This document shows positions 1 through 64,000 of a DNA stretch of 64,000 bases, one piece after another. The translations under genes and the position numbers were made by a program. The number at the start of each line of letters is the position of its first letter. The first letter of the stretch is position 1. The DNA lies in contig JAULBX010023296.1 of assembly GCA_032358255.1 (NCBI GenBank), positions 62,001-126,000 of the forward strand. The letters are read 5' to 3'. The stretch is from Heterotrichella gracilis (taxonomy: Eukaryota > Sar > Xanthophyceae > Tribonematales > Xanthonemataceae). The notes beneath the pieces are model-generated. The model did no database searches. It saw only the letters and a program-made list of their open reading frames with translations, and was not told the DNA's origin.

Positions 1-10
1 AACCCTACAG

Positions 11-148
11 ACCCTAAGCAGCCTGTACGGCCTGGGGGACGCCACCGAGGATGGGCACAGCGATCGGGTGACGCGCGTGGCGTGCCAAGATGATAGGGTG
101 CTGTCAGCATCTTTTGACATGCAGGTGTGCTTGTGGCAGTTTGACTGA
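11..148 (+). CDS. WD40-repeat protein, last exon (gene partial at left edge)
   Basis: The frame read from base 11, just after a CCTACAG acceptor-like sequence, gives about 45 residues ending at TGA 146-148. The peptide contains one WD40 blade: a GH-like HSDRVTRVACQDDRVLSAS strand pair and a closing VCLWQF. This is how WD40 beta-propellers end, so this is the C-terminus of a gene whose body lies to the left. A single blade cannot identify the subfamily; F-box/WD40 and other scaffold proteins are all possible. The call rests on the blade pattern and on the absence of stops in the frame. Confidence 0.6.
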   Translation, partial: TLSSLYGLGDATEDGHSDRVTRVACQDDRVLSASFDMQVCLWQFD

Positions 149-1404
149 GGGGAGGGAGGAGAGCGCCTTCCAGGGGATGCGCCATTTGGAAGAATTTGAA
201 TTTGAGTTCAACCCCGCTGTGGTGTCACGCTGCCACAAGCACACCTGCAGGACGCTGACAGGGCCCTATCGCCCTGGCACGCCACGCATGGGGAGAAAAG
301 CGCTCTCCTCGGGGCGTTGGGGATTGGCGCTGCAGGGCTGCTGTGGTATGGGAAGCGGGGAATTGCTGCTGGAGAAGTGCTGGGGAGACAATGCAACTGT
401 GGAAGCTCTACCCTATGCCCTTGCGTGTCGAGTATATGTATTGAGCTGTTTGGGGGCAGTAATGGGGCATTGAGGGTAGGGAGGCGCGCACACTGTGAGG
501 GCTGGTTGCCATGCCATGCCATGACAATGTTGGCAAGGCGCTACTGCACTGACAAGGCACTACCAGGTGGTGATGCATTAAACCACCACCGCAGGAGTTG
601 CTGCAACTAGCTGACCCTGGGTTGTTAACGTGTGACCACAGCCTGTTCACCCGTTGTCATGGATGCTGAAGGAATAGGCCTGTTGTGTGACACTACCGGT
701 ACTTGCTGATGGTCCAGCTTAACACTTGACGTCCTATGTGTCTGATTTCCTTTTCCTTTGTGAGCAAGTTTTCGTTTTCAAAGCCTTTATATCGCAATGG
801 GGCACGTGGGGTGGCTGCAAGGGCGAGCTGCAGCATGCAGTCATGCTGACGAGGAGGTCACTGCCCTACCCACGTCACTAAGCTGAGCTCAGCAGCCAAT
901 CAGGATGCAAATTGGGACCCCCTCGACATTTGCAGGGTCCCCGTGGAGGTTACCCCCCCAGGTTTCTGGATGTGCCAGAACGGGGGAGTGCCAAATCGGA
1001 ACATTTGTCTCAATATCCCGGGGGCCTTCCAGCCTGAGCGCTCTCGTGCCAAACGGGTTGATATAATAGCCTTCGCCACCAAAGTGTCGTCGAGACCAGG
1101 CTCGGAACGCGTAGCAGGCCAACGCATTGCGTTTGCGAGCCTTGTCATCCGCTGTCACATCACATTGTTAATTCCTTTTGTACGCTGCCACTCCCTCCCA
1201 TAAACAACGGCGGACTCTGCCACCAAAAGGTAGGTGCAGGTGCATGCGATGTTATCTGATACTGCAGTAACAAAGGCATCGCAAGCTTGAGAACCACGCA
1301 GGTTTGCGTTGATAACACCCTGATGCAGACTTTCCATTGCTGCAGGGCATTGTCAGTGACTGTTGGGAGTAGGTCTCGCCTATCGCAATTCGCACACTTT
1401 CAAG
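149..1404. other. Intergenic region with no gene seen
   Basis: About 1.26 kb between the WD40 stop and the carrier start. Open frames on both strands are short, overlap one another and resemble no family. The right part should hold the promoter and 5' leader of the carrier; AAAGGTAGGTGC near 1227 could be a leader-intron donor, but this is weak. Confidence 0.5.
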
Positions 1405-3650
1405 ATGGCAGCTGCACCGGAAGCGCAGAAGGAGAGGAAAAAGGTGTTAATCCACCCCGCCATCAAGGGATTGGCAGGTAATTCTGTTGCGCCAGTATTG
1501 AGACTGCTTGCTGGAAGCCCTTGGTGCATAGCGTTTTGCACAGTCTGCCGCAATGCATGCACTCAGTCAGGTCGGCGTTCGGAACGATGATGACTCATCT
1601 ATGCCTGTGACTGGTAAGGTATCAAAGTACCTAATATAGATAGCATAAGCTGACTTGCCCTCAGGAGGCCTGGCATGTGTACTTTGTTCTTATAGTCTCG
1701 GCACGTGTGTCATGCATGCGGCACGTTGCAAACCCCCGCCTGCCGCACGCAGCTTTTCGCACAAGCCATGCTTCCTGGCTGCAAGCTGAACGTTACCTAG
1801 GCATGCAATGCTTTCAAACAGGCTAATGGTAGAGGCGTGTCGTCCCTAGGCGTCATCAACTTGAATGTGACTCACTGCTTTGGCTCACTCAGGGTCCATG
1901 GGAGGCGTGGTGGAGGCAACTTGCCTGCAGCCAATCGACACCATCAAGACACGCCTGCAGCTTGACCATCATGGCAAATACAGGGGTAAGGCAACCTGCA
2001 CATGAACCACACTGTATGCATATCCACTGTGGCCCGTCAGCTTTTGTACCCCTCTCCTAGACCCTAGAGTCTAGGGTCTACACGGGCCCTAAGTTCTTTC
2101 TTGCTGACCTCCGCGGCTCTCAGTATGCTGTGTTTGAAGCATTGTTCTCACGATGTGCTGACGTGGCTCGTGCGGCGGTGTGGTTTTAGGTATCTATCAC
2201 TGCGGGAACACCATCATCAAGGAGGAGGGCACCCGGGCGCTGTGGAAGGGACTCACCCCTTTTGCAACGCACTTGACCCTCAAATACGCACTGCGGTTCG
2301 GCACCAACGCGTTCTACGGAGGTCTTTTGAGGGACAAGGTGCGCCGTGACCTTTGTTGAGGGTTACTTTGCTGTATATTCATGCCCCAAGGATATGGCCA
2401 CCTTTATTCACCGCCATCTAGACCTGGAGTCATGGTTTTGGCTGACTTGTGTGCATTGCCTTACACGATGTTCCCACGATGTCAAACCCTGTACAGGATG
2501 GAAACCTGTCGCAACACCGGCGGATGTTTGCTGGCTTCTGTGCTGGCGTGACTGAGGCGCTGCTGATTGTGACGCCCTTTGAGGTGGTCAAGATCAGGCT
2601 GCAGCAACAGAAGGGCATGGACAAGGCAGCCATCAAGTACAAGGTGGGCTTTATGTTAAAATTCAATTAAAAAAAATCTTGCTGCAATCTGTTACTTAGG
2701 ACTGTCAGCCTTGTGCGTCTTGAAGCAATGCCATGGCGTTGGGCATCGCCTTGGCGAGCGCAATGCCTTTGCCGTGCGCAATTGCTTTCCCAAGCAAAAA
2801 GCCCCGGCATGTTCTACCTCAGTTCCATTGGCTCTGCATGAAAGGCAAACCTCGCCATCTTGCCCAGCGTGTTATTCTATGTGTGTGCAGGGACCGGTGC
2901 ACGCTGCTGTGACGATCGTGCGGGAGGAGGGGGCCTTTGGCCTGTGGTCTGGTGCCGCGCCCACCATGCTGCGCAACGGCACCAACCAGATGTGCCTGTT
3001 CTGGGCCAAGAACAACCTGGACAACATCTACTGGGGCAAGAAGGAGGGCGATGGCACCGTGCTGTCCCCCGGGCAGTCCATGATTTCCGGGGCATCAGCG
3101 GCCATTCTGGGGCCCGTGGCGACGGGGCCATTCGATGTGATCAAGGTGCGTGTCATGGGTGAATGCACACCTGCCACAGGCGGTGTGGATTGGGTCGTTG
3201 AAACACGCTTGATGAACAATAAATAGTGGCACTTGCTGTGATTAGCCCCATTGTTAGTCCGTCTCCAGCAGTGTGTGGCATCCTTCTTGCCTGATTGTGT
3301 CAGCAACTAGGCTCGTGTACTGGCCTGTTAGTGGGAGCGTTTTGGACAGGAGGCAACGCGCTCCTTTTTGCTAATCCCACTTCCTCAACCCACCGCCTGT
3401 ACAAGTTCTCCATCTATGTACCTGCATGCAGACCCGCCTGATGGCACAACAAAAGGGCTCCCCCGGCACGCACTACACGGGCTTCTTCAATGCCCTGGTC
3501 ACCATCCCGCGTGAGGAGGGCATCCGCGCGCTGTACAAGGGGCTGCTGCCGCGCCTGCTGAGGATCCCCCCCGGCCAGGCCATTGTGTGGGCTGTGAGTG
3601 ACCAGATTGTGGGCTACTTTGAGGCGCGGGCAATGGCTGACCAAGTATAA
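1405..3650 (+). CDS. SFC1: Mitochondrial succinate/fumarate carrier (SLC25 family, plant SFC1 type)
   Basis: Six exons: 1405-1477, 1893-1985, 2190-2338, 2497-2643, 2891-3145, 3432-3650, all GT-AG and all in phase, giving 311 residues. The three SLC25 repeats carry the signatures QPIDTIKTRLQ, TPFEVVKIRLQ and GPFDVIKTRLM. The blocks LWKGLTPFATHLTLKY, RLQQQKG, LWSGAAPT, RNGTNQ and LLPRLLRIPPGQAI match the plant and yeast succinate/fumarate carrier closely, and the length is the family length. The product should sit in the inner mitochondrial membrane and exchange cytosolic succinate for matrix fumarate, linking the glyoxylate cycle to gluconeogenesis. The start ATG gives the short hydrophilic N-terminus usual for plant members. 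A decayed copy of the last exon lies just past the stop. Confidence 0.93.
2058..2080. repeat. Short near-perfect palindrome built on CCCTA in carrier intron 2
   Basis: TAGACCCTAGA is followed at once by its inverted form GTCTAGGGTCTA, with one mismatch at the centre. The sequence is a head-to-head arrangement of the CCCTA unit found in many introns of this window. No function can be read from it. Confidence 0.5.
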
Positions 3651-4718
3651 CGACCACATCAGGTCAGATGGGATCAGTACAGCGGCCAGGATCGTGGGGT
3701 ATTTTGAGTCCCAGGCAATGGAAGATGTTGTAGCGATCAGCCGCTGCTGAGGGTAGTGCTGCTCAGCAAGAGGTATTTTTGGGATGGTATACCGTGCTTG
3801 GGGTTCATATCCTGCTGCTACTCAGTATTCAGCATCAGTGCAAATGCTGAGACCATCTGGCGAGCATTAGATTTTGCAACCATTGATTAGGTGCTGTTAC
3901 GCAAGCCAAGGGCTGTGTACGGTCTTTTTGCTTGATTAGGGCGCATTGTGCCGCGCGAGGTACCTTTGCTTGTGGTACATACAGAGCACCGGCACACCTG
4001 TGTGACGTACTAGACTATTCAAATTATCCTGCACGCACACTATGTGTGCAGTTGACGTGCTACGATTGCTCAACAAATATGGGGCATCGCCAACATAACC
4101 ATACATCTTAGTTATTTAGTTACATTCATTCATTAGATATGTACATAATTGGACTGGGATCATCCTGAAGAGCTGCTTACACAGTGAACCGGTTTTGTTT
4201 CATCAATCCTGCTCCCAAGGCCTCATCCCGAGGTTCAACCAACGTGGTAGTCACTAGAAACCTAGAATGCATACGTACGTGTGCTCACCTATTGCACGGC
4301 TTGTAACAATAAATTTGCCTTTCCAGTGGTGAGTGCCAGGTACTAACTGAGACTGGAAACCCTGGTACCTGGTATATCAGGTAAAATAGACGAAAATAGA
4401 TTGGGTATTAGGGTAAGGGACTTGCCCTAAACTAGGGTGCTCGGTACCTCGCAACTAGTCCATCGAAAGCTTGCATGCATTGTGGCGGCTCTTTGCACCC
4501 GAGCAGCTATGGCGTCCATTAAAGTGGGTCGTTGCTGATATTCATCAGTTGTTGCACTGTTCCAACTTGGGGATAGCTCTCTGTCAAAGCAAAAAACGTG
4601 CAAAAACAAGTCACTGCCCAGTTGGGACTCAACCCTATCGCAGAGCAGTGTGTAGCATCAGTCAACCAAACTAGCGAGGAAAACAGCTGCATCACAAGGT
4701 AACCTCGAGGATTTCAGG
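3651..4718. other. Intergenic region: carrier 3' flank and TyrRS 5' flank
   Basis: No protein frame of substance beyond the exon copy at 3686-3742. A TGTAA at 4302-4306, followed by AATAAA at 4308-4313, could be a poly(A) signal, but it lies about 650 nt past the carrier stop. The bases directly before the TyrRS ATG (ATTTCAGG) look like a splice acceptor, so a leader intron is possible. Confidence 0.4.
3686..3742 (+). repeat. Decayed direct copy of the carrier's last exon, after the stop
   Basis: ATCGTGGGGTATTTTGAG and CAGGCAATGG match ATTGTGGGCTACTTTGAG and CGGGCAATGG of the last exon (about 3602-3655) in order and spacing. It still reads roughly RIVGYFESQAMEDVV against the true C-terminus QIVGYFEARAMADQV. 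It lies about 40 nt beyond the stop and is probably transcribed as 3' UTR. Confidence 0.75.
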
Positions 4719-7690
4719 ATGGGGGACACTGGCGGAGAGTTGGAGACGCAACAGGCTGTTGAGCAGCTGACTTTCGACATAGCGCAGCTCATGATCAAGC
4801 CCAAAGAGGAGTGAGTTGTCTGACGTTTTACCATAACAGGAGCTGTAACAAGTTGCCAGCTGTATCCTGTCAGCTGTATCCTGTTACGTTCAGTGCGTAT
4901 TCACCTGCCTTATGATACGGTGTGTAGGCTGACGTTGGACGAGAAGGTGGCGCTGTGCCTCAGCGTGGGGGAGGAGTGTATACAACCTGCCGAGCTCCGG
5001 GTGCTGCTAGACAAGAAGCCTGAGATATTTGCCTATGATGGGTTTGAGCCCTCGGGACGGATGCACATCGCGCAGGTATAGTGAGGCCGTATGCATGCAT
5101 GCACACGGGCACATGCATGCATAGTGTGGAGCCCACCCATCTTTGGGCCTCTTGCAGGGGGTGATGAAGGCCTTGAACGTGAACAAGCTGACGAGAAGTG
5201 GCATCACGTTTAAATTCTGGTGCGCCGTGTTTTCTCTCCTCCGTCACTGACAGCAACATCTGAAAGTGATTTACTGACCCTCTGGTGGGTTCCTTTTCAG
5301 GGTGGCAGACTGGTTTGCCCAGCTCAACAACAAGATGGACGGTGACCTGAAGAAGATCCAGACAGTGGGCAAGTACATGGTGGAGATCTGGAAGGCAGTG
5401 GGCATGGATATGGAGCACGTGCAGTTCTTGTCAGCATCAGAGGAGATCAACAAGCGGCCAGACGAGTACTGGACGCTGGTGATGGACATTGCGCGGAAAA
5501 ATAACCTGAAGCGGATAGTGAGGTGCTCGCAGATCATGGGGCGCAACGAGACTGACGACCTCTCGGCAGCGCAAATTTTCTACCCGGTCATGCAGTGCGC
5601 AGACATCTTTTTCCTCAAGGCAAGTGGCCAGCACTCTGAAGTTATACACCCTCCATCAAGGCCGCCATAGCTCGTTGAAGGGCTGGCCAGAACGGAAACA
5701 CTGGAATTGTGGGGGGGGGTTTCGTGCATTTGCCGGACATGGTGGGACATGGGTCCCTGACAAAAGCAGGGGCGCCATTGCATTCCCAATGTCCTGATGG
5801 AAATGACGACAGCTGGTTGTCTGATGCCCCATTCTTGGCCTTGCTCTGCAGGCTGACATCTGCCAGCTGGGCCTGGACCAGCGCAAGGTGAACATGCTTG
5901 CCAGGGAGTACTGCGATGAGTGCAAGCCCAAGCGCAAGTTCAAGCCCGTCATCCTGTCGCACCGAATGATGCCAGGCCTTCTGCAGGTGTGCAGGGTCAG
6001 CCTTTGAAGAGTTGTGCAGGACAGCCCGCCCTATGATTGCATGTACATCGGCAGTGCACCATTCCTGACATGCATTCCCACGTTTCCTCTCGTATACAAA
6101 TGCCAACACCCACCCATTCCCAGCAACCACCTTCCCCAACACACACCGTCCCCAATGCACATAATATCCCTACCACTCATCCCCACCACCTGCCATCCCG
6201 CCCCGCATCCCAGGGCCAGGAGAAGATGTCCAAGAGCGACCCCAACTCTGCAATCTTCATGGAGGACACAGAGGCGGATGTCAAGCTCAAGATCAAAAAG
6301 GCATTCTGCCCACCACAGGTGAGCTGCATGCATTGCTCTGCACCTCTCCGCTGCAGGGAATGCCTGCTTCTGTGCAGCATGTAGCCTATGTCTCGTCGAA
6401 ATGCGCAGGACCCTATATTATTTGTATCCTTATCAAGCAACATGCATGTCAGCAATATAGCTAGGCTAAAGTTAGTCTTGCTCCTTGGCGCCAAGCAGGT
6501 CTGCCCTGACATTGTTGCTACCATGTGTCAACCTTGCGCAATCTGAGTTCCTGTGGGTCGATTTATAGGTCGTTGAGGGCAACCCCTGCATCGAGTACAT
6601 CAAGTACATTGTGCTGCCCTGGTGCCGGGAGCTGACTGTGGATCGGCCAGAGGCAAACGGGGGCAGCAAGTAAGTGGAAGTCCCAATGGGCATGATCAAG
6701 GGTAAAAGGGCAATTATGGTTTTCGTCAGAAAATCCACTCGCAAGACTGTTAATCAATCAGTAATCATATTTAATTTAGTTTCCCCTTGAATTAGATTTG
6801 TCGCACATCGATCGCATATAAGATACGTTGTGCTGTTCTCCGTCTTACCCCTACATTCCAAAACCGCAGGACGTACACCTCCATGCCAGACCTGGAGGCT
6901 GACTACAGCAGTGGCGCGCTGCACCCCGGCGACCTCAAGCCCGCCCTCATCAAGGCGCTCAACTCCATCCTGCAGCCCGTGAGGGACCACTTTGAGAAGG
7001 ACCCAGAGGCAAAGGAGCTGCTGAAGAAGGTCAAGGTGAGAATACAATATATCAGCATGGTATCATATTTATAAATAATAACGAGAATAAGGAGAATAAA
7101 TGATAACGAGAATAGATAATGAAGCCGCGGCGGGCCCTATTAAATTGATGCTCTGCCAAGGGTTGGAGCGAATGCGACTGTGTGTTGACCCCCTAAGGTA
7201 GCTAATTGGATGCGAGAGAGAAAGTCAAGGTGAGGCGCTGGCAAGGGTTTAAACAGTGTGACCAAATGTAGTCCGCTGGGGATGCGAAGGCAATAGAGCT
7301 GCTGAAGGAGGACAGCAACCTTGCTGCGCTGGCTGGCTAGTATTTTAAACCCTAAGCCCTGAACCCTAACCATGCTGCGCTGATTGGCAAGCACTGGAAC
7401 AATGCGATCATGCAGCAAGAAGTTGAGGATAGGCTGGCCTTGCACAAGCATTCCTTTCCCACGCTCTAGGAGACCCGACTGAGTGGTTTATGACTTCCTC
7501 CCCTGAAGTCTACCAAGGGGACTGTACCTAGGTCCCCTAGGTACCTGAGCCCTCTACCGGAACCAGTGGGCTCCAGCAGCAGGGAGGGAAGTTGTTCAGT
7601 GATCCCAACCGTGCGAATGGTGTTCTCCATTTCCTTGTTGCATCCAACTGATTTTGTGTACGTGTGCAGTCCTACAAAACAACCAAGTGA
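4719..7690 (+). CDS. Tyrosyl-tRNA synthetase, cytosolic eukaryotic/plant type
   Basis: Nine exons: 4719-4810, 4928-5075, 5158-5219, 5301-5619, 5852-5986, 6214-6318, 6569-6669, 6870-7035, 7670-7690; 382 residues, about the length of plant cytosolic TyrRS. Class I motifs are present: FAYDGFEPSGRMHIAQ contains the HIGH-type HIAQ (about residue 77) and EKMSKSDPN is the KMSKS loop (about residue 253). Other family blocks are LSASEEIN, MQCADIF, KRKFKPVILSH and VVEGNPCIEYIKY. It charges tRNA-Tyr with tyrosine using ATP. The last exon adds only SYKTTK, a tail like that of plant enzymes; skipping it would remove the stop. Intron 4 begins with GC (AAG|GCAAGT) instead of GT. Intron 8 is long and carries decayed copies of exon 8. 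Confidence 0.94.
7213..7315 (+). repeat. Two decayed copies of the TyrRS exon 8 end inside intron 8
   Basis: Copy 1 (about 7213-7235) repeats the exon/donor junction: AAAGTCAAGGTGAGG against AAGGTCAAGGTGAGA at 7027-7041. Copy 2 (about 7281-7315) repeats the coding part: AGGCAATAGAGCTGCTGAAG against AGGCAAAGGAGCTGCTGAAG. A CCCTAA-rich tract follows at about 7348-7372. Copy 1 retains a donor-like GTGAGG. Confidence 0.65.
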
Positions 7691-7886
7691 GTTACCAGGA
7701 TGGCGATCAAGAGGCAAGATGGTGCAATTGGGAGCCTCGAGGTGCTGGCTGGTGACCCACCATGAGTAAATCTTATTCATAGAAGCCAAGCCATTGGCAT
7801 GGCGCCATTTTTTGCAGTACGGAGGTGTATTGGATTGGGAGGGGTGAGACTCATGCGGGACGGGTTTGCTGGCTATGCATTCGTAT

Positions 7887-7891
7887 TGTAA
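7887..7891 (+). terminator. Probable poly(A) signal TGTAA of TyrRS
   Basis: TGTAA, the usual green-algal polyadenylation signal, lies 197 nt past the TyrRS stop and is the first clear match downstream. Confidence 0.45.
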
Positions 7892-9368
7892 CTGTCATTG
7901 AAAAGGGTTCCATACACCGTACCAAGTCAGCTTATTGAAGAGGAGGGAAGCGTGCAATGCATTCGCCAATGGGGGGCAACATGAGTGTGCACACATGGTG
8001 GGCTCAGGCTGATCAGCTACGGGACAGGTTTTACTTAGTAGTCTATAGTCTATTCCTACTTGCAGTTATTGCGGCCTGTGTAAGGACCTAGCTGGTGGTG
8101 TTTGTCACAGCCTGTGACATTGAGTGGTAACGAACGGTCCCCAACCGTTGCCACTGAATGGTTGCCAATGCCGTTGGACGGTCCCCAGTGGGGTAGCATG
8201 CGTGAGCAACCTGTGGCGGACTGACAGCTGTGCCATGTTGTCCTGGACCAGGAGTTTCAGCGACGACTGCCCCCAATGATTATATTTGCTTTCAAAGTAA
8301 GTGACAAAGCCGTTACTATTAGGGACTCTCGTTCTGACAATCAATTACAATTGATTACAAGTAACAAACTCACGTGCACAATCATTGTGGGTTGACAAGG
8401 GGCCCGGCCACTGAATGGAATGGCAGTGCAGGAATGTGGTTGGCACATACCACCCGCTTTGCCACTGTTCTGAAATAGTAGCTCAGCCTACACATGCTGT
8501 AGTAACTACTCTAAATTGGAGAACCAAACGGTGGTAACCACTAACCGTTGGGGTAGTGGGCATACTGCCGCACTGACGTCCAACGTTATACTTGCAGGTA
8601 GGTCCAGGTAAAAACCCTTGCACAGCAGTCTGGCAGTGCAGTAAAGTATTGCTTGCGGCGTACAGGCTGTGCATCAGGAACCTAGCTATAATGGGCAATA
8701 CCTGCCCTCAAGTCTGCAATTTTCATGGTACTGGAAAACGCTGTATAGATAATCAGCACTTGTGCCAGGCGGCAGTGCAAATGTGGAAGTGAAACTGGGT
8801 GAATGCAAAACTCCCACAAGTCCTCAATAACCCCACGGTATGCATTCAAACGTTGTCAACCTTGATCACATTTTTGAAAAATACTGCCCCTGGTGTTCAC
8901 GTCAGGATTACCCCCCACCCCACCCCCATTGACCCACTGTGCACCCTCCCACGTCCAGAGAAAAAAAACTACGAACCATTCTGTTAACCGCAAATTTGTG
9001 GCCAATAAACAGCAACATGCTTGTAGGGTACCAACCTTGGCAGCGCCACACGCCAAGCTACCTGTGCTGCTCGCTCTGCAGCTGCTTAAACTTACCCTAG
9101 CGAAGGGTGAACGGGACCACCCAAAATACCCTATATCAGTGGCTAGGGCACCCATCAGCTGAGGTGCAGAGGAAAAACGCTACGCATGTCTGCTTGTGCC
9201 CCACCAATGGGCCTCCTTGCCCCAACCGCCACCGGAAAATAGCAGTTCATGAAAAAGGTAGGCCGCTGATCCTGGTTGCAGGACCACGCGGCTCGGAAAA
9301 AAGGGCGGGGTAGGTGGGGTGCACGCATCGCTGCAGCCCACAGTAGTACAGCTGATGCAACCACGGAT

Positions 9369-9523
9369 CTGTGCCCCATCCCAAACCCTGGCATGGGATG
9401 CTTAGGGTAAACAGTACAAGGGGTTGAGGGTGTTGCCTCCTCAACCCTGTGCCCCATCCACCACCCTGGATGGGGTGCTGCGCGAAAAACCCTGTACCCT
9501 ATTCAACACCCTGGCGTGGGGCG
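9369..9523 (+). repeat. Three imperfect copies of a roughly 30-bp unit
   Basis: Copies at about 9369-9400, 9445-9480 and 9490-9523 share the pattern CTGTGCCCCATCC - ACCCTGG - ATGGG, with growing divergence (the third reads CTGTACCCTATTC). They lie in the 3' flank of the alpha-amylase gene. Confidence 0.5.
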
Positions 9524-9617
9524 CGGCACCACACCACACAGCCTACACAACGCACATTGACCGCCCACGCCACAAAGCCTCGCCTCCAGGTCTGGATCCT
9601 TACAGGCAGAAGCCTCT

Positions 9618-12600
9618 TCACTTGCCCGCCCACACTGCAAAGCCTGGCCCGCTGACGATGATCTTCCACTCCTTGCCCTCACACTTCTCCTTGTTGGGCG
9701 ACCAGTCGCCTGGGCCCGCCTTCATGGCGATTTTGGAGTCAATGATGGCCGCGTAGCAGTCGCCCTGGGCCTTCTTGATGACAACCTGGAGGCGCGTGGG
9801 GGCATGAACTTGGTTTTGTGGTCCGTTTGGGTGTTACAGCGCAACCTGCCTTGTCGCTAACGCACTTCCCCACTTTATAAACACGCTGATATGACATGGA
9901 CCACTGCTCAGCTTGGAAACCCTTCTTGTATGAAACCCTTCTTTGATGAACCATTAATTACATGCTTAACAGACCTTTGTGTAATTATAATTGTCAACTA
10001 CACGCATTCCAGTGGCACAGCCAGGTCAGCAGCGAGCTTTGCCCATGCACCGCCAAGCACTTCTACCTACTACTTTTGTTCCTAATTACTGACTTATAGA
10101 CCGAGAATTGACGTAAAGAGCCCCAGGACTTGCACCAAAGCATCCCACAGACATGGCATAGCATCAATAAAAGCAAAGCAATGGGTAGCTATGCGGCACA
10201 AAAGCCAGGAGGCAATGAGGTAGGGCGGGTGGGACAGGAGGGAGCCTCACCTTTGACCGCGCGTTGATCCCGTAGTCCCTGCGCACCGCCAGCAGGTCGT
10301 TGACATGCTTGGAGTGCTGGTCGCTGACCCAGTGGTCCCAGAACACGCAGGGGGTGCCGCAGTGCGTGAGCAGGTAGGCGTAGCCCTCGGCGGCCTTGGA
10401 CCAGGGGAAGGGCCAATGCTGCAGGGTGGAGCCTGCGGGAGGGGGAGGCATGTGGTTAGGGTGTAGGGTTCGGGATTGAGGGCTAGGGCGAATGCTGCAG
10501 GGTGGAGCCTGCATGGGTGGGCATATGGCAAGATTTTACTTTATTAAAAACAACTCCTTTATTTGATATACAATTATAAGTATTACACTAAGTAAACGAA
10601 AAGAGGGTTAGGCAAAACGCCGATGCTGCAGCATGGAGCCTGCGAGGAGAGGGTGGTGGTGGAAAGGTCAGTGGTGCACAGTGGAGCCTGCTGGGAGTGT
10701 AGGGTCGGCTGCTCAGTGCAGGCATCCGTGTGCATGCAACGAGCCGGGAGGCTGCACCAGTGTCATGGTCTTTCAGAATTTGATGGGTATTTGTATGTGG
10801 GGTCTAGGTTCCAGGCATCACATTTCCCCCTGTTTGTCTCACCTGTGTCGTGGTTCTCCAGGAATGTGATTGCCCTGGACGGCCACATGCCCAGCACGCC
10901 TGGCGGGCGGCCCTGGTTGTCGATGAGGCGCCAGTACTCGCGCTTGTTCAGCGCCTCCTGGAGGATGCCTGCGCACGGGGGGGAGGTGGGAGGCGTCAGG
11001 AATTATTCACTGTAGGAATCATACCTGCTGCACATTCTGCACATGGGTGAAAGCGCAACTGGGGGGTGCTGGTAGGTTGCACAAGGCACTGTGCATGCGT
11101 ATGCATCCGGTGTTGGGTGTGTATACATAAGCGCTGGCTCGATGCACGTATGCTGGGTGGCCACCACTATTCATGTGGCGGTGAAGCAAGAGATCCCCCC
11201 GGTGCCCTACCCCCCCGCCCACCCATCCCTTTCCCCACCTTTGGTCGTGAAGTCAAAGGCCGCCGCGGTGCCCCCCGTTGAGTCGCACCAGTTGACGGTG
11301 CGCTGCCTGTGCCCGTCCTGGTTGTAGTTGAGCACGCCGTCTGTGTATGAGCATGTGTCCCAGTACTCGCCAAAGGCCATGAGGGGCACAGTGCTGTCGA
11401 TGTACTCCTTCACAAACTTGCCGTCGTAGCCCTGCGGGGTGGGTATAGGGTTTGGGGAGATAGGGTTTTAGGGTGCTGTCGATGTACTCCTTCACAAACC
11501 TGCCGTCGTAGCCCTGCGGGGTGGATGTAGGGTTTAGGGTTTGGGGAGCTAGGCTTCTCAGCATGCTGTTGTCGAATAGCCAATGAACAGCAATGAACCA
11601 TCAGTCCCATGCAAAGACAGCGCCAGCCATCAAAGCTCACAACCAGCACCACCACCTGGCCCCTCCGCCCCCACCCCCCCCAAACACCCACCTTGCCAAA
11701 GTCAAAGCGCCAGCCGTCAAAGCCCACATTGCGCAGCTTGCCTCCTCAAACCTATCCTGCCCAAGCCTTTGCCCACCCAACATCACCCACCCACCCCACC
11801 CGCCACCCATCTTGACAAAGTCAAAGCGCCAGCCATAAAGCTCACCACCACCACCACCACTAGACCCCTCCCCCCACCACCACCCACCTTGACAATGTCA
11901 AAGCTCACCACCACCAAGCCCCCCCACCCCCTCCCACACACACAACACCCACCTTGACAAAGTCAAAGCGCCAGCCGTCAAAGCCCACGTTGTTGCGCAG
12001 GTACTTGAGCCAGCCGCTGAGGTCCTCGCGCACAAAGGGCTGCGCGTGGTCCACGTTGGGGGCTGCGGGGTAGTCCTCGTAGGGCTTGAAGGAGCCCATG
12101 CCGCCAAACGCGTGGTTGTTGGAGCAGATGGCAGAGGTGTCCCAGGCCAGGCGGCCGCCAAACAGGTTCCACTTGCCGTCGGGGCTCTGCGGGGGGTGGA
12201 AAGAGGCGGGTGAGGGTAGGTGGGCGGCGTGTGCAGACTGCACATGGAGTGGGTGTTATGCGGCAGATGCAAATAGGGTCGGGGTACTTGCCCCCACCCC
12301 TCATCCCCTTGAAAACCCGCAGGCAAAGCTACCTATGCCGCCAAGTAGCTCAGCCACCTATGCCCCACCCAGTCCCCATCCACACCACCACCATACCAGT
12401 CCGCACCCATACCATTACCCATACCAGTAGCCCCCAGCCACCAAATCAGCAGCGCGAAAACCCCACCGGCACGTGCGCGCATCTGTGGTTGGTGTCGATG
12501 TCCGCAATGACCTCTGCATATCTGACCGCATATTTGACCGCATAATTGACCTTGATGTTGCTTTCATGCAGAGAGGAGATGCAGCCATGCAGCCCCGCCC

Positions 12601-15543
12601 CTGTCCCATACTGCCCCATATACTTTGCCCACCCACTCACGCCACCATCATCCCACCACCGTCCCCGCGACAACCACAACAGCATGCCACCCACCTGCGT
12701 GTGCGCGCATCTGTGGTTGATGACGATGTCCGCAATGACCTTGATGTTGTTTTCATGCAGCGAGGAGATGCAGTCGCGCAGCTCCGCCTCAGTGCCATAC
12801 TGGGAGTCCAGGCAGTACAAATCCCTGGGCAGGTAGCCCTGGGGGCTCACCGAGTCGCTGGGTGGGGGCAGCCAGATGGCGGTGAAGCCCGCGTCGGCAA
12901 TCTGCTTGGCCTGCAGATGTAAGGGTTTTGGGGTTAGTCTTTAGGGTTTGGGGGCAGCCAGATGGCGATGAAGCCTAAAGGGCAATCGCTTTGGCCTGCA
13001 GCGACCATGAAGCCCAGGTGAGGCACACATTGCCACTACCATGTTTTTGTCTACTCCACCATAATGGTCTGACAGACCGTTAGCAGACAATAATGCGTGT
13101 CTTGGAGTGGGGAATGGAGGCGCACACTGGGGGCACCACGAGCAGTCAGGGATTAGGGTTTAAGCTTGGGGTGTAGGGTTAGATTCATGGGTAGAGCAGG
13201 CCCGTGCGCCTAATGCAACGCCTGAGAGTGCAAGGGCTCGTGCACGCCAGACCTGAATGCAGCTGGGGTGGGGTTTAAGGCCGGCAATATCAGGGTTTCT
13301 GGAGCCCCACCTTTCCGCTGATCAGCTTGTACCATGGCTGGCGGTGGCTCTCCCAGTTGAAGCCCTGCAGGATGATCTCCTTGCCAGTGCCGCTGGCTGG
13401 GCCCGTGCCCACAGTGGTGCCGGTGAGGGAGGGCGGCTGCAGGGCACAGCACACGCATAGAGATAAGGCCATGGACTCTTGGGAAATATTGGGGCCACAA
13501 GTACATGTGGGGTACATGGACGTGCTGTAGCCACCTCCACAGCCACCGCAGGAGCCAGCATAAAAATTTTAAGCCAAAAGGCACAGCCACAGCCATGGCG
13601 TGCGTCATTTACCCCTGTAGGGTGCTAAATACCGCACGCACAACAACTTAAACCCTAACCCCCATGGACGTGGCTCGTAGCATTGTGCCCAGCTCCCAAC
13701 AATCTCATCGAGGCAATCCCAGTGCACAACCACCTGATTGCTGCAACGGCGCTTCCCCCCGCTTCCCAGCCCAACCCCGTGCATCCGCCCCCCTCCGCTC
13801 CCCCCCACCCACACAATGGTGCAGTAAACGCAATATTATTTAGTGATAAACCCACCGCAAATATGGAGGGCGGCTTGGCCTCCGGCGCCTTGACCGGCTC
13901 CTCCACCACCGGCGCCTGGCCCGTGCTCCGGCGCGCGGCCAGCACCGCCTCCATGGCCGCCATCTTGCGCTCCAGCATGGCGGCTGCCTCGGAGCGCTCG
14001 CCCTGCTTGGAGCTCAGCGCGGCGGTGTCTGCTTTGCCCTTGCTGGAGGACAGGGTGACCAGCTCGCGCTCGATGCTCACGAGCGCGGCGGCGGCTTGGG
14101 CCATCTCCGCGGCGGCGAGCTCCAGTGCAGAGGCGTCACCCTAGGATAGGGTATGTGGGTGTAAATTTGAAGTTGATTCTCATTTTTTGGGGGGGTTGGA
14201 TTTGAGGATTAAGGGTTTGGGATTTAGGGTTTGGCCTTGCTTCACGAGAGCGTGAGCTTGTGCTCAGTGACCCACGAGTGGCAACTGCTTGTGCCATGTC
14301 CACAGCGCCCAAGCTCCAGCACGGATGCACCCCTAAGGGTGCACCCAAAAGGCTTTTGGGGATGGTTTGTTGTCTGGGCATGCCCATGGGGGGAGGGTTG
14401 GTACCACGGCGTGGGATGGTAGATGCACATATGGCGCATGTAGTAGCCAGGTACTCCAACAGCGCAGGCCAAGCCAATGCCATGGCTTCATCTTTCAGCA
14501 CGGGTAGTGCCCCTGGCAGGTCTGTGCTCAACTTGAGGATACCAGAATGCAGTGAAACACTTGTGAGAGCGTAGCTGGCAGTCTGACTCAGTGTGCTCTG
14601 TTGGCTCCTGCCCCATCCCTACCTCCAGCACGGTTGCTGACAGGGGTTTCAACCGCCTGACTTCCGCTGCCGCGACCACTCCATAGATGGCTGGCCTGGA
14701 ACTCTTGCTGCTGCTCCCGATGAGCGTCAGCAACTGCGCCCGGATGTTGTCAAACTCTGACTCCTCAATCTGCACACACAAAGAAACGTTCTTTTATTGG
14801 TCCAAGGGATGGATGCACGCGATGTACTAAACAACACCTAATGTCTATGCTACCTGCCACACCGCTGCCAGTGGCTATCACCCAACAACCGCAACTGCCC
14901 TATGACAACTCCCCCCAGTTGTTTACACTACTTGTGCCCAAACACAAAGCAGTCGCAACATCTGTCTCTTCTTTCAAACTAACTCTTCTCCATCAGCCCA
15001 AGGGCAGGCCTGCCAAGCCCACCCCATGCTTGTCACGCTGCAAACGTAGGTGCAACAGTGAACGCAGCAGCTGCCCACCTTGGCATCCGCGCTGGTGACC
15101 ACCGCAAACACGTCCTTGACCTGGTTGCTGTTGTGGGTGGTGCTGATGTTGGCTGACACCACCGTGAGCTCCAGAGTGCTGAAGGCCCCCGTGAGCTGCA
15201 CCAGCAGGTCTGGCCTGTCTGGGCCCGCCACCGTGATGGTGGTGGCCTCTGGGTCTGACTCATTGTCAAAGCTGACAAACAGCTCGGCACTGCTGGTGGG
15301 CGCTAGCTCTGGAGCAGCAACATAGCAGCGGGCGCTCATGCCCCGGCCCTGCAAACAGCCAGAGGTTGCTTTCAAGGGAGTGCGCACCCCTACAGCAGGT
15401 GTGAAACTTGACGGGTGCAAGGCAGTGGCAGTGGGGGTGGGGGCAAAGGCTGGGCAACACGGCAGCAGGGGAGTGGGTACCATATGGTCTCTGACGGTCT
15501 GATGAGGAAGCGCAACTGTCATTGAACAGGGGTGGAGGGCCAT
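9618..15543 (-). CDS. Plastid alpha-amylase (GH13) with an N-terminal ACT domain
   Basis: Ten exons, 5' to 3': 15543-15079, 14769-14623, 14140-13856, 13436-13311, 12910-12695, 12186-11953, 11431-11239, 10968-10843, 10432-10251, 9785-9618; all phases agree, 713 residues. Residues 1 to about 80 are rich in Ser, Thr, Pro and Ala with few acids, like a chloroplast transit peptide. Residues about 85-170 form an ACT domain (TVAGPDRPDLLVQLTGAF, VVSANIST, VKDVFAVV). Residues about 205-300 are Ala/Glu-rich and probably helical. The GH13 part starts at ILQGFNWES and keeps all four conserved regions: DIVINHR, GWRFDF (nucleophile Asp), FGEYWD (acid Glu) and FLENHD. The catalytic part matches plant plastid AMY3. 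It should hydrolyse alpha-1,4 links of starch in the chloroplast. Four introns carry decayed exon-end copies. A longer N-terminus through the orphan exon at 15880-16045 is possible. Confidence 0.9.
10487..10697 (-). repeat. Three copies of the amylase exon 9 start in intron 8
   Basis: The exon 9 start with its acceptor (10411-10436, plus strand CAATGCTGCAGGGTGGAGCC) recurs at 10487-10512 (nearly identical), 10619-10645 and 10671-10697 (more decayed). A degenerate TTAGGG tract lies between the exon and the first copy (about 10455-10485). The first copies keep an acceptor-like CAG in the same place. Confidence 0.75.
11473..11524 (-). repeat. Copy of the amylase exon 7 start in intron 6
   Basis: About 50 nt (plus strand GTGCTGTCGATGTACTCCTT through GCCCTGCGGGGTGG) repeat 11391-11442 with one or two changes. 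The two copies are separated by a TTTAGGG-like tract and followed by another. In the sense strand the copy reads GYDGRFVKEYIDST beside the true GYDGKFVKEYIDST, complete with acceptor, so it could act as an alternative 3' splice site. Confidence 0.85.
11612..11910 (-). repeat. Four decayed copies of the amylase exon 6 end in intron 6
   Basis: The exon 6 end and donor (plus strand ACCTTGACAAAGTCAAAGCG onward, 11950-11998) recurs at 11689-11741 (nearly intact, donor included), 11811-11845, 11886-11910 and 11612-11640 (progressively shorter and more changed). C-rich spacers (CCACCACCACC) separate them. The repeated coding part is GFDGWRFDFVK, which holds the catalytic Asp region. Confidence 0.85.
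12463..12592 (-). repeat. Copy of the amylase exon 5 end in intron 5, with an internal expansion
   Basis: The exon 5 end (12691-12780) encoding ISSLHENNIKVIADIVINHRCAH is repeated at 12463-12592 as ISSLHESNIKV - VIADIDTNHRCAH. The copy has an extra 30-odd nt made of TGACCGCATATT-like units in its middle. Confidence 0.8.
12950..13002 (-). repeat. Copy of the amylase exon 5 start in intron 4
   Basis: GGGGGCAGCCAGATGGCGAT through TTGGCCTGCAG repeats the exon 5 start (about 12864-12915) with small deletions. The two copies are separated by a TTTAGGG-like tract at about 12920-12950. Confidence 0.75.
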
Positions 15544-15879
15544 GACGAGCGATATCGCGGTGCAACCTTGGTAAAACAGCTATTTAGGAGTGCTAGGGAC
15601 AACAGAGCAACCCACAAAGTAAGTGCATGGAAGCTGCAATGAATGTACCACTTGGGTACAACTGCAACTTGACAGGGTGTGTGCAATGCAAAGGCATCCG
15701 GCCTCTCAAGCATCTCACTTGGGCGGCAGCTGTGCTGTACAAATGTGACACACAAATACCAAAAAAGGTCAAGGACTTTTTAAACTCTGCACATTCCACG
15801 AGGAGGCAGGCCACGTGCAATCAGAGGCTCCACAACCCACAGCGGCTGTGGCGCACATATGGCTCAGGATAAGGCTTAC

Positions 15880-16045
15880 CACTGCGCTGCTGTGTAAACT
15901 CGTCCTTGCCGCCCAATGCCCCGCAGTCGCACCAACCCTCCTCGTCAAATGGTTCCCAGTAGCAGTCGGCGAAAACGTGCAAGGGGCACGCCTCCTCTGA
16001 TGCTTGTGACAGGATCTCCACAGTTGGTGTTGGGCGGGTAAGAAC
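15880..16045 (-). other. Orphan exon-like open frame upstream of the alpha-amylase
   Basis: Between an acceptor-like AAGTAG (exon from 16045) and a donor-like GTAAGC after 15880 there is an open frame reading VLTRPTPTVEILSQASEE, then CPLHVFADCYWEPFDEEGW and CDCGALGGKDEF. The aromatic, Cys-rich composition looks coding. I cannot place it: its donor is phase 1, which does not fit the acceptor at 15361 of the amylase frame, but it would fit an ACAG acceptor just inside the amylase first exon (about 15507). It may be an alternative 5' exon of the amylase or part of another gene. Confidence 0.35.
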
Positions 16046-16975
16046 CTACTTGGTGATAGGAACCACACTATGGTCAGCACTGGTGCACAAACAAACTGCG
16101 GGTCGACGCAAACTTTCAAAGGATCGGAAAATCACACCTTGTGTGATCGCTCCTTATGTGAGTGCGCAGTGGAGCGTCCATAGCGCCCAATAGCCTCCTC
16201 CAGTATGGGTTAGGCCAAGTTCACCACCATCACGACAGGTAACAGCAAGGGTGAAGGCCGGAGTGTCCACTTTCAAATGGCTGACAGGTTGCGGGCTGTT
16301 ACTGGTGTCTGCGGCCTACCAGAAAATACTGGGATGGGGTATGCTTGCTTGCTCTATTGTGTGCGCATAGCTTGGGACGCAGTGGCCCTAGAGCAATGTT
16401 CAACTTGTACAAGGCCTGTCTGGCAGGGCTGCTGGCGGTTTCAAAACTGTTGCTGTACAACGAAACCCAGGCACTTCAAAAAGCTATAGCAAAAAGGTGG
16501 CAAAAGCCTCCTCAGCAAGCCCTTTTGAGGCGCTTTTCTCTGTTGAAGCATTTTCTTGGCTGTCTTCCCCTGGTTCAGTAGACTCGCTGAGCGCTGAGTG
16601 CTGAGCCCTTCACTGCGTCGTGCAATACTCTCAGTGCAACGGGGTCACCAGGCAGGAGGCTAAGTCATTCCTTTATGAAGTGCTGCTCGCGCCGCCCACT
16701 CCCTCTTTCAGTTGGGAGGCGGTTCTGGTGCCTGCCCGTCAAGGTAACGCGCAGCCTGACACCACCACTGCATCCACACGCACAGCGCTGGGCGGCGGGG
16801 TGACATATGCAGCAAGCAGCCCGCTTGGGCGCCGCCTTCCACAGGACATTGCATCCAGGAAACCGAAGTGTTCATGCGGAAGCAATATACTGATGAGCCG
16901 CACCCCACCACCATAATATAGCTGTTATTTGCATGCTTCCCCTCGTGGCAAACTTTTGCATCGTGTGTCGTGCAG
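16046..16975. other. Region upstream of RPL8, no gene seen
   Basis: About 0.93 kb. Frames here are short and mutually overlapping. The bases directly before the RPL8 ATG (GTGTGTCGTGCAG) form a good splice acceptor, so part of this stretch is probably an RPL8 leader intron. Confidence 0.45.
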
Positions 16976-18578
16976 ATGGGTCGCGTTATCCGTGCCCAGC
17001 GTAAAGGTAGGGGCAGTGTGTTCAAGTCCCACAACACTCACCGCAAGGGAGCAGCACAGCATCGCGTGCTGGACGCGGCAGAGCGCAATGGCTACATGAA
17101 GGGTGTGGTGACGGACATCATCCACGATTCAGCCCGTGGTGCTCCCCTCGCCAAGGTGAAGAAGCATCCTTGTTGGGTTACTGAATACTGTGACAAGCCT
17201 CCCAAGTACGTTTGCTAACATCGGGTCTGCCACGTTGGAACAGGTCACCTTCCGCCACGCAATCCACTACAGGCATGACAAGCAGCTGTTCATCGCTGCT
17301 GAGGGCATGTATAGTGGCCAGGTAAGCTCGTGCTGCAGATGTTATTTTTTTGCTGGGCTGCATATCATTGCAGCTGTACCCAGGGCATTTTGGGAGGTCA
17401 GCAACAAAGAACAGGACTTCCTACCCCTGCTGGGACCTCTTTGAAACCCTACCCTGTGGTTATGTGCAGTTTGTGTACTGCGGCAAGAAGGCAACCCTTG
17501 CCATTGGCAACGTGAAGCCAATTGGGGAGATGCCCGAGGGTACCATCGTGTGCAACCTGGAGGAGGTGAGACAATAGCTGCATAGTGACACTGGGTACTG
17601 CAGCATGTGGGCGGGACGTCTTTGCGCACATGGTCCTCACTCCTGCATGCACAGTGTGGGGTGTGTGGGGGGGCATGCAAAGTCGGAATGTGAAGGGGGC
17701 CTTCTTGGGCAGCAGCGCTAGGCTCTCGCCTGTGGGCTGTTGAGCGCCATGAGCTGATGAGCTGTTGGGCTGAAATGCCCATCGCTGTTCTCGTGCAGAA
17801 AGCTGGTGATAGGGGGGCGATTGCCCGCGCATCCGGTGACTACGCCATCATCGTGGCTCACAACCCAGACGCTGGCATCACCCGCGTGAAGCTGCCATCC
17901 GGCGCAAAGAAGGTAGGGCTGCATGGTCCCGCCATGGCACTGTCAAGCTTGACGTTCAACTTTGGGGGTAAACACGGCTGTGCAGCCAATGCGGGTGCAG
18001 AATTGAATGCTCTCTTGGCGGCTCGCAGCAAGGGCGTTGCACAGCTGGCACAACAGAGTTGAGCACATGGGGGGTTGTGCTGGCATGCTCAGCATGTTTC
18101 TTTTCCCTTTGTGCAGGTAGTGCCCAGCACGTGCCGTGCCATGGTTGGCCAGGTGGCTGGTGGAGGCAGGACTGAGAAGCCCATGCTCAAGGCTGGCCGC
18201 GCGTACCACAAGTACAAGGCCAAGCGCAACTCGTGGCCCAAGGTACGCTTGCACACATTGTGGAATGTGCTGGTTTGCACATGGCGGTCAGCAGTGGGCT
18301 GGATGTGTCCATCATCGTCTACACAGCATGTCATGAACCGCGGTGGTGTTGTGCATCATGGGTCTGTTGTCAACCACGTGTTTGCCACTTTACAGGTGCG
18401 TGGTGTGGCTATGAACCCAGTGGAGCATCCCCATGGTGGTGGTAACCATCAACACATTGGGCACGCCTCCACTGTGCGCCGCGACGCCCCCCCTGGCCAG
18501 AAGGTCGGACTCATTGCCGCCCGCCGCACGGGTCGCATGCGCGGTACCGCCGCGGTGCTGCCAGAGAAGAAGGACTAA
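16976..18578 (+). CDS. RPL8: 60S ribosomal protein L8 (uL2)
   Basis: Six exons: 16976-17155, 17244-17321, 17470-17565, 17799-17912, 18117-18242, 18396-18578, every intron in phase 0; 258 residues, the same length as plant RPL8. The product opens with [11 protein letters not shown] and ends with RRTGRMRG and a Lys-rich tail. Between these are [48 protein letters not shown] and the nearly invariant [20 protein letters not shown], which holds the His-rich loop near the peptidyl-transferase centre. It is a core protein of the large cytosolic subunit. The consistent phase-0 introns and strict conservation make the model firm. No exon-end copies are seen in its introns. Confidence 0.97.
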
Positions 18579-18674
18579 GCGCGACACCATTGGGCGCGTG
18601 CTACTGCTGCTTCTTGCGACAGTGTCTTGCTTTGTTGGGGACAGCTGTTGTGTGCTGGGACAGCTCCGGCTGCT

Positions 18675-18679
18675 TGTAA
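18675..18679 (+). terminator. Probable poly(A) signal TGTAA of RPL8
   Basis: TGTAA lies 97 nt past the RPL8 stop in GCTTGTAAATTA, a typical place for the green-algal signal. Confidence 0.6.
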
Positions 18680-19365
18680 ATTACTGAAAATCAATGCCAA
18701 TACATTCACTGGGAGCTGGGTTCACACCCACTGGGCCAGGCATCACCGCTATGGGAGTGTGCTTTGTGTCATGCATGTCAATGCCAACTCTGCTGTGGCT
18801 GGACTGGTGGTGGTTGTCATGACTGCACGGCAGTTTCACAGCATGACGCTTCACACGATGTGCTCGCGATCATGGGTCTGCATTGAACGCCGCATTGGCT
18901 GGCTGGATGGGATGTTTCACAAGCACAATCTGGAGTTTGTGGGCAACGGGTCCAGATATTAATGTTGATGAAGTGATGCAGGCCTGTTGGTGGAGAAGGG
19001 GGGCCAGTGTGGTAGGGGTGGATGTGCACAAGTGGGAGGGGAGGAGGTGGCCACCTGGCAGCAGACCCTGGGTAGACCCTGCCAGCGAAAAAACCCGGGC
19101 TCCAGCTGTCGATATAAACATGCTGGCAACCTCTCTGGTTCAAGTTGACACAATCACTGGCTTGTTGGGGTGTAGTGCTGGGTGTAGTGTCGACTGTACA
19201 CTGATACAGCTTCAACTTCACGAGGAGGGTCGTGGGGTTGGCTCTTTGGCTCGCAGCGTTACGAGTTGCCTTGCGCTGCTTCACTGAAATGGATGTTGTG
19301 TAAAGCAGTTCGGTGTTAAGATGCTCACAGTCAGGCAGGCTCGCCCTGCCCCAAGCATCTCCAAT
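18680..19365. other. Intergenic region between RPL8 and the ENTH-ArfGAP gene
   Basis: About 0.7 kb with no convincing gene. An in-frame ATG at 19321 would lengthen the next protein by 15 residues (see that entry). Confidence 0.4.
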
Positions 19366-22300
19366 ATGGCGGTCGTGCGGGCAAAGGAATGGAGCTCGTG
19401 GCTGAAGGACTACATAACAGCCATCAAACACGGTGAGCAGCGTGTGGACTTTGCCCAGCTTGGGCAACTTGCAAACGAATCTTTACTGAAAAGAGGCTTT
19501 GCATGTAGGGCGATGGCACCCTTTCACCGCACTGGAACGCAAAGTGAGGGAAGCTACGAGGAACGAAGCCTGGTAAGAATTGGGTTTTGGGTGCCATGCT
19601 GCCACCTCAGTGCCCTCAGCATAGTGCTTTCTCGCAACACGCTTGGTACACTTTCAGTTCCAGTTACTCGGTCACTCTCAACCTGGGATGAGGGGGACCG
19701 TGTGTGTCCCTTTTCTGTGCTGTGACACAGCTCACTGGCTGACTGGATTTGGGTTTCTGCAGGGGGCCAACTGGCACGCTACTGAATGAGCTTGCTGAGA
19801 TCAGCTTTGACCCTCAGAACTGCTGCATTATCTTTGTAAGTTTTCAGCTTTTATAGGGATACTCAAAGGTGTTCGCAAGGTCATGCTGAGACCCATATGA
19901 AGGGGTAGGTTTGAGCAACTTTTGTGTGCAGGCTGTGCTGGAGCACCGGCTGGGTTACCCACCCGAAAAGTGGAGGAACGTATACAAGGCAAGTTTTGAG
20001 GCTTTTGCAACTGTGCAGAGTAATCAGGTCTTGTACTTACTGCTGGGTGCCGCGCTGCACAACTGACCTACATACATGCTTTGACCTGCACCTAAGGTCA
20101 GCTGTTGCTCACTGCTCTGATGCGTGTACAGAGCCTGACCGTGCTGGAGTTCCTGCTGAAGCGAGGAAGTGAACAGTGTGTACTGTTCGCCAAAGAGGAC
20201 CTGGTCATGAAGTTGGAAGACCTCAAACGCTTTGAGTACGTCACGAATGACGGCAAGGACTTGGGTGTCAACATTCGGCACCGGTATGTGACAGTTCCCT
20301 TGTTCTCTATTGGCAAGAAGTGTGGGCCCAGAATTGAGTCCTCAGCTCAACGGTCTGCTGTGTGGTTCCAGGGCTGCTGCCATCCTTGCGCTGATGATGG
20401 ATGAGGACAGGCTGCGCATGGAGCGGGAACAGATGCGGGCCAAAAAGAAGGAGTACAAGGGGTACAATCGTGACGAGCTGCCGCAGAGCAGGGGGGCAGC
20501 CAACGGGAGCCCAGAGCCATTCGCGCCCCGACGAAGGGTGAGTGTACTTGCATTTTTGCAAGTTTGGTAACTACCTTTTGTGTTGGTGGCGCTATCAGAT
20601 GACATGTTCTTGTGCTAATTGCAGAGGAGCAGCACTGGCAGCGTGGATTTGACAGAAACTGCGGCACACACTCCTGAGCCACCATCAGCATTACGGTAAG
20701 GAATACAGCAGCGCTGCGCCTGTGCTATCCAAGGTGCTTTTTGCGCTGCAGCACCCACACCTCTTGCTGTGGCATTTCAGGGGGGCGGGTGAGAGCAAAG
20801 GCGTGAGCTTCGAGGAGAACAAGAAGTACCTGGCCATCATCAAGCAGCTGCTGGACCTGCCGCAGAACCGCGTCTGTGCAGACTGCAAGGGCTCGGACCC
20901 GGCGGCGCGGCCCTCGTGGGCATCCATCAACTGTGGCGTGTTCATCTGCATGCGGTGTGCGGGGATCCACCGTGGGCTGGGCGTGCATGTGTCCAAGGTG
21001 AGCTTGAACATCAACAGCATTTGCTCATTATGTACCGGTGTTCAAGCATGGCACACAGGCAATTCTGCGGATTTTCAAGAGCCTGAAATTTATGATGCCA
21101 TGGCTAGGTGCGGTCCTGCACATTGGACACCTGGCTGCCCGAGCAAGTGCACTTCATGGCGAGGTGTGGCAACGCGATTGGGGATGCCTACTGGGAGGCG
21201 CGCATCAAGCCTGGCGACAGGCCCCACTACGAGGACAAGTCAGCCCTGGACAACTTCATCCATGCCAAGTACACCAGGAAAGCTTTCGCTGCCGGTGTCT
21301 GGCCCCCAACAAACCAGACGCCCGCTGTGGAGGTGCCAATGCCAGGGAGCCAGCCGGCAGCATCGCCACCGCCAGCACCGCCACCTACCCAGCCCACCAC
21401 CCATGCTGCCCCGAGCGCGGCAGGCAGCTTTTGGGGCACAGCCCCAGCGTCAGCCAGCGCGAGCCAATCAGAACCCGCAGCTGTGCCCATCAGCGGTAGC
21501 GCACCTGCGGTGACGTCGGCGTCTGCACCCGCTGCACCGTCCCCCCCTCCCCTCATCAACCTCATGGACCTTGACTGGGAGCCGCCTGCAGCGCCGAGCA
21601 CCAGCGCGGCAATGAACCTGGGTGGGCTGGAGGAGCTGATGTACATGCCCATCAACCCAGTGTTTGCCCCGCCGCCGCGCGTCGCAGACCCGCAGGTGCA
21701 CACCCCCAGGCTGGAGCACCAGTCATCGACAGCCAGCTCGGATATGTTCACAGAGCTGGCTTCCAGGAATGTTGATGGGCAGCGGGGTGCAGTGGGGCAG
21801 CGCCCTCTGCCGGCAGCCACGTATGACGGCGTGTCGGTCAGCGTGGATTACGCTGACACCCCAAGGGAGACCTGGGGGCCACATGACAGCCAAGTCAGTC
21901 ATGCGCGGGTGCACGTTTTCAGGGAGGTTATTTCATTCCCGTCCTCGCTCATGTCAGCGGGCGAGTCACCGCGCGCGGCTGCCCCAAGCGCCCCAGCTGT
22001 TAACTCAGCCAGCCAACCGGAGTTCTGTGCTTCGCCCAGGCTAACGCAGCGCCCACCGCGCAACCCCAGTGACAAGCAGGCAGAGTGGCATGCGCGCCAT
22101 GCCTCCACAGACATGATGGGCAACAATGTGCATGGAACCAACATGGACATGCTGGAGCTGTTTGCCATGCAGTTTGGCACACCGCGTGGCTCAGTGGACC
22201 TCACTGCCAGCCTCAACAACCCAGAGGCTGCTGCTCGCTTCCTCGCATTGAGCCGCCAGGCGTCAATGGCTGAGAGCAGGGCCAGCTTGAACCTCAATGA

Positions 22301-22725
22301 CCCCAAGGTGCAAGCCAAGCTGAAGCTGGAGGAGATGATGGTCGCGAATTTCCAGAGCCTGCAGGCCAATCCAGCGTCCAGGGGAAAGCCTCCCGTGCCC
22401 AAGCCAGTGCAAGTACCACTACGTGACCTGAAGGTATGTCTTGGCGCCCTTGCGCCTCATGGGTCATGGGTGTTTGTCTCATCGATGCTGGTGATCACCA
22501 TCCGAGGTGCATTTCCAAGCCTGATTACACGCTGTACATGGGGAACATTCTTGCTTATTGAGTTTGCTGCTGTACTGTGCACTGCACCCAATGGTCTTGT
22601 GGTGTCCATTGCGGTTTTCAATGTGTTGCTCATGTTGTTGCTTTTTGGATCCTTGTAATTATATTAAATATGGTTTCATCCCATTGCAGGCAATGAGGCC
22701 CCCTGTCAGCACGTCAAGTTCGTGA
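19366..22725 (+). CDS. ENTH domain - ArfGAP zinc finger fusion protein
   Basis: Ten exons: 19366-19432, 19509-19572, 19763-19835, 19932-19988, 20132-20283, 20372-20537, 20625-20695, 20781-20997, 21108-22433, 22690-22725; all phases agree, 742 residues. Residues about 20-155 are an ENTH domain: EATRNEAWGPTGTLLNELAE, WRNVYKSLTVLEFLLKRG, DGKDLGVNIRHRA. Residues about 233-350 are an ArfGAP domain with the finger CADC - CMRC, the segment GVFICMRCAGIHRGLG with its catalytic-type Arg, and VRSCTLDTW. A Pro/Ala/Ser-rich tail follows, with a clathrin-box match LMDLD near residue 441. ENTH binds phosphoinositides and clathrin adaptors; ArfGAP stimulates GTP hydrolysis by Arf. In Arabidopsis these activities sit on separate proteins that cooperate at the trans-Golgi network (MTV1 and MTV4). 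Intron 4 is GC-AG (AAG|GCAAGT). ATG 19321 is an in-frame alternative start. Confidence 0.92.
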
Positions 22726-24159
22726 CGGCAGTGTCTGCTCTGCATGCATGAGCAGCTATCTCAGCTGGTTTGCTGTGGGTGCAGAGACTATGCACGTATG
22801 GTGGGTGGGGAGCACAAGCTGGGCAGCAGTCCTGCTTGGACCAGGCAAACTGGTATCACGCGATAGTACACTGTTTCCTTAAGGGCTAATTATGCTAGCT
22901 GTGGTGTGGGAGCCTGGAGCACTTTGACTTGCCAAGTGCAGGCAAGCTTCGCAACAAACTGTTAATTTGCACAACTTATCCTTGAGCTCACGGAATGAGT
23001 AGCAATCTTGTACTTCCGATTCTGCAACAGTTTGTTGCAAACGGGCTGCTGCTAGCGATGGATATCATGTTTTTTCCAATTTATGCTCCTTTACCAGTGA
23101 CCTCTGTGCTGTATGTTAGCCATCCCTCGGTGTAGATGTACTCGCTGTGGGGATCGTATATTCACAAAATGAATCCATTTAGGAACGATTAACTGTAATG
23201 CTTTTGTGCAAAATCAGGTGGGTGCACCCTGAGGATGTCATCAGCTTTTCTCGTTGTCCTCAGCCTGAGACTAATTACAGCGACATGCGTTTGGCAGGAA
23301 CTGGGTTACCAACTCTGTTTGGTTATTAACAACCCAATGGCCACATGTAGCCAGCCTCACAAGTGTGTGTCAGCCCCTTTGTAAGTACAGTACTCGTGAC
23401 AAGTGACGTCAAGCTGAACGTAGTGCCGCGGTGTGCAAAATAATGCAACTATTGCTGCAGCGTGTGAATGTTCACGAAGAGTTCGTTCCTGTACCTATCA
23501 GGTATGCACATCTGATCAATCATCGCCACTTGGTTACAGATTTGCTCCAGCCAGGCAGCCAACTGCTAGCGTGCTGGCACTACCAGGTGGTAATTGTAAC
23601 AAGCATGGGCAGTAGTTGGGCAGTAGTTCAGCTAGCTTTGCAGCACCTGTTGTGTTACACCGCGCAGGTGTCAAAAAAGGACACATGTCTTTGCAGCCAG
23701 CCAGCCTGAGGCCGTGAACAATCAACAATGCTGCAACAATCCCTGCACCGCTAAATATTCTGGTGGCACCAATTGCCTTTCCGAAGCCAAAAGTGGCACC
23801 AGGCTGCCCTAAGAAACAACACTGCAGCTCTGGCAAGCCAGCTATAGTAGTTCATGGCATAACTGGTTCAGCCATCTAATTTGACGAAACAGACTGCCAC
23901 AGTGGCGCATGGCATGCGCCACTGTGGGCGGCAACTTGCAGAACCTAGGCAAAAGTTGGGCAGCAAACAGTTTGTGCAGTGCCTTCATGTGTACTTCGCC
24001 ACTGAGGCAAAGGCGCGCACTAAGCCACGCACACTTCAAAAGTACCTTGCAGAGACAAACAGGCCATCATAAAACATCCGCGTATATAATATCCACGCAT
24101 ATACTATGGGTAAACCTAGGTACTGGCTCATCCTGGGACTTCACTGGGGCCTCAGCGCT
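22726..24159. other. Convergent intergenic region, no gene seen
   Basis: About 1.4 kb between the stops of the ENTH-ArfGAP gene and the FHA gene. A TGTAA near 23193 may serve the left gene. The only clear structure is the hairpin at 23897-23927. Confidence 0.45.
23897..23927. repeat. Perfect 14-bp hairpin with a 3-nt loop
   Basis: CCACAGTGGCGCAT, loop GGC, then ATGCGCCACTGTGG, the exact reverse complement. It sits between two convergent genes and could form a stable RNA or DNA stem. Confidence 0.8.
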
Positions 24160-25065
24160 CTATGCATGGGCTTGGACGTTGCGTAGTACCTGGAACTGCG
24201 CCTCCTCACCCATCGAGATCTTTGACCCTGGCTTGAGCTTGACCTTCTCGCCCTTCTGCACCTTCTCCCCGTCAACCAGGATCTCCACATCGCTGCCGAC
24301 ATCCTGAGGATGACACACACCAGTCAGTTCAGCCACTAGGATATCGTGAGTAATAGCACCAAACCCATGTGGGGGACATGTGCAACCAGAACAGCATGTG
24401 CAACTAGAACAACCCCCAGCCAACTGACCATGGCAAAAACCATGGCACCCTCTACACTGGTACTGTAGCTTGTTTGTTTTGGTTGGCCCAAAGACCCATA
24501 TCAACTTGCAATGCGCGCAGCTGCATCGCAGTCGGCCATTGCTTGGCTTGTAGTCATGCCCGTCCCGTGGCCCACTATTCAAGCAGGTTCATTGGGTCAA
24601 CTAAAAGGTGAAAGGTTGCCTTTGGTACCTTTATACCCGACCACCGCTTGACAGCGTGCTCCACTCTGCACAGGTGCATTCGTGGTGGGATCATCGTGCG
24701 CATGACTCACTCACCTTCATGTACAGGATCGATGGGCTGTCAAGCGGGTTGGACGCCCCCTCCGCCTCGAACTCGAGGTGCAAGCCTCCAAATTTCGTCG
24801 TGATGACCTCGTCACAGTCGCCCTGGTGGTCGCTCTCGCTGCCGACAGTGCACAACTTCTTGCTTCCGATAGTGCCAGTCAGGTCCAAAGTCCTCAACAG
24901 GTCGCACTCCTCCTTGTGAGACGAAGCCCACTTGGGATCAGGCGCCAGCTGCCAGATGGTGTTGGCTTGCACCGTGAAGCGCCCGCGAGAGCGGACGTTC
25001 CGAGAGGCAACATTGCTCCTGCCTACGGTGGAGAAGCGAGCAGCGGACAAGCTCAGTGAGGCCAT
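24160..25065 (-). CDS. Small chloroplast protein with a degenerate FHA-like domain
   Basis: Two exons, 25065-24715 and 24303-24160, joined in phase 0; 164 residues. The first 35 residues (MASLSLSAARFSTVGRS, then Arg/Ser-rich up to VQA) are a textbook chloroplast transit peptide. The C-terminal half ends in DGEKVQKGEKVKLKPGSKIS and MGEEAQFQV, the pattern of the last strands of an FHA domain. The upstream part fits the fold loosely, but the Arg that normally contacts phosphothreonine (after the first Gly) is replaced, with the sequence reading TVGSES. So the fold call is moderate and phosphopeptide binding is doubtful. It is divergent from the DUF599 gene, with 800 bp between the two starts. 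Confidence 0.75.
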
Positions 25066-25865
25066 CGTGATGGTGCGAAAGGTTGCGCGTTGGGGGTTGA
25101 TGTATGAGGTGGGTGATTGCAACGTTGATGTGTCTAGCGCGAATAAGTATCGAGGTGTGCGAGTTTTGCCCGTTACATAGCCTGTATGAGAGGTGCATTG
25201 TGTGTCCCGAAGTTCCGGAGAATCGGCCTGTGAGATTTTCATGTCGGAGCCATATGGCTGGCACCTGAGTAGGGCCTGAGCGGTTTCCATTGATAATGCG
25301 TTCTTGACAGCAGAGGCTTGGCAAATATTTTGTTGGGAGGCGCCTGCATTCAAGCGCATAGTTGTCGTAGAAGGGGTATCTCTTCATCCCAACCTGCATT
25401 GGTCGGCATGTGGTGATGCATGCATCGCATGCATGCATATGAAACTGGCTGGAGCAAGACCTTGCTGCACAAAGCTTCGCAGGTTGTAGGTAAATGCAAA
25501 TGCTAGACGGGATATACATGTCTAACTGGTCAGCGGCACCCTGGGTGGTTGTGCTAGTGCATCGATGGTGGGAAGGTGTTTGGAACCCACCGACTTATCC
25601 TGCTATGTGCCAGCGTGCTGAGTCATTCGAGTGCCCCCATTCGTTGGCAGTCGATAAAGTGCCACTGACTGCTCAGAAGGACTAGTGTTTTGGTGCAGGG
25701 CACCCCAATCTGCACAGATAACTTTGTTGGGTCTCGAAGCTTGATAGCAAGTGTTTACCCAACTATTTTCTCCAACTGCATGCAGGTTGAAAACCCACTG
25801 GGCGCTTTTACACGGTAGATATTGCAAGCCATCTCCGGCAACTTGGGTGAAAACCTGCAGCAGCC
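25066..25865. promoter_or_regulatory. Divergent promoter region (FHA gene / DUF599 gene)
   Basis: 800 bp separate two start codons facing away from each other, so both promoters must lie here. I see no clear TATA box. A GCATGC-rich patch (about 25417-25440, GATGCATGCATCGCATGCATGCA) is the only notable composition. Confidence 0.4.
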
Positions 25866-28290
25866 ATGGACAAGGGCGGCATAACTGAGCTATGTATCTT
25901 TCTGGTGTGCCTACTCCTGTGGGCCGCCTACACCGTGTTCTACTTCTTCAAGGGGCGCATAGTGATGGCGGTCAAGCATAAAACTATCAGGTGCGTTCAA
26001 CAGCCATACACAGGCATCAACAAGCACTTGCAAGCACTTGCACAGTTCTTCCCGATTGCAACCCACTGGTACTGCATATAAAAGTGTTTTGAGTCCTTCT
26101 AAAATAGCAAGACAGCCTCGCCTCTGCTAAATGCACATGGCTTGCAGGGAGCTCCACTCTGTGGATCTGTGGACCACCGCCATGGAGAGCAGGGCCCTGT
26201 GGTCCATGGACCTCATGAACAAGGCAGACGATGCAAAGGTGGGTGGGGTGGCGATATGTACACGGCCTGTGTCAACTGCACCAGCAGCAGGGTTTCAGTA
26301 GGGTGGTGGTGGTAGGGTTTTGCAGTGGCCTGTTTGCATCTGGGCAGGCTTCGGTTTTAGAGTTAAGGTGATAAGGGTTTCATTATTATCAGCTATGTCG
26401 ACAAAGCGCACGCCATGTGCCGCATGGCTGGTTGGTGGTCTGCTTCTTGAGCACCATGCAGCTCAACTACACAAGTTTCAACCACTCGAGTTGAAGATCT
26501 CCACATTTGTATTTCATCTCATTTGAGCACCCTCCAGCAAGTCCTGTGGAGTTTCACGTGCAACCAGGAGGACTTTAATATATCAAGGTGATATATTAAA
26601 GTCCTCCTGGTGCAACCCAGTGTTATGAAACCACAACCCTGATCAGCTAGGGTGCCCCTGCAATCCATGATGGGTGTGGGGGCTGAATTTAACCATTTTT
26701 AAGCCTTTGGAGTGAACCTTCTGCCCCTTGCTCCGCAGGGCGAGGCCATCCTTGCTGTCCAGCAGATGCGCAACATCATTGTTGCCTCCAGCCTCATGGT
26801 GATGGGCATGGGCCAGATTATGGGGCGCCTGGTCAGCATCATGGTCACAGAGTCAAACCTGGTGACCATCGACACGCTGGCGCGCCAGGACCCAATCACA
26901 GGTGAGGCGTGGATCATTCAGTAATCAATTTCGTTTCCAACCAGTCCCCATGGGTGTGGGGGCACGTCATGGGGAGCCTGTTCAGTGCCTTGATCCCGGA
27001 GCCCAACCTGGTCCCCATCGACATGCATGCTTCGTCAAGCTGCATCTACTTGGCTGCTGCACAGCTCAACCATCCCGTGTGTCTTTCGCAGGTCCCGGCT
27101 TGGCCTGGGCTTCTCCTCAGGCCACGTGGCGGTGCCCTCTGCCGCGACCCTTCTGGCGGGGCACATAACCGCAACAACGGCTGCGCATTTTACGCTTAAT
27201 GCGAAATATTTAATACAAATAGTTGCTGGAAATTAAACAAAAACTATTCAACCCAGGCCCAGGGTGCACAACATTCAAGCTTTTCCCTTGTGTCTCCCAC
27301 AGGTCCTGGCTTGGGCTGGGCATCCCCTCAGGCCAAGGTTGCTGTCCCCTTTGCCGCCACGCTGCTTGCGCTGCTGTTCTTTGGCCAGACGGTGCGGTTG
27401 GCGGTGCACCTAGGGTTCTTGATTAGGGTCAAGGGGGTGTACAAGCACACCACCCTGCCGCTCAGGGAGGAGATCGTGGCCATGACGGAGCGCTGCAGCC
27501 TGTTCTTCTCACTAGGTAGGAGAACCCCTAAACCCTAAGCTCTAAACCCTAGCCCTGGACTGCAGCCTGTTCTTCTCATTGGGTACAAGAAACCCTGAAT
27601 CCTAAACCCTAAACCTGGGCTACAGCCTGTGTGTCTCAATGGGTAGGAGAAACCGTAAACCCTAAGCTCTAAACCCTATACAATCATATTGCTGCAGCCT
27701 GTTCTTCTCATTGGGTACAAGAAAACCTGAATCCTAAACCCTAAACCTGGGTTACAGCCTGTATGTCTCAATGGTTAGGAGAAACCGTAAACCCTACACC
27801 CTGGGCTGCACTTGTGAAACAAAGCTGGGGCATGCATGAAGACCTGGCGTCTGACTCACCCCCTCCGCAGGCCTGTGCTCCCTGTATCTGTTCATCCACA
27901 TGGTGTGGTGGCTGCTGGCACCACGGCGCTGCTCAGTGGCATTTCTGCCGTGCCACTGCTCCCATTCTTTCCAACTTTTGCAACCACCCCCGTTTGCTGA
28001 CACGTGGCGCACTCCCCACGCACCCCGCAGGCCTGCGCTCCCTGTACCTGTTCATCGGCATGGTGTGGTGGCTGCTGGGCACCACGGCCCTGCTGGTGGG
28101 CAACGTGGCTGTGCTGCTGCTGCTGGCGTGGTCAGACAGCGTGCTGGTGGACGATGCCTCGCAGCACGCCTCGCAGGCGGTCGAGGAGTCGCTTGCCAAT
28201 GGCGACCTGCACGATGCGGCGATGCTGGCGAGCGACCAGCAGCTCACTACGGTGGTCGAGCTGGTGGGGGGTCCTGTCCAGGCCCACTGA
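25866..28290 (+). CDS. DUF599 family integral membrane protein
   Basis: Five exons: 25866-25990, 26148-26238, 26739-26901, 27303-27515, 28031-28290; phases agree, 283 residues. It opens with a membrane helix (LCIFLVCLLLWAAYTVFYFF). The block ILAVQQMRNIIVASSLMVMG is the DUF599 signature, usually written LAVQTLRN. Further hydrophobic segments are FAATLLALLFF, LYLFIGMVWWLLG and ALLVGNVAVLLLL, so about four or five membrane helices. The family occurs in plants and bacteria and has no assigned reaction. Three introns of this gene carry decayed copies of neighbouring exon ends, more than any other gene here. The exon choice follows the copies that keep frame and phase. Confidence 0.85.
26564..26610. 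repeat. Perfect 22-bp hairpin in DUF599 intron 2
   Basis: The left arm 26564-26585 (CCAGGAGGACTTTAATATAT then CA) and right arm 26589-26610 are exact reverse complements around a 3-nt AGG loop. It lies in the middle of the intron. It could be a tiny foldback element or a repair product; there is no coding content and no target-site duplication that I can see. Confidence 0.85.
26949..27160 (+). repeat. Decayed tandem copy of DUF599 exon 3 end - intron - exon 4 start
   Basis: 26949-27030 matches the exon 3 end (about 26802-26885): ATGGGTGTGGG, TCATGGGGAGCCTGTTCAG, CCCAACCTGGTCCCCATCGA against ATGGGCATGGG, TTATGGGGCGCCTGGTCAG, TCAAACCTGGTGACCATCGA. 27092-27159 matches the exon 4 start including its acceptor, but the frame shifts part-way, so it cannot replace exon 4 without changing the protein. 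The unit therefore spans an exon end, an intron and an exon start. Confidence 0.85.
27525..27790 (+). repeat. Four copies of the DUF599 exon 4 end with telomere-like tracts
   Basis: The exon 4 end and donor (27492-27523, GCTGCAGCCTGTTCTTCTCA) recurs at about 27559-27590, 27617-27650, 27691-27722 and 27749-27782. Copies 1 and 3 resemble each other (GTTCTTCTCATTGGGTACAA), as do 2 and 4, so a two-copy unit of about 132 bp was itself duplicated. AAACCCTAAACC-type tracts separate all of them. Confidence 0.88.
27865..27935 (+). repeat. Decayed copy of the DUF599 last exon start
   Basis: CCCTCCGCAG followed by GCCTGTGCTCCCTGTATCTG and TGGTGTGGTGGCTGCTGG copies 28021-28085 with its acceptor. One base is missing in the later part (GCTGGCACC against GCTGGGCACC). 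Its acceptor is intact, so it is a possible decoy or alternative 3' splice site. Confidence 0.85.
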
Positions 28291-30550
28291 TGCCAGCGCT
28301 GCTAGCTTGGTCAGACGCCGTGCTTCAGCCTCAGCATCAGCTTACCAATTGTGGGAGGTGCATCAGAGGATGCGCCCAGGGCGGTTGCTGAGGAGTTGGC
28401 CAAGCGTTGTGGGGATGCAGTGGTGCTAGTGGGGGGCCGGCAGGTTGTTCGGCTAGTGTGGCTCCGGGAGTGGCGAGTGGTGATCCAGTAATTCATAGGT
28501 GAGGGAACAAGTGAGTGGACAGAATGACCTTGAACAGCTTTAAGTAGGCAAAGGGAATGGCCTGGAATGGCGTGGCGTCTCCGGAAGTGGATTGTGATCG
28601 GGGCATGCAGCTTTATTGGTGAGTCTCAGACCATGCACGGCTGTCAGCGATTGCATGCATCAACAGCCATAGAGCAATGCCAAGCTAGGCTAGGCTATGC
28701 CAGAGAGAATAAACGAGAGTATGAGGATGAGATTTCTGCAGGAACAAGGGATTGCGTAAGGAGGTGGCTTACTTCATACGAGCTTCAGTAGTGCCAAATT
28801 ACTTAGTGATCCAAGCTTCACACATTTTCTTACAGGAAGTTGCAAGGCTACTTGCACAAGGTAGCAGCCGGTTAACAGATCTGTGAATGTCTAAATGTGG
28901 GCGCATTGGTCACCAGTGGAAGTCATTCAACCTAATTGACAACAATGTAACCGTTGCATTTCAAATTTGGTCGTGCGTTAAGGCATTGATTAGACAGTGT
29001 CATCACATTGACTGCGGCATTCAGTTCGTGTTGATTTGCAAGTGTGGCATGGGATGTTTTATGTGGCAAGGGATGTTCCATATGGCAAGGGATGTTAATC
29101 ATCTTTATCATCACACAAACCTAAGGCTCGAATTGAATCTCCGGCTCTGTGCGTCAATTTCTTTTGAACAAGTTGAGAACATAATGTGCAACAATTTGAA
29201 CCTGTGATCATAAATTTCATAGTGGCTTGTGTAATTCTTCACGAAGAAACCTCAGGTGACCGATATTACAGTAATATTGTGGCCGTGACGATGTGGAAAT
29301 GTTGTTTACAGTTGTGCCTGTCAACGTGCCCAGCTGGGCTGTGTGGCCCTTGCAACCTGGTCGCTTACAAGGCTCAGGGCAACTAAAACAAGTCCATCCT
29401 ACAACATGCGAAAAGGGCACAAAAACTTGAACACCAAGGCTGCAGAACCAGGACTGAAAACTTTTGATAGCGAATTCAGCCTTGCCTGGGCCCAGCCCGG
29501 GGTCAATGCTGGGATCTCAAACCACTTGCCAATGCCATTGTGAACAGCCTGAGGCTGGCCATTGCAAATGCCAGAAACGCAGTGGCACATTCAATTCAGT
29601 GTGCGCGAGCCTCAGGCACCACACAGCCATTGCAATGGCATCAATAAAGATCAAGTTGAAGGTAAAACACATAGGTATGGCACTCGTTGACAACCGAGGC
29701 CTGCTTTTGAAAAGAAGCCCATCACCACCGCTGCCAAAATGCACGGGAAAACAGCCAACTGAAAAAAATGAGGCATTCCACAACCCTGGTCAGCCCCAGC
29801 AACCTAGCCTCAGAGGTTGACAAAGAGGGTGCTGCTGTAACTGATATATGCAACTCTGCACGTACAACTGATCCAGCGTGGTTGTGCAGCGCTACACATA
29901 TGGTCGCCTACAGTACTGCATGGGAATGGAAAACCACATGTCCACCACAGGTACTGCAAGGCAGTGCGCCATCCTGTAAACCTCAGAACGGTCCAGCACG
30001 TGGGCATTGAAACAGAGAATGGGGGGGCCACACACAGCAACTCAACGGGTGAGGTGCATCAAAACGTGGCTTGCCTGGCAATGAGCTAGTGGCTTGGAGC
30101 CTTGCCAGGCAATGCTTGCGGCAACGGCTCACGGAGTGCAACTTGACACTCTTGAAAAAAACACCACCTACGATTGCACACAGATGAAAGGGGAGAAATG
30201 TGGGAAGGAATGCGACCCAACTGCGCAGTGTGACAACGCGAGCGGAAAAGAATAAGGGGGGCACCAGGCAGTAATCGAGGGCTGCTACACAGATTCAGGC
30301 ATTTAAGGCAGCAATGCGGAAAGACGTTGACAAGCACATCGTCTCAATGCAAGGATCATACTCACGCACACTGATACCGCCCACCAGGCACCGCCACCGC
30401 CACCACAGGCATGGCAAAATCCCCAACCATTTGAATGCAACTAGCACCACACAACCACGCTCGCATCCACCCTGCCATCCACATGCGGCAGTTAGGTGCC
30501 CAGGGCTGTAGGGACAGCTCCAGACCAGGCATGAGGCGTGCGGCGCAGCC
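28291..30550. other. Convergent intergenic region, no gene seen
   Basis: About 2.3 kb, the longest gene-free stretch in the window, between the stops of DUF599 and the coiled-coil gene. Composition is AT-richer, and frames are short and non-homologous to anything I know. A TGTAA near 28948 could end the DUF599 transcript. No transposon ends, tRNA or long repeat is visible. No TTTAGGG-like tracts occur here, unlike in the introns on both sides. Confidence 0.45.
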
Positions 30551-33500
30551 CTACTTTGCCACCTCCATGGCACTCTCCGGCGTCGCATGCAGCGGCAGCG
30601 CGGCAGCCAGCGACGCCACCGCCTCCAGCGCGGTGTGCGAGCCGTTGGCCGACGCGGCGCGGAACGCGTGGGCCCCGTCGCCGTTGGGCGGGCTGAACGA
30701 CTTGGAGGAGGGGTGGCGCTGGAAGGCCCCGTCGGTGCCGAAGGTGCTTTCGTGGGTGGCGGGTCGCTTCCCCGGGAACAGGTCGCCAGCGTCCGAGTCG
30801 TGCAGCTTGCGCTTTTGCGGCGGGGGGTTGCGCAGGAGCTCCACTAGGCTGGGCATGCTCTGCACCTTCTGCATGTGGCCGCCTAGGGTGGGAGGAGAAG
30901 GGGGCGCGCGTTATGGGACGGCTGGGTAACGGTAAGCATTGGTTGCATTGTCATGCACAGGAGAGGGAGCTGGGAGCTAACAACCGCCTAACTGCCATGG
31001 TAAGGCATGCACGAAGCCCACGCTGATGAAAGCACACACCCTCCCCCAGCCCACCGCATGCACACCCATGTCCCAAACCATTCACACCCAATCCCTCTCT
31101 TTGCTAAATGCGGTGGCCATCAGTTAACAACCCCAGCAACGCGCATGCAACATGGCCAGGCGTGCAGTGATCAAGGGCGCTCAGCGACTGCACCCATTTG
31201 CAGACATTACCATGTTGTTGCAAGTACACAACCCCTAAAACCCTGAGCAGGGTTTTCCCTCCGCACCTCGGCTGTCTGCAAAGAGCGGTGGCCGGTAGTT
31301 GGACCCCTGGAACGCCGACAACCGCAGCGGCTCCGGCTTGACCACCGTGCCATTGGTGGTGTGGAACAGGGGCGGCAGGGGAGGGAGCTGCGCCGCTGGC
31401 CCGCCTATGGCCAGGCTAGTGATGCGGTGTAGCTTCTCCTGCGCGTCCTTCTTCTCGACCTCCATCACTGCCAGGCGGGTCTTGAGCACCTGCGGGGCGG
31501 AGAGCAGAGGGTCTGGAGGGAGCACTTTTGAAGGAGTAGAGAGGGAGGTAGAGAGAGGGACTGAGGCTATGGAGGTACCTCTTTCCATTGGGGGATGTAG
31601 GTGTGAGGAACTGGGATGTAATGTTGTGGCGTGCCCCTTGTGTGCAACACATTACAATGCATGCTCGCTGTCCTCCATCACCATGACAAGTTTGCTCCCT
31701 CTTCCCCAACTCACCTCCATCTCCTGTCGCAGCACCTCCACCTCAGACACCCCCTTGCCCCCAGCCGCCTCTAGCACCTCCTTGCTAGCCAGATCCACAC
31801 CCGCACGCGCAGCCTTGAACCGAGCAATTTCCTCCCGCAGAACCGAAACCTGTGCCAGGCAAGCAAGTCAACACATACAAAATTAAAGGGTACTTACATA
31901 ACATACAGCAGGTATGTAATTAACAAGTAAAATGCAATGGATATATTATGCAATATACATACAGTGTTTCTTGCCATACCTGCACCTAAACCCCTTAGTA
32001 ACGCTACACCGTAACCCTTAAGCCCTACCTGCGCGAGGTACCGCTGCGCCAGCGAACGCTGCGTCTCCAGCTCCTGTCTCGCCAAGTCCAGGGCCCGCTT
32101 GGCGTCCAGCTCATTGCTGCAAGACAGCTCCAGCTGCGCCTCAAGGTTGCGCATGTCCTCCTTTAGCTGGCGCACCTGGCAAAGGCAGCAAGTTTAAGGG
32201 TCAGGGTTTAAGGTTTAGGATTCGCCAAGCGCGGAAAACCTGATGACATACATACTGACAGGATGGCAAAGAAGCGCACTCCTGTCAAGCATGGGACAGG
32301 TACAGTTACAGTAGGAGGTATTCTCAGCCGTGACCCGTTTTCATCTATCCAAGGTTTTTTAGGGTTTTTGGTTTCTTTTGCGCACCTCGTCCTGCAGGCG
32401 GCGCACCTCCGCATCCTTTCCCCCCTTGGACATGTTGGCCAGGTTGATGGCGGAGCACTGGCGCTGGACCATGCGGGGAAGGCCAGGCTTGCGGGCGGAG
32501 GGCTCGGCCAGCTCCTCAGGCTGCGGGTGAGGTTTAGGGTTTAGTTTGAGGAGCTGCGGGTGGGGTAGCAGATTGGGTTGGTGGTGGGAGGGCGGTTGGG
32601 GGGACATGGGTTGGTGATGGGAAGGGTTGGTGATGGGGGTCCAGGCGCAGGTGGGGCATGGGCTGAGGAGGATAAGGGCAGGTCAGCCTGCGTATGCAAT
32701 GAGTGGCGGAGAGAGCATGGCAGGCTGGTGCACATGCCAATTGGGACAGGTGGACTCGTAGCGGGAACCTGGACAGGGCACAACTCCAGTACTCGAGACT
32801 CAGCTACTAGCATGCTTTGAGGGTCTTCCAAAGAACACCACGAGCTCTTCATGCTAGTAGCTGAGTGTTGAGTGTTGGGGTCGTGCCTGGTCCATGTTCC
32901 CTCTACGAGTCCACCTGCCCCAATTGGCATGCCTGTCACGCATGCACATACGCTGCTTGCGTGGTTGGATGGGGACCAGCATGGCAGGGTGATGCATAGG
33001 TGCATGGGGTACTCAGTCGCTGTCCAATGCAAGCTGCACCACGCATGTCTACAGCCCCCTGCCGCCAGCAGCCCCCCTCACCCCCCCAAGCTGTGCCCCA
33101 CCCTCACCTCCTCATCCTCAGGTAGGCTCTGCCTCGCGCCCCCCTTCTGCGCCGCCTCAGTGTCCCCCTCCCCGCTGCGCACGCTGGCCTCGGGCCCGTT
33201 CTCGCCCGACCGCTCCTTGCCGCTTGCCGCCACAGCGCCCTCGGCCCCCGCCCCGCTGGCAAACAGCTGGCTGTCCATGTTGGACACCGACCCGCGCCGC
33301 ACGATGCGCTTGCCGCCCACGTTGATGGTGCTCTTGGCGGTGAGCTTGCGGAAGGGCGTGTCAAGCGCATGCTGGCCGGAGGCAATCTCCTCCTCAGCCT
33401 ACGGGGTTGGGATGTAGGGTTTAGGGTTTAAGCAATCTATTGCTCGGCCTAAGGGGTTGGGGTGAGGGTTTAGGCAATCTCCACACCTCCCTGAGGGGTG

Positions 33501-36216
33501 GGGTTTAGGGTTTAGGCAATCTCCTCCTCCACCTGATGGGTGGTGCATGGGTGGGTGGGTGCAGGGCGCTGGTCAGGCAAGGATAAATGCATGTAAGGGT
33601 TAACACGCTTCTGCAAATTGCATGCCCTGTAAATGGCACTGCAGCAGCCAAGCAAGGGGCGATGCGCTCCCCCCATGCTGACGCATATCCAGAATACCAT
33701 GCATCGGCAACAAGGCAGCAGGGATGTGCAACCATGCCAAGCAGTGTTAGGCTGCCAAATGGTGCATTGTGCATCAGGGGGCCCCCCCTCCATCTGAAAA
33801 TCCCACCCTCCTCTTCCAACAGGCCTGTTCATGAACAGGCAGCTTAATTTCTCTTCATTTCCCCCAACCACTCACCCACCCACCCTGAGCGCACCCCCCA
33901 GCGCCTTTTCCCTGCAAGTTCCCCCCTTTATAAATCCCATTCCCCCCTATTTGTATCCCGTTTCCCTACCCTAAAAGCCTCCAGCGCGTTCTGCAGCGAG
34001 TCCACCTCCCCGAAGGAGCCCCCCGCCCAGAGCCTGCTCCGTTGCCGAGGCAGGCCAGCGCCCGCACTCATGGGCCCCCCGCGCAGCGTGCTGGTCACGG
34101 GAGGCTCCCCCGCAGAGTGCTGGGGCGCGTCCGCTGTGCCGCCTACTGCATGGGGTGGTGCGTTTGCGCCTCAGTTTTTGCTGCGCCTTGCTCGGTGGGA
34201 GCCGCGTGGGTTGCGCAGCACGCCAAGAGCACGCCACCACATAACCTGCCCTATTACCGGTACTATTGACTACCGGGGATTATGGCACAGTAGCAACGGT
34301 GCAAGGATCGACAAGATAGACCTATGTGGTGGAAGCTGTGCAATGGTGGCTGTCAACCAAGAAGCACTGCTGGAACACATGTAAGTAACTACCTATGAGG
34401 AACAAACCGGCAAAAAAGTGTCCCCCCAGGTGATGCGCCAAACCCTAAACCCTAAACAGCGCATGCTGGTGCGGTGAGCAGTGCACCAAATCCTCTACCC
34501 TACACCCGTACCTGTTGCTGCCATTAGTAGAGCATCAAACAGCTCGCTGCCGCCCGCGCTGTTGTTCCTAGAGGGCGCTGCGTAGCCCACAAAGTGGCTG
34601 TCCATGCGCCCCGAGGGTAACCGCTCGGCACTCATTGGCGCAAAGGAGCCGTTGCGGTACGGCGGCGCCCATTGCACGCTCTTGGTATCTGTGTCCTTGT
34701 CCTGTAATGGAGTTCAGGGTATAGAGTTAGACAACTTGCGTTTCCAGTGACTAGGACTGGCATGCATGTGGCTAGCCTCCACCCCCAATAGGCAGATCGC
34801 AACAAGCAAGGAAGGGAGGGCGCCCACCTTCTTGCACCCCCCGCATATGCAGGTGGCCGGGTCCGCCGTCACAAAGATGCTTTCGCTGCCGCTCTTGGCG
34901 TCGATGATCTCCACGTCCACCCCGCACGAGCACAGCTCCAGGTATTCTAGGTCATATCTGATCACGGTGGAGAGGTACTGGTCGTCGTTGCCGTATCTGT
35001 TCCTGTCCAGGTTGGTGGAGTACTGCCCACCCTCCCCGTCAGAGAGCGAGTGCTTGCGTAGCTCCTCCGCAACCCTGCACCCACCGCACCCCATGCCCCC
35101 ATGTCAATCAACACTGCCCAGGTGGGATCACCGCTGAACTGCCCTGCAAGGACTCAACCAGTGCGTGCAAACAGTGCACTTGCTGAGATCAGCGCTCGAG
35201 CTGTACCTGTGTGTGCCGCTGGATAGCTCCACCACCTTGGTCCTCCTTGTGTTAGTGGCCAAGAGCTGCACGTGGGTGGCCAGTGGTTAGTGGTTAGCAC
35301 AGTACAAATCCACACTTAGTTGCCAACAACGCAACGCCTGGACGGTGATCCACTGCAGTGAGAGGGTAAAAAACGTGTTTCTGTCACCGTTGAGGACACC
35401 AGGCGCGTTTGACGCACTCACCTGCAAGATGTTCCGGGGTTTGTCGAGACGACGGCTCTCAGCTGCGAACAGCGTAGACAGCACCTGTGGGACGGTAACC
35501 GTGTTTCAAATCGCTCACAACTGCTCTTAGAACATCACTGTAGCACAGGCAGAGCCCAGGTTACCTGCAGGAACGCGGACGTCACAGATGCACAGGCTTC
35601 CGTTTCGTCTGGCAGGGGTGCACCAGGCTTGAGCTTGTGCGTGTAATGGTTCCACCGGAAGTGGGCTTTGTACCTGCGGGGCAAACACGGCTCAACACAC
35701 CAGACACACAGGAAACCAACGTATGCCAAACAGTTGCAACGGTTCCAAACGCCAAGCTGCGCGGGGCGCAGCATAATGAGGATGCTGTACAGCCACAGTC
35801 ACGACACCACCACCTCTCGGAAGCCAGGCCATGTGCCGACACCACCCCCACGAGCATTGGCAAACCCGCTGCGTTGGACTCACAGTAGCTGGTTGTTGGT
35901 TGGTCTACTCCTGCCGTTCGGCTTTATCTGCCCAGTCACTCTTCTCAACGTCTTGGGAGACCCGGGAGTGCGCTTGTCGTGCCCACTCCTTCCGTACTCC
36001 TCCTCCTCCTCTGTATCCATGCTATCTGACGGGTTGCTGGCGTCACGGGCACCTACACAGACAACCACACATTGTCTCACTATCACAGGACCAACTGGAC
36101 TGGTACATTGTCTGCTGCACGCGCGTGATCTGGTGTTTTTCGCCCCAGGCGTAACCCACATATCTGCCATGCGTACCATCGTAATCCTCGTAAACGCGCC
36201 CTGACCTACGGGACAT
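30551..36216 (-). CDS. Large coiled-coil protein of unknown function with a Cys cluster
   Basis: Fourteen exons, 5' to 3': 36216-36177, 36052-35884, 35673-35565, 35484-35422, 35265-35207, 35074-34828, 34701-34512, 34145-33970, 33398-33108, 32520-32386, 32175-32029, 31849-31715, 31489-31267, 30882-30551; every junction is in phase, 771 residues. I do not recognise the family. An acidic N-terminus is followed by a conserved-looking globular part with YKAHFRWNHYTHKLKPGAPL (about residue 70). A CSC - 26 residues - CICGGC cluster (about residues 195-230) could bind a metal. The middle is low-complexity. Residues about 485-650 form a coiled coil over four exons (VRRLQDEVRQLKEDMRNLEA, LARQELETQRSLAQRYLAQ, LKTRLAVMEVEKKDAQEKL). 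The C-terminus carries a basic PPPQKRKL patch that could be a nuclear signal. A nuclear scaffold is a guess only. Confidence 0.8.
32546..32565 (-). repeat. Short copy of the exon 10 start of the coiled-coil gene
   Basis: TTTGAGGAGCTGCGGGTGGG repeats the acceptor region at 32509-32529 (CTCCTCAGGCTGCGGGTGAGG) across a TTTAGGG tract. It is short, so less certain than the others. Confidence 0.45.
32735..32935. repeat. Long imperfect inverted repeat (foldback) in intron 9 of the coiled-coil gene
   Basis: The left arm, about 32735-32817 (ATGCCAATTGGGACAGGTGG, ACTCGTAGCGGGAAC, TCAGCTACTAGCATG), is matched in reverse complement by about 32852-32935, with roughly 80% or better identity by eye and a loop of about 35 nt. 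It has no coding content. It resembles a foldback or MITE-like insertion, but I see no clear target-site duplication or transposase link. Confidence 0.8.
33430..33540 (-). repeat. Three copies of the exon 9 start of the coiled-coil gene with TTTAGGG tracts
   Basis: The exon 9 acceptor region (33382-33407, GGCAATCTCCTCCTCAGCCT then ACGGGG) recurs at 33430-33457 (AGCAATCTATTGCTCGGCCT), 33472-33500 and 33513-33540 (GGCAATCTCCTCCTCCACCT). A TTTAGGG/GGTTTAGG tract precedes each copy. Confidence 0.82.
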
Positions 36217-37161
36217 CTCGTTGCCTGGCCGTTTAGGACTGGTACAGGTGCCCCTGGCGGGCGTATGCTAGGCAAAACCGCACAGAAGCACCAGGGCGTG
36301 TGCCTCTGACCACCATGCACGCTTCCTTCAAAGGGTCCAACAGGGTGTGGCGGCAGGTGTGGTTGAAAACCGCAGGTTTGCAGGGGCAATCAAGGCTGGC
36401 AAAGCACTCCGCAACGCTTGCGAGAACAATGTGAGGTTTTAGAAAATGTAAGGGCGATCGTATGGGGCCCTGTTTGCACTACCAGCGTGGTTGATACTCC
36501 AGTTCGAAGTGTGACGTCCAGCTGGGCCCCACCTTTGCAATCCATTTCCAATCAAGTTGGATGATGTGCATCTGGCACATGCGATCATTCAGGGGGACTA
36601 ATGCCACAAAATTAAAGGGAGGATTAAATTGCTTTAATTAAATTGTGTTTATTTTTAATGGCTTTGGCCTGGATCTATTCCAAGAAAAAGGTTGGTTGAT
36701 ACTCAAGGCATAGGGTGGGGGGCACACCACCAGGTGGATACCAAACCTCCACCTCCAGGCAAAAGCTTCCCGCGAGATCTTGATCATAATGGTTACTGAC
36801 TGCCGGGTATCAATCCTGGAGCACAGCGCAAGAGAAAGCACCATCACGCAGAAACTGGCAAAGCGTGCTTCCATAACTTATAAGGAGTTCACAATGCACA
36901 GCAGGGTAATGCCTCAACACATAAATAAAACCAAGAGCATATCATACGATAATAGAAGTGTATACATGCACTTGGAACTCTGGACAATATTAATACGGTC
37001 TAAACAGTTTCTAATCTACTCTCTCAGTATCTGGGCACTCGAATGTCTACCGCTATCTGATTGGTTTTTATGGGCTCTTCACAAGCCTCACACGGCGCAT
37101 GCGCCCACTCGTCCTACAGTTGTCCCAATCCACATGTTCAAACCCCCGCCTTTGCAACAAA
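36217..37161. other. Region between the coiled-coil gene start and the permease stop
   Basis: About 0.95 kb, both genes on the minus strand. It should hold the promoter of the coiled-coil gene and the permease 3' UTR. No gene or clear motif seen; AT-rich from 36600 to 37050. Confidence 0.4.
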
Positions 37162-39859
37162 TCAAGCGAATACGTGGTACTCGTATGCGTGTATGGCAAT
37201 TTGCCTCATAGACCCAACAAATGAAACGACAGCAATAAAAGAAAAGATGACAATGATACCCAGGTTGCCAATCCACTCCCATTTAGGAAGCCCTTTGTAC
37301 ACTGTAATCCACATGGCGGCCGGCATGATAAATGTCATTGGTAGGAAACCTATAGCACCAATCAAGCCCATCAGATCCGCAAAGAATGGCAGCATGCATG
37401 CCACAAACGTGGTGAAGGCAACGTATGCGGTTCGCACAACAAATCTAGTGGCCAACGGGTGGTTCTTGATTCTGTCAGATAGCCTTGGAAGGTTTGTTTC
37501 TGCAGCCTCGTAGATGGGCATGCAGTACACCTGCAGGAACCCAAATTGCAAAATACATAAACTTCATTGCCTTGCAACTATTTCACATCTAATATTGTGG
37601 ACCCATGATAGCAAACAGGATCATGCTCACAGGATAGAGTTTCCTGCAAACTACCGCAATAGCTGCAAATGTAGCAAATCCACTGACCAGGGCTGTGCAA
37701 GAACAGAATACAGAAAGGAAAGACACTTGCAGAAGCAATGTTCCAACAAAACCCGTATGCATGCATCAGATGGCATTCACTGGATGCCTTGCCGCCACAT
37801 TGGCGACCAGCAAACCCAGCTAGCAACGTTTAGGGATGAGTAGTTAGGGTTTAAGGGTTTATGGTTACCGGATAGCTTGCCGCCACGTGGATGACCACCA
37901 TGAAGTTTGCCATGTCGATTAGCCACACCGGGTGGCGGATGGAGAGGAGGATGAGCTCGTTCACCGCCACTCCATAGCGGTAGAACCCAGCCACAGACAC
38001 CGTGTAGTAGGCACACACCACCACACCATAAGCAACGTACACGCCGCGCATCATGGTGGTCTTGGCAGCAGGAGGGGTTGCCAATGTCGCCTGTGGTGCA
38101 CCCAACATGTGAGGTGATCATGGGTACAAAGTGTAGGACAAATAATGGCAGGGAAAAATAATGAACAGGAAGGTAAAGCCATTCACTTTGCCTCATTTCC
38201 GACTGTCCAACTCTTGCAGATTTGTATTTTCTTCATGTCCACCATGTCTGCATGCACGAGCACACCCTCCATGCATGTTAGGAGTTCATCCATGCAGGCG
38301 CAGTGGACACCCAAGCCCTCGCCTAAATCTTGAACCCTAATCCCTGAACCCTAACCCTGAACCCCGAGCGCTCACCTGAATCTCCAGCAGCACCGAGTGG
38401 CCCCCATATGCAAATGTGATGGCACCAAGCGAGTTAAACGCTCCAAACACCCGGTCGGCAGTGCTGGCCCCGGTGCGTGTGTAGCTGACCCCAGGAACAT
38501 CATCTGCTGCCGCTGATGCCACAAATGCAATAATGGAATATCCTGTCGACATGACCGCCCCCAGCGCCGACGTCCACCACAGCGAATGGAAGTGTGGCAG
38601 CTGGCAAATGAACCACACGATCACACCAAACAAGACGATCCATGCTGTCAACCCGCCGTTGCAGTCGTCCGGCTGGTCGTAGCAGTGGGCGCTGGCAATG
38701 CCCTTGAAGCTTTGACCTGCAGGTGTCCAGAGAGCATAACTAGTGATTGCTTGTGATCGCTAATGGTTGACAGCAAATGCTAGTGATGAACTAGTATGAA
38801 GCATCATGGAATACGCTGCATCAGCATCGCCATGCTCAAAGCTCGACCCAGTGCATGTTGTGCCACGTGCGCAGCACATAACGAGGTCCTGCCAGATTAC
38901 CAACATGCAAGCAGTCCATGGTTACCTGCTGTGACCGTGTACGTGATCGCCAGCCCAGTCATCACCGAGAATTGGAACGGCGCCACAGCCCAAGCCCCAT
39001 ACTTATCCCCTGCAAAGGCAACAGATTATTTCCCATGTCCATGTGTAGCACAGGCTCAAGCTAGCAAAATCCACCATTCTACCAGATTCTACTCAAATTA
39101 AAGTGGTATGGATAATACATCAGCCAAAACAAATTTACACATTTATTGAAGCAGGTGTGCACGCTCACCAAACACCGCCCTCCCGAGGTCCCGGTACCGG
39201 TTGTGGCGCTTGCCATCCAACTCATGGAGCGTGGCGAGCTGGTAGGAAGTGTAGAGGGACACCACGAAAGCAGTTGTCAGCGAGATGAGGCCACCTGCCC
39301 ACCCCAGCCATGAGAAGGCGTAAGGCAGGCCAAGCACTCCAGCTCCCACCACAGCTGTCACCGTATGGAATGCAGCATGAAACCACTTTCCTGCGGCACA
39401 AAACCCCGTCGCCCTATGACATTGTTTTGTGTGGGTGTGGATGGGTGTGGGTGGGGTGGGTGGCGGTGATGTGCATGGGTGGGGCTCAGGGTGGGGGTGG
39501 GAGGGGTGGTTCCATGGGACGATGATCTGAGGCAATTGGAGACAATGGTCCCGCCGTTCCAGCCGTTGAAAAGCGAGAGGAGCACAACTGGCTACATAGG
39601 AAGTGGTTCTCTAGCCCCATAAGGCGCTGATCCCAGGGTGTGCTTGGGTATGTGTAGGGCTGTTATGCATGCATTGGCTGCATTTGCATGCACACATACC
39701 CGTTGGCGTATGCTCAAACACCTCGATCTCGAAGGAGCCTGGTGTGTTGGAAATGAGTTGCACAGAGTCACTGTGGCCTCCAGGCCCTTCCGCCTCGACC
39801 CCGTTCGAGGCTGCCCTCTCGAAGCCCGCCCCCACCCCTCGGTCCCATGCAGGCAACAT
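37162..39859 (-). CDS. Amino-acid/auxin permease (AAAP) family transporter, plant AAP/LHT type
   Basis: Six exons, 5' to 3': 39859-39700, 39390-39169, 39010-38936, 38716-38376, 38090-37869, 37530-37162; phases agree, 462 residues, the usual family length. A 50-residue hydrophilic N-terminus leads into HTVTAVVGAGVLGLPYAFSW, the first helix and hallmark of plant amino-acid permeases. Later blocks typical of the family are GLAITYTVTAG, HFHSLWWTSALGAVMSTGYS, FGAFNSLGAITFAYGGHSVL, IEIQ-like LLEIQ and PLATRFVVRTAYV. About ten or eleven membrane helices are expected. It probably imports neutral or broad-range amino acids with protons across the plasma membrane; the substrate cannot be read from sequence. 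It is transcribed away from the BRWD gene. Confidence 0.92.
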
Positions 39860-40531
39860 GAAGTCGAGCGGGCAAGCCCCAGCGCAAGCAAGTTGCTATG
39901 CCGCCCAAAGTCGATTTCTGGGTAATGAGGCCGGTAACAAGGGCAGCATGGGGTTGCTTCAGGGACTGGGCAACACCTCGTGAAAATGTTCAACTACGAG
40001 TCAATCTGCATGCATGCCAAGACAAATGCTTTTTCTCATGCCAGCACTGGCAGTTCTGGCTGTTCAAAGAGCTGACACAGACTAGGTGAACGAGGTCTCT
40101 CAATGTTGCCCGCTTGTACCCGTTTCGCGCAAAAAGTCCAACAACGGGTTTATCGAATGAACATATTTTTTTTAAGTTTCAAAAATGTCGTTCGGCCAAG
40201 TCCCAGCGCAGCAAGTTTCTCGCAGAGAATAGAAGCGCATGACGATTCCAGTGACGACAGCCAATTGCAAAGCTTTTGTCCGTGTGTGTGTCTGTGGGTG
40301 TATATAATACGCGGCTAGTATCACTCCTTTGCGATTCACGAGCAGTTTACCCGGGAAAACACTCCACCAAGTGACCAAGATGGGAACTTGAATGGGGCTA
40401 GCTGGGAGAGTCTGCATATGCAAAGCTACATAACTAGTCAAGCAGCAGCCTCAGAACTTTGGCTGTTGCTATGGACAGTGGGCATGCATATGAGCTGACA
40501 TAGCTGCAGGAGCAATGGTGCGTCAACAGCC
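39860..40531. promoter_or_regulatory. Divergent promoter region (permease / BRWD gene) with a TATA-like box
   Basis: About 670 bp between two outward-facing starts. TATATAATAC at 40301-40310 is the best TATA-like match in the region and is about 230 nt upstream of the putative BRWD start on the plus strand. Nothing else stands out. Confidence 0.35.
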
Positions 40532-43500
40532 ATGTGCAAGGGCAAGCGTCTAGCCTTGCTTAGGGTTGTTCAAGTGTCTACCCACAACGTACATTTCTGG
40601 GTTATTCCGGAATATCCATCTTCTACTGACGTCAACTGCTTGGTGGTATTACAGGAATACCAGGAGGAAGTGTATTTCCTGATTCTGCATTTCCTGGCAG
40701 AGGGTCCCTGCCAGGGAGCAGCTGCACTCCTGGAAAGCGAGGCCTCCAGCGCGCACCTGCTGCCCTCTCGCTATGACGTGTTTGGTGCGCACTGCATGCA
40801 TGCATCCACAGGACCACATCAGGCACTGCATTACTTGACAGTCCAATTATGGTCAGTGCCGCTCCGCACACCTGGTCTGGTTAGCCAGCCGCCCACCACC
40901 AGTGCCCCACACGCCATGCACTCCCGTCCTTCACAAGGTGGCCCCACACGTGCCGTTCCCCAAGTTGACCATTGGTCAACCAGGTTCCCGGGGCTGCACT
41001 AAACCCTATATCCTGGTCTTGCCAGGTAACAAGCACACTCTGAGCTACCAGGAGCTGAAGCAGAAGTTCAGCCACGTGTCCCCCAGCAGCCTGCAGGAGC
41101 TCCTGCTGCGGGCCCTCAAGCAGGCGCAAGGCAGCCCTGGGGCGGGGCTGTGCGCCACCAGCTTGCTGGAGGAAGGTATGATGGATGGCTGCACACCTTC
41201 ACACTTGTCACAATACGCCTCATCATCAGGTCCTTTTTGAAGCTGTGAGCGTTGATAGCATTCAGTCGCTCTGTGAGATGGCATCCGCATTGGACAGGAC
41301 TGCAAGGCGTGTGGCCATTGGTTGTGGTTGAATCCTTCGGGGGCGCGGCTGTAACTGTAGCTGTATGGCACCCCGCAGGTCTCCTGGGACCAGGTGGCAC
41401 CCGGTCAGCCCCCAGGCTGCAGCGGCCGATCCCCAAATGGCTGGTGGACCCCTTCAGCCCGACCCCCGTAGTACAGAAGCTGCTGGCACAGGAGTGCGGG
41501 CTGAGCTGCGCACATGGCAGCGCCTTGGTGCCTTTCCGCAGCGTGGTGGAGAAGCTGAACCACCAGATCACTGTGCGGGGCCACCGGCTGGCGGTGTACT
41601 GCATCGCCTTTGACAGCACAGGCGCGCTGATCGTCACAGGATCCGATGACGCCCTGGTGAAGGTAGGGTTCTCCCGGGTGCTGTACCAACAAACCTGAAC
41701 CTTAAACCCTAAACATCTTCTAGGGTTAAGTGTGAGGTGATTGTGGCGCATGTGCCATGAGTGGCGACATGCCCTTTGTGAGACTCGCCATGAGCCATTC
41801 ACACTATAAAATGGCACATAAACAATTCATGCGGGTCATCCATAATTGTTTTTTTTGGGATTTTTGTGTGATCATCCCGGGGATTATCATATGGGGATTT
41901 GCCAAATATTTGGTGGCCACTTTTGAGCCAAAATCGCTGCGGTCATCGGGGTATGAAGACCCGAACAACCGCTTATCATGCAATGTGGCACGTTACCAAC
42001 CCGACACGATTGAACTGGGCCTATGTCAGTGTTTCTTGTGCCTATCTGCAGATCTGGTCGGCAAGCCTGGGGCTGCTGCTTGCCACATGCAGAGGCCACG
42101 ATGGGGAGATCACTGACTTGGCCATCAACGCCACCAATCAGATGGTGGCGGCATCCTCCATGGACAAAACCATACGGGTGTGGTCGCTTGTGGTAAGTGT
42201 CAGCGCATAACACACCATTGCAAATTCTGGGCATGTTGTGCATCTATCATAGCTTGCCGGTGGTGGGAGCGGCAACATAATATTATATCCACTTATATGA
42301 ATATATTATTGATATCAAATGTTATAAATGTATATTATCAAGTGCTGTAAAGAATGGTCCTAGGTGGGCTTGCTTTTAATTTGTCACAATCATGCTTGTC
42401 TTCTATATTGAGTTAGTTTATAGATGACGGCAGATGACGGCGGATATGTAATGTATAGAATATGAATACTTGCAATGTACTGTGCACATATAAATATGCC
42501 GCCACCTGCCGCACAGGGCGACAGGCTGGGCTACCCCATCTCCGTGCTCATGGGCCACGAGTCTCCGGTCACCTTCCTGGCATTCAGCAAGTCGGTGCAC
42601 ACAGCGCTGGTGTCATCCTCCTACGACGGCACCTGCCGCCTGTGGAACGTGCTGAATTCGGAGGCGCCCGCCGCGGTGATGCGCGCCTCCGCCACCTTTG
42701 GCGGCAAGGCCCCCGCCACGCGCTTTGGCAACAGCCAGGGCAATGGGGTGCTGCAGACGCGGGGGAGCAGCAGGCTGGAAGGGGCGGAGGAGGCGGAGCC
42801 GGAGGCCCCTCAGGGCAGCGCTGCGGCAACGGTGAGTGGTGGGCTGGGTGCTGCATGTAGCTGGTATCATTCAACCACATGGCCTGTCGGAGTGGATATG
42901 AGTGGGGGGAAACTGCGGCGTTGCATTTGTATGACCAAGTGCTGCACATGCGGGACAGTAGCAGGGATGAGGGGCCGGAGGAGGCTGAGCCAGTGGGTCC
43001 TCAGCGCAGCGCAGCGTGCATGGCTGGTGCCCGCCATGGCTGCATATACTTATCATTTCCCCATACTAATTTAAATACATCAATTTGCAGTTGTTCTGTG
43101 ATTCGCGTGGATTCACGACACAAATTTGTTAACTTTTCCCTTCTTACACATATTCAATCCCCTATGATATGTTGTAGGGCGGCATTGCCCTGCTGGTGTG
43201 TGCGTTCAGCAAGGACGGCCACTACATCGTGGCGGGCGGCAACGACTGCAACACCTATGTGTGGCACTGGGACCACACAGAAATCTCAGATCCCCACACC
43301 ACAGTCTCGGATCCCAACACCGAAACCTCCGATCCCCCCGCCGTCGCCGAGGACCCCCCAGCGCCTGCAAAGTGGCCTGAACCCCAGGAGACATGCAAGC
43401 TGACGGGCCACATCAACGACGTGCTGCTGCTGCTGTTTAGTCATGCGGGGGACATGATCGCCACGGGGTCCAAGGATGGAACCGTGCGGGTGAGGCGCAT

Positions 43501-46500
43501 GGGTTACTATGAATACCCTAGGGTTAAGGCCACCACCGCATGCACAGGCACTCATACCCACTGCCACTAGCTCACCCACCACATCCGCACCCACTCACCC
43601 ACCCACCGCACCCAGGTAGAAAGATAGACATTGCACATGGGCGGCAGCGCCGTAGCCATCACATGCGCACGCGCATCCACAACCACCCATCACCCACGCC
43701 CTGTTCACAGGCATCGTACCATGTGCGCAGGTGTGGGCGCAGCCCCGCAAGCGCCACCGCAAGCAGCACCTGTGGCAGCCGCACCTCATACTCACGTGCC
43801 CGCTGGACGAGGAGGCCATACGCGCTGCGCGCCGCCGCCGCCGCGCCCCGCCCAACCCCTCCATCACACAGATCACGTGGACCAATGACGACCGGCAGGT
43901 GGGGGCTGCCCGGCGTTGCCCTCCCTCTTTTGCTTAATGCCTGTCGTCTGGTGGTTCTCTGTTGGAAGTTTGGCTTGCCTCATTGTGCCCTTTGCTTGCT
44001 CTCGTTACTTTTGGCGTTGCAAGAACACTTTCCAGTTATTTGCAAAAATCTTATTTTCCAAGGTTTGAATTATATGCAACATAACTGTGCGTAACAGCTA
44101 AACTATTATTACAGGAGGGATGGATATAAAGCACAAAATATGTGAGAAATGGGCTGTTTTAATGGCCAAATAGGAGCGACAGACAGAAAAGTAAGAAAGA
44201 AATGGGGTAAAGATGGGGAATTTGCTTACGATGTCGCACGGTGCTCAGGTGGTTGCTGCTGTGACCGACAACAGCGTGCGTGTGTGGGACGTGCACTCTG
44301 GCCAGCTGGTGCACCTGCTGCTGGGGCACAGCGCCTCCATCCACGTGCTGGAGTGCCACCCCACCGACCCCTGCCTGGTGCTGTCTGCGGGCTATGATGG
44401 GGAGGTGGTGCTCTGGGATATACACAAGGGGGTAAAGATGCGCAGGTGAGCGTGTTCAGGGGGTGCCTGGACACCTGCTCGGTGGTTGCCTGGTGCGGTG
44501 CAGCATGCATGTAAATGTTCATGCAATGGAGCGTCACCCGCCAGTCACGCAGCCTGCAATCCCCACACCCCAAACCTCCAGCACGGGATCACCTTCCCCG
44601 CCATTCCTTCCAAGCGGGTGTATGCCAGCCACCCCTTGGCTTGTGCCCCTCACCACCTGCACCACCCCTCCCCTCTCACCCACCCCCCATTCTCTCACCG
44701 TCCCACCACCCCACCCTAGCTCACCATTTCCCTCCCCTCCTCTCTCCACAGCTTCTCCTCCCAGGACACCTACCCGGGCGCCGGGCGCTGGTGCGACGTG
44801 CTGCGCCTGGTGGATGGTCACTTCAGCCCTGACGGGTCCAGCATCGTGGTATCTGACGTGGCGGGCCAGTTCCATCTGTATGGCCTGGGCACGCCCGAGC
44901 TCATGCAGCGCTCGCTGTACGACCAGTTCCTGAACACTGATTACAACCCCACCGTCAGGGACGTGCATGGGGCGGTGATCGATGCCGAGGAGCAGGTGGC
45001 GCCGCACCTCCTGGCGGGCAGGGTGGGTGGTGGGGTGGGGGCATGGGAGGAGGAGGGGTGGGGGCATATGGGTGTGGATTAGGCATGCCGCATGGGACCA
45101 GGCTAAGGGCTCTGAGTGAAGGCTCCGTATCACGATGTGTGAGCAAAGGGTTTTCCGGTGGTGTACAGATGTGTGAGCAAACGGCATGGTATTATGTACA
45201 GTGCATGTTTCACATGTTGTGAGACTTTGCACTGGGTGCGTGCGTGACATGAGGCAGGTCTCTACTGCCATAGTCTGTGCTGTGAGATTTTCTGGGGGAC
45301 ACTTGACCGCCCCCTACCAGTGTTTAGGGCCTGTAGTGGTTAGGGTTCGGAGTGGTCCTTGCCTTGATACCTCGACAGCTTGACATGTGGCAAATTTTGC
45401 AGGGCTGTGCTGTGTGATTTCCTGGGGGACGCCTACCCCCCCGAGTACCAGGCAGCCTACCGCAGCAGGCAGGTGCTGCAGCTGCCCGCCTCGTCCATGC
45501 CGTATCAGCCTGGCGAGCTGCCGGGCGCCCTGCACCAGTCGCCGCCCACGCTCACCGCAGCGGCATGGGAGGCACAGGCAAGTGGTCTGGTCACATGGCT
45601 GTGGCATTTGCACGTGGGGCACATTCTGCAGCCTTGTATTTAGATGGACGTCACAGATTAAAGGCAATTTCGTATCTGAAAACAGGTTGTTTCTGGTGCC
45701 GCTGCATATGCGACCCATGGGGCCGAGGGCTACACTCACCATATGGCATGAAGTATATAAAGAATACCGGAGTAATAATAGCAGCTAATAATAATGGATT
45801 TCTTGTGCAGGAGGCCGGCGGCAACGAGGCAGCTGTACAGGCAGGAAATATAGAAAGAATACCGGAGAAATAATAGCAGCTTATAATGATATTAACTGGA
45901 TTTTTTGGTGCAGGAGGCCGGCGGCAACGAGGCAGCTGTACAGACAGCGGTGGCTGCCGCTGCTGAGCGTGCCATGCAGGCGCTGGTGGATGCGGCGCAG
46001 GACGCGATCGCTGCCCGGGAGGCCGGGCATGGGGCGGGCGAAGAAGAGGAGGGTGTTATTGAGATCGACATCAGCGACGGCGGGCAAGCCCAGGGCGCCA
46101 GGGCTGCGGTGGGGGTGCGTGGTTGTTACTGGCCTGGTGTGGCGGTGGTGATTTATTGCCCTGTGGCGAGTGTCGGGCATGGTGGTGATTGAGTCCGCCA
46201 TTGGCTGGGAGATGGTCTTGTTCAGGCAGCTGCTTACACTTCCATGCTCCTGTGTATGTAAAATTGGAAGGGTCCGTATTCAGTCAGGGCTGCTCCATCA
46301 CCCATACGCTAGCAGTCCATAAACATCCAACAGCATCTGTACACCCACTAATGCATGTAAAAATCTTGCAACCCTAAGCCCTTCACCACGTTGCGTTTGT
46401 GCCTGCAGCGCCGTGCACGCGTGGTGGACTCAGACTCGGGCTCAGAGGCCGAGGACAGCGAGGCGCCAGAGTCATCTCACGACGAGTACGATGATGATGA

Positions 46501-49500
46501 CCCAAGGGGGATTGGCCAGAGGCTGCGCGCACGCAGGTCACACCCACCACCCCACAGGTGCGTGGTGGAGGCGGGTTGTGTACGATCAGAAATCCACGCG
46601 ATGTGACCCCATATGCGCCTGATGGTGTGCAATTGCTTGTGGGTTGTGTTTTGTGATCAGTTGCACTACATTAGGTGCTGTGTAAGAAGAAGAACAGACC
46701 AGGTTTTAAAAAGCATTAAAAACATGCATTTGAAGGGTATACTTGATGGAGAAGAAGTATTTCAGCTTTTGCATGATCTACGACATGTATCTTGAGCAGA
46801 GGTTGCTGATGTCTGTGGCATGTGGTGTGTGTACCAGGCCTGCGGGCCAGGCTGGTGGCAGCAGGGCCAGCAAGCGGCAGCGGGAGCGGGAGCGCGGCGC
46901 CTACGAGGACTGGTCATCCGATGAGGACGTCATGCCCAGCAGCACTGATGAGGGCGAGTCGGATGAGGTACGCAGTTTTTCATTGGATGAGAAATTTTAG
47001 TGGGGGCTCATATCATAGGTTAGGCTTGTCACAAAATACAGGCAGCATGTTCGCCACCACTGATGTTGGTGCAGTTAGTGGCGTCCAATCCGGCGCACTC
47101 CTAAATGCCATGGGCAGACATCGAGCAGGGAACAGAAACGACGATAAAGTATGGTTTAACCATAATACGGTATGCGTGGTACAGATGTGTGCGCGTTGCC
47201 ACATGCATCAGAACAATGACTGGTAGTGTATGTTACTCATGACAGGTCCCGCATTTCGCTGTGCAGGAGGGTGGACGCCCCCGGCGGCGGCGCGCAGCCA
47301 ACCGCCACGCGCGGCCGTGGGTGGACCCGCGGGCGCAGCGCCGCGAACAGCGGGCCGCCGCTGACAGGAATAGGAAGAAAAAGAAGAAGCAGAAGCGGCG
47401 GAGGCTGGCGGACGTGGCGCAGGCGCCCGCCAGCGCCTCGCGTGGGGGCCGCCCCGGGGACCAGTACGCCTGGCTGCAGGTAAGGGTGTTGAGTTTTGGG
47501 GTTAGGGTTTAGGTTCTAGGATTTAGGAGTTTGGGGTTAAGGATCAGTACGTCTGGCGTGGTCGGGGTGCGCACAAAGGCTGACCCTGGCCATGCAGGTT
47601 GTGGTCAAAATGCGCTTCTCTTCTGTCTCCCACAACAGTGGAATGCATGTATATCGCCTGCCTGCAACCTTTGCGCTCTTGCACTTGGGAGGACCAAAGA
47701 GCTGCAGCAGGGATGCCGCCCCCACCCCGCCATGGTTGCTTGCGCCGGAGCGTCTGCATGCGATGCCCTGCAACGCACCCAGCCCCCCTGCCCACCATGC
47801 ACTGCACCGCGCCAGAGCACACCTGACACCCTGCCTGCACCTGTGTGTGTGCAGTCCTGCTCGCACCTGCCGGGCGTGTACGCGCCCCAGCTCGGCGACG
47901 ACGTTGTGTACCTGCGTGAGGGCCACGCGCTGTACCTGGAGAACACGCACAACAAGCGCCGGCCGCCCTTTGCGCAGCTGAGGCCAGCGGAGCCTTGCAG
48001 GTGAGGGGGAGGGGCTGCAGATCTGTAGGGTCCAGGCGATTCTTAGGGTTTTGGAAAACATGGTTTAAGGTTGCACAGCTGAGGCCAGGGGTCGGGGTTT
48101 GTAGGGTCAATGTAGGTTGAATCCCTTCCCAACATATGGCGTTGACTATGTGCACAACGTGGTGTGCATGGGGTGATGTGCACGCCATATGCACATGTAC
48201 TCTGTTCACGGTGGGAAAGAAACAACTAGAAGACCGCAACCAGGGTTGGATCCACTTCTTTGTAGCCTGTTTAGGGGTTTAACCCCCTTCTCGCGTACCC
48301 CTATGCAGGGTCCTGGATGTGCAGTACACCCTGTCCGAGGACGGCAACGAGTACACCCTGGCCAAGCTGCGCCTCATTCTCATGGACCCCGCCTGCCCGC
48401 TGGATGGGAAATGCTTCTGGGCAGAGGTGCCGCCGCCCACCTGCGGACACGCGGAGTTTGTGGTGCCCCGCCAGCGATTCGACAAGGGGGTGGGATACTG
48501 GTGGAAGCGGGGGGACTACTGCAAGGTGTGGGGGGTTGGGGACGGTGGAGGGGGGGCGGTCACCCGGGGTAGCGCGTCGCGTGTGCGTGGCTGTTGGTCC
48601 AGTACCAAAGATGGCATTGTTAAGTTCTCTGGCGTTGCCTCATAATGGGCTACCTGTTGCTTTGGTGCGCCACTTGCTATCTTGTCTTGTTGTCTTTGCT
48701 GCTGTATTGCAGGACCCAGAATGCCCTCCTCTGCTTTGGGCAATCAATGCGCCAGTTCAGGCAGGCAGCGTAAATATTACACTATGTTTTTCCTTTTAAG
48801 GGTTTATATTTAATAATTGTGTGTTTCCTTGCTAGGTGTTCTACCCTGACGAGGACAGCGAAGAGGGGGGCCAGTGGTGGGTGGGCAAGGTGGTGGGGGA
48901 CAGGCACGGCAGCGGCCCACGCGCACAGCACGCCGCTGAGGCCGACCCCTACGGCTGCGGTGGGCTGTGGGAGCGATACGAGGTGGCCTGGGTGCCCGGG
49001 GAAGACGGGGTAAGCTGCAACATTTAGGGTTTAGGGTTGCCTGAATGAAAGGCAACATTTCAGCTATTTGTGTATATAATTTAACAAGTAATGTGCATAT
49101 TTAATTAATTAAATATGATGTAAGGTCTTTTTTCATTTTACCAAATTTGCACCACACCCTGACCCCACCAGCTCAGCACTTACTGCCCTCCGCCCCGCAG
49201 GTCCTTCTTGACAACAGCATGCAGAGCCCATGGGAGATGTTTGAGGAGAACGCAACACGGGAGCAGGTAAGGCCAGGGGCGCATGGTGCAATGGGGTACT
49301 GCATGCATGATTTAGAGTAGGGGAGCACAGGGCTGCATGATCTCATCTGACTCAGCAGGTCTACAGATCCGGAAGTCAACAATCAGTATGAACATTGCAA
49401 GGCCGTTTTGCTGAGGCTAAGTGACACTCTGGCTGTACTTCTGCAATGCATGAATCGTACTGACCAACAGCGTACTTCAATTACTAGGTACCGGAAATAC

Positions 49501-51769
49501 CTGCCATTACTAATATTTGCATTGATAGTATCAATTTAATACAGTATCAATTTCAAATTATGCATTTTTGGAGCAGGCGCGCGCGGAGCTGGGTTGCCTA
49601 GATGAGTCAGTGCGCGAGCGGCTGCTCATTGCCGTTGAGGCCGCCATGACCAACCCCCGCTTTGCCATCTTCAGAGACACGCCACCGCCTGACGCCGCGT
49701 TCAACCAAGGTGGGTAAATTTTGAGTCGACAGGCATGAGTAGGGTGCGATGCATGGTCATTGCGATGTGGCAGCGGGCAGATGGTGAATTTCAAGGTTCC
49801 TTGGGTTGTATTAACCATTGCATTCCCTCTCAAGTAGCCGGGTAGATGATTCGGGGCTGTGGGGGCATATTCTGCCACTCGCCAGGGTGTAAATGTGTTG
49901 GTAAGTGAATGACTGGTATCGTGTAATACATGAACTTGGCAAGCTGTGCCCTTGGCCAACCCCTCGCCCTCCCCATCAACCTCCCCCGCCGCGCTTTTGC
50001 CAACCTCCCCCCCCTCTTTCCACCCCCTTCCCCCGCCGCCCCCCCCCCCTCCCCCCACCTCCCACAGGCCGCTCGGTGGTGTACTACAACAAGGTGGTGC
50101 CCCTGCCGCTGTCCCTGTCAGACATACGGCAGCGGGTGGCCAGTGGGTACTACCGCCAGGTGGAGGGCGTGCGCCACGACGTGCTCACCATCGCATACAA
50201 CGCGGTGCTGTTCAACAAGGAGGGGAGCGAGGCGGCGGCGCTGGCAGAGGGTGGGTGCATAGGGTTTTAGGGTTTAGGGTTTACATTCAGTCATGTCTGC
50301 TAATATCCCCTTTCGAACATCAATGCATGAAATGAATCAATGCATGAAATGCATGAAAATTTAGAACAGACAGTATCCCCAGGAGGACAAAGGGGAGGGG
50401 AGGGACACCGTACTACGGGGTTGCAGCAAAAGTTAAATATCTTAGTGGTGGGATTCATAAAGGGCGCATCATCAGAAAGTATACGTTGCGCATCCTTTGG
50501 CGCGCACGGTCTCCACTGCGTTGTCATGGGCATTGCATGGCATTGGATGGCATACATGGTGAGGGAGGATAGTCACGCCATGCCCCACCGCTGCAGAGCT
50601 TGCGGAGCTGCTGCTTGCTGCCATGGAGGGGCGGCCTGTGGAGTGGCAAGGGGAGGAGGAAGAGGAAGAGGAAGAAGAAGAAGAAGAAGGGGAGGAAAGG
50701 GAGGAGGAAAAGGAGGAAGAGGAGGGTGGGAACCCACTGGCCGCAGTCATGCGGCGGCAGCGCAGCGTGCGGAGTAGGCCCAGGACCAGCGCTGCGCCTC
50801 GCCACCTGTTTCTGGCTGAGGGTGAGCAACCACCAGCGCCAATGCACTCAATTATGCAATGTGTTGCCTGCTGCATCCCCCTTACAAGGAACACAGTTTG
50901 CATCGCATGGGCATGTCCAGTTAACCTACCCAGCCTCATCCACAAACCATTTATGGAGTATGTCCACTGACGGCTTTTGTGTTGTGCCATCAGATACAAG
51001 CGACAGCGGAGCCTCTGAGCCTGCGCCAGCGGCCCCCGCACAGCCTGACAGCGGGCCGCGCATCCTGGTGCGGCTCAACGTTGGGCGCAGCGCCAGCCTG
51101 GGGAGCGGGGAGCAGCCGACGTACAGCACAGATGATCTGCCCGACCCTCCCACAGGGCAGGCCTCTGGCCGCGGCGCGAGAGGGGCAGCGGTGCAGCAGC
51201 GGCAACCGCAGCTGAGCGTTCATGGTGACCATGGCGGAGACGCGATTCGGCGGTCGGGGCGGCAGTCGCGGGCCAGCGTGCGGCTGCATGATGTCGGGGG
51301 CGAGTCGGACGGCGACGGGGGCGCGCGGCATGGCCATGCCGGGGCCAGCACCAGCGGGCGGCGCAGCGGACATGCGGCGGCAAACGGGCACCATGGCGCG
51401 CGGCAGGGCCAGGGGCGCGGGTTTTCCGCCTTTGACGGCACCGCTGGCAATGCCATAGCGCTGGAGCGGCCAAGGCGGGACAGGACCAGCTATGGGATGG
51501 GGCAGAATGGCCCCTTGCCGGTGCAGAATGGGTGGCCCAGCTGGGATGCCAATGGGCTTGAGCATGCACAGGATGGGTCTCCGGGGACCAGCCAAGGCGG
51601 GCGGCGCAGCAGCAGAATTGCAGATGGGTTGGCCCACACTCACATGCTGCACCAGGATGCGCCGTTCCCTGCTGGGCCAAGTGTTGGGCCATCGGGGGCC
51701 ATGCCGACCATGCAGAGCAGGTCTGGCAGGCGGATCAAGGTCAAGCTGAGGCCGCTCACTGACATATGA
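40532..51769 (+). CDS. BRWD/PHIP-like protein: LisH-like N-terminus, WD40 propeller, bromodomain
   Basis: Exons: 40532-40573 (uncertain), 40655-40784, 41026-41175, 41379-41662, 42052-42192, 42517-42831, 43178-43489, 43731-43898, 44249-44445, 44752-45022, 45403-45577, 45914-46114, 46409-46536, 46838-46967, 47267-47479, 47855-48000, 48309-48525, 48836-49009, 49201-49266, 49577-49709, 50068-50250, 50597-50821, 50994-51769; about 1590 residues. Order: EVYFLILHFLAEGPC (BRWD N-terminus), eight WD40 blades from VRGHRLAVYCIAF to VVLWDIHKG, HFSPDG and YNPTVRDVHGAVID blocks, acidic and very basic stretches, FVVPRQRF, VWWVGKV-type and WERYEVAWV blocks, bromodomain half YYNKVVPLPLSLSDIRQRV with AYNAVLFN, a Glu run, and a disordered tail. 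Family members read acetylated histones and act in chromatin or ubiquitin-ligase complexes. Intron 11 is GC-AG; intron 10 fits no canonical borders by one base. The first exon is unsure: 40574-40654 can be read as intron or as in-frame coding. Confidence 0.9.
42950..43018 (+). repeat. Decayed copy of the BRWD exon 6 end in intron 6
   Basis: GCGGGACAGTAGCAGGGATG, GGGCCGGAGGAGGCTGAGCC and CCTCAGCGCAGCGC follow the order and spacing of GCGGGGGAGCAGCAGGCTGG, GGGCGGAGGAGGCGGAGCC and CCTCAGGGCAGCGC at 42759-42827, about 190 nt upstream. Confidence 0.8.
45273..45320 (+). repeat. Decayed copy of the BRWD exon 11 start in intron 10
   Basis: CTGTGCTGTGAGATTTTCTG then GGGGACACTTGACCGCCCCC mirrors CTGTGCTGTGTGATTTCCTG then GGGGACGCCTACCCCCCC at 45404-45442. 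A GTTTAGGG - GGTTAGGGTT tract lies between the copies. Confidence 0.82.
45751..45943 (+). repeat. Tandem duplication of the BRWD intron 11 end plus exon 12 start
   Basis: Unit A (45751-45840) and unit B (about 45844-45943) share AAAGAATACCGGAG, AATAATAGCAGC, GGATTT, a GTGCAG acceptor and then 30 identical coding bases (GAGGCCGGCGGCAACGAGGC on). Both acceptors look functional. Use of unit A as an exon would need the GC-type donor CAG|GCAGGA and would insert EAGGNEAAVQ a second time, in frame. Confidence 0.9.
47541..47562 (+). repeat. Short copy of the BRWD exon 15 end in intron 15
   Basis: GGATCAGTACGTCTGGC repeats GGACCAGTACGCCTGGC of 47458-47474 across a GGGGTTAGGGTTTAGG tract. Confidence 0.65.
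48070..48098 (+). repeat. Short copy of the BRWD exon 16 end in intron 16
   Basis: GTTGCACAGCTGAGGCCAGG repeats TTTGCGCAGCTGAGGCCAGC of 47970-47989; a TTAGGGTTTTGG tract lies between them. Confidence 0.65.
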
Positions 51770-52232
51770 GCCTGAGGGAAGCATGCGCCAAGCCCCGTGC
51801 AGGGTTGGGTGCAGGCGTGGGTGCAGGCTGACCCCGCAATGTTTAAAACAGTTTAAGGCGTAAAAGGGGTTACAATGTGTTCCAACTGCCAGATTCTATT
51901 GTAGAATTTCAGGGGTAAGGGGGGCGGGTATGGGGAAATTTGGTATACAATTACCCAGTCGAAAACTTGGAAATCGCTCCTGGTGGGTAGGACAACCCAT
52001 TGAGATGTAGCGATGTTGCCACCACAACCAGCTATGTCCACAATGGAGGACTGGTACTGCCAGAATTGGAGAACTGCGTGTAAGCTGCTCACAATCCGCT
52101 AGCGCGAAGAAAACTGTACACCGCCACAGCGGGTGCCTGTCAACTGACAAGTGTGGAAATGTTTGTACAAAGGTCATATACAGTCAACTAAAAAGCAGAG
52201 CAAAATAGCTGGACCCTGGCAAATCTCTCACA
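51770..52232. other. Convergent 3' flanks of BRWD and YKT6
   Basis: About 460 bp between two stops. TGTAA near 52080 on the plus strand could serve BRWD, and TTACAA near 51869 (TTGTAA on the minus strand) could serve YKT6. No gene seen. Confidence 0.4.
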
Positions 52233-53007
52233 TCACATCATGCGACAGCACGAGTTGGTCTTCTTTGCTGTCTTGTAGAACATCTGGCTGGCCATGCTCA
52301 GATCATGGCTCTTGTCAACCAGCGAGTCCAGCTTCTCTCCCCTCTCCAGCACGCTCTCGATGGTTCTGTGCAGGATCACTTTGGTTTCGTCCAGCTCCTT
52401 TTGGATGGCCATCAGCTTGTCAGCCTGGTGAGGGTCCTGTGGCACAGACACACAACCAGCGTCACAAAACTGAAGCAGGACACAACCACACCCCACACAC
52501 CGCAGTTCCAACCACCCAGTAGCAGTAAACACCAGCTTCAAAATACGGAACCTGGTGCGCAGTGTCACGTTCAAGATGTCAAGCTGCAAGGCCGGCTCAC
52601 ACACCACGCACCTGGTACTTTGCGAGTGCTGGCTCCAGCAGGGGCATTGCCTCCAGGTTGTCCTCCTGGGCAGTGCGCCATTGGTCGCCCACGATCTGTT
52701 GGAAGTCCTCCAACACCTTGTTCAGTATGCTGAAAGCCGCACGGGCAGGGTACTCCTTGTCGGCGAAAACTATGGCTGCCAAGCCCTCACTGTTTGCATA
52801 TGCATGGCAATAGTATTCGTCCTGCTGCACTGTCTGCCGTTGCCCCTGCTTTGTCCGCTGGATGATGGTCCTGGCTATGAAGATGAGCATCTCCTTCACG
52901 CTGGTCCGCTGGAAGAAGCCAAAGTTGGCGAGGTCTGCTGCCATGCCGTAGAGCAACGGGTCTTTGTCGGGCTGGCATTTCAGGATGCTGATGGCAGTCA
53001 GCTTCAT
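52233..53007 (-). CDS. YKT6: YKT6-type R-SNARE (longin SNARE)
   Basis: Two exons, 53007-52612 and 52436-52233, joined in phase 0; 199 residues, the length of plant YKT6. The N-terminal two-thirds is a longin domain ([36 protein letters not shown]). The SNARE motif follows ([20 protein letters not shown]) with the zero-layer Arg in [16 protein letters not shown]. The C-terminus TNSCCRMM carries the two adjacent cysteines that are palmitoylated and prenylated in this family, so it has no membrane helix. It mediates fusion in ER-Golgi, Golgi and vacuole traffic. The ATG was chosen because MKLTAISIL starts the longin fold; upstream in-frame sequence lacks another ATG. It diverges from LIP2p. Confidence 0.96.
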
Positions 53008-53549
53008 GGTGCCTGCCAGCAACTTGAAAGACCGATAAACTATATGGGCGTCCCAGCCCTCTGAGCTAATAGGTCTTCCTGTTGCTTGCGCTCCTCACAA
53101 AGTGGATCCAACAAGTGGGCTGCCGAGACAACTCGCTGGTTTCACTTTTCAATCCTCAAGTCATGGATTTGCAGAATGGCAAGCCAGACGTTTGAACAGA
53201 ACTTTGTTATACTGCGAGCTGTAAGCGAGTTGACAACGCCGATCCTATGTGTGATCGCAGCAAAAAGACAGCTTCTGTACACAAGTTGTGGGTGATAACT
53301 TTTGCCCGAACGGTCAAGAGGGACTTGGCCTGCAGGCAAGGCTGAATGGGTGACTTTTTGAAGTTATGGTGGGCAAACCCAAACTTGGGCCAACGCGCCA
53401 GCCGCATCGCGTTATATCGCAGCCGTCGCCCATGCACTGGATACGTTGGAGACGTCCTGGTCGCAGCCTAGTGATGGTTTCAGCCTCTGACTAAACCCAC
53501 GCAAATGCATGCATATGGGCGGTGACATGGTACTCGGATCGCAACCGTA
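53008..53549. promoter_or_regulatory. Divergent promoter region (YKT6 / LIP2p)
   Basis: 542 bp between two outward-facing starts must hold both promoters. No TATA box or repeated motif is evident. Confidence 0.35.
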
Positions 53550-54938
53550 ATGGCCGCGCAATTTGCCCACTCAGAGTTGTCGTTGTCAACAACAGTGCGA
53601 TCAAACAGCAGACTAGCAGTCCAGGACCGTGCCCTACCTCGCTCCTGTTGCCCACGACGACCTAGGCGCACGGCATGCATCCTGCATGCTGGGAGGGACC
53701 GACACTGCGTGGTGCACGACTTGTTGGACCAAATAGTGGCATATGAAGAGGTACCTATACTTGAAAGTGTTACACTGTACCTGTATCTTCCGCACACTGG
53801 GGCAAAGCAATGCACTGCAGCAAGGGCACCATGCTACGTGTGCATGATGGCTGCTGTTCACAGCACCTTGTCCCTCAGAAATCAAACATTTCCTCAGGAT
53901 TGGTTCACTTTGAAAATTCAGAACCTTGTTATTGGTGCAGGCATGGGACTGGCAGCACCAGCTGCTGCACGAGGCCTGCGAGCACCCCGAAGGGTTTCAA
54001 GAAACCCTCCTGCTGCTCCAGCACAGTCCCGTGTACACCCTAGGCGCAGGCAGCACCCACGACCACCTCAAGTTTGACACGCAACAGCCACCTCACCCGC
54101 TGTTTGTCACCGAGCGGGGCGGGGAGGTGACGTTCCATGGCCCGGGGCAGCTGGTGCTGTACCCAGTGCTCAACCTGCAGCAGCACCACACGCCTGACCT
54201 GCACTGGTACCTGCGCCAACTGGAGGAGGTGGTGATCAGGTGAGGGGATACCCTGACCATGGTAGTCATTCAGCTCCTAGCAACCCACCGGGCTGCATTG
54301 CAACATCGCCATGGCATTGCATCATCGCCATGCAACAGATACGCCATGGCATTGCAACATCGCCATGCAATGAATACGCCGTGGCATTGCAGCGGTTATG
54401 TGGCTATTGGAGCCAACCTAATGGCCTCTGGTCAATGCAAGGCATAGATCAGGAGGATTTCAATATCTGTGAAATACTTAATCCCTCCTGCATTGACACC
54501 AAACACTTGCAGAACTCTGCGATCAAAATGCTGACCTAATAATCAATGCTCACCTGCAGGGCCCTGGCGCGAGTCTCGGGGCTCCACGCCACCCGGGAGG
54601 CGGGCCTCACTGGGGTGTGGGTGGGTGGCACAAAGGTGGCGGCATGCGGCATCCGCGCCAAGCGCTGGATCACCTACCACGGAGTGGCCCTCAATGTCAC
54701 CACCGACCTCTCCCCCTATGACCACATCGTCCCCTGTGGCATTGCCGACCGCCGCGTGTCCAGCGTCAAGCATCTGCTGTTTGAGCGGGATGGCGTGAAC
54801 AGCGTGAATGACGAGCTGCTGCTGCGGTGCTACAGGGAGGGGCTGCTGGATGCGTTTGCCGAGGTGTTTCAGGTGGAGCTGGACAGGAGCACAGAGCGCC
54901 CTGTGGCACGGCCAGCACAGCTCCTGACAGCTGCTTAA
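53550..54938 (+). CDS. LIP2p: Octanoyl-ACP:protein octanoyltransferase, plastid type (LipB family)
   Basis: Three exons: 53550-53750, 53941-54239, 54560-54938; phases agree, 292 residues. The first 50 residues are rich in Ser, Arg and Ala with almost no acids ([19 protein letters not shown]), fitting a chloroplast transit peptide. LipB core follows: [42 protein letters not shown], the catalytic-type Lys in [18 protein letters not shown] and the Cys in IVPCGI. The enzyme moves octanoyl groups from acyl carrier protein to the lipoyl domains of plastid pyruvate dehydrogenase, the first step of lipoate assembly. A mitochondrial location cannot be excluded from sequence alone. Confidence 0.94.
54294..54392 (+). 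repeat. Small 35-bp tandem repeat in LIP2p intron 2
   Basis: Units 54313-54347 and 54348-54382 (GGCATTGCATCATCGCCATG then CAACAGATACGCCAT) differ at about four positions. Partial units flank them at 54294-54312 and 54383-54392. Confidence 0.8.
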
Positions 54939-56024
54939 AACCATTAAATTGTGGCTGACCAAAGGGGCTTCAGCCAGGAGCCTTTTAATTGCATGGCATT
55001 GATAGGGGCAGAGGATGATGGGGAATTTTGTATGACTTGGTAGAACTGCAGGTGTCTTGGTTTATATTTTATTTTTTCTCACTTCACAGGTCGTGGAATC
55101 GAGTTGAACACACTGAGTGATATTCAGAACCTGACTGTCACAAGCTGAGCAGAGAACCTGACTGTAGTGCGACGCCGTGGCTGTTGGAAGTTCTGTCAGA
55201 ACACATGGTAGCATGGTGGCGTTACATGCTTACCCTGTTCAATAATGATACTGTGACGGGCAACAATCATTTAAAAAGATTGCTGAACACTGAGCAGCGC
55301 CTATGATAGTCATATGGTGCTAGTTTCCTTGTGGGGGCGTTTTATTTGTTTCTTTCTTCTTCTTTCTTCCTTGACAGTCGAAAGATCTTGACTGCATGAC
55401 ATAAAACACACGAAATTGTAGCAGGGATGCCAGCACACTGCCACCATACTCCACAGCAGGCCTAAACTGTCGGAAACTAGTGGGTGCAGACTCTGAGGCT
55501 TGGAAAATGGATCTAAAATGTGGCAGTGTGTGTGATTGTAGATACAGCTTCATAATATCATAAAATTGCAGCTGCTGCCCTAGGGAAAAGGCTGCTGGCA
55601 GTGAGTAGCACCAACAAATTGCGTGGGATTCCTCAGCTTGAGAGTCACGCTGAGCCCCTGCCAGTGGAACTTTGCAGCTGAGATACCAGGACCTGTTCAT
55701 GACTAAGATTATTCCTGGTTTCTGGAAAAACGGTGCCTATTTGGATAATCAGGCTGCCTAAGGCTTTGGTAGCAATGAGCAAGCATCAGCAATATGAACA
55801 AAAAGCCACACAAGCTGGCGCAGGATAATATCCACACGTGTACAATACAGTCCGACACTAAGGCACAGGCCAGATACTATCACTGATAATGGCGGCATTA
55901 TATTCCGCTTGAATAATCTTGTGCACAACACTTCAGTCGGACTGTCATGGAGCCACGCATGGCGCCATGTGTACAATTCTGGTGCGCATGCACCCACTCA
56001 TGACCCATCTCAAACCCCACCACC
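54939..56024. other. Convergent intergenic region, no gene seen
   Basis: About 1.1 kb between the stops of LIP2p and the membrane-protein gene. AT-richer, with short frames only. Nothing recognisable. Confidence 0.45.
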
Positions 56025-59000
56025 TCATTTCCAGCCCTTGCTGGGGCTCTTGCTAGGGCTCTTGGCAGGCGAGCGCCGCGCGCTGCTGCTGCTGCCAGCG
56101 GCCGCCTCCCGCGTGCTCCTGATCTTGCTCAGGGCCCTCTCCCGTGACGCAGCCAGGGCCGCCTGGTAGTCGCTGGTGGCGCCGGGGGGGCTCACGGGCT
56201 CTGCGGCAGTCTCCATGTCAGGCAGGTCACGCTCCTCGGTGAGGCGAGGCTGGGTGCTGGATGTGGTGCGGGCAGTGGTGCTCATGATCTTCTGCACTGC
56301 GGGTGGCCGCTGGCTGGTGGACCTACAAGGCAGGGAAATGAGATCAGATGATAGAGGCCTGGTAATTTAATGCGTCCCCATGCATGCATCATAGCACGTC
56401 ACATGAGCTCGATGCAGCAATCGCCATGCCGCACTGCCCAATGTACATCATTGGTACTACATGGTGCACTTTGCATGGCCTTGCACTCGTCGCACCTTGA
56501 GACCTTCTTGGAGGGCGACTTGTCGGGTAGGCCACCCGACCGCCTGCGCTCCGACGCCTGGCGGGCCACCGGCTCAGCTGGCGCTGGTTCTGCCACGTAT
56601 GGCACTGCGGCCACAGGCTGCCACAACTGCATCTGGCTGTCGGTGGCTGCCGCATCGGCAATGGGATTCCTGGCCTCAATCTCAGGGGCAGGAGCCGCAT
56701 GCGATGCCAAAGCTAGCGCGTCAAGCGGCACCGCCGCCCTGGGGGAATCGGGCGCCGAGCTGTTACCGGATCCGTCCCAAAGGTCCTCGCGGGCGTCCTC
56801 AAATCGGTCGTAGTGGCTGGATTTGGAGTCTGCGCGGGCGAATCCTTGGGAGACCTGGCGGCCCAATGACTGCTGCAGGGCGGGGAGGAGGGATGCCGCT
56901 GTGATGTGGATGGCCCTCTGGCTGGCAGCATTGCCCTTGAGCGAGCGCTCGGGGGGGTAGGCGGCGCCCAGGCGCATGTCGTTGGCGGCCTCCTCGCTAG
57001 CGGCGGCGGCGTACTCGGCGGCGCCCGGCTTGGTCTCGGCAAAGCGGTCGCGCAGCGCTGAGGTGGGCATGGTGGCGGTGGTCTCTGGGAGGGCACGTGC
57101 GGCGCGTGACCGGCGGCGCATTCTGCAGCACACTGCAAGGAGCAACCGGGATAGGAGGAGTGAGAAGGGGGTCGCACTGGAGTCTGAGTAACCAGGGCTG
57201 GCATCAGGGGGATGCAGTGTAAGCATGGTAGCCGCCAATGTGCACACTTGATGGGGCACGATGGACATGACCTAAATTGCAGCAGGCGATTGATTTGTTG
57301 ATGTCAATGGCCGGCCCAGCACCCCGCAAGCTAAAACCCTTACCTAGGGCAAGGAGGAGCAGTGCCACGCCGGCGCCCACACTGCAGCCAATCACGAGGG
57401 CCATGTGGCTGTCAAACCAGCTCTGGCTGCTGTCGGTGGAGGCAGGTGCGGGTGGGGGGCTGGGGGTGGTGCCGGTTGAGGAGGTGGGTGCGCTCGGTGT
57501 GCCATCGGTGGCAAAGTTGGGCACCTTGTTTGAGGTGGGAGGCGCCACTGGGGCTGCAACTGGTGCTGCGACTGGCGCTGTGGCTGGTGCTGGTGTGGGG
57601 GCAGTGGTGGGAGCTGCAGCTGGTGTTGTGGTGGGTGCTGGTGCAGGTGTGGAGGTGGTGGGCGCGGGGGCTGGGGTGGCGATGGGCTTGGTGACCGGTT
57701 TCTTAGGTGGCAGTGTAGGCACAACCTTGGGGGGTGCGACAACTGCCAACGGAGGTGGGGTGGCGGTAATGGCTCCCTTCAAGGTCAGGGTCTGGAGACT
57801 GGCAAAGCGCACAGCCAGGCCTGCAGAGAGCATTGAAGTTCAGGACAAAAGTCGCGCAGAAAATATTAGAACCCTGTACTATTCAACCCATCACTGTCAA
57901 CGCGGGCATCACCAGCATTATCCCCTAGATTCCGCCTGCTGTTATCCATGCCTGTGCGCCACTATATTCTCACGGTTTCCCATTTTTTACCAAACACACC
58001 CCTTGTTTTTCACCTCTACAAGAATGGTTTAGGTTTGCGCTTAGAGTTTGATGGTACCACACCCACCTTGTTTCTTCATTTCAGCCAGCATTGCGCCATC
58101 GTTATAAGCCTTGTTCAGGGCAGTGGCAGCCTGGCGGCCCTGGGTGGCGGCCACATCGGTGAGCACAGAGATATCCACACCGTTGGACGCGGCGGCCAGC
58201 AGGCGGCGGTTGCCCAGCCCGGCCCCAATCACGTAGTTCTGCAGCATTAGCCAGTGCAGGGTGAGGAGGGTGGGGAGAAAACAGGGGGTACAGTGGGGAG
58301 CAAGGGAATCTGGAGTATGGAGGGGAGGCATCTACTGCCCATGGGTTTATATGAACATGGGCAGACAGGTAAATGTAGGATGTTTCAATTCGGGTTATTT
58401 GCAAGCAGATTTGTAAACTAACACCAGGCAGCGCTGTGCAGGGTCACGATGTGCCTGTGCGAGTGCATAGCATGACCAAGGCGACCAGACTAATCTGTTG
58501 CAGCTAGTTGCTCAAGTGGATGTGCCTTGTCCCTGTCTTACCTGTGCCGTGAGGACGCTGACCCCTGTCACGTTCATTCCCTTGAGCACGCTCCTGTAGG
58601 CGCCTGCCACCTGGCTGTGGCCCTGGGCAGTGAGGGGGAAGAGACCAGTGCCAACCAGGCGAGCATTGGTGGTCACCGCTGCAACAGGTCCTGCACAGGC
58701 AAAGACTTTTGATTGAATTGGGTTCAACGACTGCGTGTTAGTGCATGGTGTGATGTAGAACCTGCCAGTTATCCTGGAGGTAGTCCCGTGCGTATACTAA
58801 AGCATGCATGGTGGGAACAAGGCATGACCTGGCGATGGCTAAAGAACATTTGCTCCATTCGACTGAGCGCCACGCGCGTTGCACCATGCTGGCTTTTGGT
58901 GGGACGTACCGGTAGCAGGCTTGACAATGGGAACAGGCGCCGTTGCGTTCTTCTTGACGTGGAGGGCGATTGCCAAAGCCTCTGCAAGGGTCAGTGGCTC

Positions 59001-59825
59001 GGTGCTGTTCTGCTCGGCTGCAGCAAGGGCTTGCGCCAGGGTTGGGCCCTTGGGAGGGGTTGGGACAGGCTTGACCACAGGCTTGACAACCGGCTTGACC
59101 ACTGGCTTGACTATTGGCTTAGTAGCGGGCTTCACCTGGTGGGTGGTGAGGGACACAGCACGGTCAGCAGCTGCCCCTGCCTAGGGTTCAGGCACACTGT
59201 GCAGCAAAGAAAGGAGCACAAGCCATACAGTTCCAGGAGGTTACGCCACACAAGGTGATGGAAGCAACACTCGTTTGCAGTGTCTAGTGCACACTGCCCT
59301 GTTTGCCTAGCGAAAGGAATATGCATGCTGCTGTCACCCACCTTCACAGGCTTGGTGGTGGCGTTTGCAGGCTTCAGCCACGGGATCAAGTCAAAGATGG
59401 TGGGGTTGTCTTGTTCAGCGGGAGCGGGCGCATTGGCTGTGCTACCCTTGCTGGGGGTGGTGCTTGGCTTGGTCCCGGAAGTGGTTGTGTTGGCGGTTGT
59501 GTTGGCGGGTTTGGGTGTGGGTGTCGTGATCATGATTGTGCTGGCGGGAGTATACACGAGGCTGCCACCACTGAGCACATTGGGACCCGTGGGGTCTGTA
59601 GCTGGCTGGGTTGTTGCACCCACGCCTGTGTTATCGGCTGCAGGCAAAGGTTGGGTGTAAACTTAGGCGTGTACGTACAGTGGCGGTTTGTCGTTGTGGC
59701 AGATGGATTTGGCCTTGCACGGCAAGTTTGCGCGGCATGGAAAGCAAATAGCAGTTCTTACCTATCGTTGAGTGACAGCACAATAGCGTGGCCAAAAGGG
59801 CCGCCAAGAGTGTGCTTCCCCGCAT
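56025..59825 (-). CDS. Single-pass membrane protein with Pro/Thr-rich ectodomain, function unknown
   Basis: Eight exons, 5' to 3': 59825-59762, 59637-59342, 59135-58910, 58690-58542, 58238-58067, 57820-57344, 57132-56496, 56322-56025; phases agree, 772 residues. A signal peptide (MRGSTLLAALLATLLCCHS) opens it. The ectodomain has Thr/Pro-rich stretches, a KPVVKPVVKPVVKPV repeat (about residues 127-140), and a folded-looking part (VTGVSVLTAQ, RRLLAAASNGVDISVL, LAVRFASL) of a kind seen repeatedly in algal surface proteins. A long APAPTTTPAA-type stalk precedes one membrane helix (ALVIGCSVGAGVALLLLAL), followed at once by a CCRMRRRSR stop-transfer. The cytosolic tail of about 310 residues ends in SPAKSPSKSPSK, likely phosphorylated. 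A cell-wall or matrix sensor is a reasonable guess, not shown. Confidence 0.85.
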
Positions 59826-60980
59826 GCTGGTGGTTTAGTTGACACGACGCTGCAGTGGCACAACCTTGGATCAGCCAACGAGGGAGGTCCAACAGGAGAT
59901 GGCGTGGCTTTGGCCTTTCATGTTGTTGGAAGTGGGTAACATATACGTGTTTTAACAAACAAGCTCATCTGGATTGAGTGCAAACCGAAAGGATGCACAG
60001 TTGGCGGAGCTTTGACCAACGACCACCAGGGTGGCACAATGCATGGTAGCTGTGCTCACGATCGAGCTGATAAAGGGTGATACAAGCAAAGGCATAATAT
60101 TATAGAGTGATGAACCGCCGAATGGTTTACCTGTGAGCCTTCAAACTGTCGCCTCTTCGCAGAAGAATGTGGATGTGGTGGCTGCCAGCAGGGCGTCCCA
60201 AACCAGTGACCAACCACTTCAAACGGTTGCGTAGTCAGTCACTAATGGTCTAGAGTGCGCTGTATATCGTTGGGTTTCGCCTCTAAGCACGTTCTTCTCT
60301 TGAGAAGTAGTTGTTGATAGCAACAGTCGTGAGCAAACCGCTTCTGGTGATGCGCAGCCTTGGGAGGGTGCGCTTGCAAGCAAAAGCAGGACAAGCAACG
60401 TGAGCACGGCGATTGAGCGAAAAAGGACTTGTGGTTTCCATATGTTGGAACATTCGGTAGACAGCAAAGCTGCTTCTGTCACTTATATCGAAACCGGATG
60501 TCTTGTTTCTGCAACCAAAACTGACTCACCTCAACTAACCTCTGTGGGCGTGCCACGTGGAAGCGATCACTGCTGCGCTGCCACTTGGCAGCCAACGGTG
60601 CACTTACCCCCCACGTCGGGTTCGACCCCCTACGAGTTTTGCAGCTTGGGCTTGCAGCAGGGGAAAGCAAACCTGCCCATCAGAATCCCGACCGCGTCTT
60701 GACAGCTATTCTACTGGCGTCGTGGCAGCAGTTGGCGGGCAGCGCACAACTGGCACCCCAACTGGCACAACTTGGCGCTTGTGTAACACAACTTCGTGGG
60801 CAAACACTGGGGTTCGTTTGTGGCAAGACAGCTGCCATCTGCTGGCTCGGCACTGCTGCCATGGTGCAAAGCAAGAGAGTATTCAAACAACTGTATACGT
60901 TTCCGAGTGCGGCTCCTGGTCCAGCTACTGTACATGCACCTCCCACTGTCTATAGCTGCTGTGCGTGAACCTCCCACTCT
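59826..60980. other. Region between the membrane-protein start and the ATPase stop
   Basis: About 1.15 kb, both neighbours on the minus strand. It should hold the promoter of the membrane-protein gene. Several overlapping frames at 60400-61000 lack any family resemblance. No tRNA found. Confidence 0.4.
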
Positions 60981-63891
60981 CTACAGCTGCTTCACACTCA
61001 GGCTGCGCAGGCGGTTGAGCGCGGCAGCAATCTCATGCTTGCGGGGCCGAGCTAGGTGGCCAACCTTGAAGCTGGGAGAGAGGACATCAAGGCCCTGCAT
61101 GACACCAGTACAACCCCCTCAGCGCAGCAGTAGAATAGGCCACCCCGCGTCACACTAAACAAGGAATTACACACCACACTAGCGCACATGCAGTGGCAGT
61201 GCCGCCGCGTGCAGGACTGTGGAAATGGTGTGCACTGCAGCCAGCTCCAACACCAAACCACCCATACCCCACCCACCTCGCGGTCAATCTTGGCATCCAT
61301 CTGCTGTATCACCGTGGCCAGCGGCATGCCCCTCAGCTGCTGGGAGGTGGCCAGCACACTGCGCATGACCAGCAGCGCCTCTGCAATGGCGCGCGTCTGG
61401 GACTTCTCCACGATCTGCTCCACCGCAGACAGGTCGATCTCCTCGTCGCCAAAGGAAACTACGGTCTTGGAGCGCACCGCCACCTTGAGCTGACCTGTAG
61501 CCACGCAGCAAGGGGGTCAGCTATGCTGCAGGGTTCGGATATGCTGCGGGGTTCAGATATGTGGCTGGGGGTATGCTGCATGCATGAGGAGAACTTGACT
61601 AAACATGCCACGCAGATGCTGGTGATGGACTTTGACACTGGAGTCCAGGATCCTCTGCCCTTATGTCCATCTCAATGCGCAATGTAACCGAGTTGCCTGT
61701 ACAGGCGCTTTTGCATGCATCCCCAACGACCTATACCCATTGCCCCCTTCCCAAATCAAAGACCCACCCACCCACCCTCACAGCATCACACACTTGCCAC
61801 CACGCCCACCCAACTCACCTGACCCCGGGTGCACCTGCACAATGGCGCGAGGGGTGACAGGCCCATACATCTCACTGGGCGGCCCCGCGGCCGCTGACGA
61901 TGCAAAGCGCTGGGCGATGGCCCTGGCCTCTGCCGTCACATCCCTGGCCTGGAAGGCCTCCATGCACAGCACGGAATCTGCCACGTCAAAGTAGTCTCCC
62001 GATCCCCCGATGACCAGTATGCAGGAGGTGCCGCGCTGCGCCAGGGCCCGTATGCGGTGGATGAATGGCGTGATGGGCTCCTTGTCCTTGGACACCAGTG
62101 CCTGGGGAGGTGAAGGTTCAGGATTTAGGGTTCAAGAGTCAGGGTTTACAGGATGAAGGGCGTGTTGGGCTCCTTAGACACCAGCGCCTGAAGAAGATTA
62201 CGGTTAAGAAGTGAAGGGCATATGCGTTTACCCATGCGGGGATTGTGCATTGGTGTGCAAAGGAGAGGGGAAAGGGTGGGGTTATAGGGCACAGAGCAAG
62301 CTATAGGAGATAGGTATAGGAGATATAGGGCACAGAGCAAGCTAGCCGGGCCTGCAGGGTTCACGCCACACACACGCACAGCAAGAACTGCCCCGCCTGC
62401 CTACCTGCATGCGCGCATCGCGTATCATGAAGTTGGTTGCGCAGGTGTCCTCATCCAGCAGCAGCGTACTGGCACCCATCTCAAGCGCCTCCTGCAAGAC
62501 AGATAGCAAAACTGTTAATTAAACAATCGCAGTAAAAGGGTTTTAATCACAGCATAGCATGCTAGAATGGCATGGAGCTGTGCCGCATGTATATCATCCT
62601 TGTATTTAAATTACACCCCAACCGTATATATTCCAGGTCGGCTCCCGTGTGACTGTTCTTAACACCACATCTGATTGGCACGCGCCTGTACCTGTATGTT
62701 AGCTGCCTGAGACGTGCTCCCACTGGCATCATCGGATGAGAAGCAGTTAGTGTTGCGCCCAAAGGGCAGGTTGGATATGAAGGGAGAGATGTCGACACCC
62801 TCCACCCGCCTGCCATCCTCCGCACGGATCTTGACTGCGTCGGGGTCTGTGGCCACCAGCTCCCGACCATCACCAGGCACCTGTGGGATGCGTGAAATAC
62901 ATGAATAAACCAATAAATAAAGAAGTAACCAAATACACATATAAATAAATTGACTCGATTTTAGTACATGAGTGTGCAGCCTTTCAGGCGCGTTGGGGAG
63001 TTGGTAAATACAGGGGCAATGTCTTGCATGTCCCCAACCATTGGGTGCGTGGGACCATGTCTCCAGCCTATCTCTGTGCGTCATACCACTGGCAGGGGTC
63101 ACACGATGCTTGGGATGCCCGACATGTCGATACTCGCATGGATCCTTTGGCATAAAATTAAGACAACAAGTATAATTAAAGTCCCCTACTTTGTTGTAAA
63201 CGCCAGCCTCGATGGCATTTAGGAGCGTGGTCTTTCCATGGAACCCGCCGCCCACAACCAGCGATATGCCCCGCCGGATGCCCATCCCCCTCACTGTCCC
63301 CCTGTGGGGCAAGGTGGCCTCCACCTCCAGTGCAAGGGGGGATTGGAAGGGAACTGCGGAAGTAGAGGGCATGGGTTCCTCTGATGCCCCGGACAACCTG
63401 CATACGCCACGAGAGTGCCGTTCAACCTGCATCTATTGGTGCTGGGTGCTGACCACGATGGATGATGGCGTGGAAGGAGTTGTACAGCCACAACAACCTC
63501 CAACCAGTAGTTTGAAGGGTCGGCAGCACATGGCTTATCGAGCCACCCAATAGGAATGTAGGTGTAGTTTGGCTTATTATCGACATCGATCGATTATAAA
63601 GTTGGCTGGGGATGAGGCATGGGATGGCAACTTGCAGTTCACATCCCATGGCTAAAATACGTTTTGCATGATGGAGAGCAATAACTACATGCATGCAAGC
63701 CCCTGTATGCAGTGGCACAGGCAGTACTATGCGATACCCACCTTGGCAGTATGGCCCCGTTGCCAACGAACGCCACTAAGCCCATCCCGGCCAGCGCATC
63801 CCTCAGCGCCTGGGTGTCCTCTACGCAGTCCACGTGGCGCTGCACAGCTGGCCCATCCAGAGAGGGGTAGTGAAACACCTCGGTGATGTAC
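60981..63891 (-). CDS. Predicted ABC-class ATPase (ABC_ATPase family), 3' part; gene continues past the right edge
   Basis: Exons seen, 5' to 3': 63891-63742, 63397-63190, 62880-62692, 62491-62405, 62101-61819, 61494-61277, 61094-60981; phases agree, about 416 residues, N-terminus missing. The family, found in bacteria and plants, has an ABC-like ATPase core: LVAFVGNGAILPR, GMGIRRGISLVVGGGFHGKTTLLNAIE (Walker A), DPDAVKIRAEDGR, DISPFISNLP, the signature-like DASGSTSQAANI, LLLDEDTCATNFMIRD (Walker B) and VIGGSGDYFDVAD. The reaction is ATP hydrolysis; the cellular role of the family is not established. The sequence left of 64000 starts in an intron. A decayed copy of the exon that begins ALVSKDKEPITPF lies just upstream of it. 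Confidence 0.92.
62152..62195 (-). repeat. Decayed copy of an ATPase exon start in the preceding intron
   Basis: GAAGGGCGTGTTGGGCTCCT, TAGACACCAGCGCCTGAAG matches GAATGGCGTGATGGGCTCCT, TGGACACCAGTGCCTGGGG at 62063-62107. In the sense strand it reads ALVSKEPNTPF beside the true ALVSKDKEPITPF. A GGATTTAGGGTTC - AGGGTTT tract separates the two. Confidence 0.82.
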
Positions 63892-64000
63892 CTGCAGGAG
63901 GTATTTATATGTTGTTAATTTGAATATATTCCACATGCACCCGACACATTGCTTGTGGTACATGATGTCACACCATGTATCATTGATGTGTATCTGCAGG

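Follow-up and report, generated by a model that had tools for sequence, protein, structure and literature searches.

Direct copies of exon ends in introns of Heterotrichella gracilis and the telomeric repeat at their joints

The window (the whole stretch of DNA analysed, 64,000 nucleotides of one contig of the alga Heterotrichella gracilis) contains genes for a carrier, TyrRS, an alpha-amylase, a DUF599 protein, a coiled-coil protein, BRWD and an ABC ATPase; Pfam matches were obtained for all five predicted window proteins that were checked. In the carrier gene (+ strand), the end of the last exon (3605-3636) recurs at 3690-3721 in the 3' flank (score 34), which the gene model used counts as intron, and no telomeric spacer is seen in the sequence of 3605..3721. 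The alpha-amylase gene (- strand) holds a series of copies. On its acceptor side, an exon start (10403-10432) is copied at 10479-10508 (locus 10403..10528; score 45) across a telomere-like spacer at 10456-10478 (p 0.00), and an acceptor with its exon start is repeated at a shift of 82 bp within 11391..11569 (11391 to 11473; score 46), with CCCTAAA-like tracts at the joints (spacer p 0.04). A donor-side exon end (11953-11992) reappears at 11692-11731 (score 70) with other decayed copies, in an array (11619..11992) where the telomere 10-mer was not found. Further along, 12736-12788 is copied at 12547-12599 (locus 12462..12802; score 76) with a spacer that is not telomeric, the exon start 12863-12916 at 12949-13001 (score 49) with a telomere-like spacer at 12917-12948 (p 0.00), and, in the amylase gene model, exonic 14061-14125 at 14255-14319 (score 31; - strand) with telomere-like sequence at 14201-14234 between the copies.

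Both exons that flank the DUF599 intron 26902-27302 (+ strand) are copied into it (26820 at 26969-27026, score 46; 27303 at 27092-27158, score 63; locus 26820..27370), with spacers that are not telomeric. The same gene carries an array of exon-end and donor copies with CCCTAAA tracts between them (27492..27802; 27492 to 27691), detected by the exon-end test and seen in the sequence, and an acceptor-side exon start (28031-28094) copied at 27871-27933 (locus 27857..28094; score 95), whose spacer is not telomeric (p 0.97). A relative's protein, P0001, is 86% alike in DUF599. In the coiled-coil gene (- strand), an array of the acceptor and about 18 bp of exon start is visible at 33382..33555, its copies separated by CCCTAAA-like tracts. 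A weak exon-end match joins 37870 to 37782 (score 27). Within BRWD (+ strand), an exon end (42748-42825) is copied at 42939-43016 (score 71) across a non-telomeric spacer, and an exon start (45405-45451) is copied upstream at 45275-45320 (score 46) across a telomere-like one (p 0.04). Intron tail, acceptor and exon start are duplicated head to tail at 45745..45947, with no telomeric spacer (p 1.00), and a donor-side match links 47970-47990 to 48071-48091 (score 32). Finally, the acceptor and exon start of the ABC gene (- strand; 62059-62083) recur at 62151-62175 (score 40), with a telomere-like spacer at about 62111-62148.

Exon ends were taken from the models of a gene finder that had been trained on sequence of the same genome. 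At a local score of at least 26, 16/196 exon ends in the window match their own adjacent intron, against 5/980 for other introns, 0/761 pairs in a smaller draw of random introns and 0/196 for the reverse complement; with the threshold raised to 34, the window controls give 0/980. Beyond the window, 47/565 exon ends have a copy in their own intron compared with 10/2825 for other introns, and at a score of at least 34 the counts are 35/565 and, for random introns, 1/2825. Shuffled and reverse-complemented introns each gave 0/796 at a score of at least 30. Own introns thus stand well above the shuffled and random ones, which exclude chance similarity, and the copying of exon ends into the neighbouring intron, claimed in an earlier note on this DNA, is confirmed as real. 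The estimate of about 17 events made there was fair, as 16 exon ends pass and several loci are arrays (27492-27802, 11619-11992). Among the seven genes it named, the carrier, amylase, DUF599, BRWD and ABC genes pass the test; the coiled-coil gene, despite its visible array, does not (its copies include no more than about 18 bp of exon), and TyrRS drops out, since none of its introns passes and its repeat at 5360/5393 lies inside one exon.

The sample as a whole comprised 293.7 kb. Four low-GC contigs (L009, L014, L032 and L033; 40 kb), which probably belong to another organism, were left out of most counts and kept in the 293.7-kb sequence set for spacer comparison. Counted apart, they yield 5 direct and 0 inverted pairs; one telomere 10-mer cluster and long reading frames were also noted on them. 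In the other 253.7 kb, 66 duplication clusters were detected (a list from which the intron-only array 54299-54391 is absent), and 101 direct pairs of copies stand against 1 inverted pair, with 0 in shuffles. This asymmetry supports staggered-break repair, proposed in the earlier note, as the kind of mechanism.

Exons are touched by 63/66 duplications, compared with 38.7 expected under random placement, while 0/66 are intergenic (11.2 expected) and 3/66 lie in introns only (16.1 expected); uniform local duplication does not account for these data. Under GC-matched placement, with matching incomplete for 2 of the 66, the exon-touching expectation rises to 47.9, still below the observed 63, so that GC content explains part of the preference, not all, and a composition artefact is rejected as the full cause. 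Detection bias from exon conservation was also rejected, as 14/15 of the most alike pairs (at least 88%) touch exons (8.2 expected), and so was an effect of the low-complexity filter: with the filter off, 56/60 touch exons (35.4 expected) in a count that omits spacing under 40 bp and low-complexity and mainly telomeric pairs. The sole duplication wholly within an exon is in frame. Among the 38 pairs that have just one clear border, 1-170 nt of the copy are intronic (medians 29.5 nt for donors and 18 nt for acceptors), a variation wide enough that no fixed cut point is demonstrated. Terminal exons match their intergenic flank at 2/77 (score at least 38), a rate not clearly under that of introns (37/796), and copying may therefore need no splice site. 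In the gene-finder models, a donor in one copy with an acceptor at the corresponding position of the second occurs in 0/66 pairs. The pattern therefore looks like growth of existing introns rather than their creation by tandem duplication, which the earlier note raised as background. The copies could possibly supply spare splice sites.

A feature that the first reading missed is the telomeric repeat between copies. The telomere motif of Chlamydomonas is TTTTAGGG; the host repeat here is TTTAGGG, arrays of which open contigs C70 and C140, and a motif scan found short internal arrays of it. A telomeric 17-mer has 2437 matches (overlaps counted) in the 68.5-Mb assembly, against 1 for the reversed motif. 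Spacers are telomere-like (p<=0.05) in 25/66 duplications, where about 3 are expected and the outer flanks give 6 and 5; the other 41/66 have no telomeric signal, and some young duplications (copies 97% and 93% alike) contain other, non-telomeric filler. The distance between copies is 20-174 bp in 48/66 pairs, and in 18/66 the copies are less than 20 bp apart or overlap (e.g., 45745-45947). Conversely, direct flank copies at a score of at least 36 bracket 30/89 telomeric tracts, compared with 49/1000 random positions, 0/1717 mismatched flanks and 0/89 inverted; 59/89 tracts have no detected flanking duplication. With 200-bp flanks, 28/87 are bracketed, and on contig C2 3/7 17-mer loci (score at least 36). 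Of 14 perfect 28-mer tracts chosen from a list, 6 are bracketed at a score of at least 32 and 5 at 36 or above (8 or 9 without flanking duplication), against 90/2000 and 77/2000 random stretches of the same size. Such duplications, at 30/89 tracts and 6/14 picked ones, are of the kind of break-site modification (deletion, addition or duplication) expected of telomerase-linked insertion.

Telomeric tracts are mostly intronic (80/88), and for 28/80 intronic ones the distance to a splice site is 10-20 nt, where 8.0 would be expected. Their density is 7.20 per 10 kb in introns and 0.62 in intergenic DNA under the first gene model, and 6.22 and 1.58 under a second (a single noncoding model with masked tracts); a bias of the gene finder towards introns at tracts was rejected, as the splice-site peak persists under the second. 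Along genes, the tracts showed no gradient from 5' to 3'. Of the intronic tracts, 50 have one orientation and 34 the other. Near acceptors the sense is CCCTAAA in 29 and TTTAGGG in 12, and near donors TTTAGGG in 22 and CCCTAAA in 21. When viral contigs were searched for the acceptor pattern, 17 candidate stretches came up. Genome-wide, head-to-head telomeric joints number 199 against 55 tail-to-tail (controls 2 and 0), and within the sample 3 against 0. Selection at acceptors alone could make head-to-head joints about 1.5 times as frequent as tail-to-tail ones, as estimated from the 29:12 bias; counted by eye as distinct loci over the contig range in which the two kinds can be compared, 39 head-to-head and 14 tail-to-tail joints differ from that ratio (p 0.03). 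The end phases of 96 tract runs are uneven, with no clear priming pattern among them. Two matches to a telomerase RNA-binding domain lie on contig C626.

The observations to be explained are direct copies, a telomeric spacer, a head-to-head excess, a position in introns and at exon borders, and telomerase-like coding sequence in the genome. As the joint between copies is often the host telomeric repeat, the mechanism should include telomerase or a telomere-like kind of healing. On balance, and with some reserve, we favour reading the copies as scars of staggered breaks at or near exons, with telomerase acting on one or both ends, followed by fill-in, rejoining and survival aided by splicing. 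A staggered break across or beside an exon end would leave single-stranded overhangs of tens of nucleotides, sometimes longer; telomerase would extend one or both 3' ends with TTTAGGG repeats, fill-in of the overhangs would place the same stretch on both sides, and end joining would yield copy, telomeric tract and copy. Scars in coding sequence would be purged by selection, and those that span a splice site would leave with the intron, the first donor or last acceptor being used, and so would persist and decay as intron sequence. It is the break with its overhang, the role of telomerase and the part played by splicing in survival that we infer. Against this reading speak the 41/66 spacers that are not telomere-like and the 59/89 tracts with no detected duplication of their flanks. 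Breaks at random, moreover, would leave scars between genes and deep in introns as well, where 0 and 3 of 66 are seen, so that a preference for exons must be added; the break-scar model does not explain this preference beyond GC content. The recurrent exon-border mechanism of the earlier note survives as an intron-lengthening process on many contigs, and the telomeric joints and exon preference change the picture of it.

Ordinary tandem duplication or replication slippage, in which the tracts pre-exist or grow by slippage and selection keeps what splicing removes, seems to us unlikely. The 41/66 spacers with no telomeric signal, the 18/66 close or overlapping pairs such as 45745-45947 and the unit expansion in arrays such as 27492-27802 fit it; however, 20-174 bp separate 48/66 pairs, and pre-existing tracts should also lie beside the copies and show no head-to-head excess, whereas telomeric sequence occurs between copies in 25/66 and beside them in 6 and 5. 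Under uniform duplication, moreover, 16.1 events would be intron-only and 11.2 intergenic, where 3 and 0 are seen. Polymerase-theta-like end joining, which would copy nearby flank as filler and capture telomeric fragments from chromosome ends, is a distinctly improbable source. Templated insertion by this polymerase is expected to give flank copies in direct and inverted orientation, and the 1 inverted against 101 direct pairs lack that mixture; captured fragments would also have one orientation and no head-to-head excess. Still, unrelated filler does occur in some spacers (part of one matches four other places at 80-82%), and non-telomeric spacers reach 174 bp.

A transposable element or an introner that carries a telomere-like tail and makes a long target-site duplication, and of which often only the tail is left, would match the layout of copy, insert and copy and the preference for introns. 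It is nevertheless very improbable: when 42 spacers of at least 30 bp were compared with the 293.7-kb sample, they shared the telomeric repeat and two other 20-22 bp matches; in a genome-wide check of two spacers, one matched elsewhere and the other did not; and the tracts point both ways (50 and 34 in introns) and lie head to head. Least credible is a role of the tracts as signals for splicing, retained or selected close to splice sites, with the duplications as side effects. The peak 10-20 nt from splice sites and the CCCTAAA sense near acceptors (29 against 12) speak for this, but orientation is even near donors (22 TTTAGGG, 21 CCCTAAA), the acceptor bias is what avoidance of AG ahead of the acceptor would give, and the duplications are left unexplained.

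The components of the favoured break-scar reading are known from other systems. Mammalian short interstitial telomeric sequences are inserted during double-strand-break repair, with deletion as the commonest modification and flank duplication at 6/130 rodent and 4/25 primate loci (Nergadze, 2007; PMC2246262). The algal tracts resemble them as short internal arrays of the host repeat, with a proposed telomerase origin at breaks, but about one third are bracketed by a detected flank duplication of tens of bp, and they are concentrated in introns beside splice sites. In Arabidopsis and rice, telo boxes prefer 5' UTRs and show no enrichment in introns taken together, with more in the first two introns (Gaspin, 2010; PMC3022908). 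These, too, are internal telomere motifs, attributed in a model to telomerase at free 3' ends of transcribed DNA; unlike them, the algal tracts are mostly intronic, near splice sites, multi-repeat and often accompanied by copied exon ends. Introns can also be gained when coding sequence that contains a proto-splice site is duplicated in tandem (Lehmann, 2010; PMC2891723). That route likewise duplicates exonic sequence and turns one copy intronic, but makes a new intron, whereas existing introns grow here and the required layout is found in 0/66 pairs. Micromonas introners, which extend nearly to both splice sites (reviewed in PMC3488318), are a recurrent intron-associated sequence in an alga as well; in contrast to them, the spacers tested share no common sequence family except the telomeric repeat. 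A limited literature search turned up no account of the combination.

By extrapolation from 66 clusters in 253.7 kb, the genome should contain scars of a single type in the thousands, where intron growth and the remnants of break repair are usually inferred from rare events. Many of these scars would carry their own tag, the telomeric repeat, and a record of the overhang, the duplicated stretch; counting them would show how long the overhangs of natural breaks are, how often telomerase is used, and which orientations and targets occur. As an extension, it is quite possible that telomerase takes a routine part in staggered-break repair that prefers exons, perhaps through chromatin, methylation or transcription marks, and that the scars are a main source of intron growth and spare splice sites genome-wide. 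The exon preference points to a feature of exons at the DNA level that attracts breaks. The scraps of telomere at the joints suggest that breaks at exon borders are patched with the help of telomerase and that introns grow as a result, in which case telomerase working at internal sites would bear on how long introns become and on how many duplicate splice sites are available.

The ends of exons recur as direct copies in neighbouring introns. The sample, drawn from an assembly of 68.5 Mb in 903 contigs, comprises 293.7 kb (the window and 24 further stretches, 17 of them on contigs other than C233; the window itself is G000:C233:62001-126000); 40 kb in four low-GC stretches was set aside, leaving 253.7 kb. 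These four (L009, L014, L032 and L033, on contigs C1, C100, C43 and C83) have a GC content of 0.35-0.385, long reading frames and, together, one telomeric 10-mer cluster, and they are probably another organism within the assembly. Genes were predicted with our own self-training gene finder, which learned the donor CAG|GTRAGT and the acceptor TGCAG|G, fused the carrier and TyrRS genes (1405-7340; closely spaced, same direction) and called some copies as tiny exons. Its second model contains 422 introns (median 258 bp), and all five predicted window proteins tested match Pfam families. For the window's DUF599 protein, the closest relative with a name comes from Chlorella vulgaris (52% identity), and another relative is 86% alike. 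At 57547-57679 and 59065-59120, exons of the ABC-type gene model carry short tandem repeats whose periods (12, 24 and 27 bp) are multiples of 3 bp and which yield repetitive protein stretches.

Local repeat pairs (score at least 40, at most 600 bp apart) are direct in 101 cases and inverted in 1 across the 253.7 kb, and two rounds of local shuffling produced none. The comparison of introns with their own exons, proposed in the earlier note, gives the following counts: at a score of at least 38, 60-bp exon ends match their own intron in 37/796 cases, the intron two away in 1/796, and random introns, shuffled sequence or the reverse complement in 0/796 each; terminal exons match the intergenic flank in 2/77. 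With 100-bp ends and a score of at least 26, the window (16/196) and the held-out stretches (47/565) agree, against 5/980 and 10/2825 for random introns and 0/196 and 1/565 for the reverse complement; at 34 or more, the rates are 13/196 and 35/565, against 0/980 and 1/2825 for random introns. Among the seven genes originally described as carrying copies, five pass this exon-end test and a sixth, the coiled-coil gene, has an array that can be recognised on visual inspection, but TyrRS fails.

Duplication clusters scoring at least 44 (n = 66) touch an exon in 63 cases (38.7 expected), while 3 are intron-only (16.1 expected) and none is intergenic (11.2 expected). The excess extends to duplications outside the window (51/54, against an expected 30.6), and the tally for all contigs except C233 is 43/45. 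A 35-bp minisatellite in an intron of a LipB-like gene (54299-54391), an intron-only tandem array without exon sequence, is absent from the 66 clusters and outside the rules of a further count made without the low-complexity filter, so that such arrays are somewhat undercounted. Aligned copies measure 26 to 221 bp (median 74), with a gap of 20-174 bp in 48/66 pairs. Where the copies are 88% alike or more and there is one unambiguous border, the pairs include 16-104 nt of exon and reach 6-15 nt into the intron at donors (n = 3) and 7-17 nt at acceptors (n = 5); across all 38 single-border pairs, arrays included, the intronic part spans 1-170 nt (median 29.5 at donors, n = 20; 18 at acceptors, n = 18).

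Reading the arrays revealed telomeric repeat between the copies. Contigs C70 and C140 start with TTTAGGG-type telomeric arrays, and two stretches of C626 match the telomerase RNA-binding domain. Exact telomere 10-mers number 461 in the 293.7 kb; the reversed motif yields 8, and none of three further 7-base motifs exceeds 11. Telomere 10-mers occur in 22/66 clusters (7.8 expected; maximum of 2000 draws, 17), and the telomeric signal at p<=0.05 sits mainly in the spacer between copies (25/66; left flank 6, right flank 5). The other 41 spacers may be tracts of greater age, filler of another kind or the product of a second process. The non-telomeric spacer of a young duplication (L016:6570-6716) matches four other genomic places at 80-82% over its last 60-65 bp. 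Viewed from the tracts, direct copies bracket 30/89, compared with 49/1000 random positions (Fisher p 5e-15). For 14 perfect 28-mer tracts picked from the matches listed, and read by eye before scoring, 6 are bracketed at a score of at least 32 and 5 at 36 or more, compared with 90/2000 and 77/2000 random stretches; 17-mer loci on contig C2 are bracketed in 3/7 cases at 36 or more. An array at G000:C487:111409-111722, with three units ~87 bp apart, each opening with a donor-like CAGGTGAG ahead of a telomeric tract, resembles the DUF599 array (27492-27802).

Under the second gene model, 80/88 tracts are intronic, 8 intergenic and none exonic, and 60/422 introns hold one. Intronic tracts concentrate at a distance of 10-20 nt from the splice site closest to them (28/80; 8.0 expected) and are scarce closer than 10 nt (4; 7.4 expected). 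Genome-wide, with overlapping matches included, 235 donor motifs have a tract following at 4-34 bp versus 80 at 104-134 bp, and the corresponding counts ahead of acceptor motifs are 711 versus 376. Telomeric joints are head-to-head in 199 cases and tail-to-tail in 55; an eye count of distinct loci, among the matches listed and comparable, gives 39 versus 14 (p 0.0008). Acceptor selection alone might produce a 1.5 to 1 head-to-head excess, against which the 39 and 14 loci give p 0.03. Near acceptors CCCTAAA predominates (29 vs 12) and near donors the senses are even (21 vs 22), the pattern that orientation-independent insertion together with avoidance of AG ahead of an acceptor would produce. 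At L015:472-506 a TTTAGGG run abuts a CCCTAAA run in a clean head-to-head joint.

In the most probable mechanism, a staggered break, once filled in, would leave direct copies flanking an insert; telomerase acting at one break end would add a tract of single orientation, and at both ends would create a head-to-head joint. The scarcity of tracts less than 10 nt from splice sites fits the survival of scars only at positions that leave the true splice site undisturbed. This scheme leaves the sparing of intron interiors and intergenic DNA unaccounted for, so an exon-biased source of breaks must be assumed; the exon bias is explained in part, but not fully, by GC content. Intron gain by tandem duplication (PMC2891723) predicts a donor in one copy and an acceptor in the other, an arrangement found here in 0/66 pairs. 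In mammals, breaks are known to acquire interstitial telomeric repeats, with flank duplication a minority outcome (PMC2246262), and the telo boxes of plants show a preference for 5' UTRs (PMC3022908). Papers on Auxenochlorella, Trebouxia, Chlamydomonas and telomeres in general (a review) mention telomeric repeats, and within this limited literature check their available passages do not describe the exon-end pattern. The telomeric link of the exon-end copies is strong, and telomerase is the likely agent. Exon-end copying is real, present on many contigs and of more interest than its first description.
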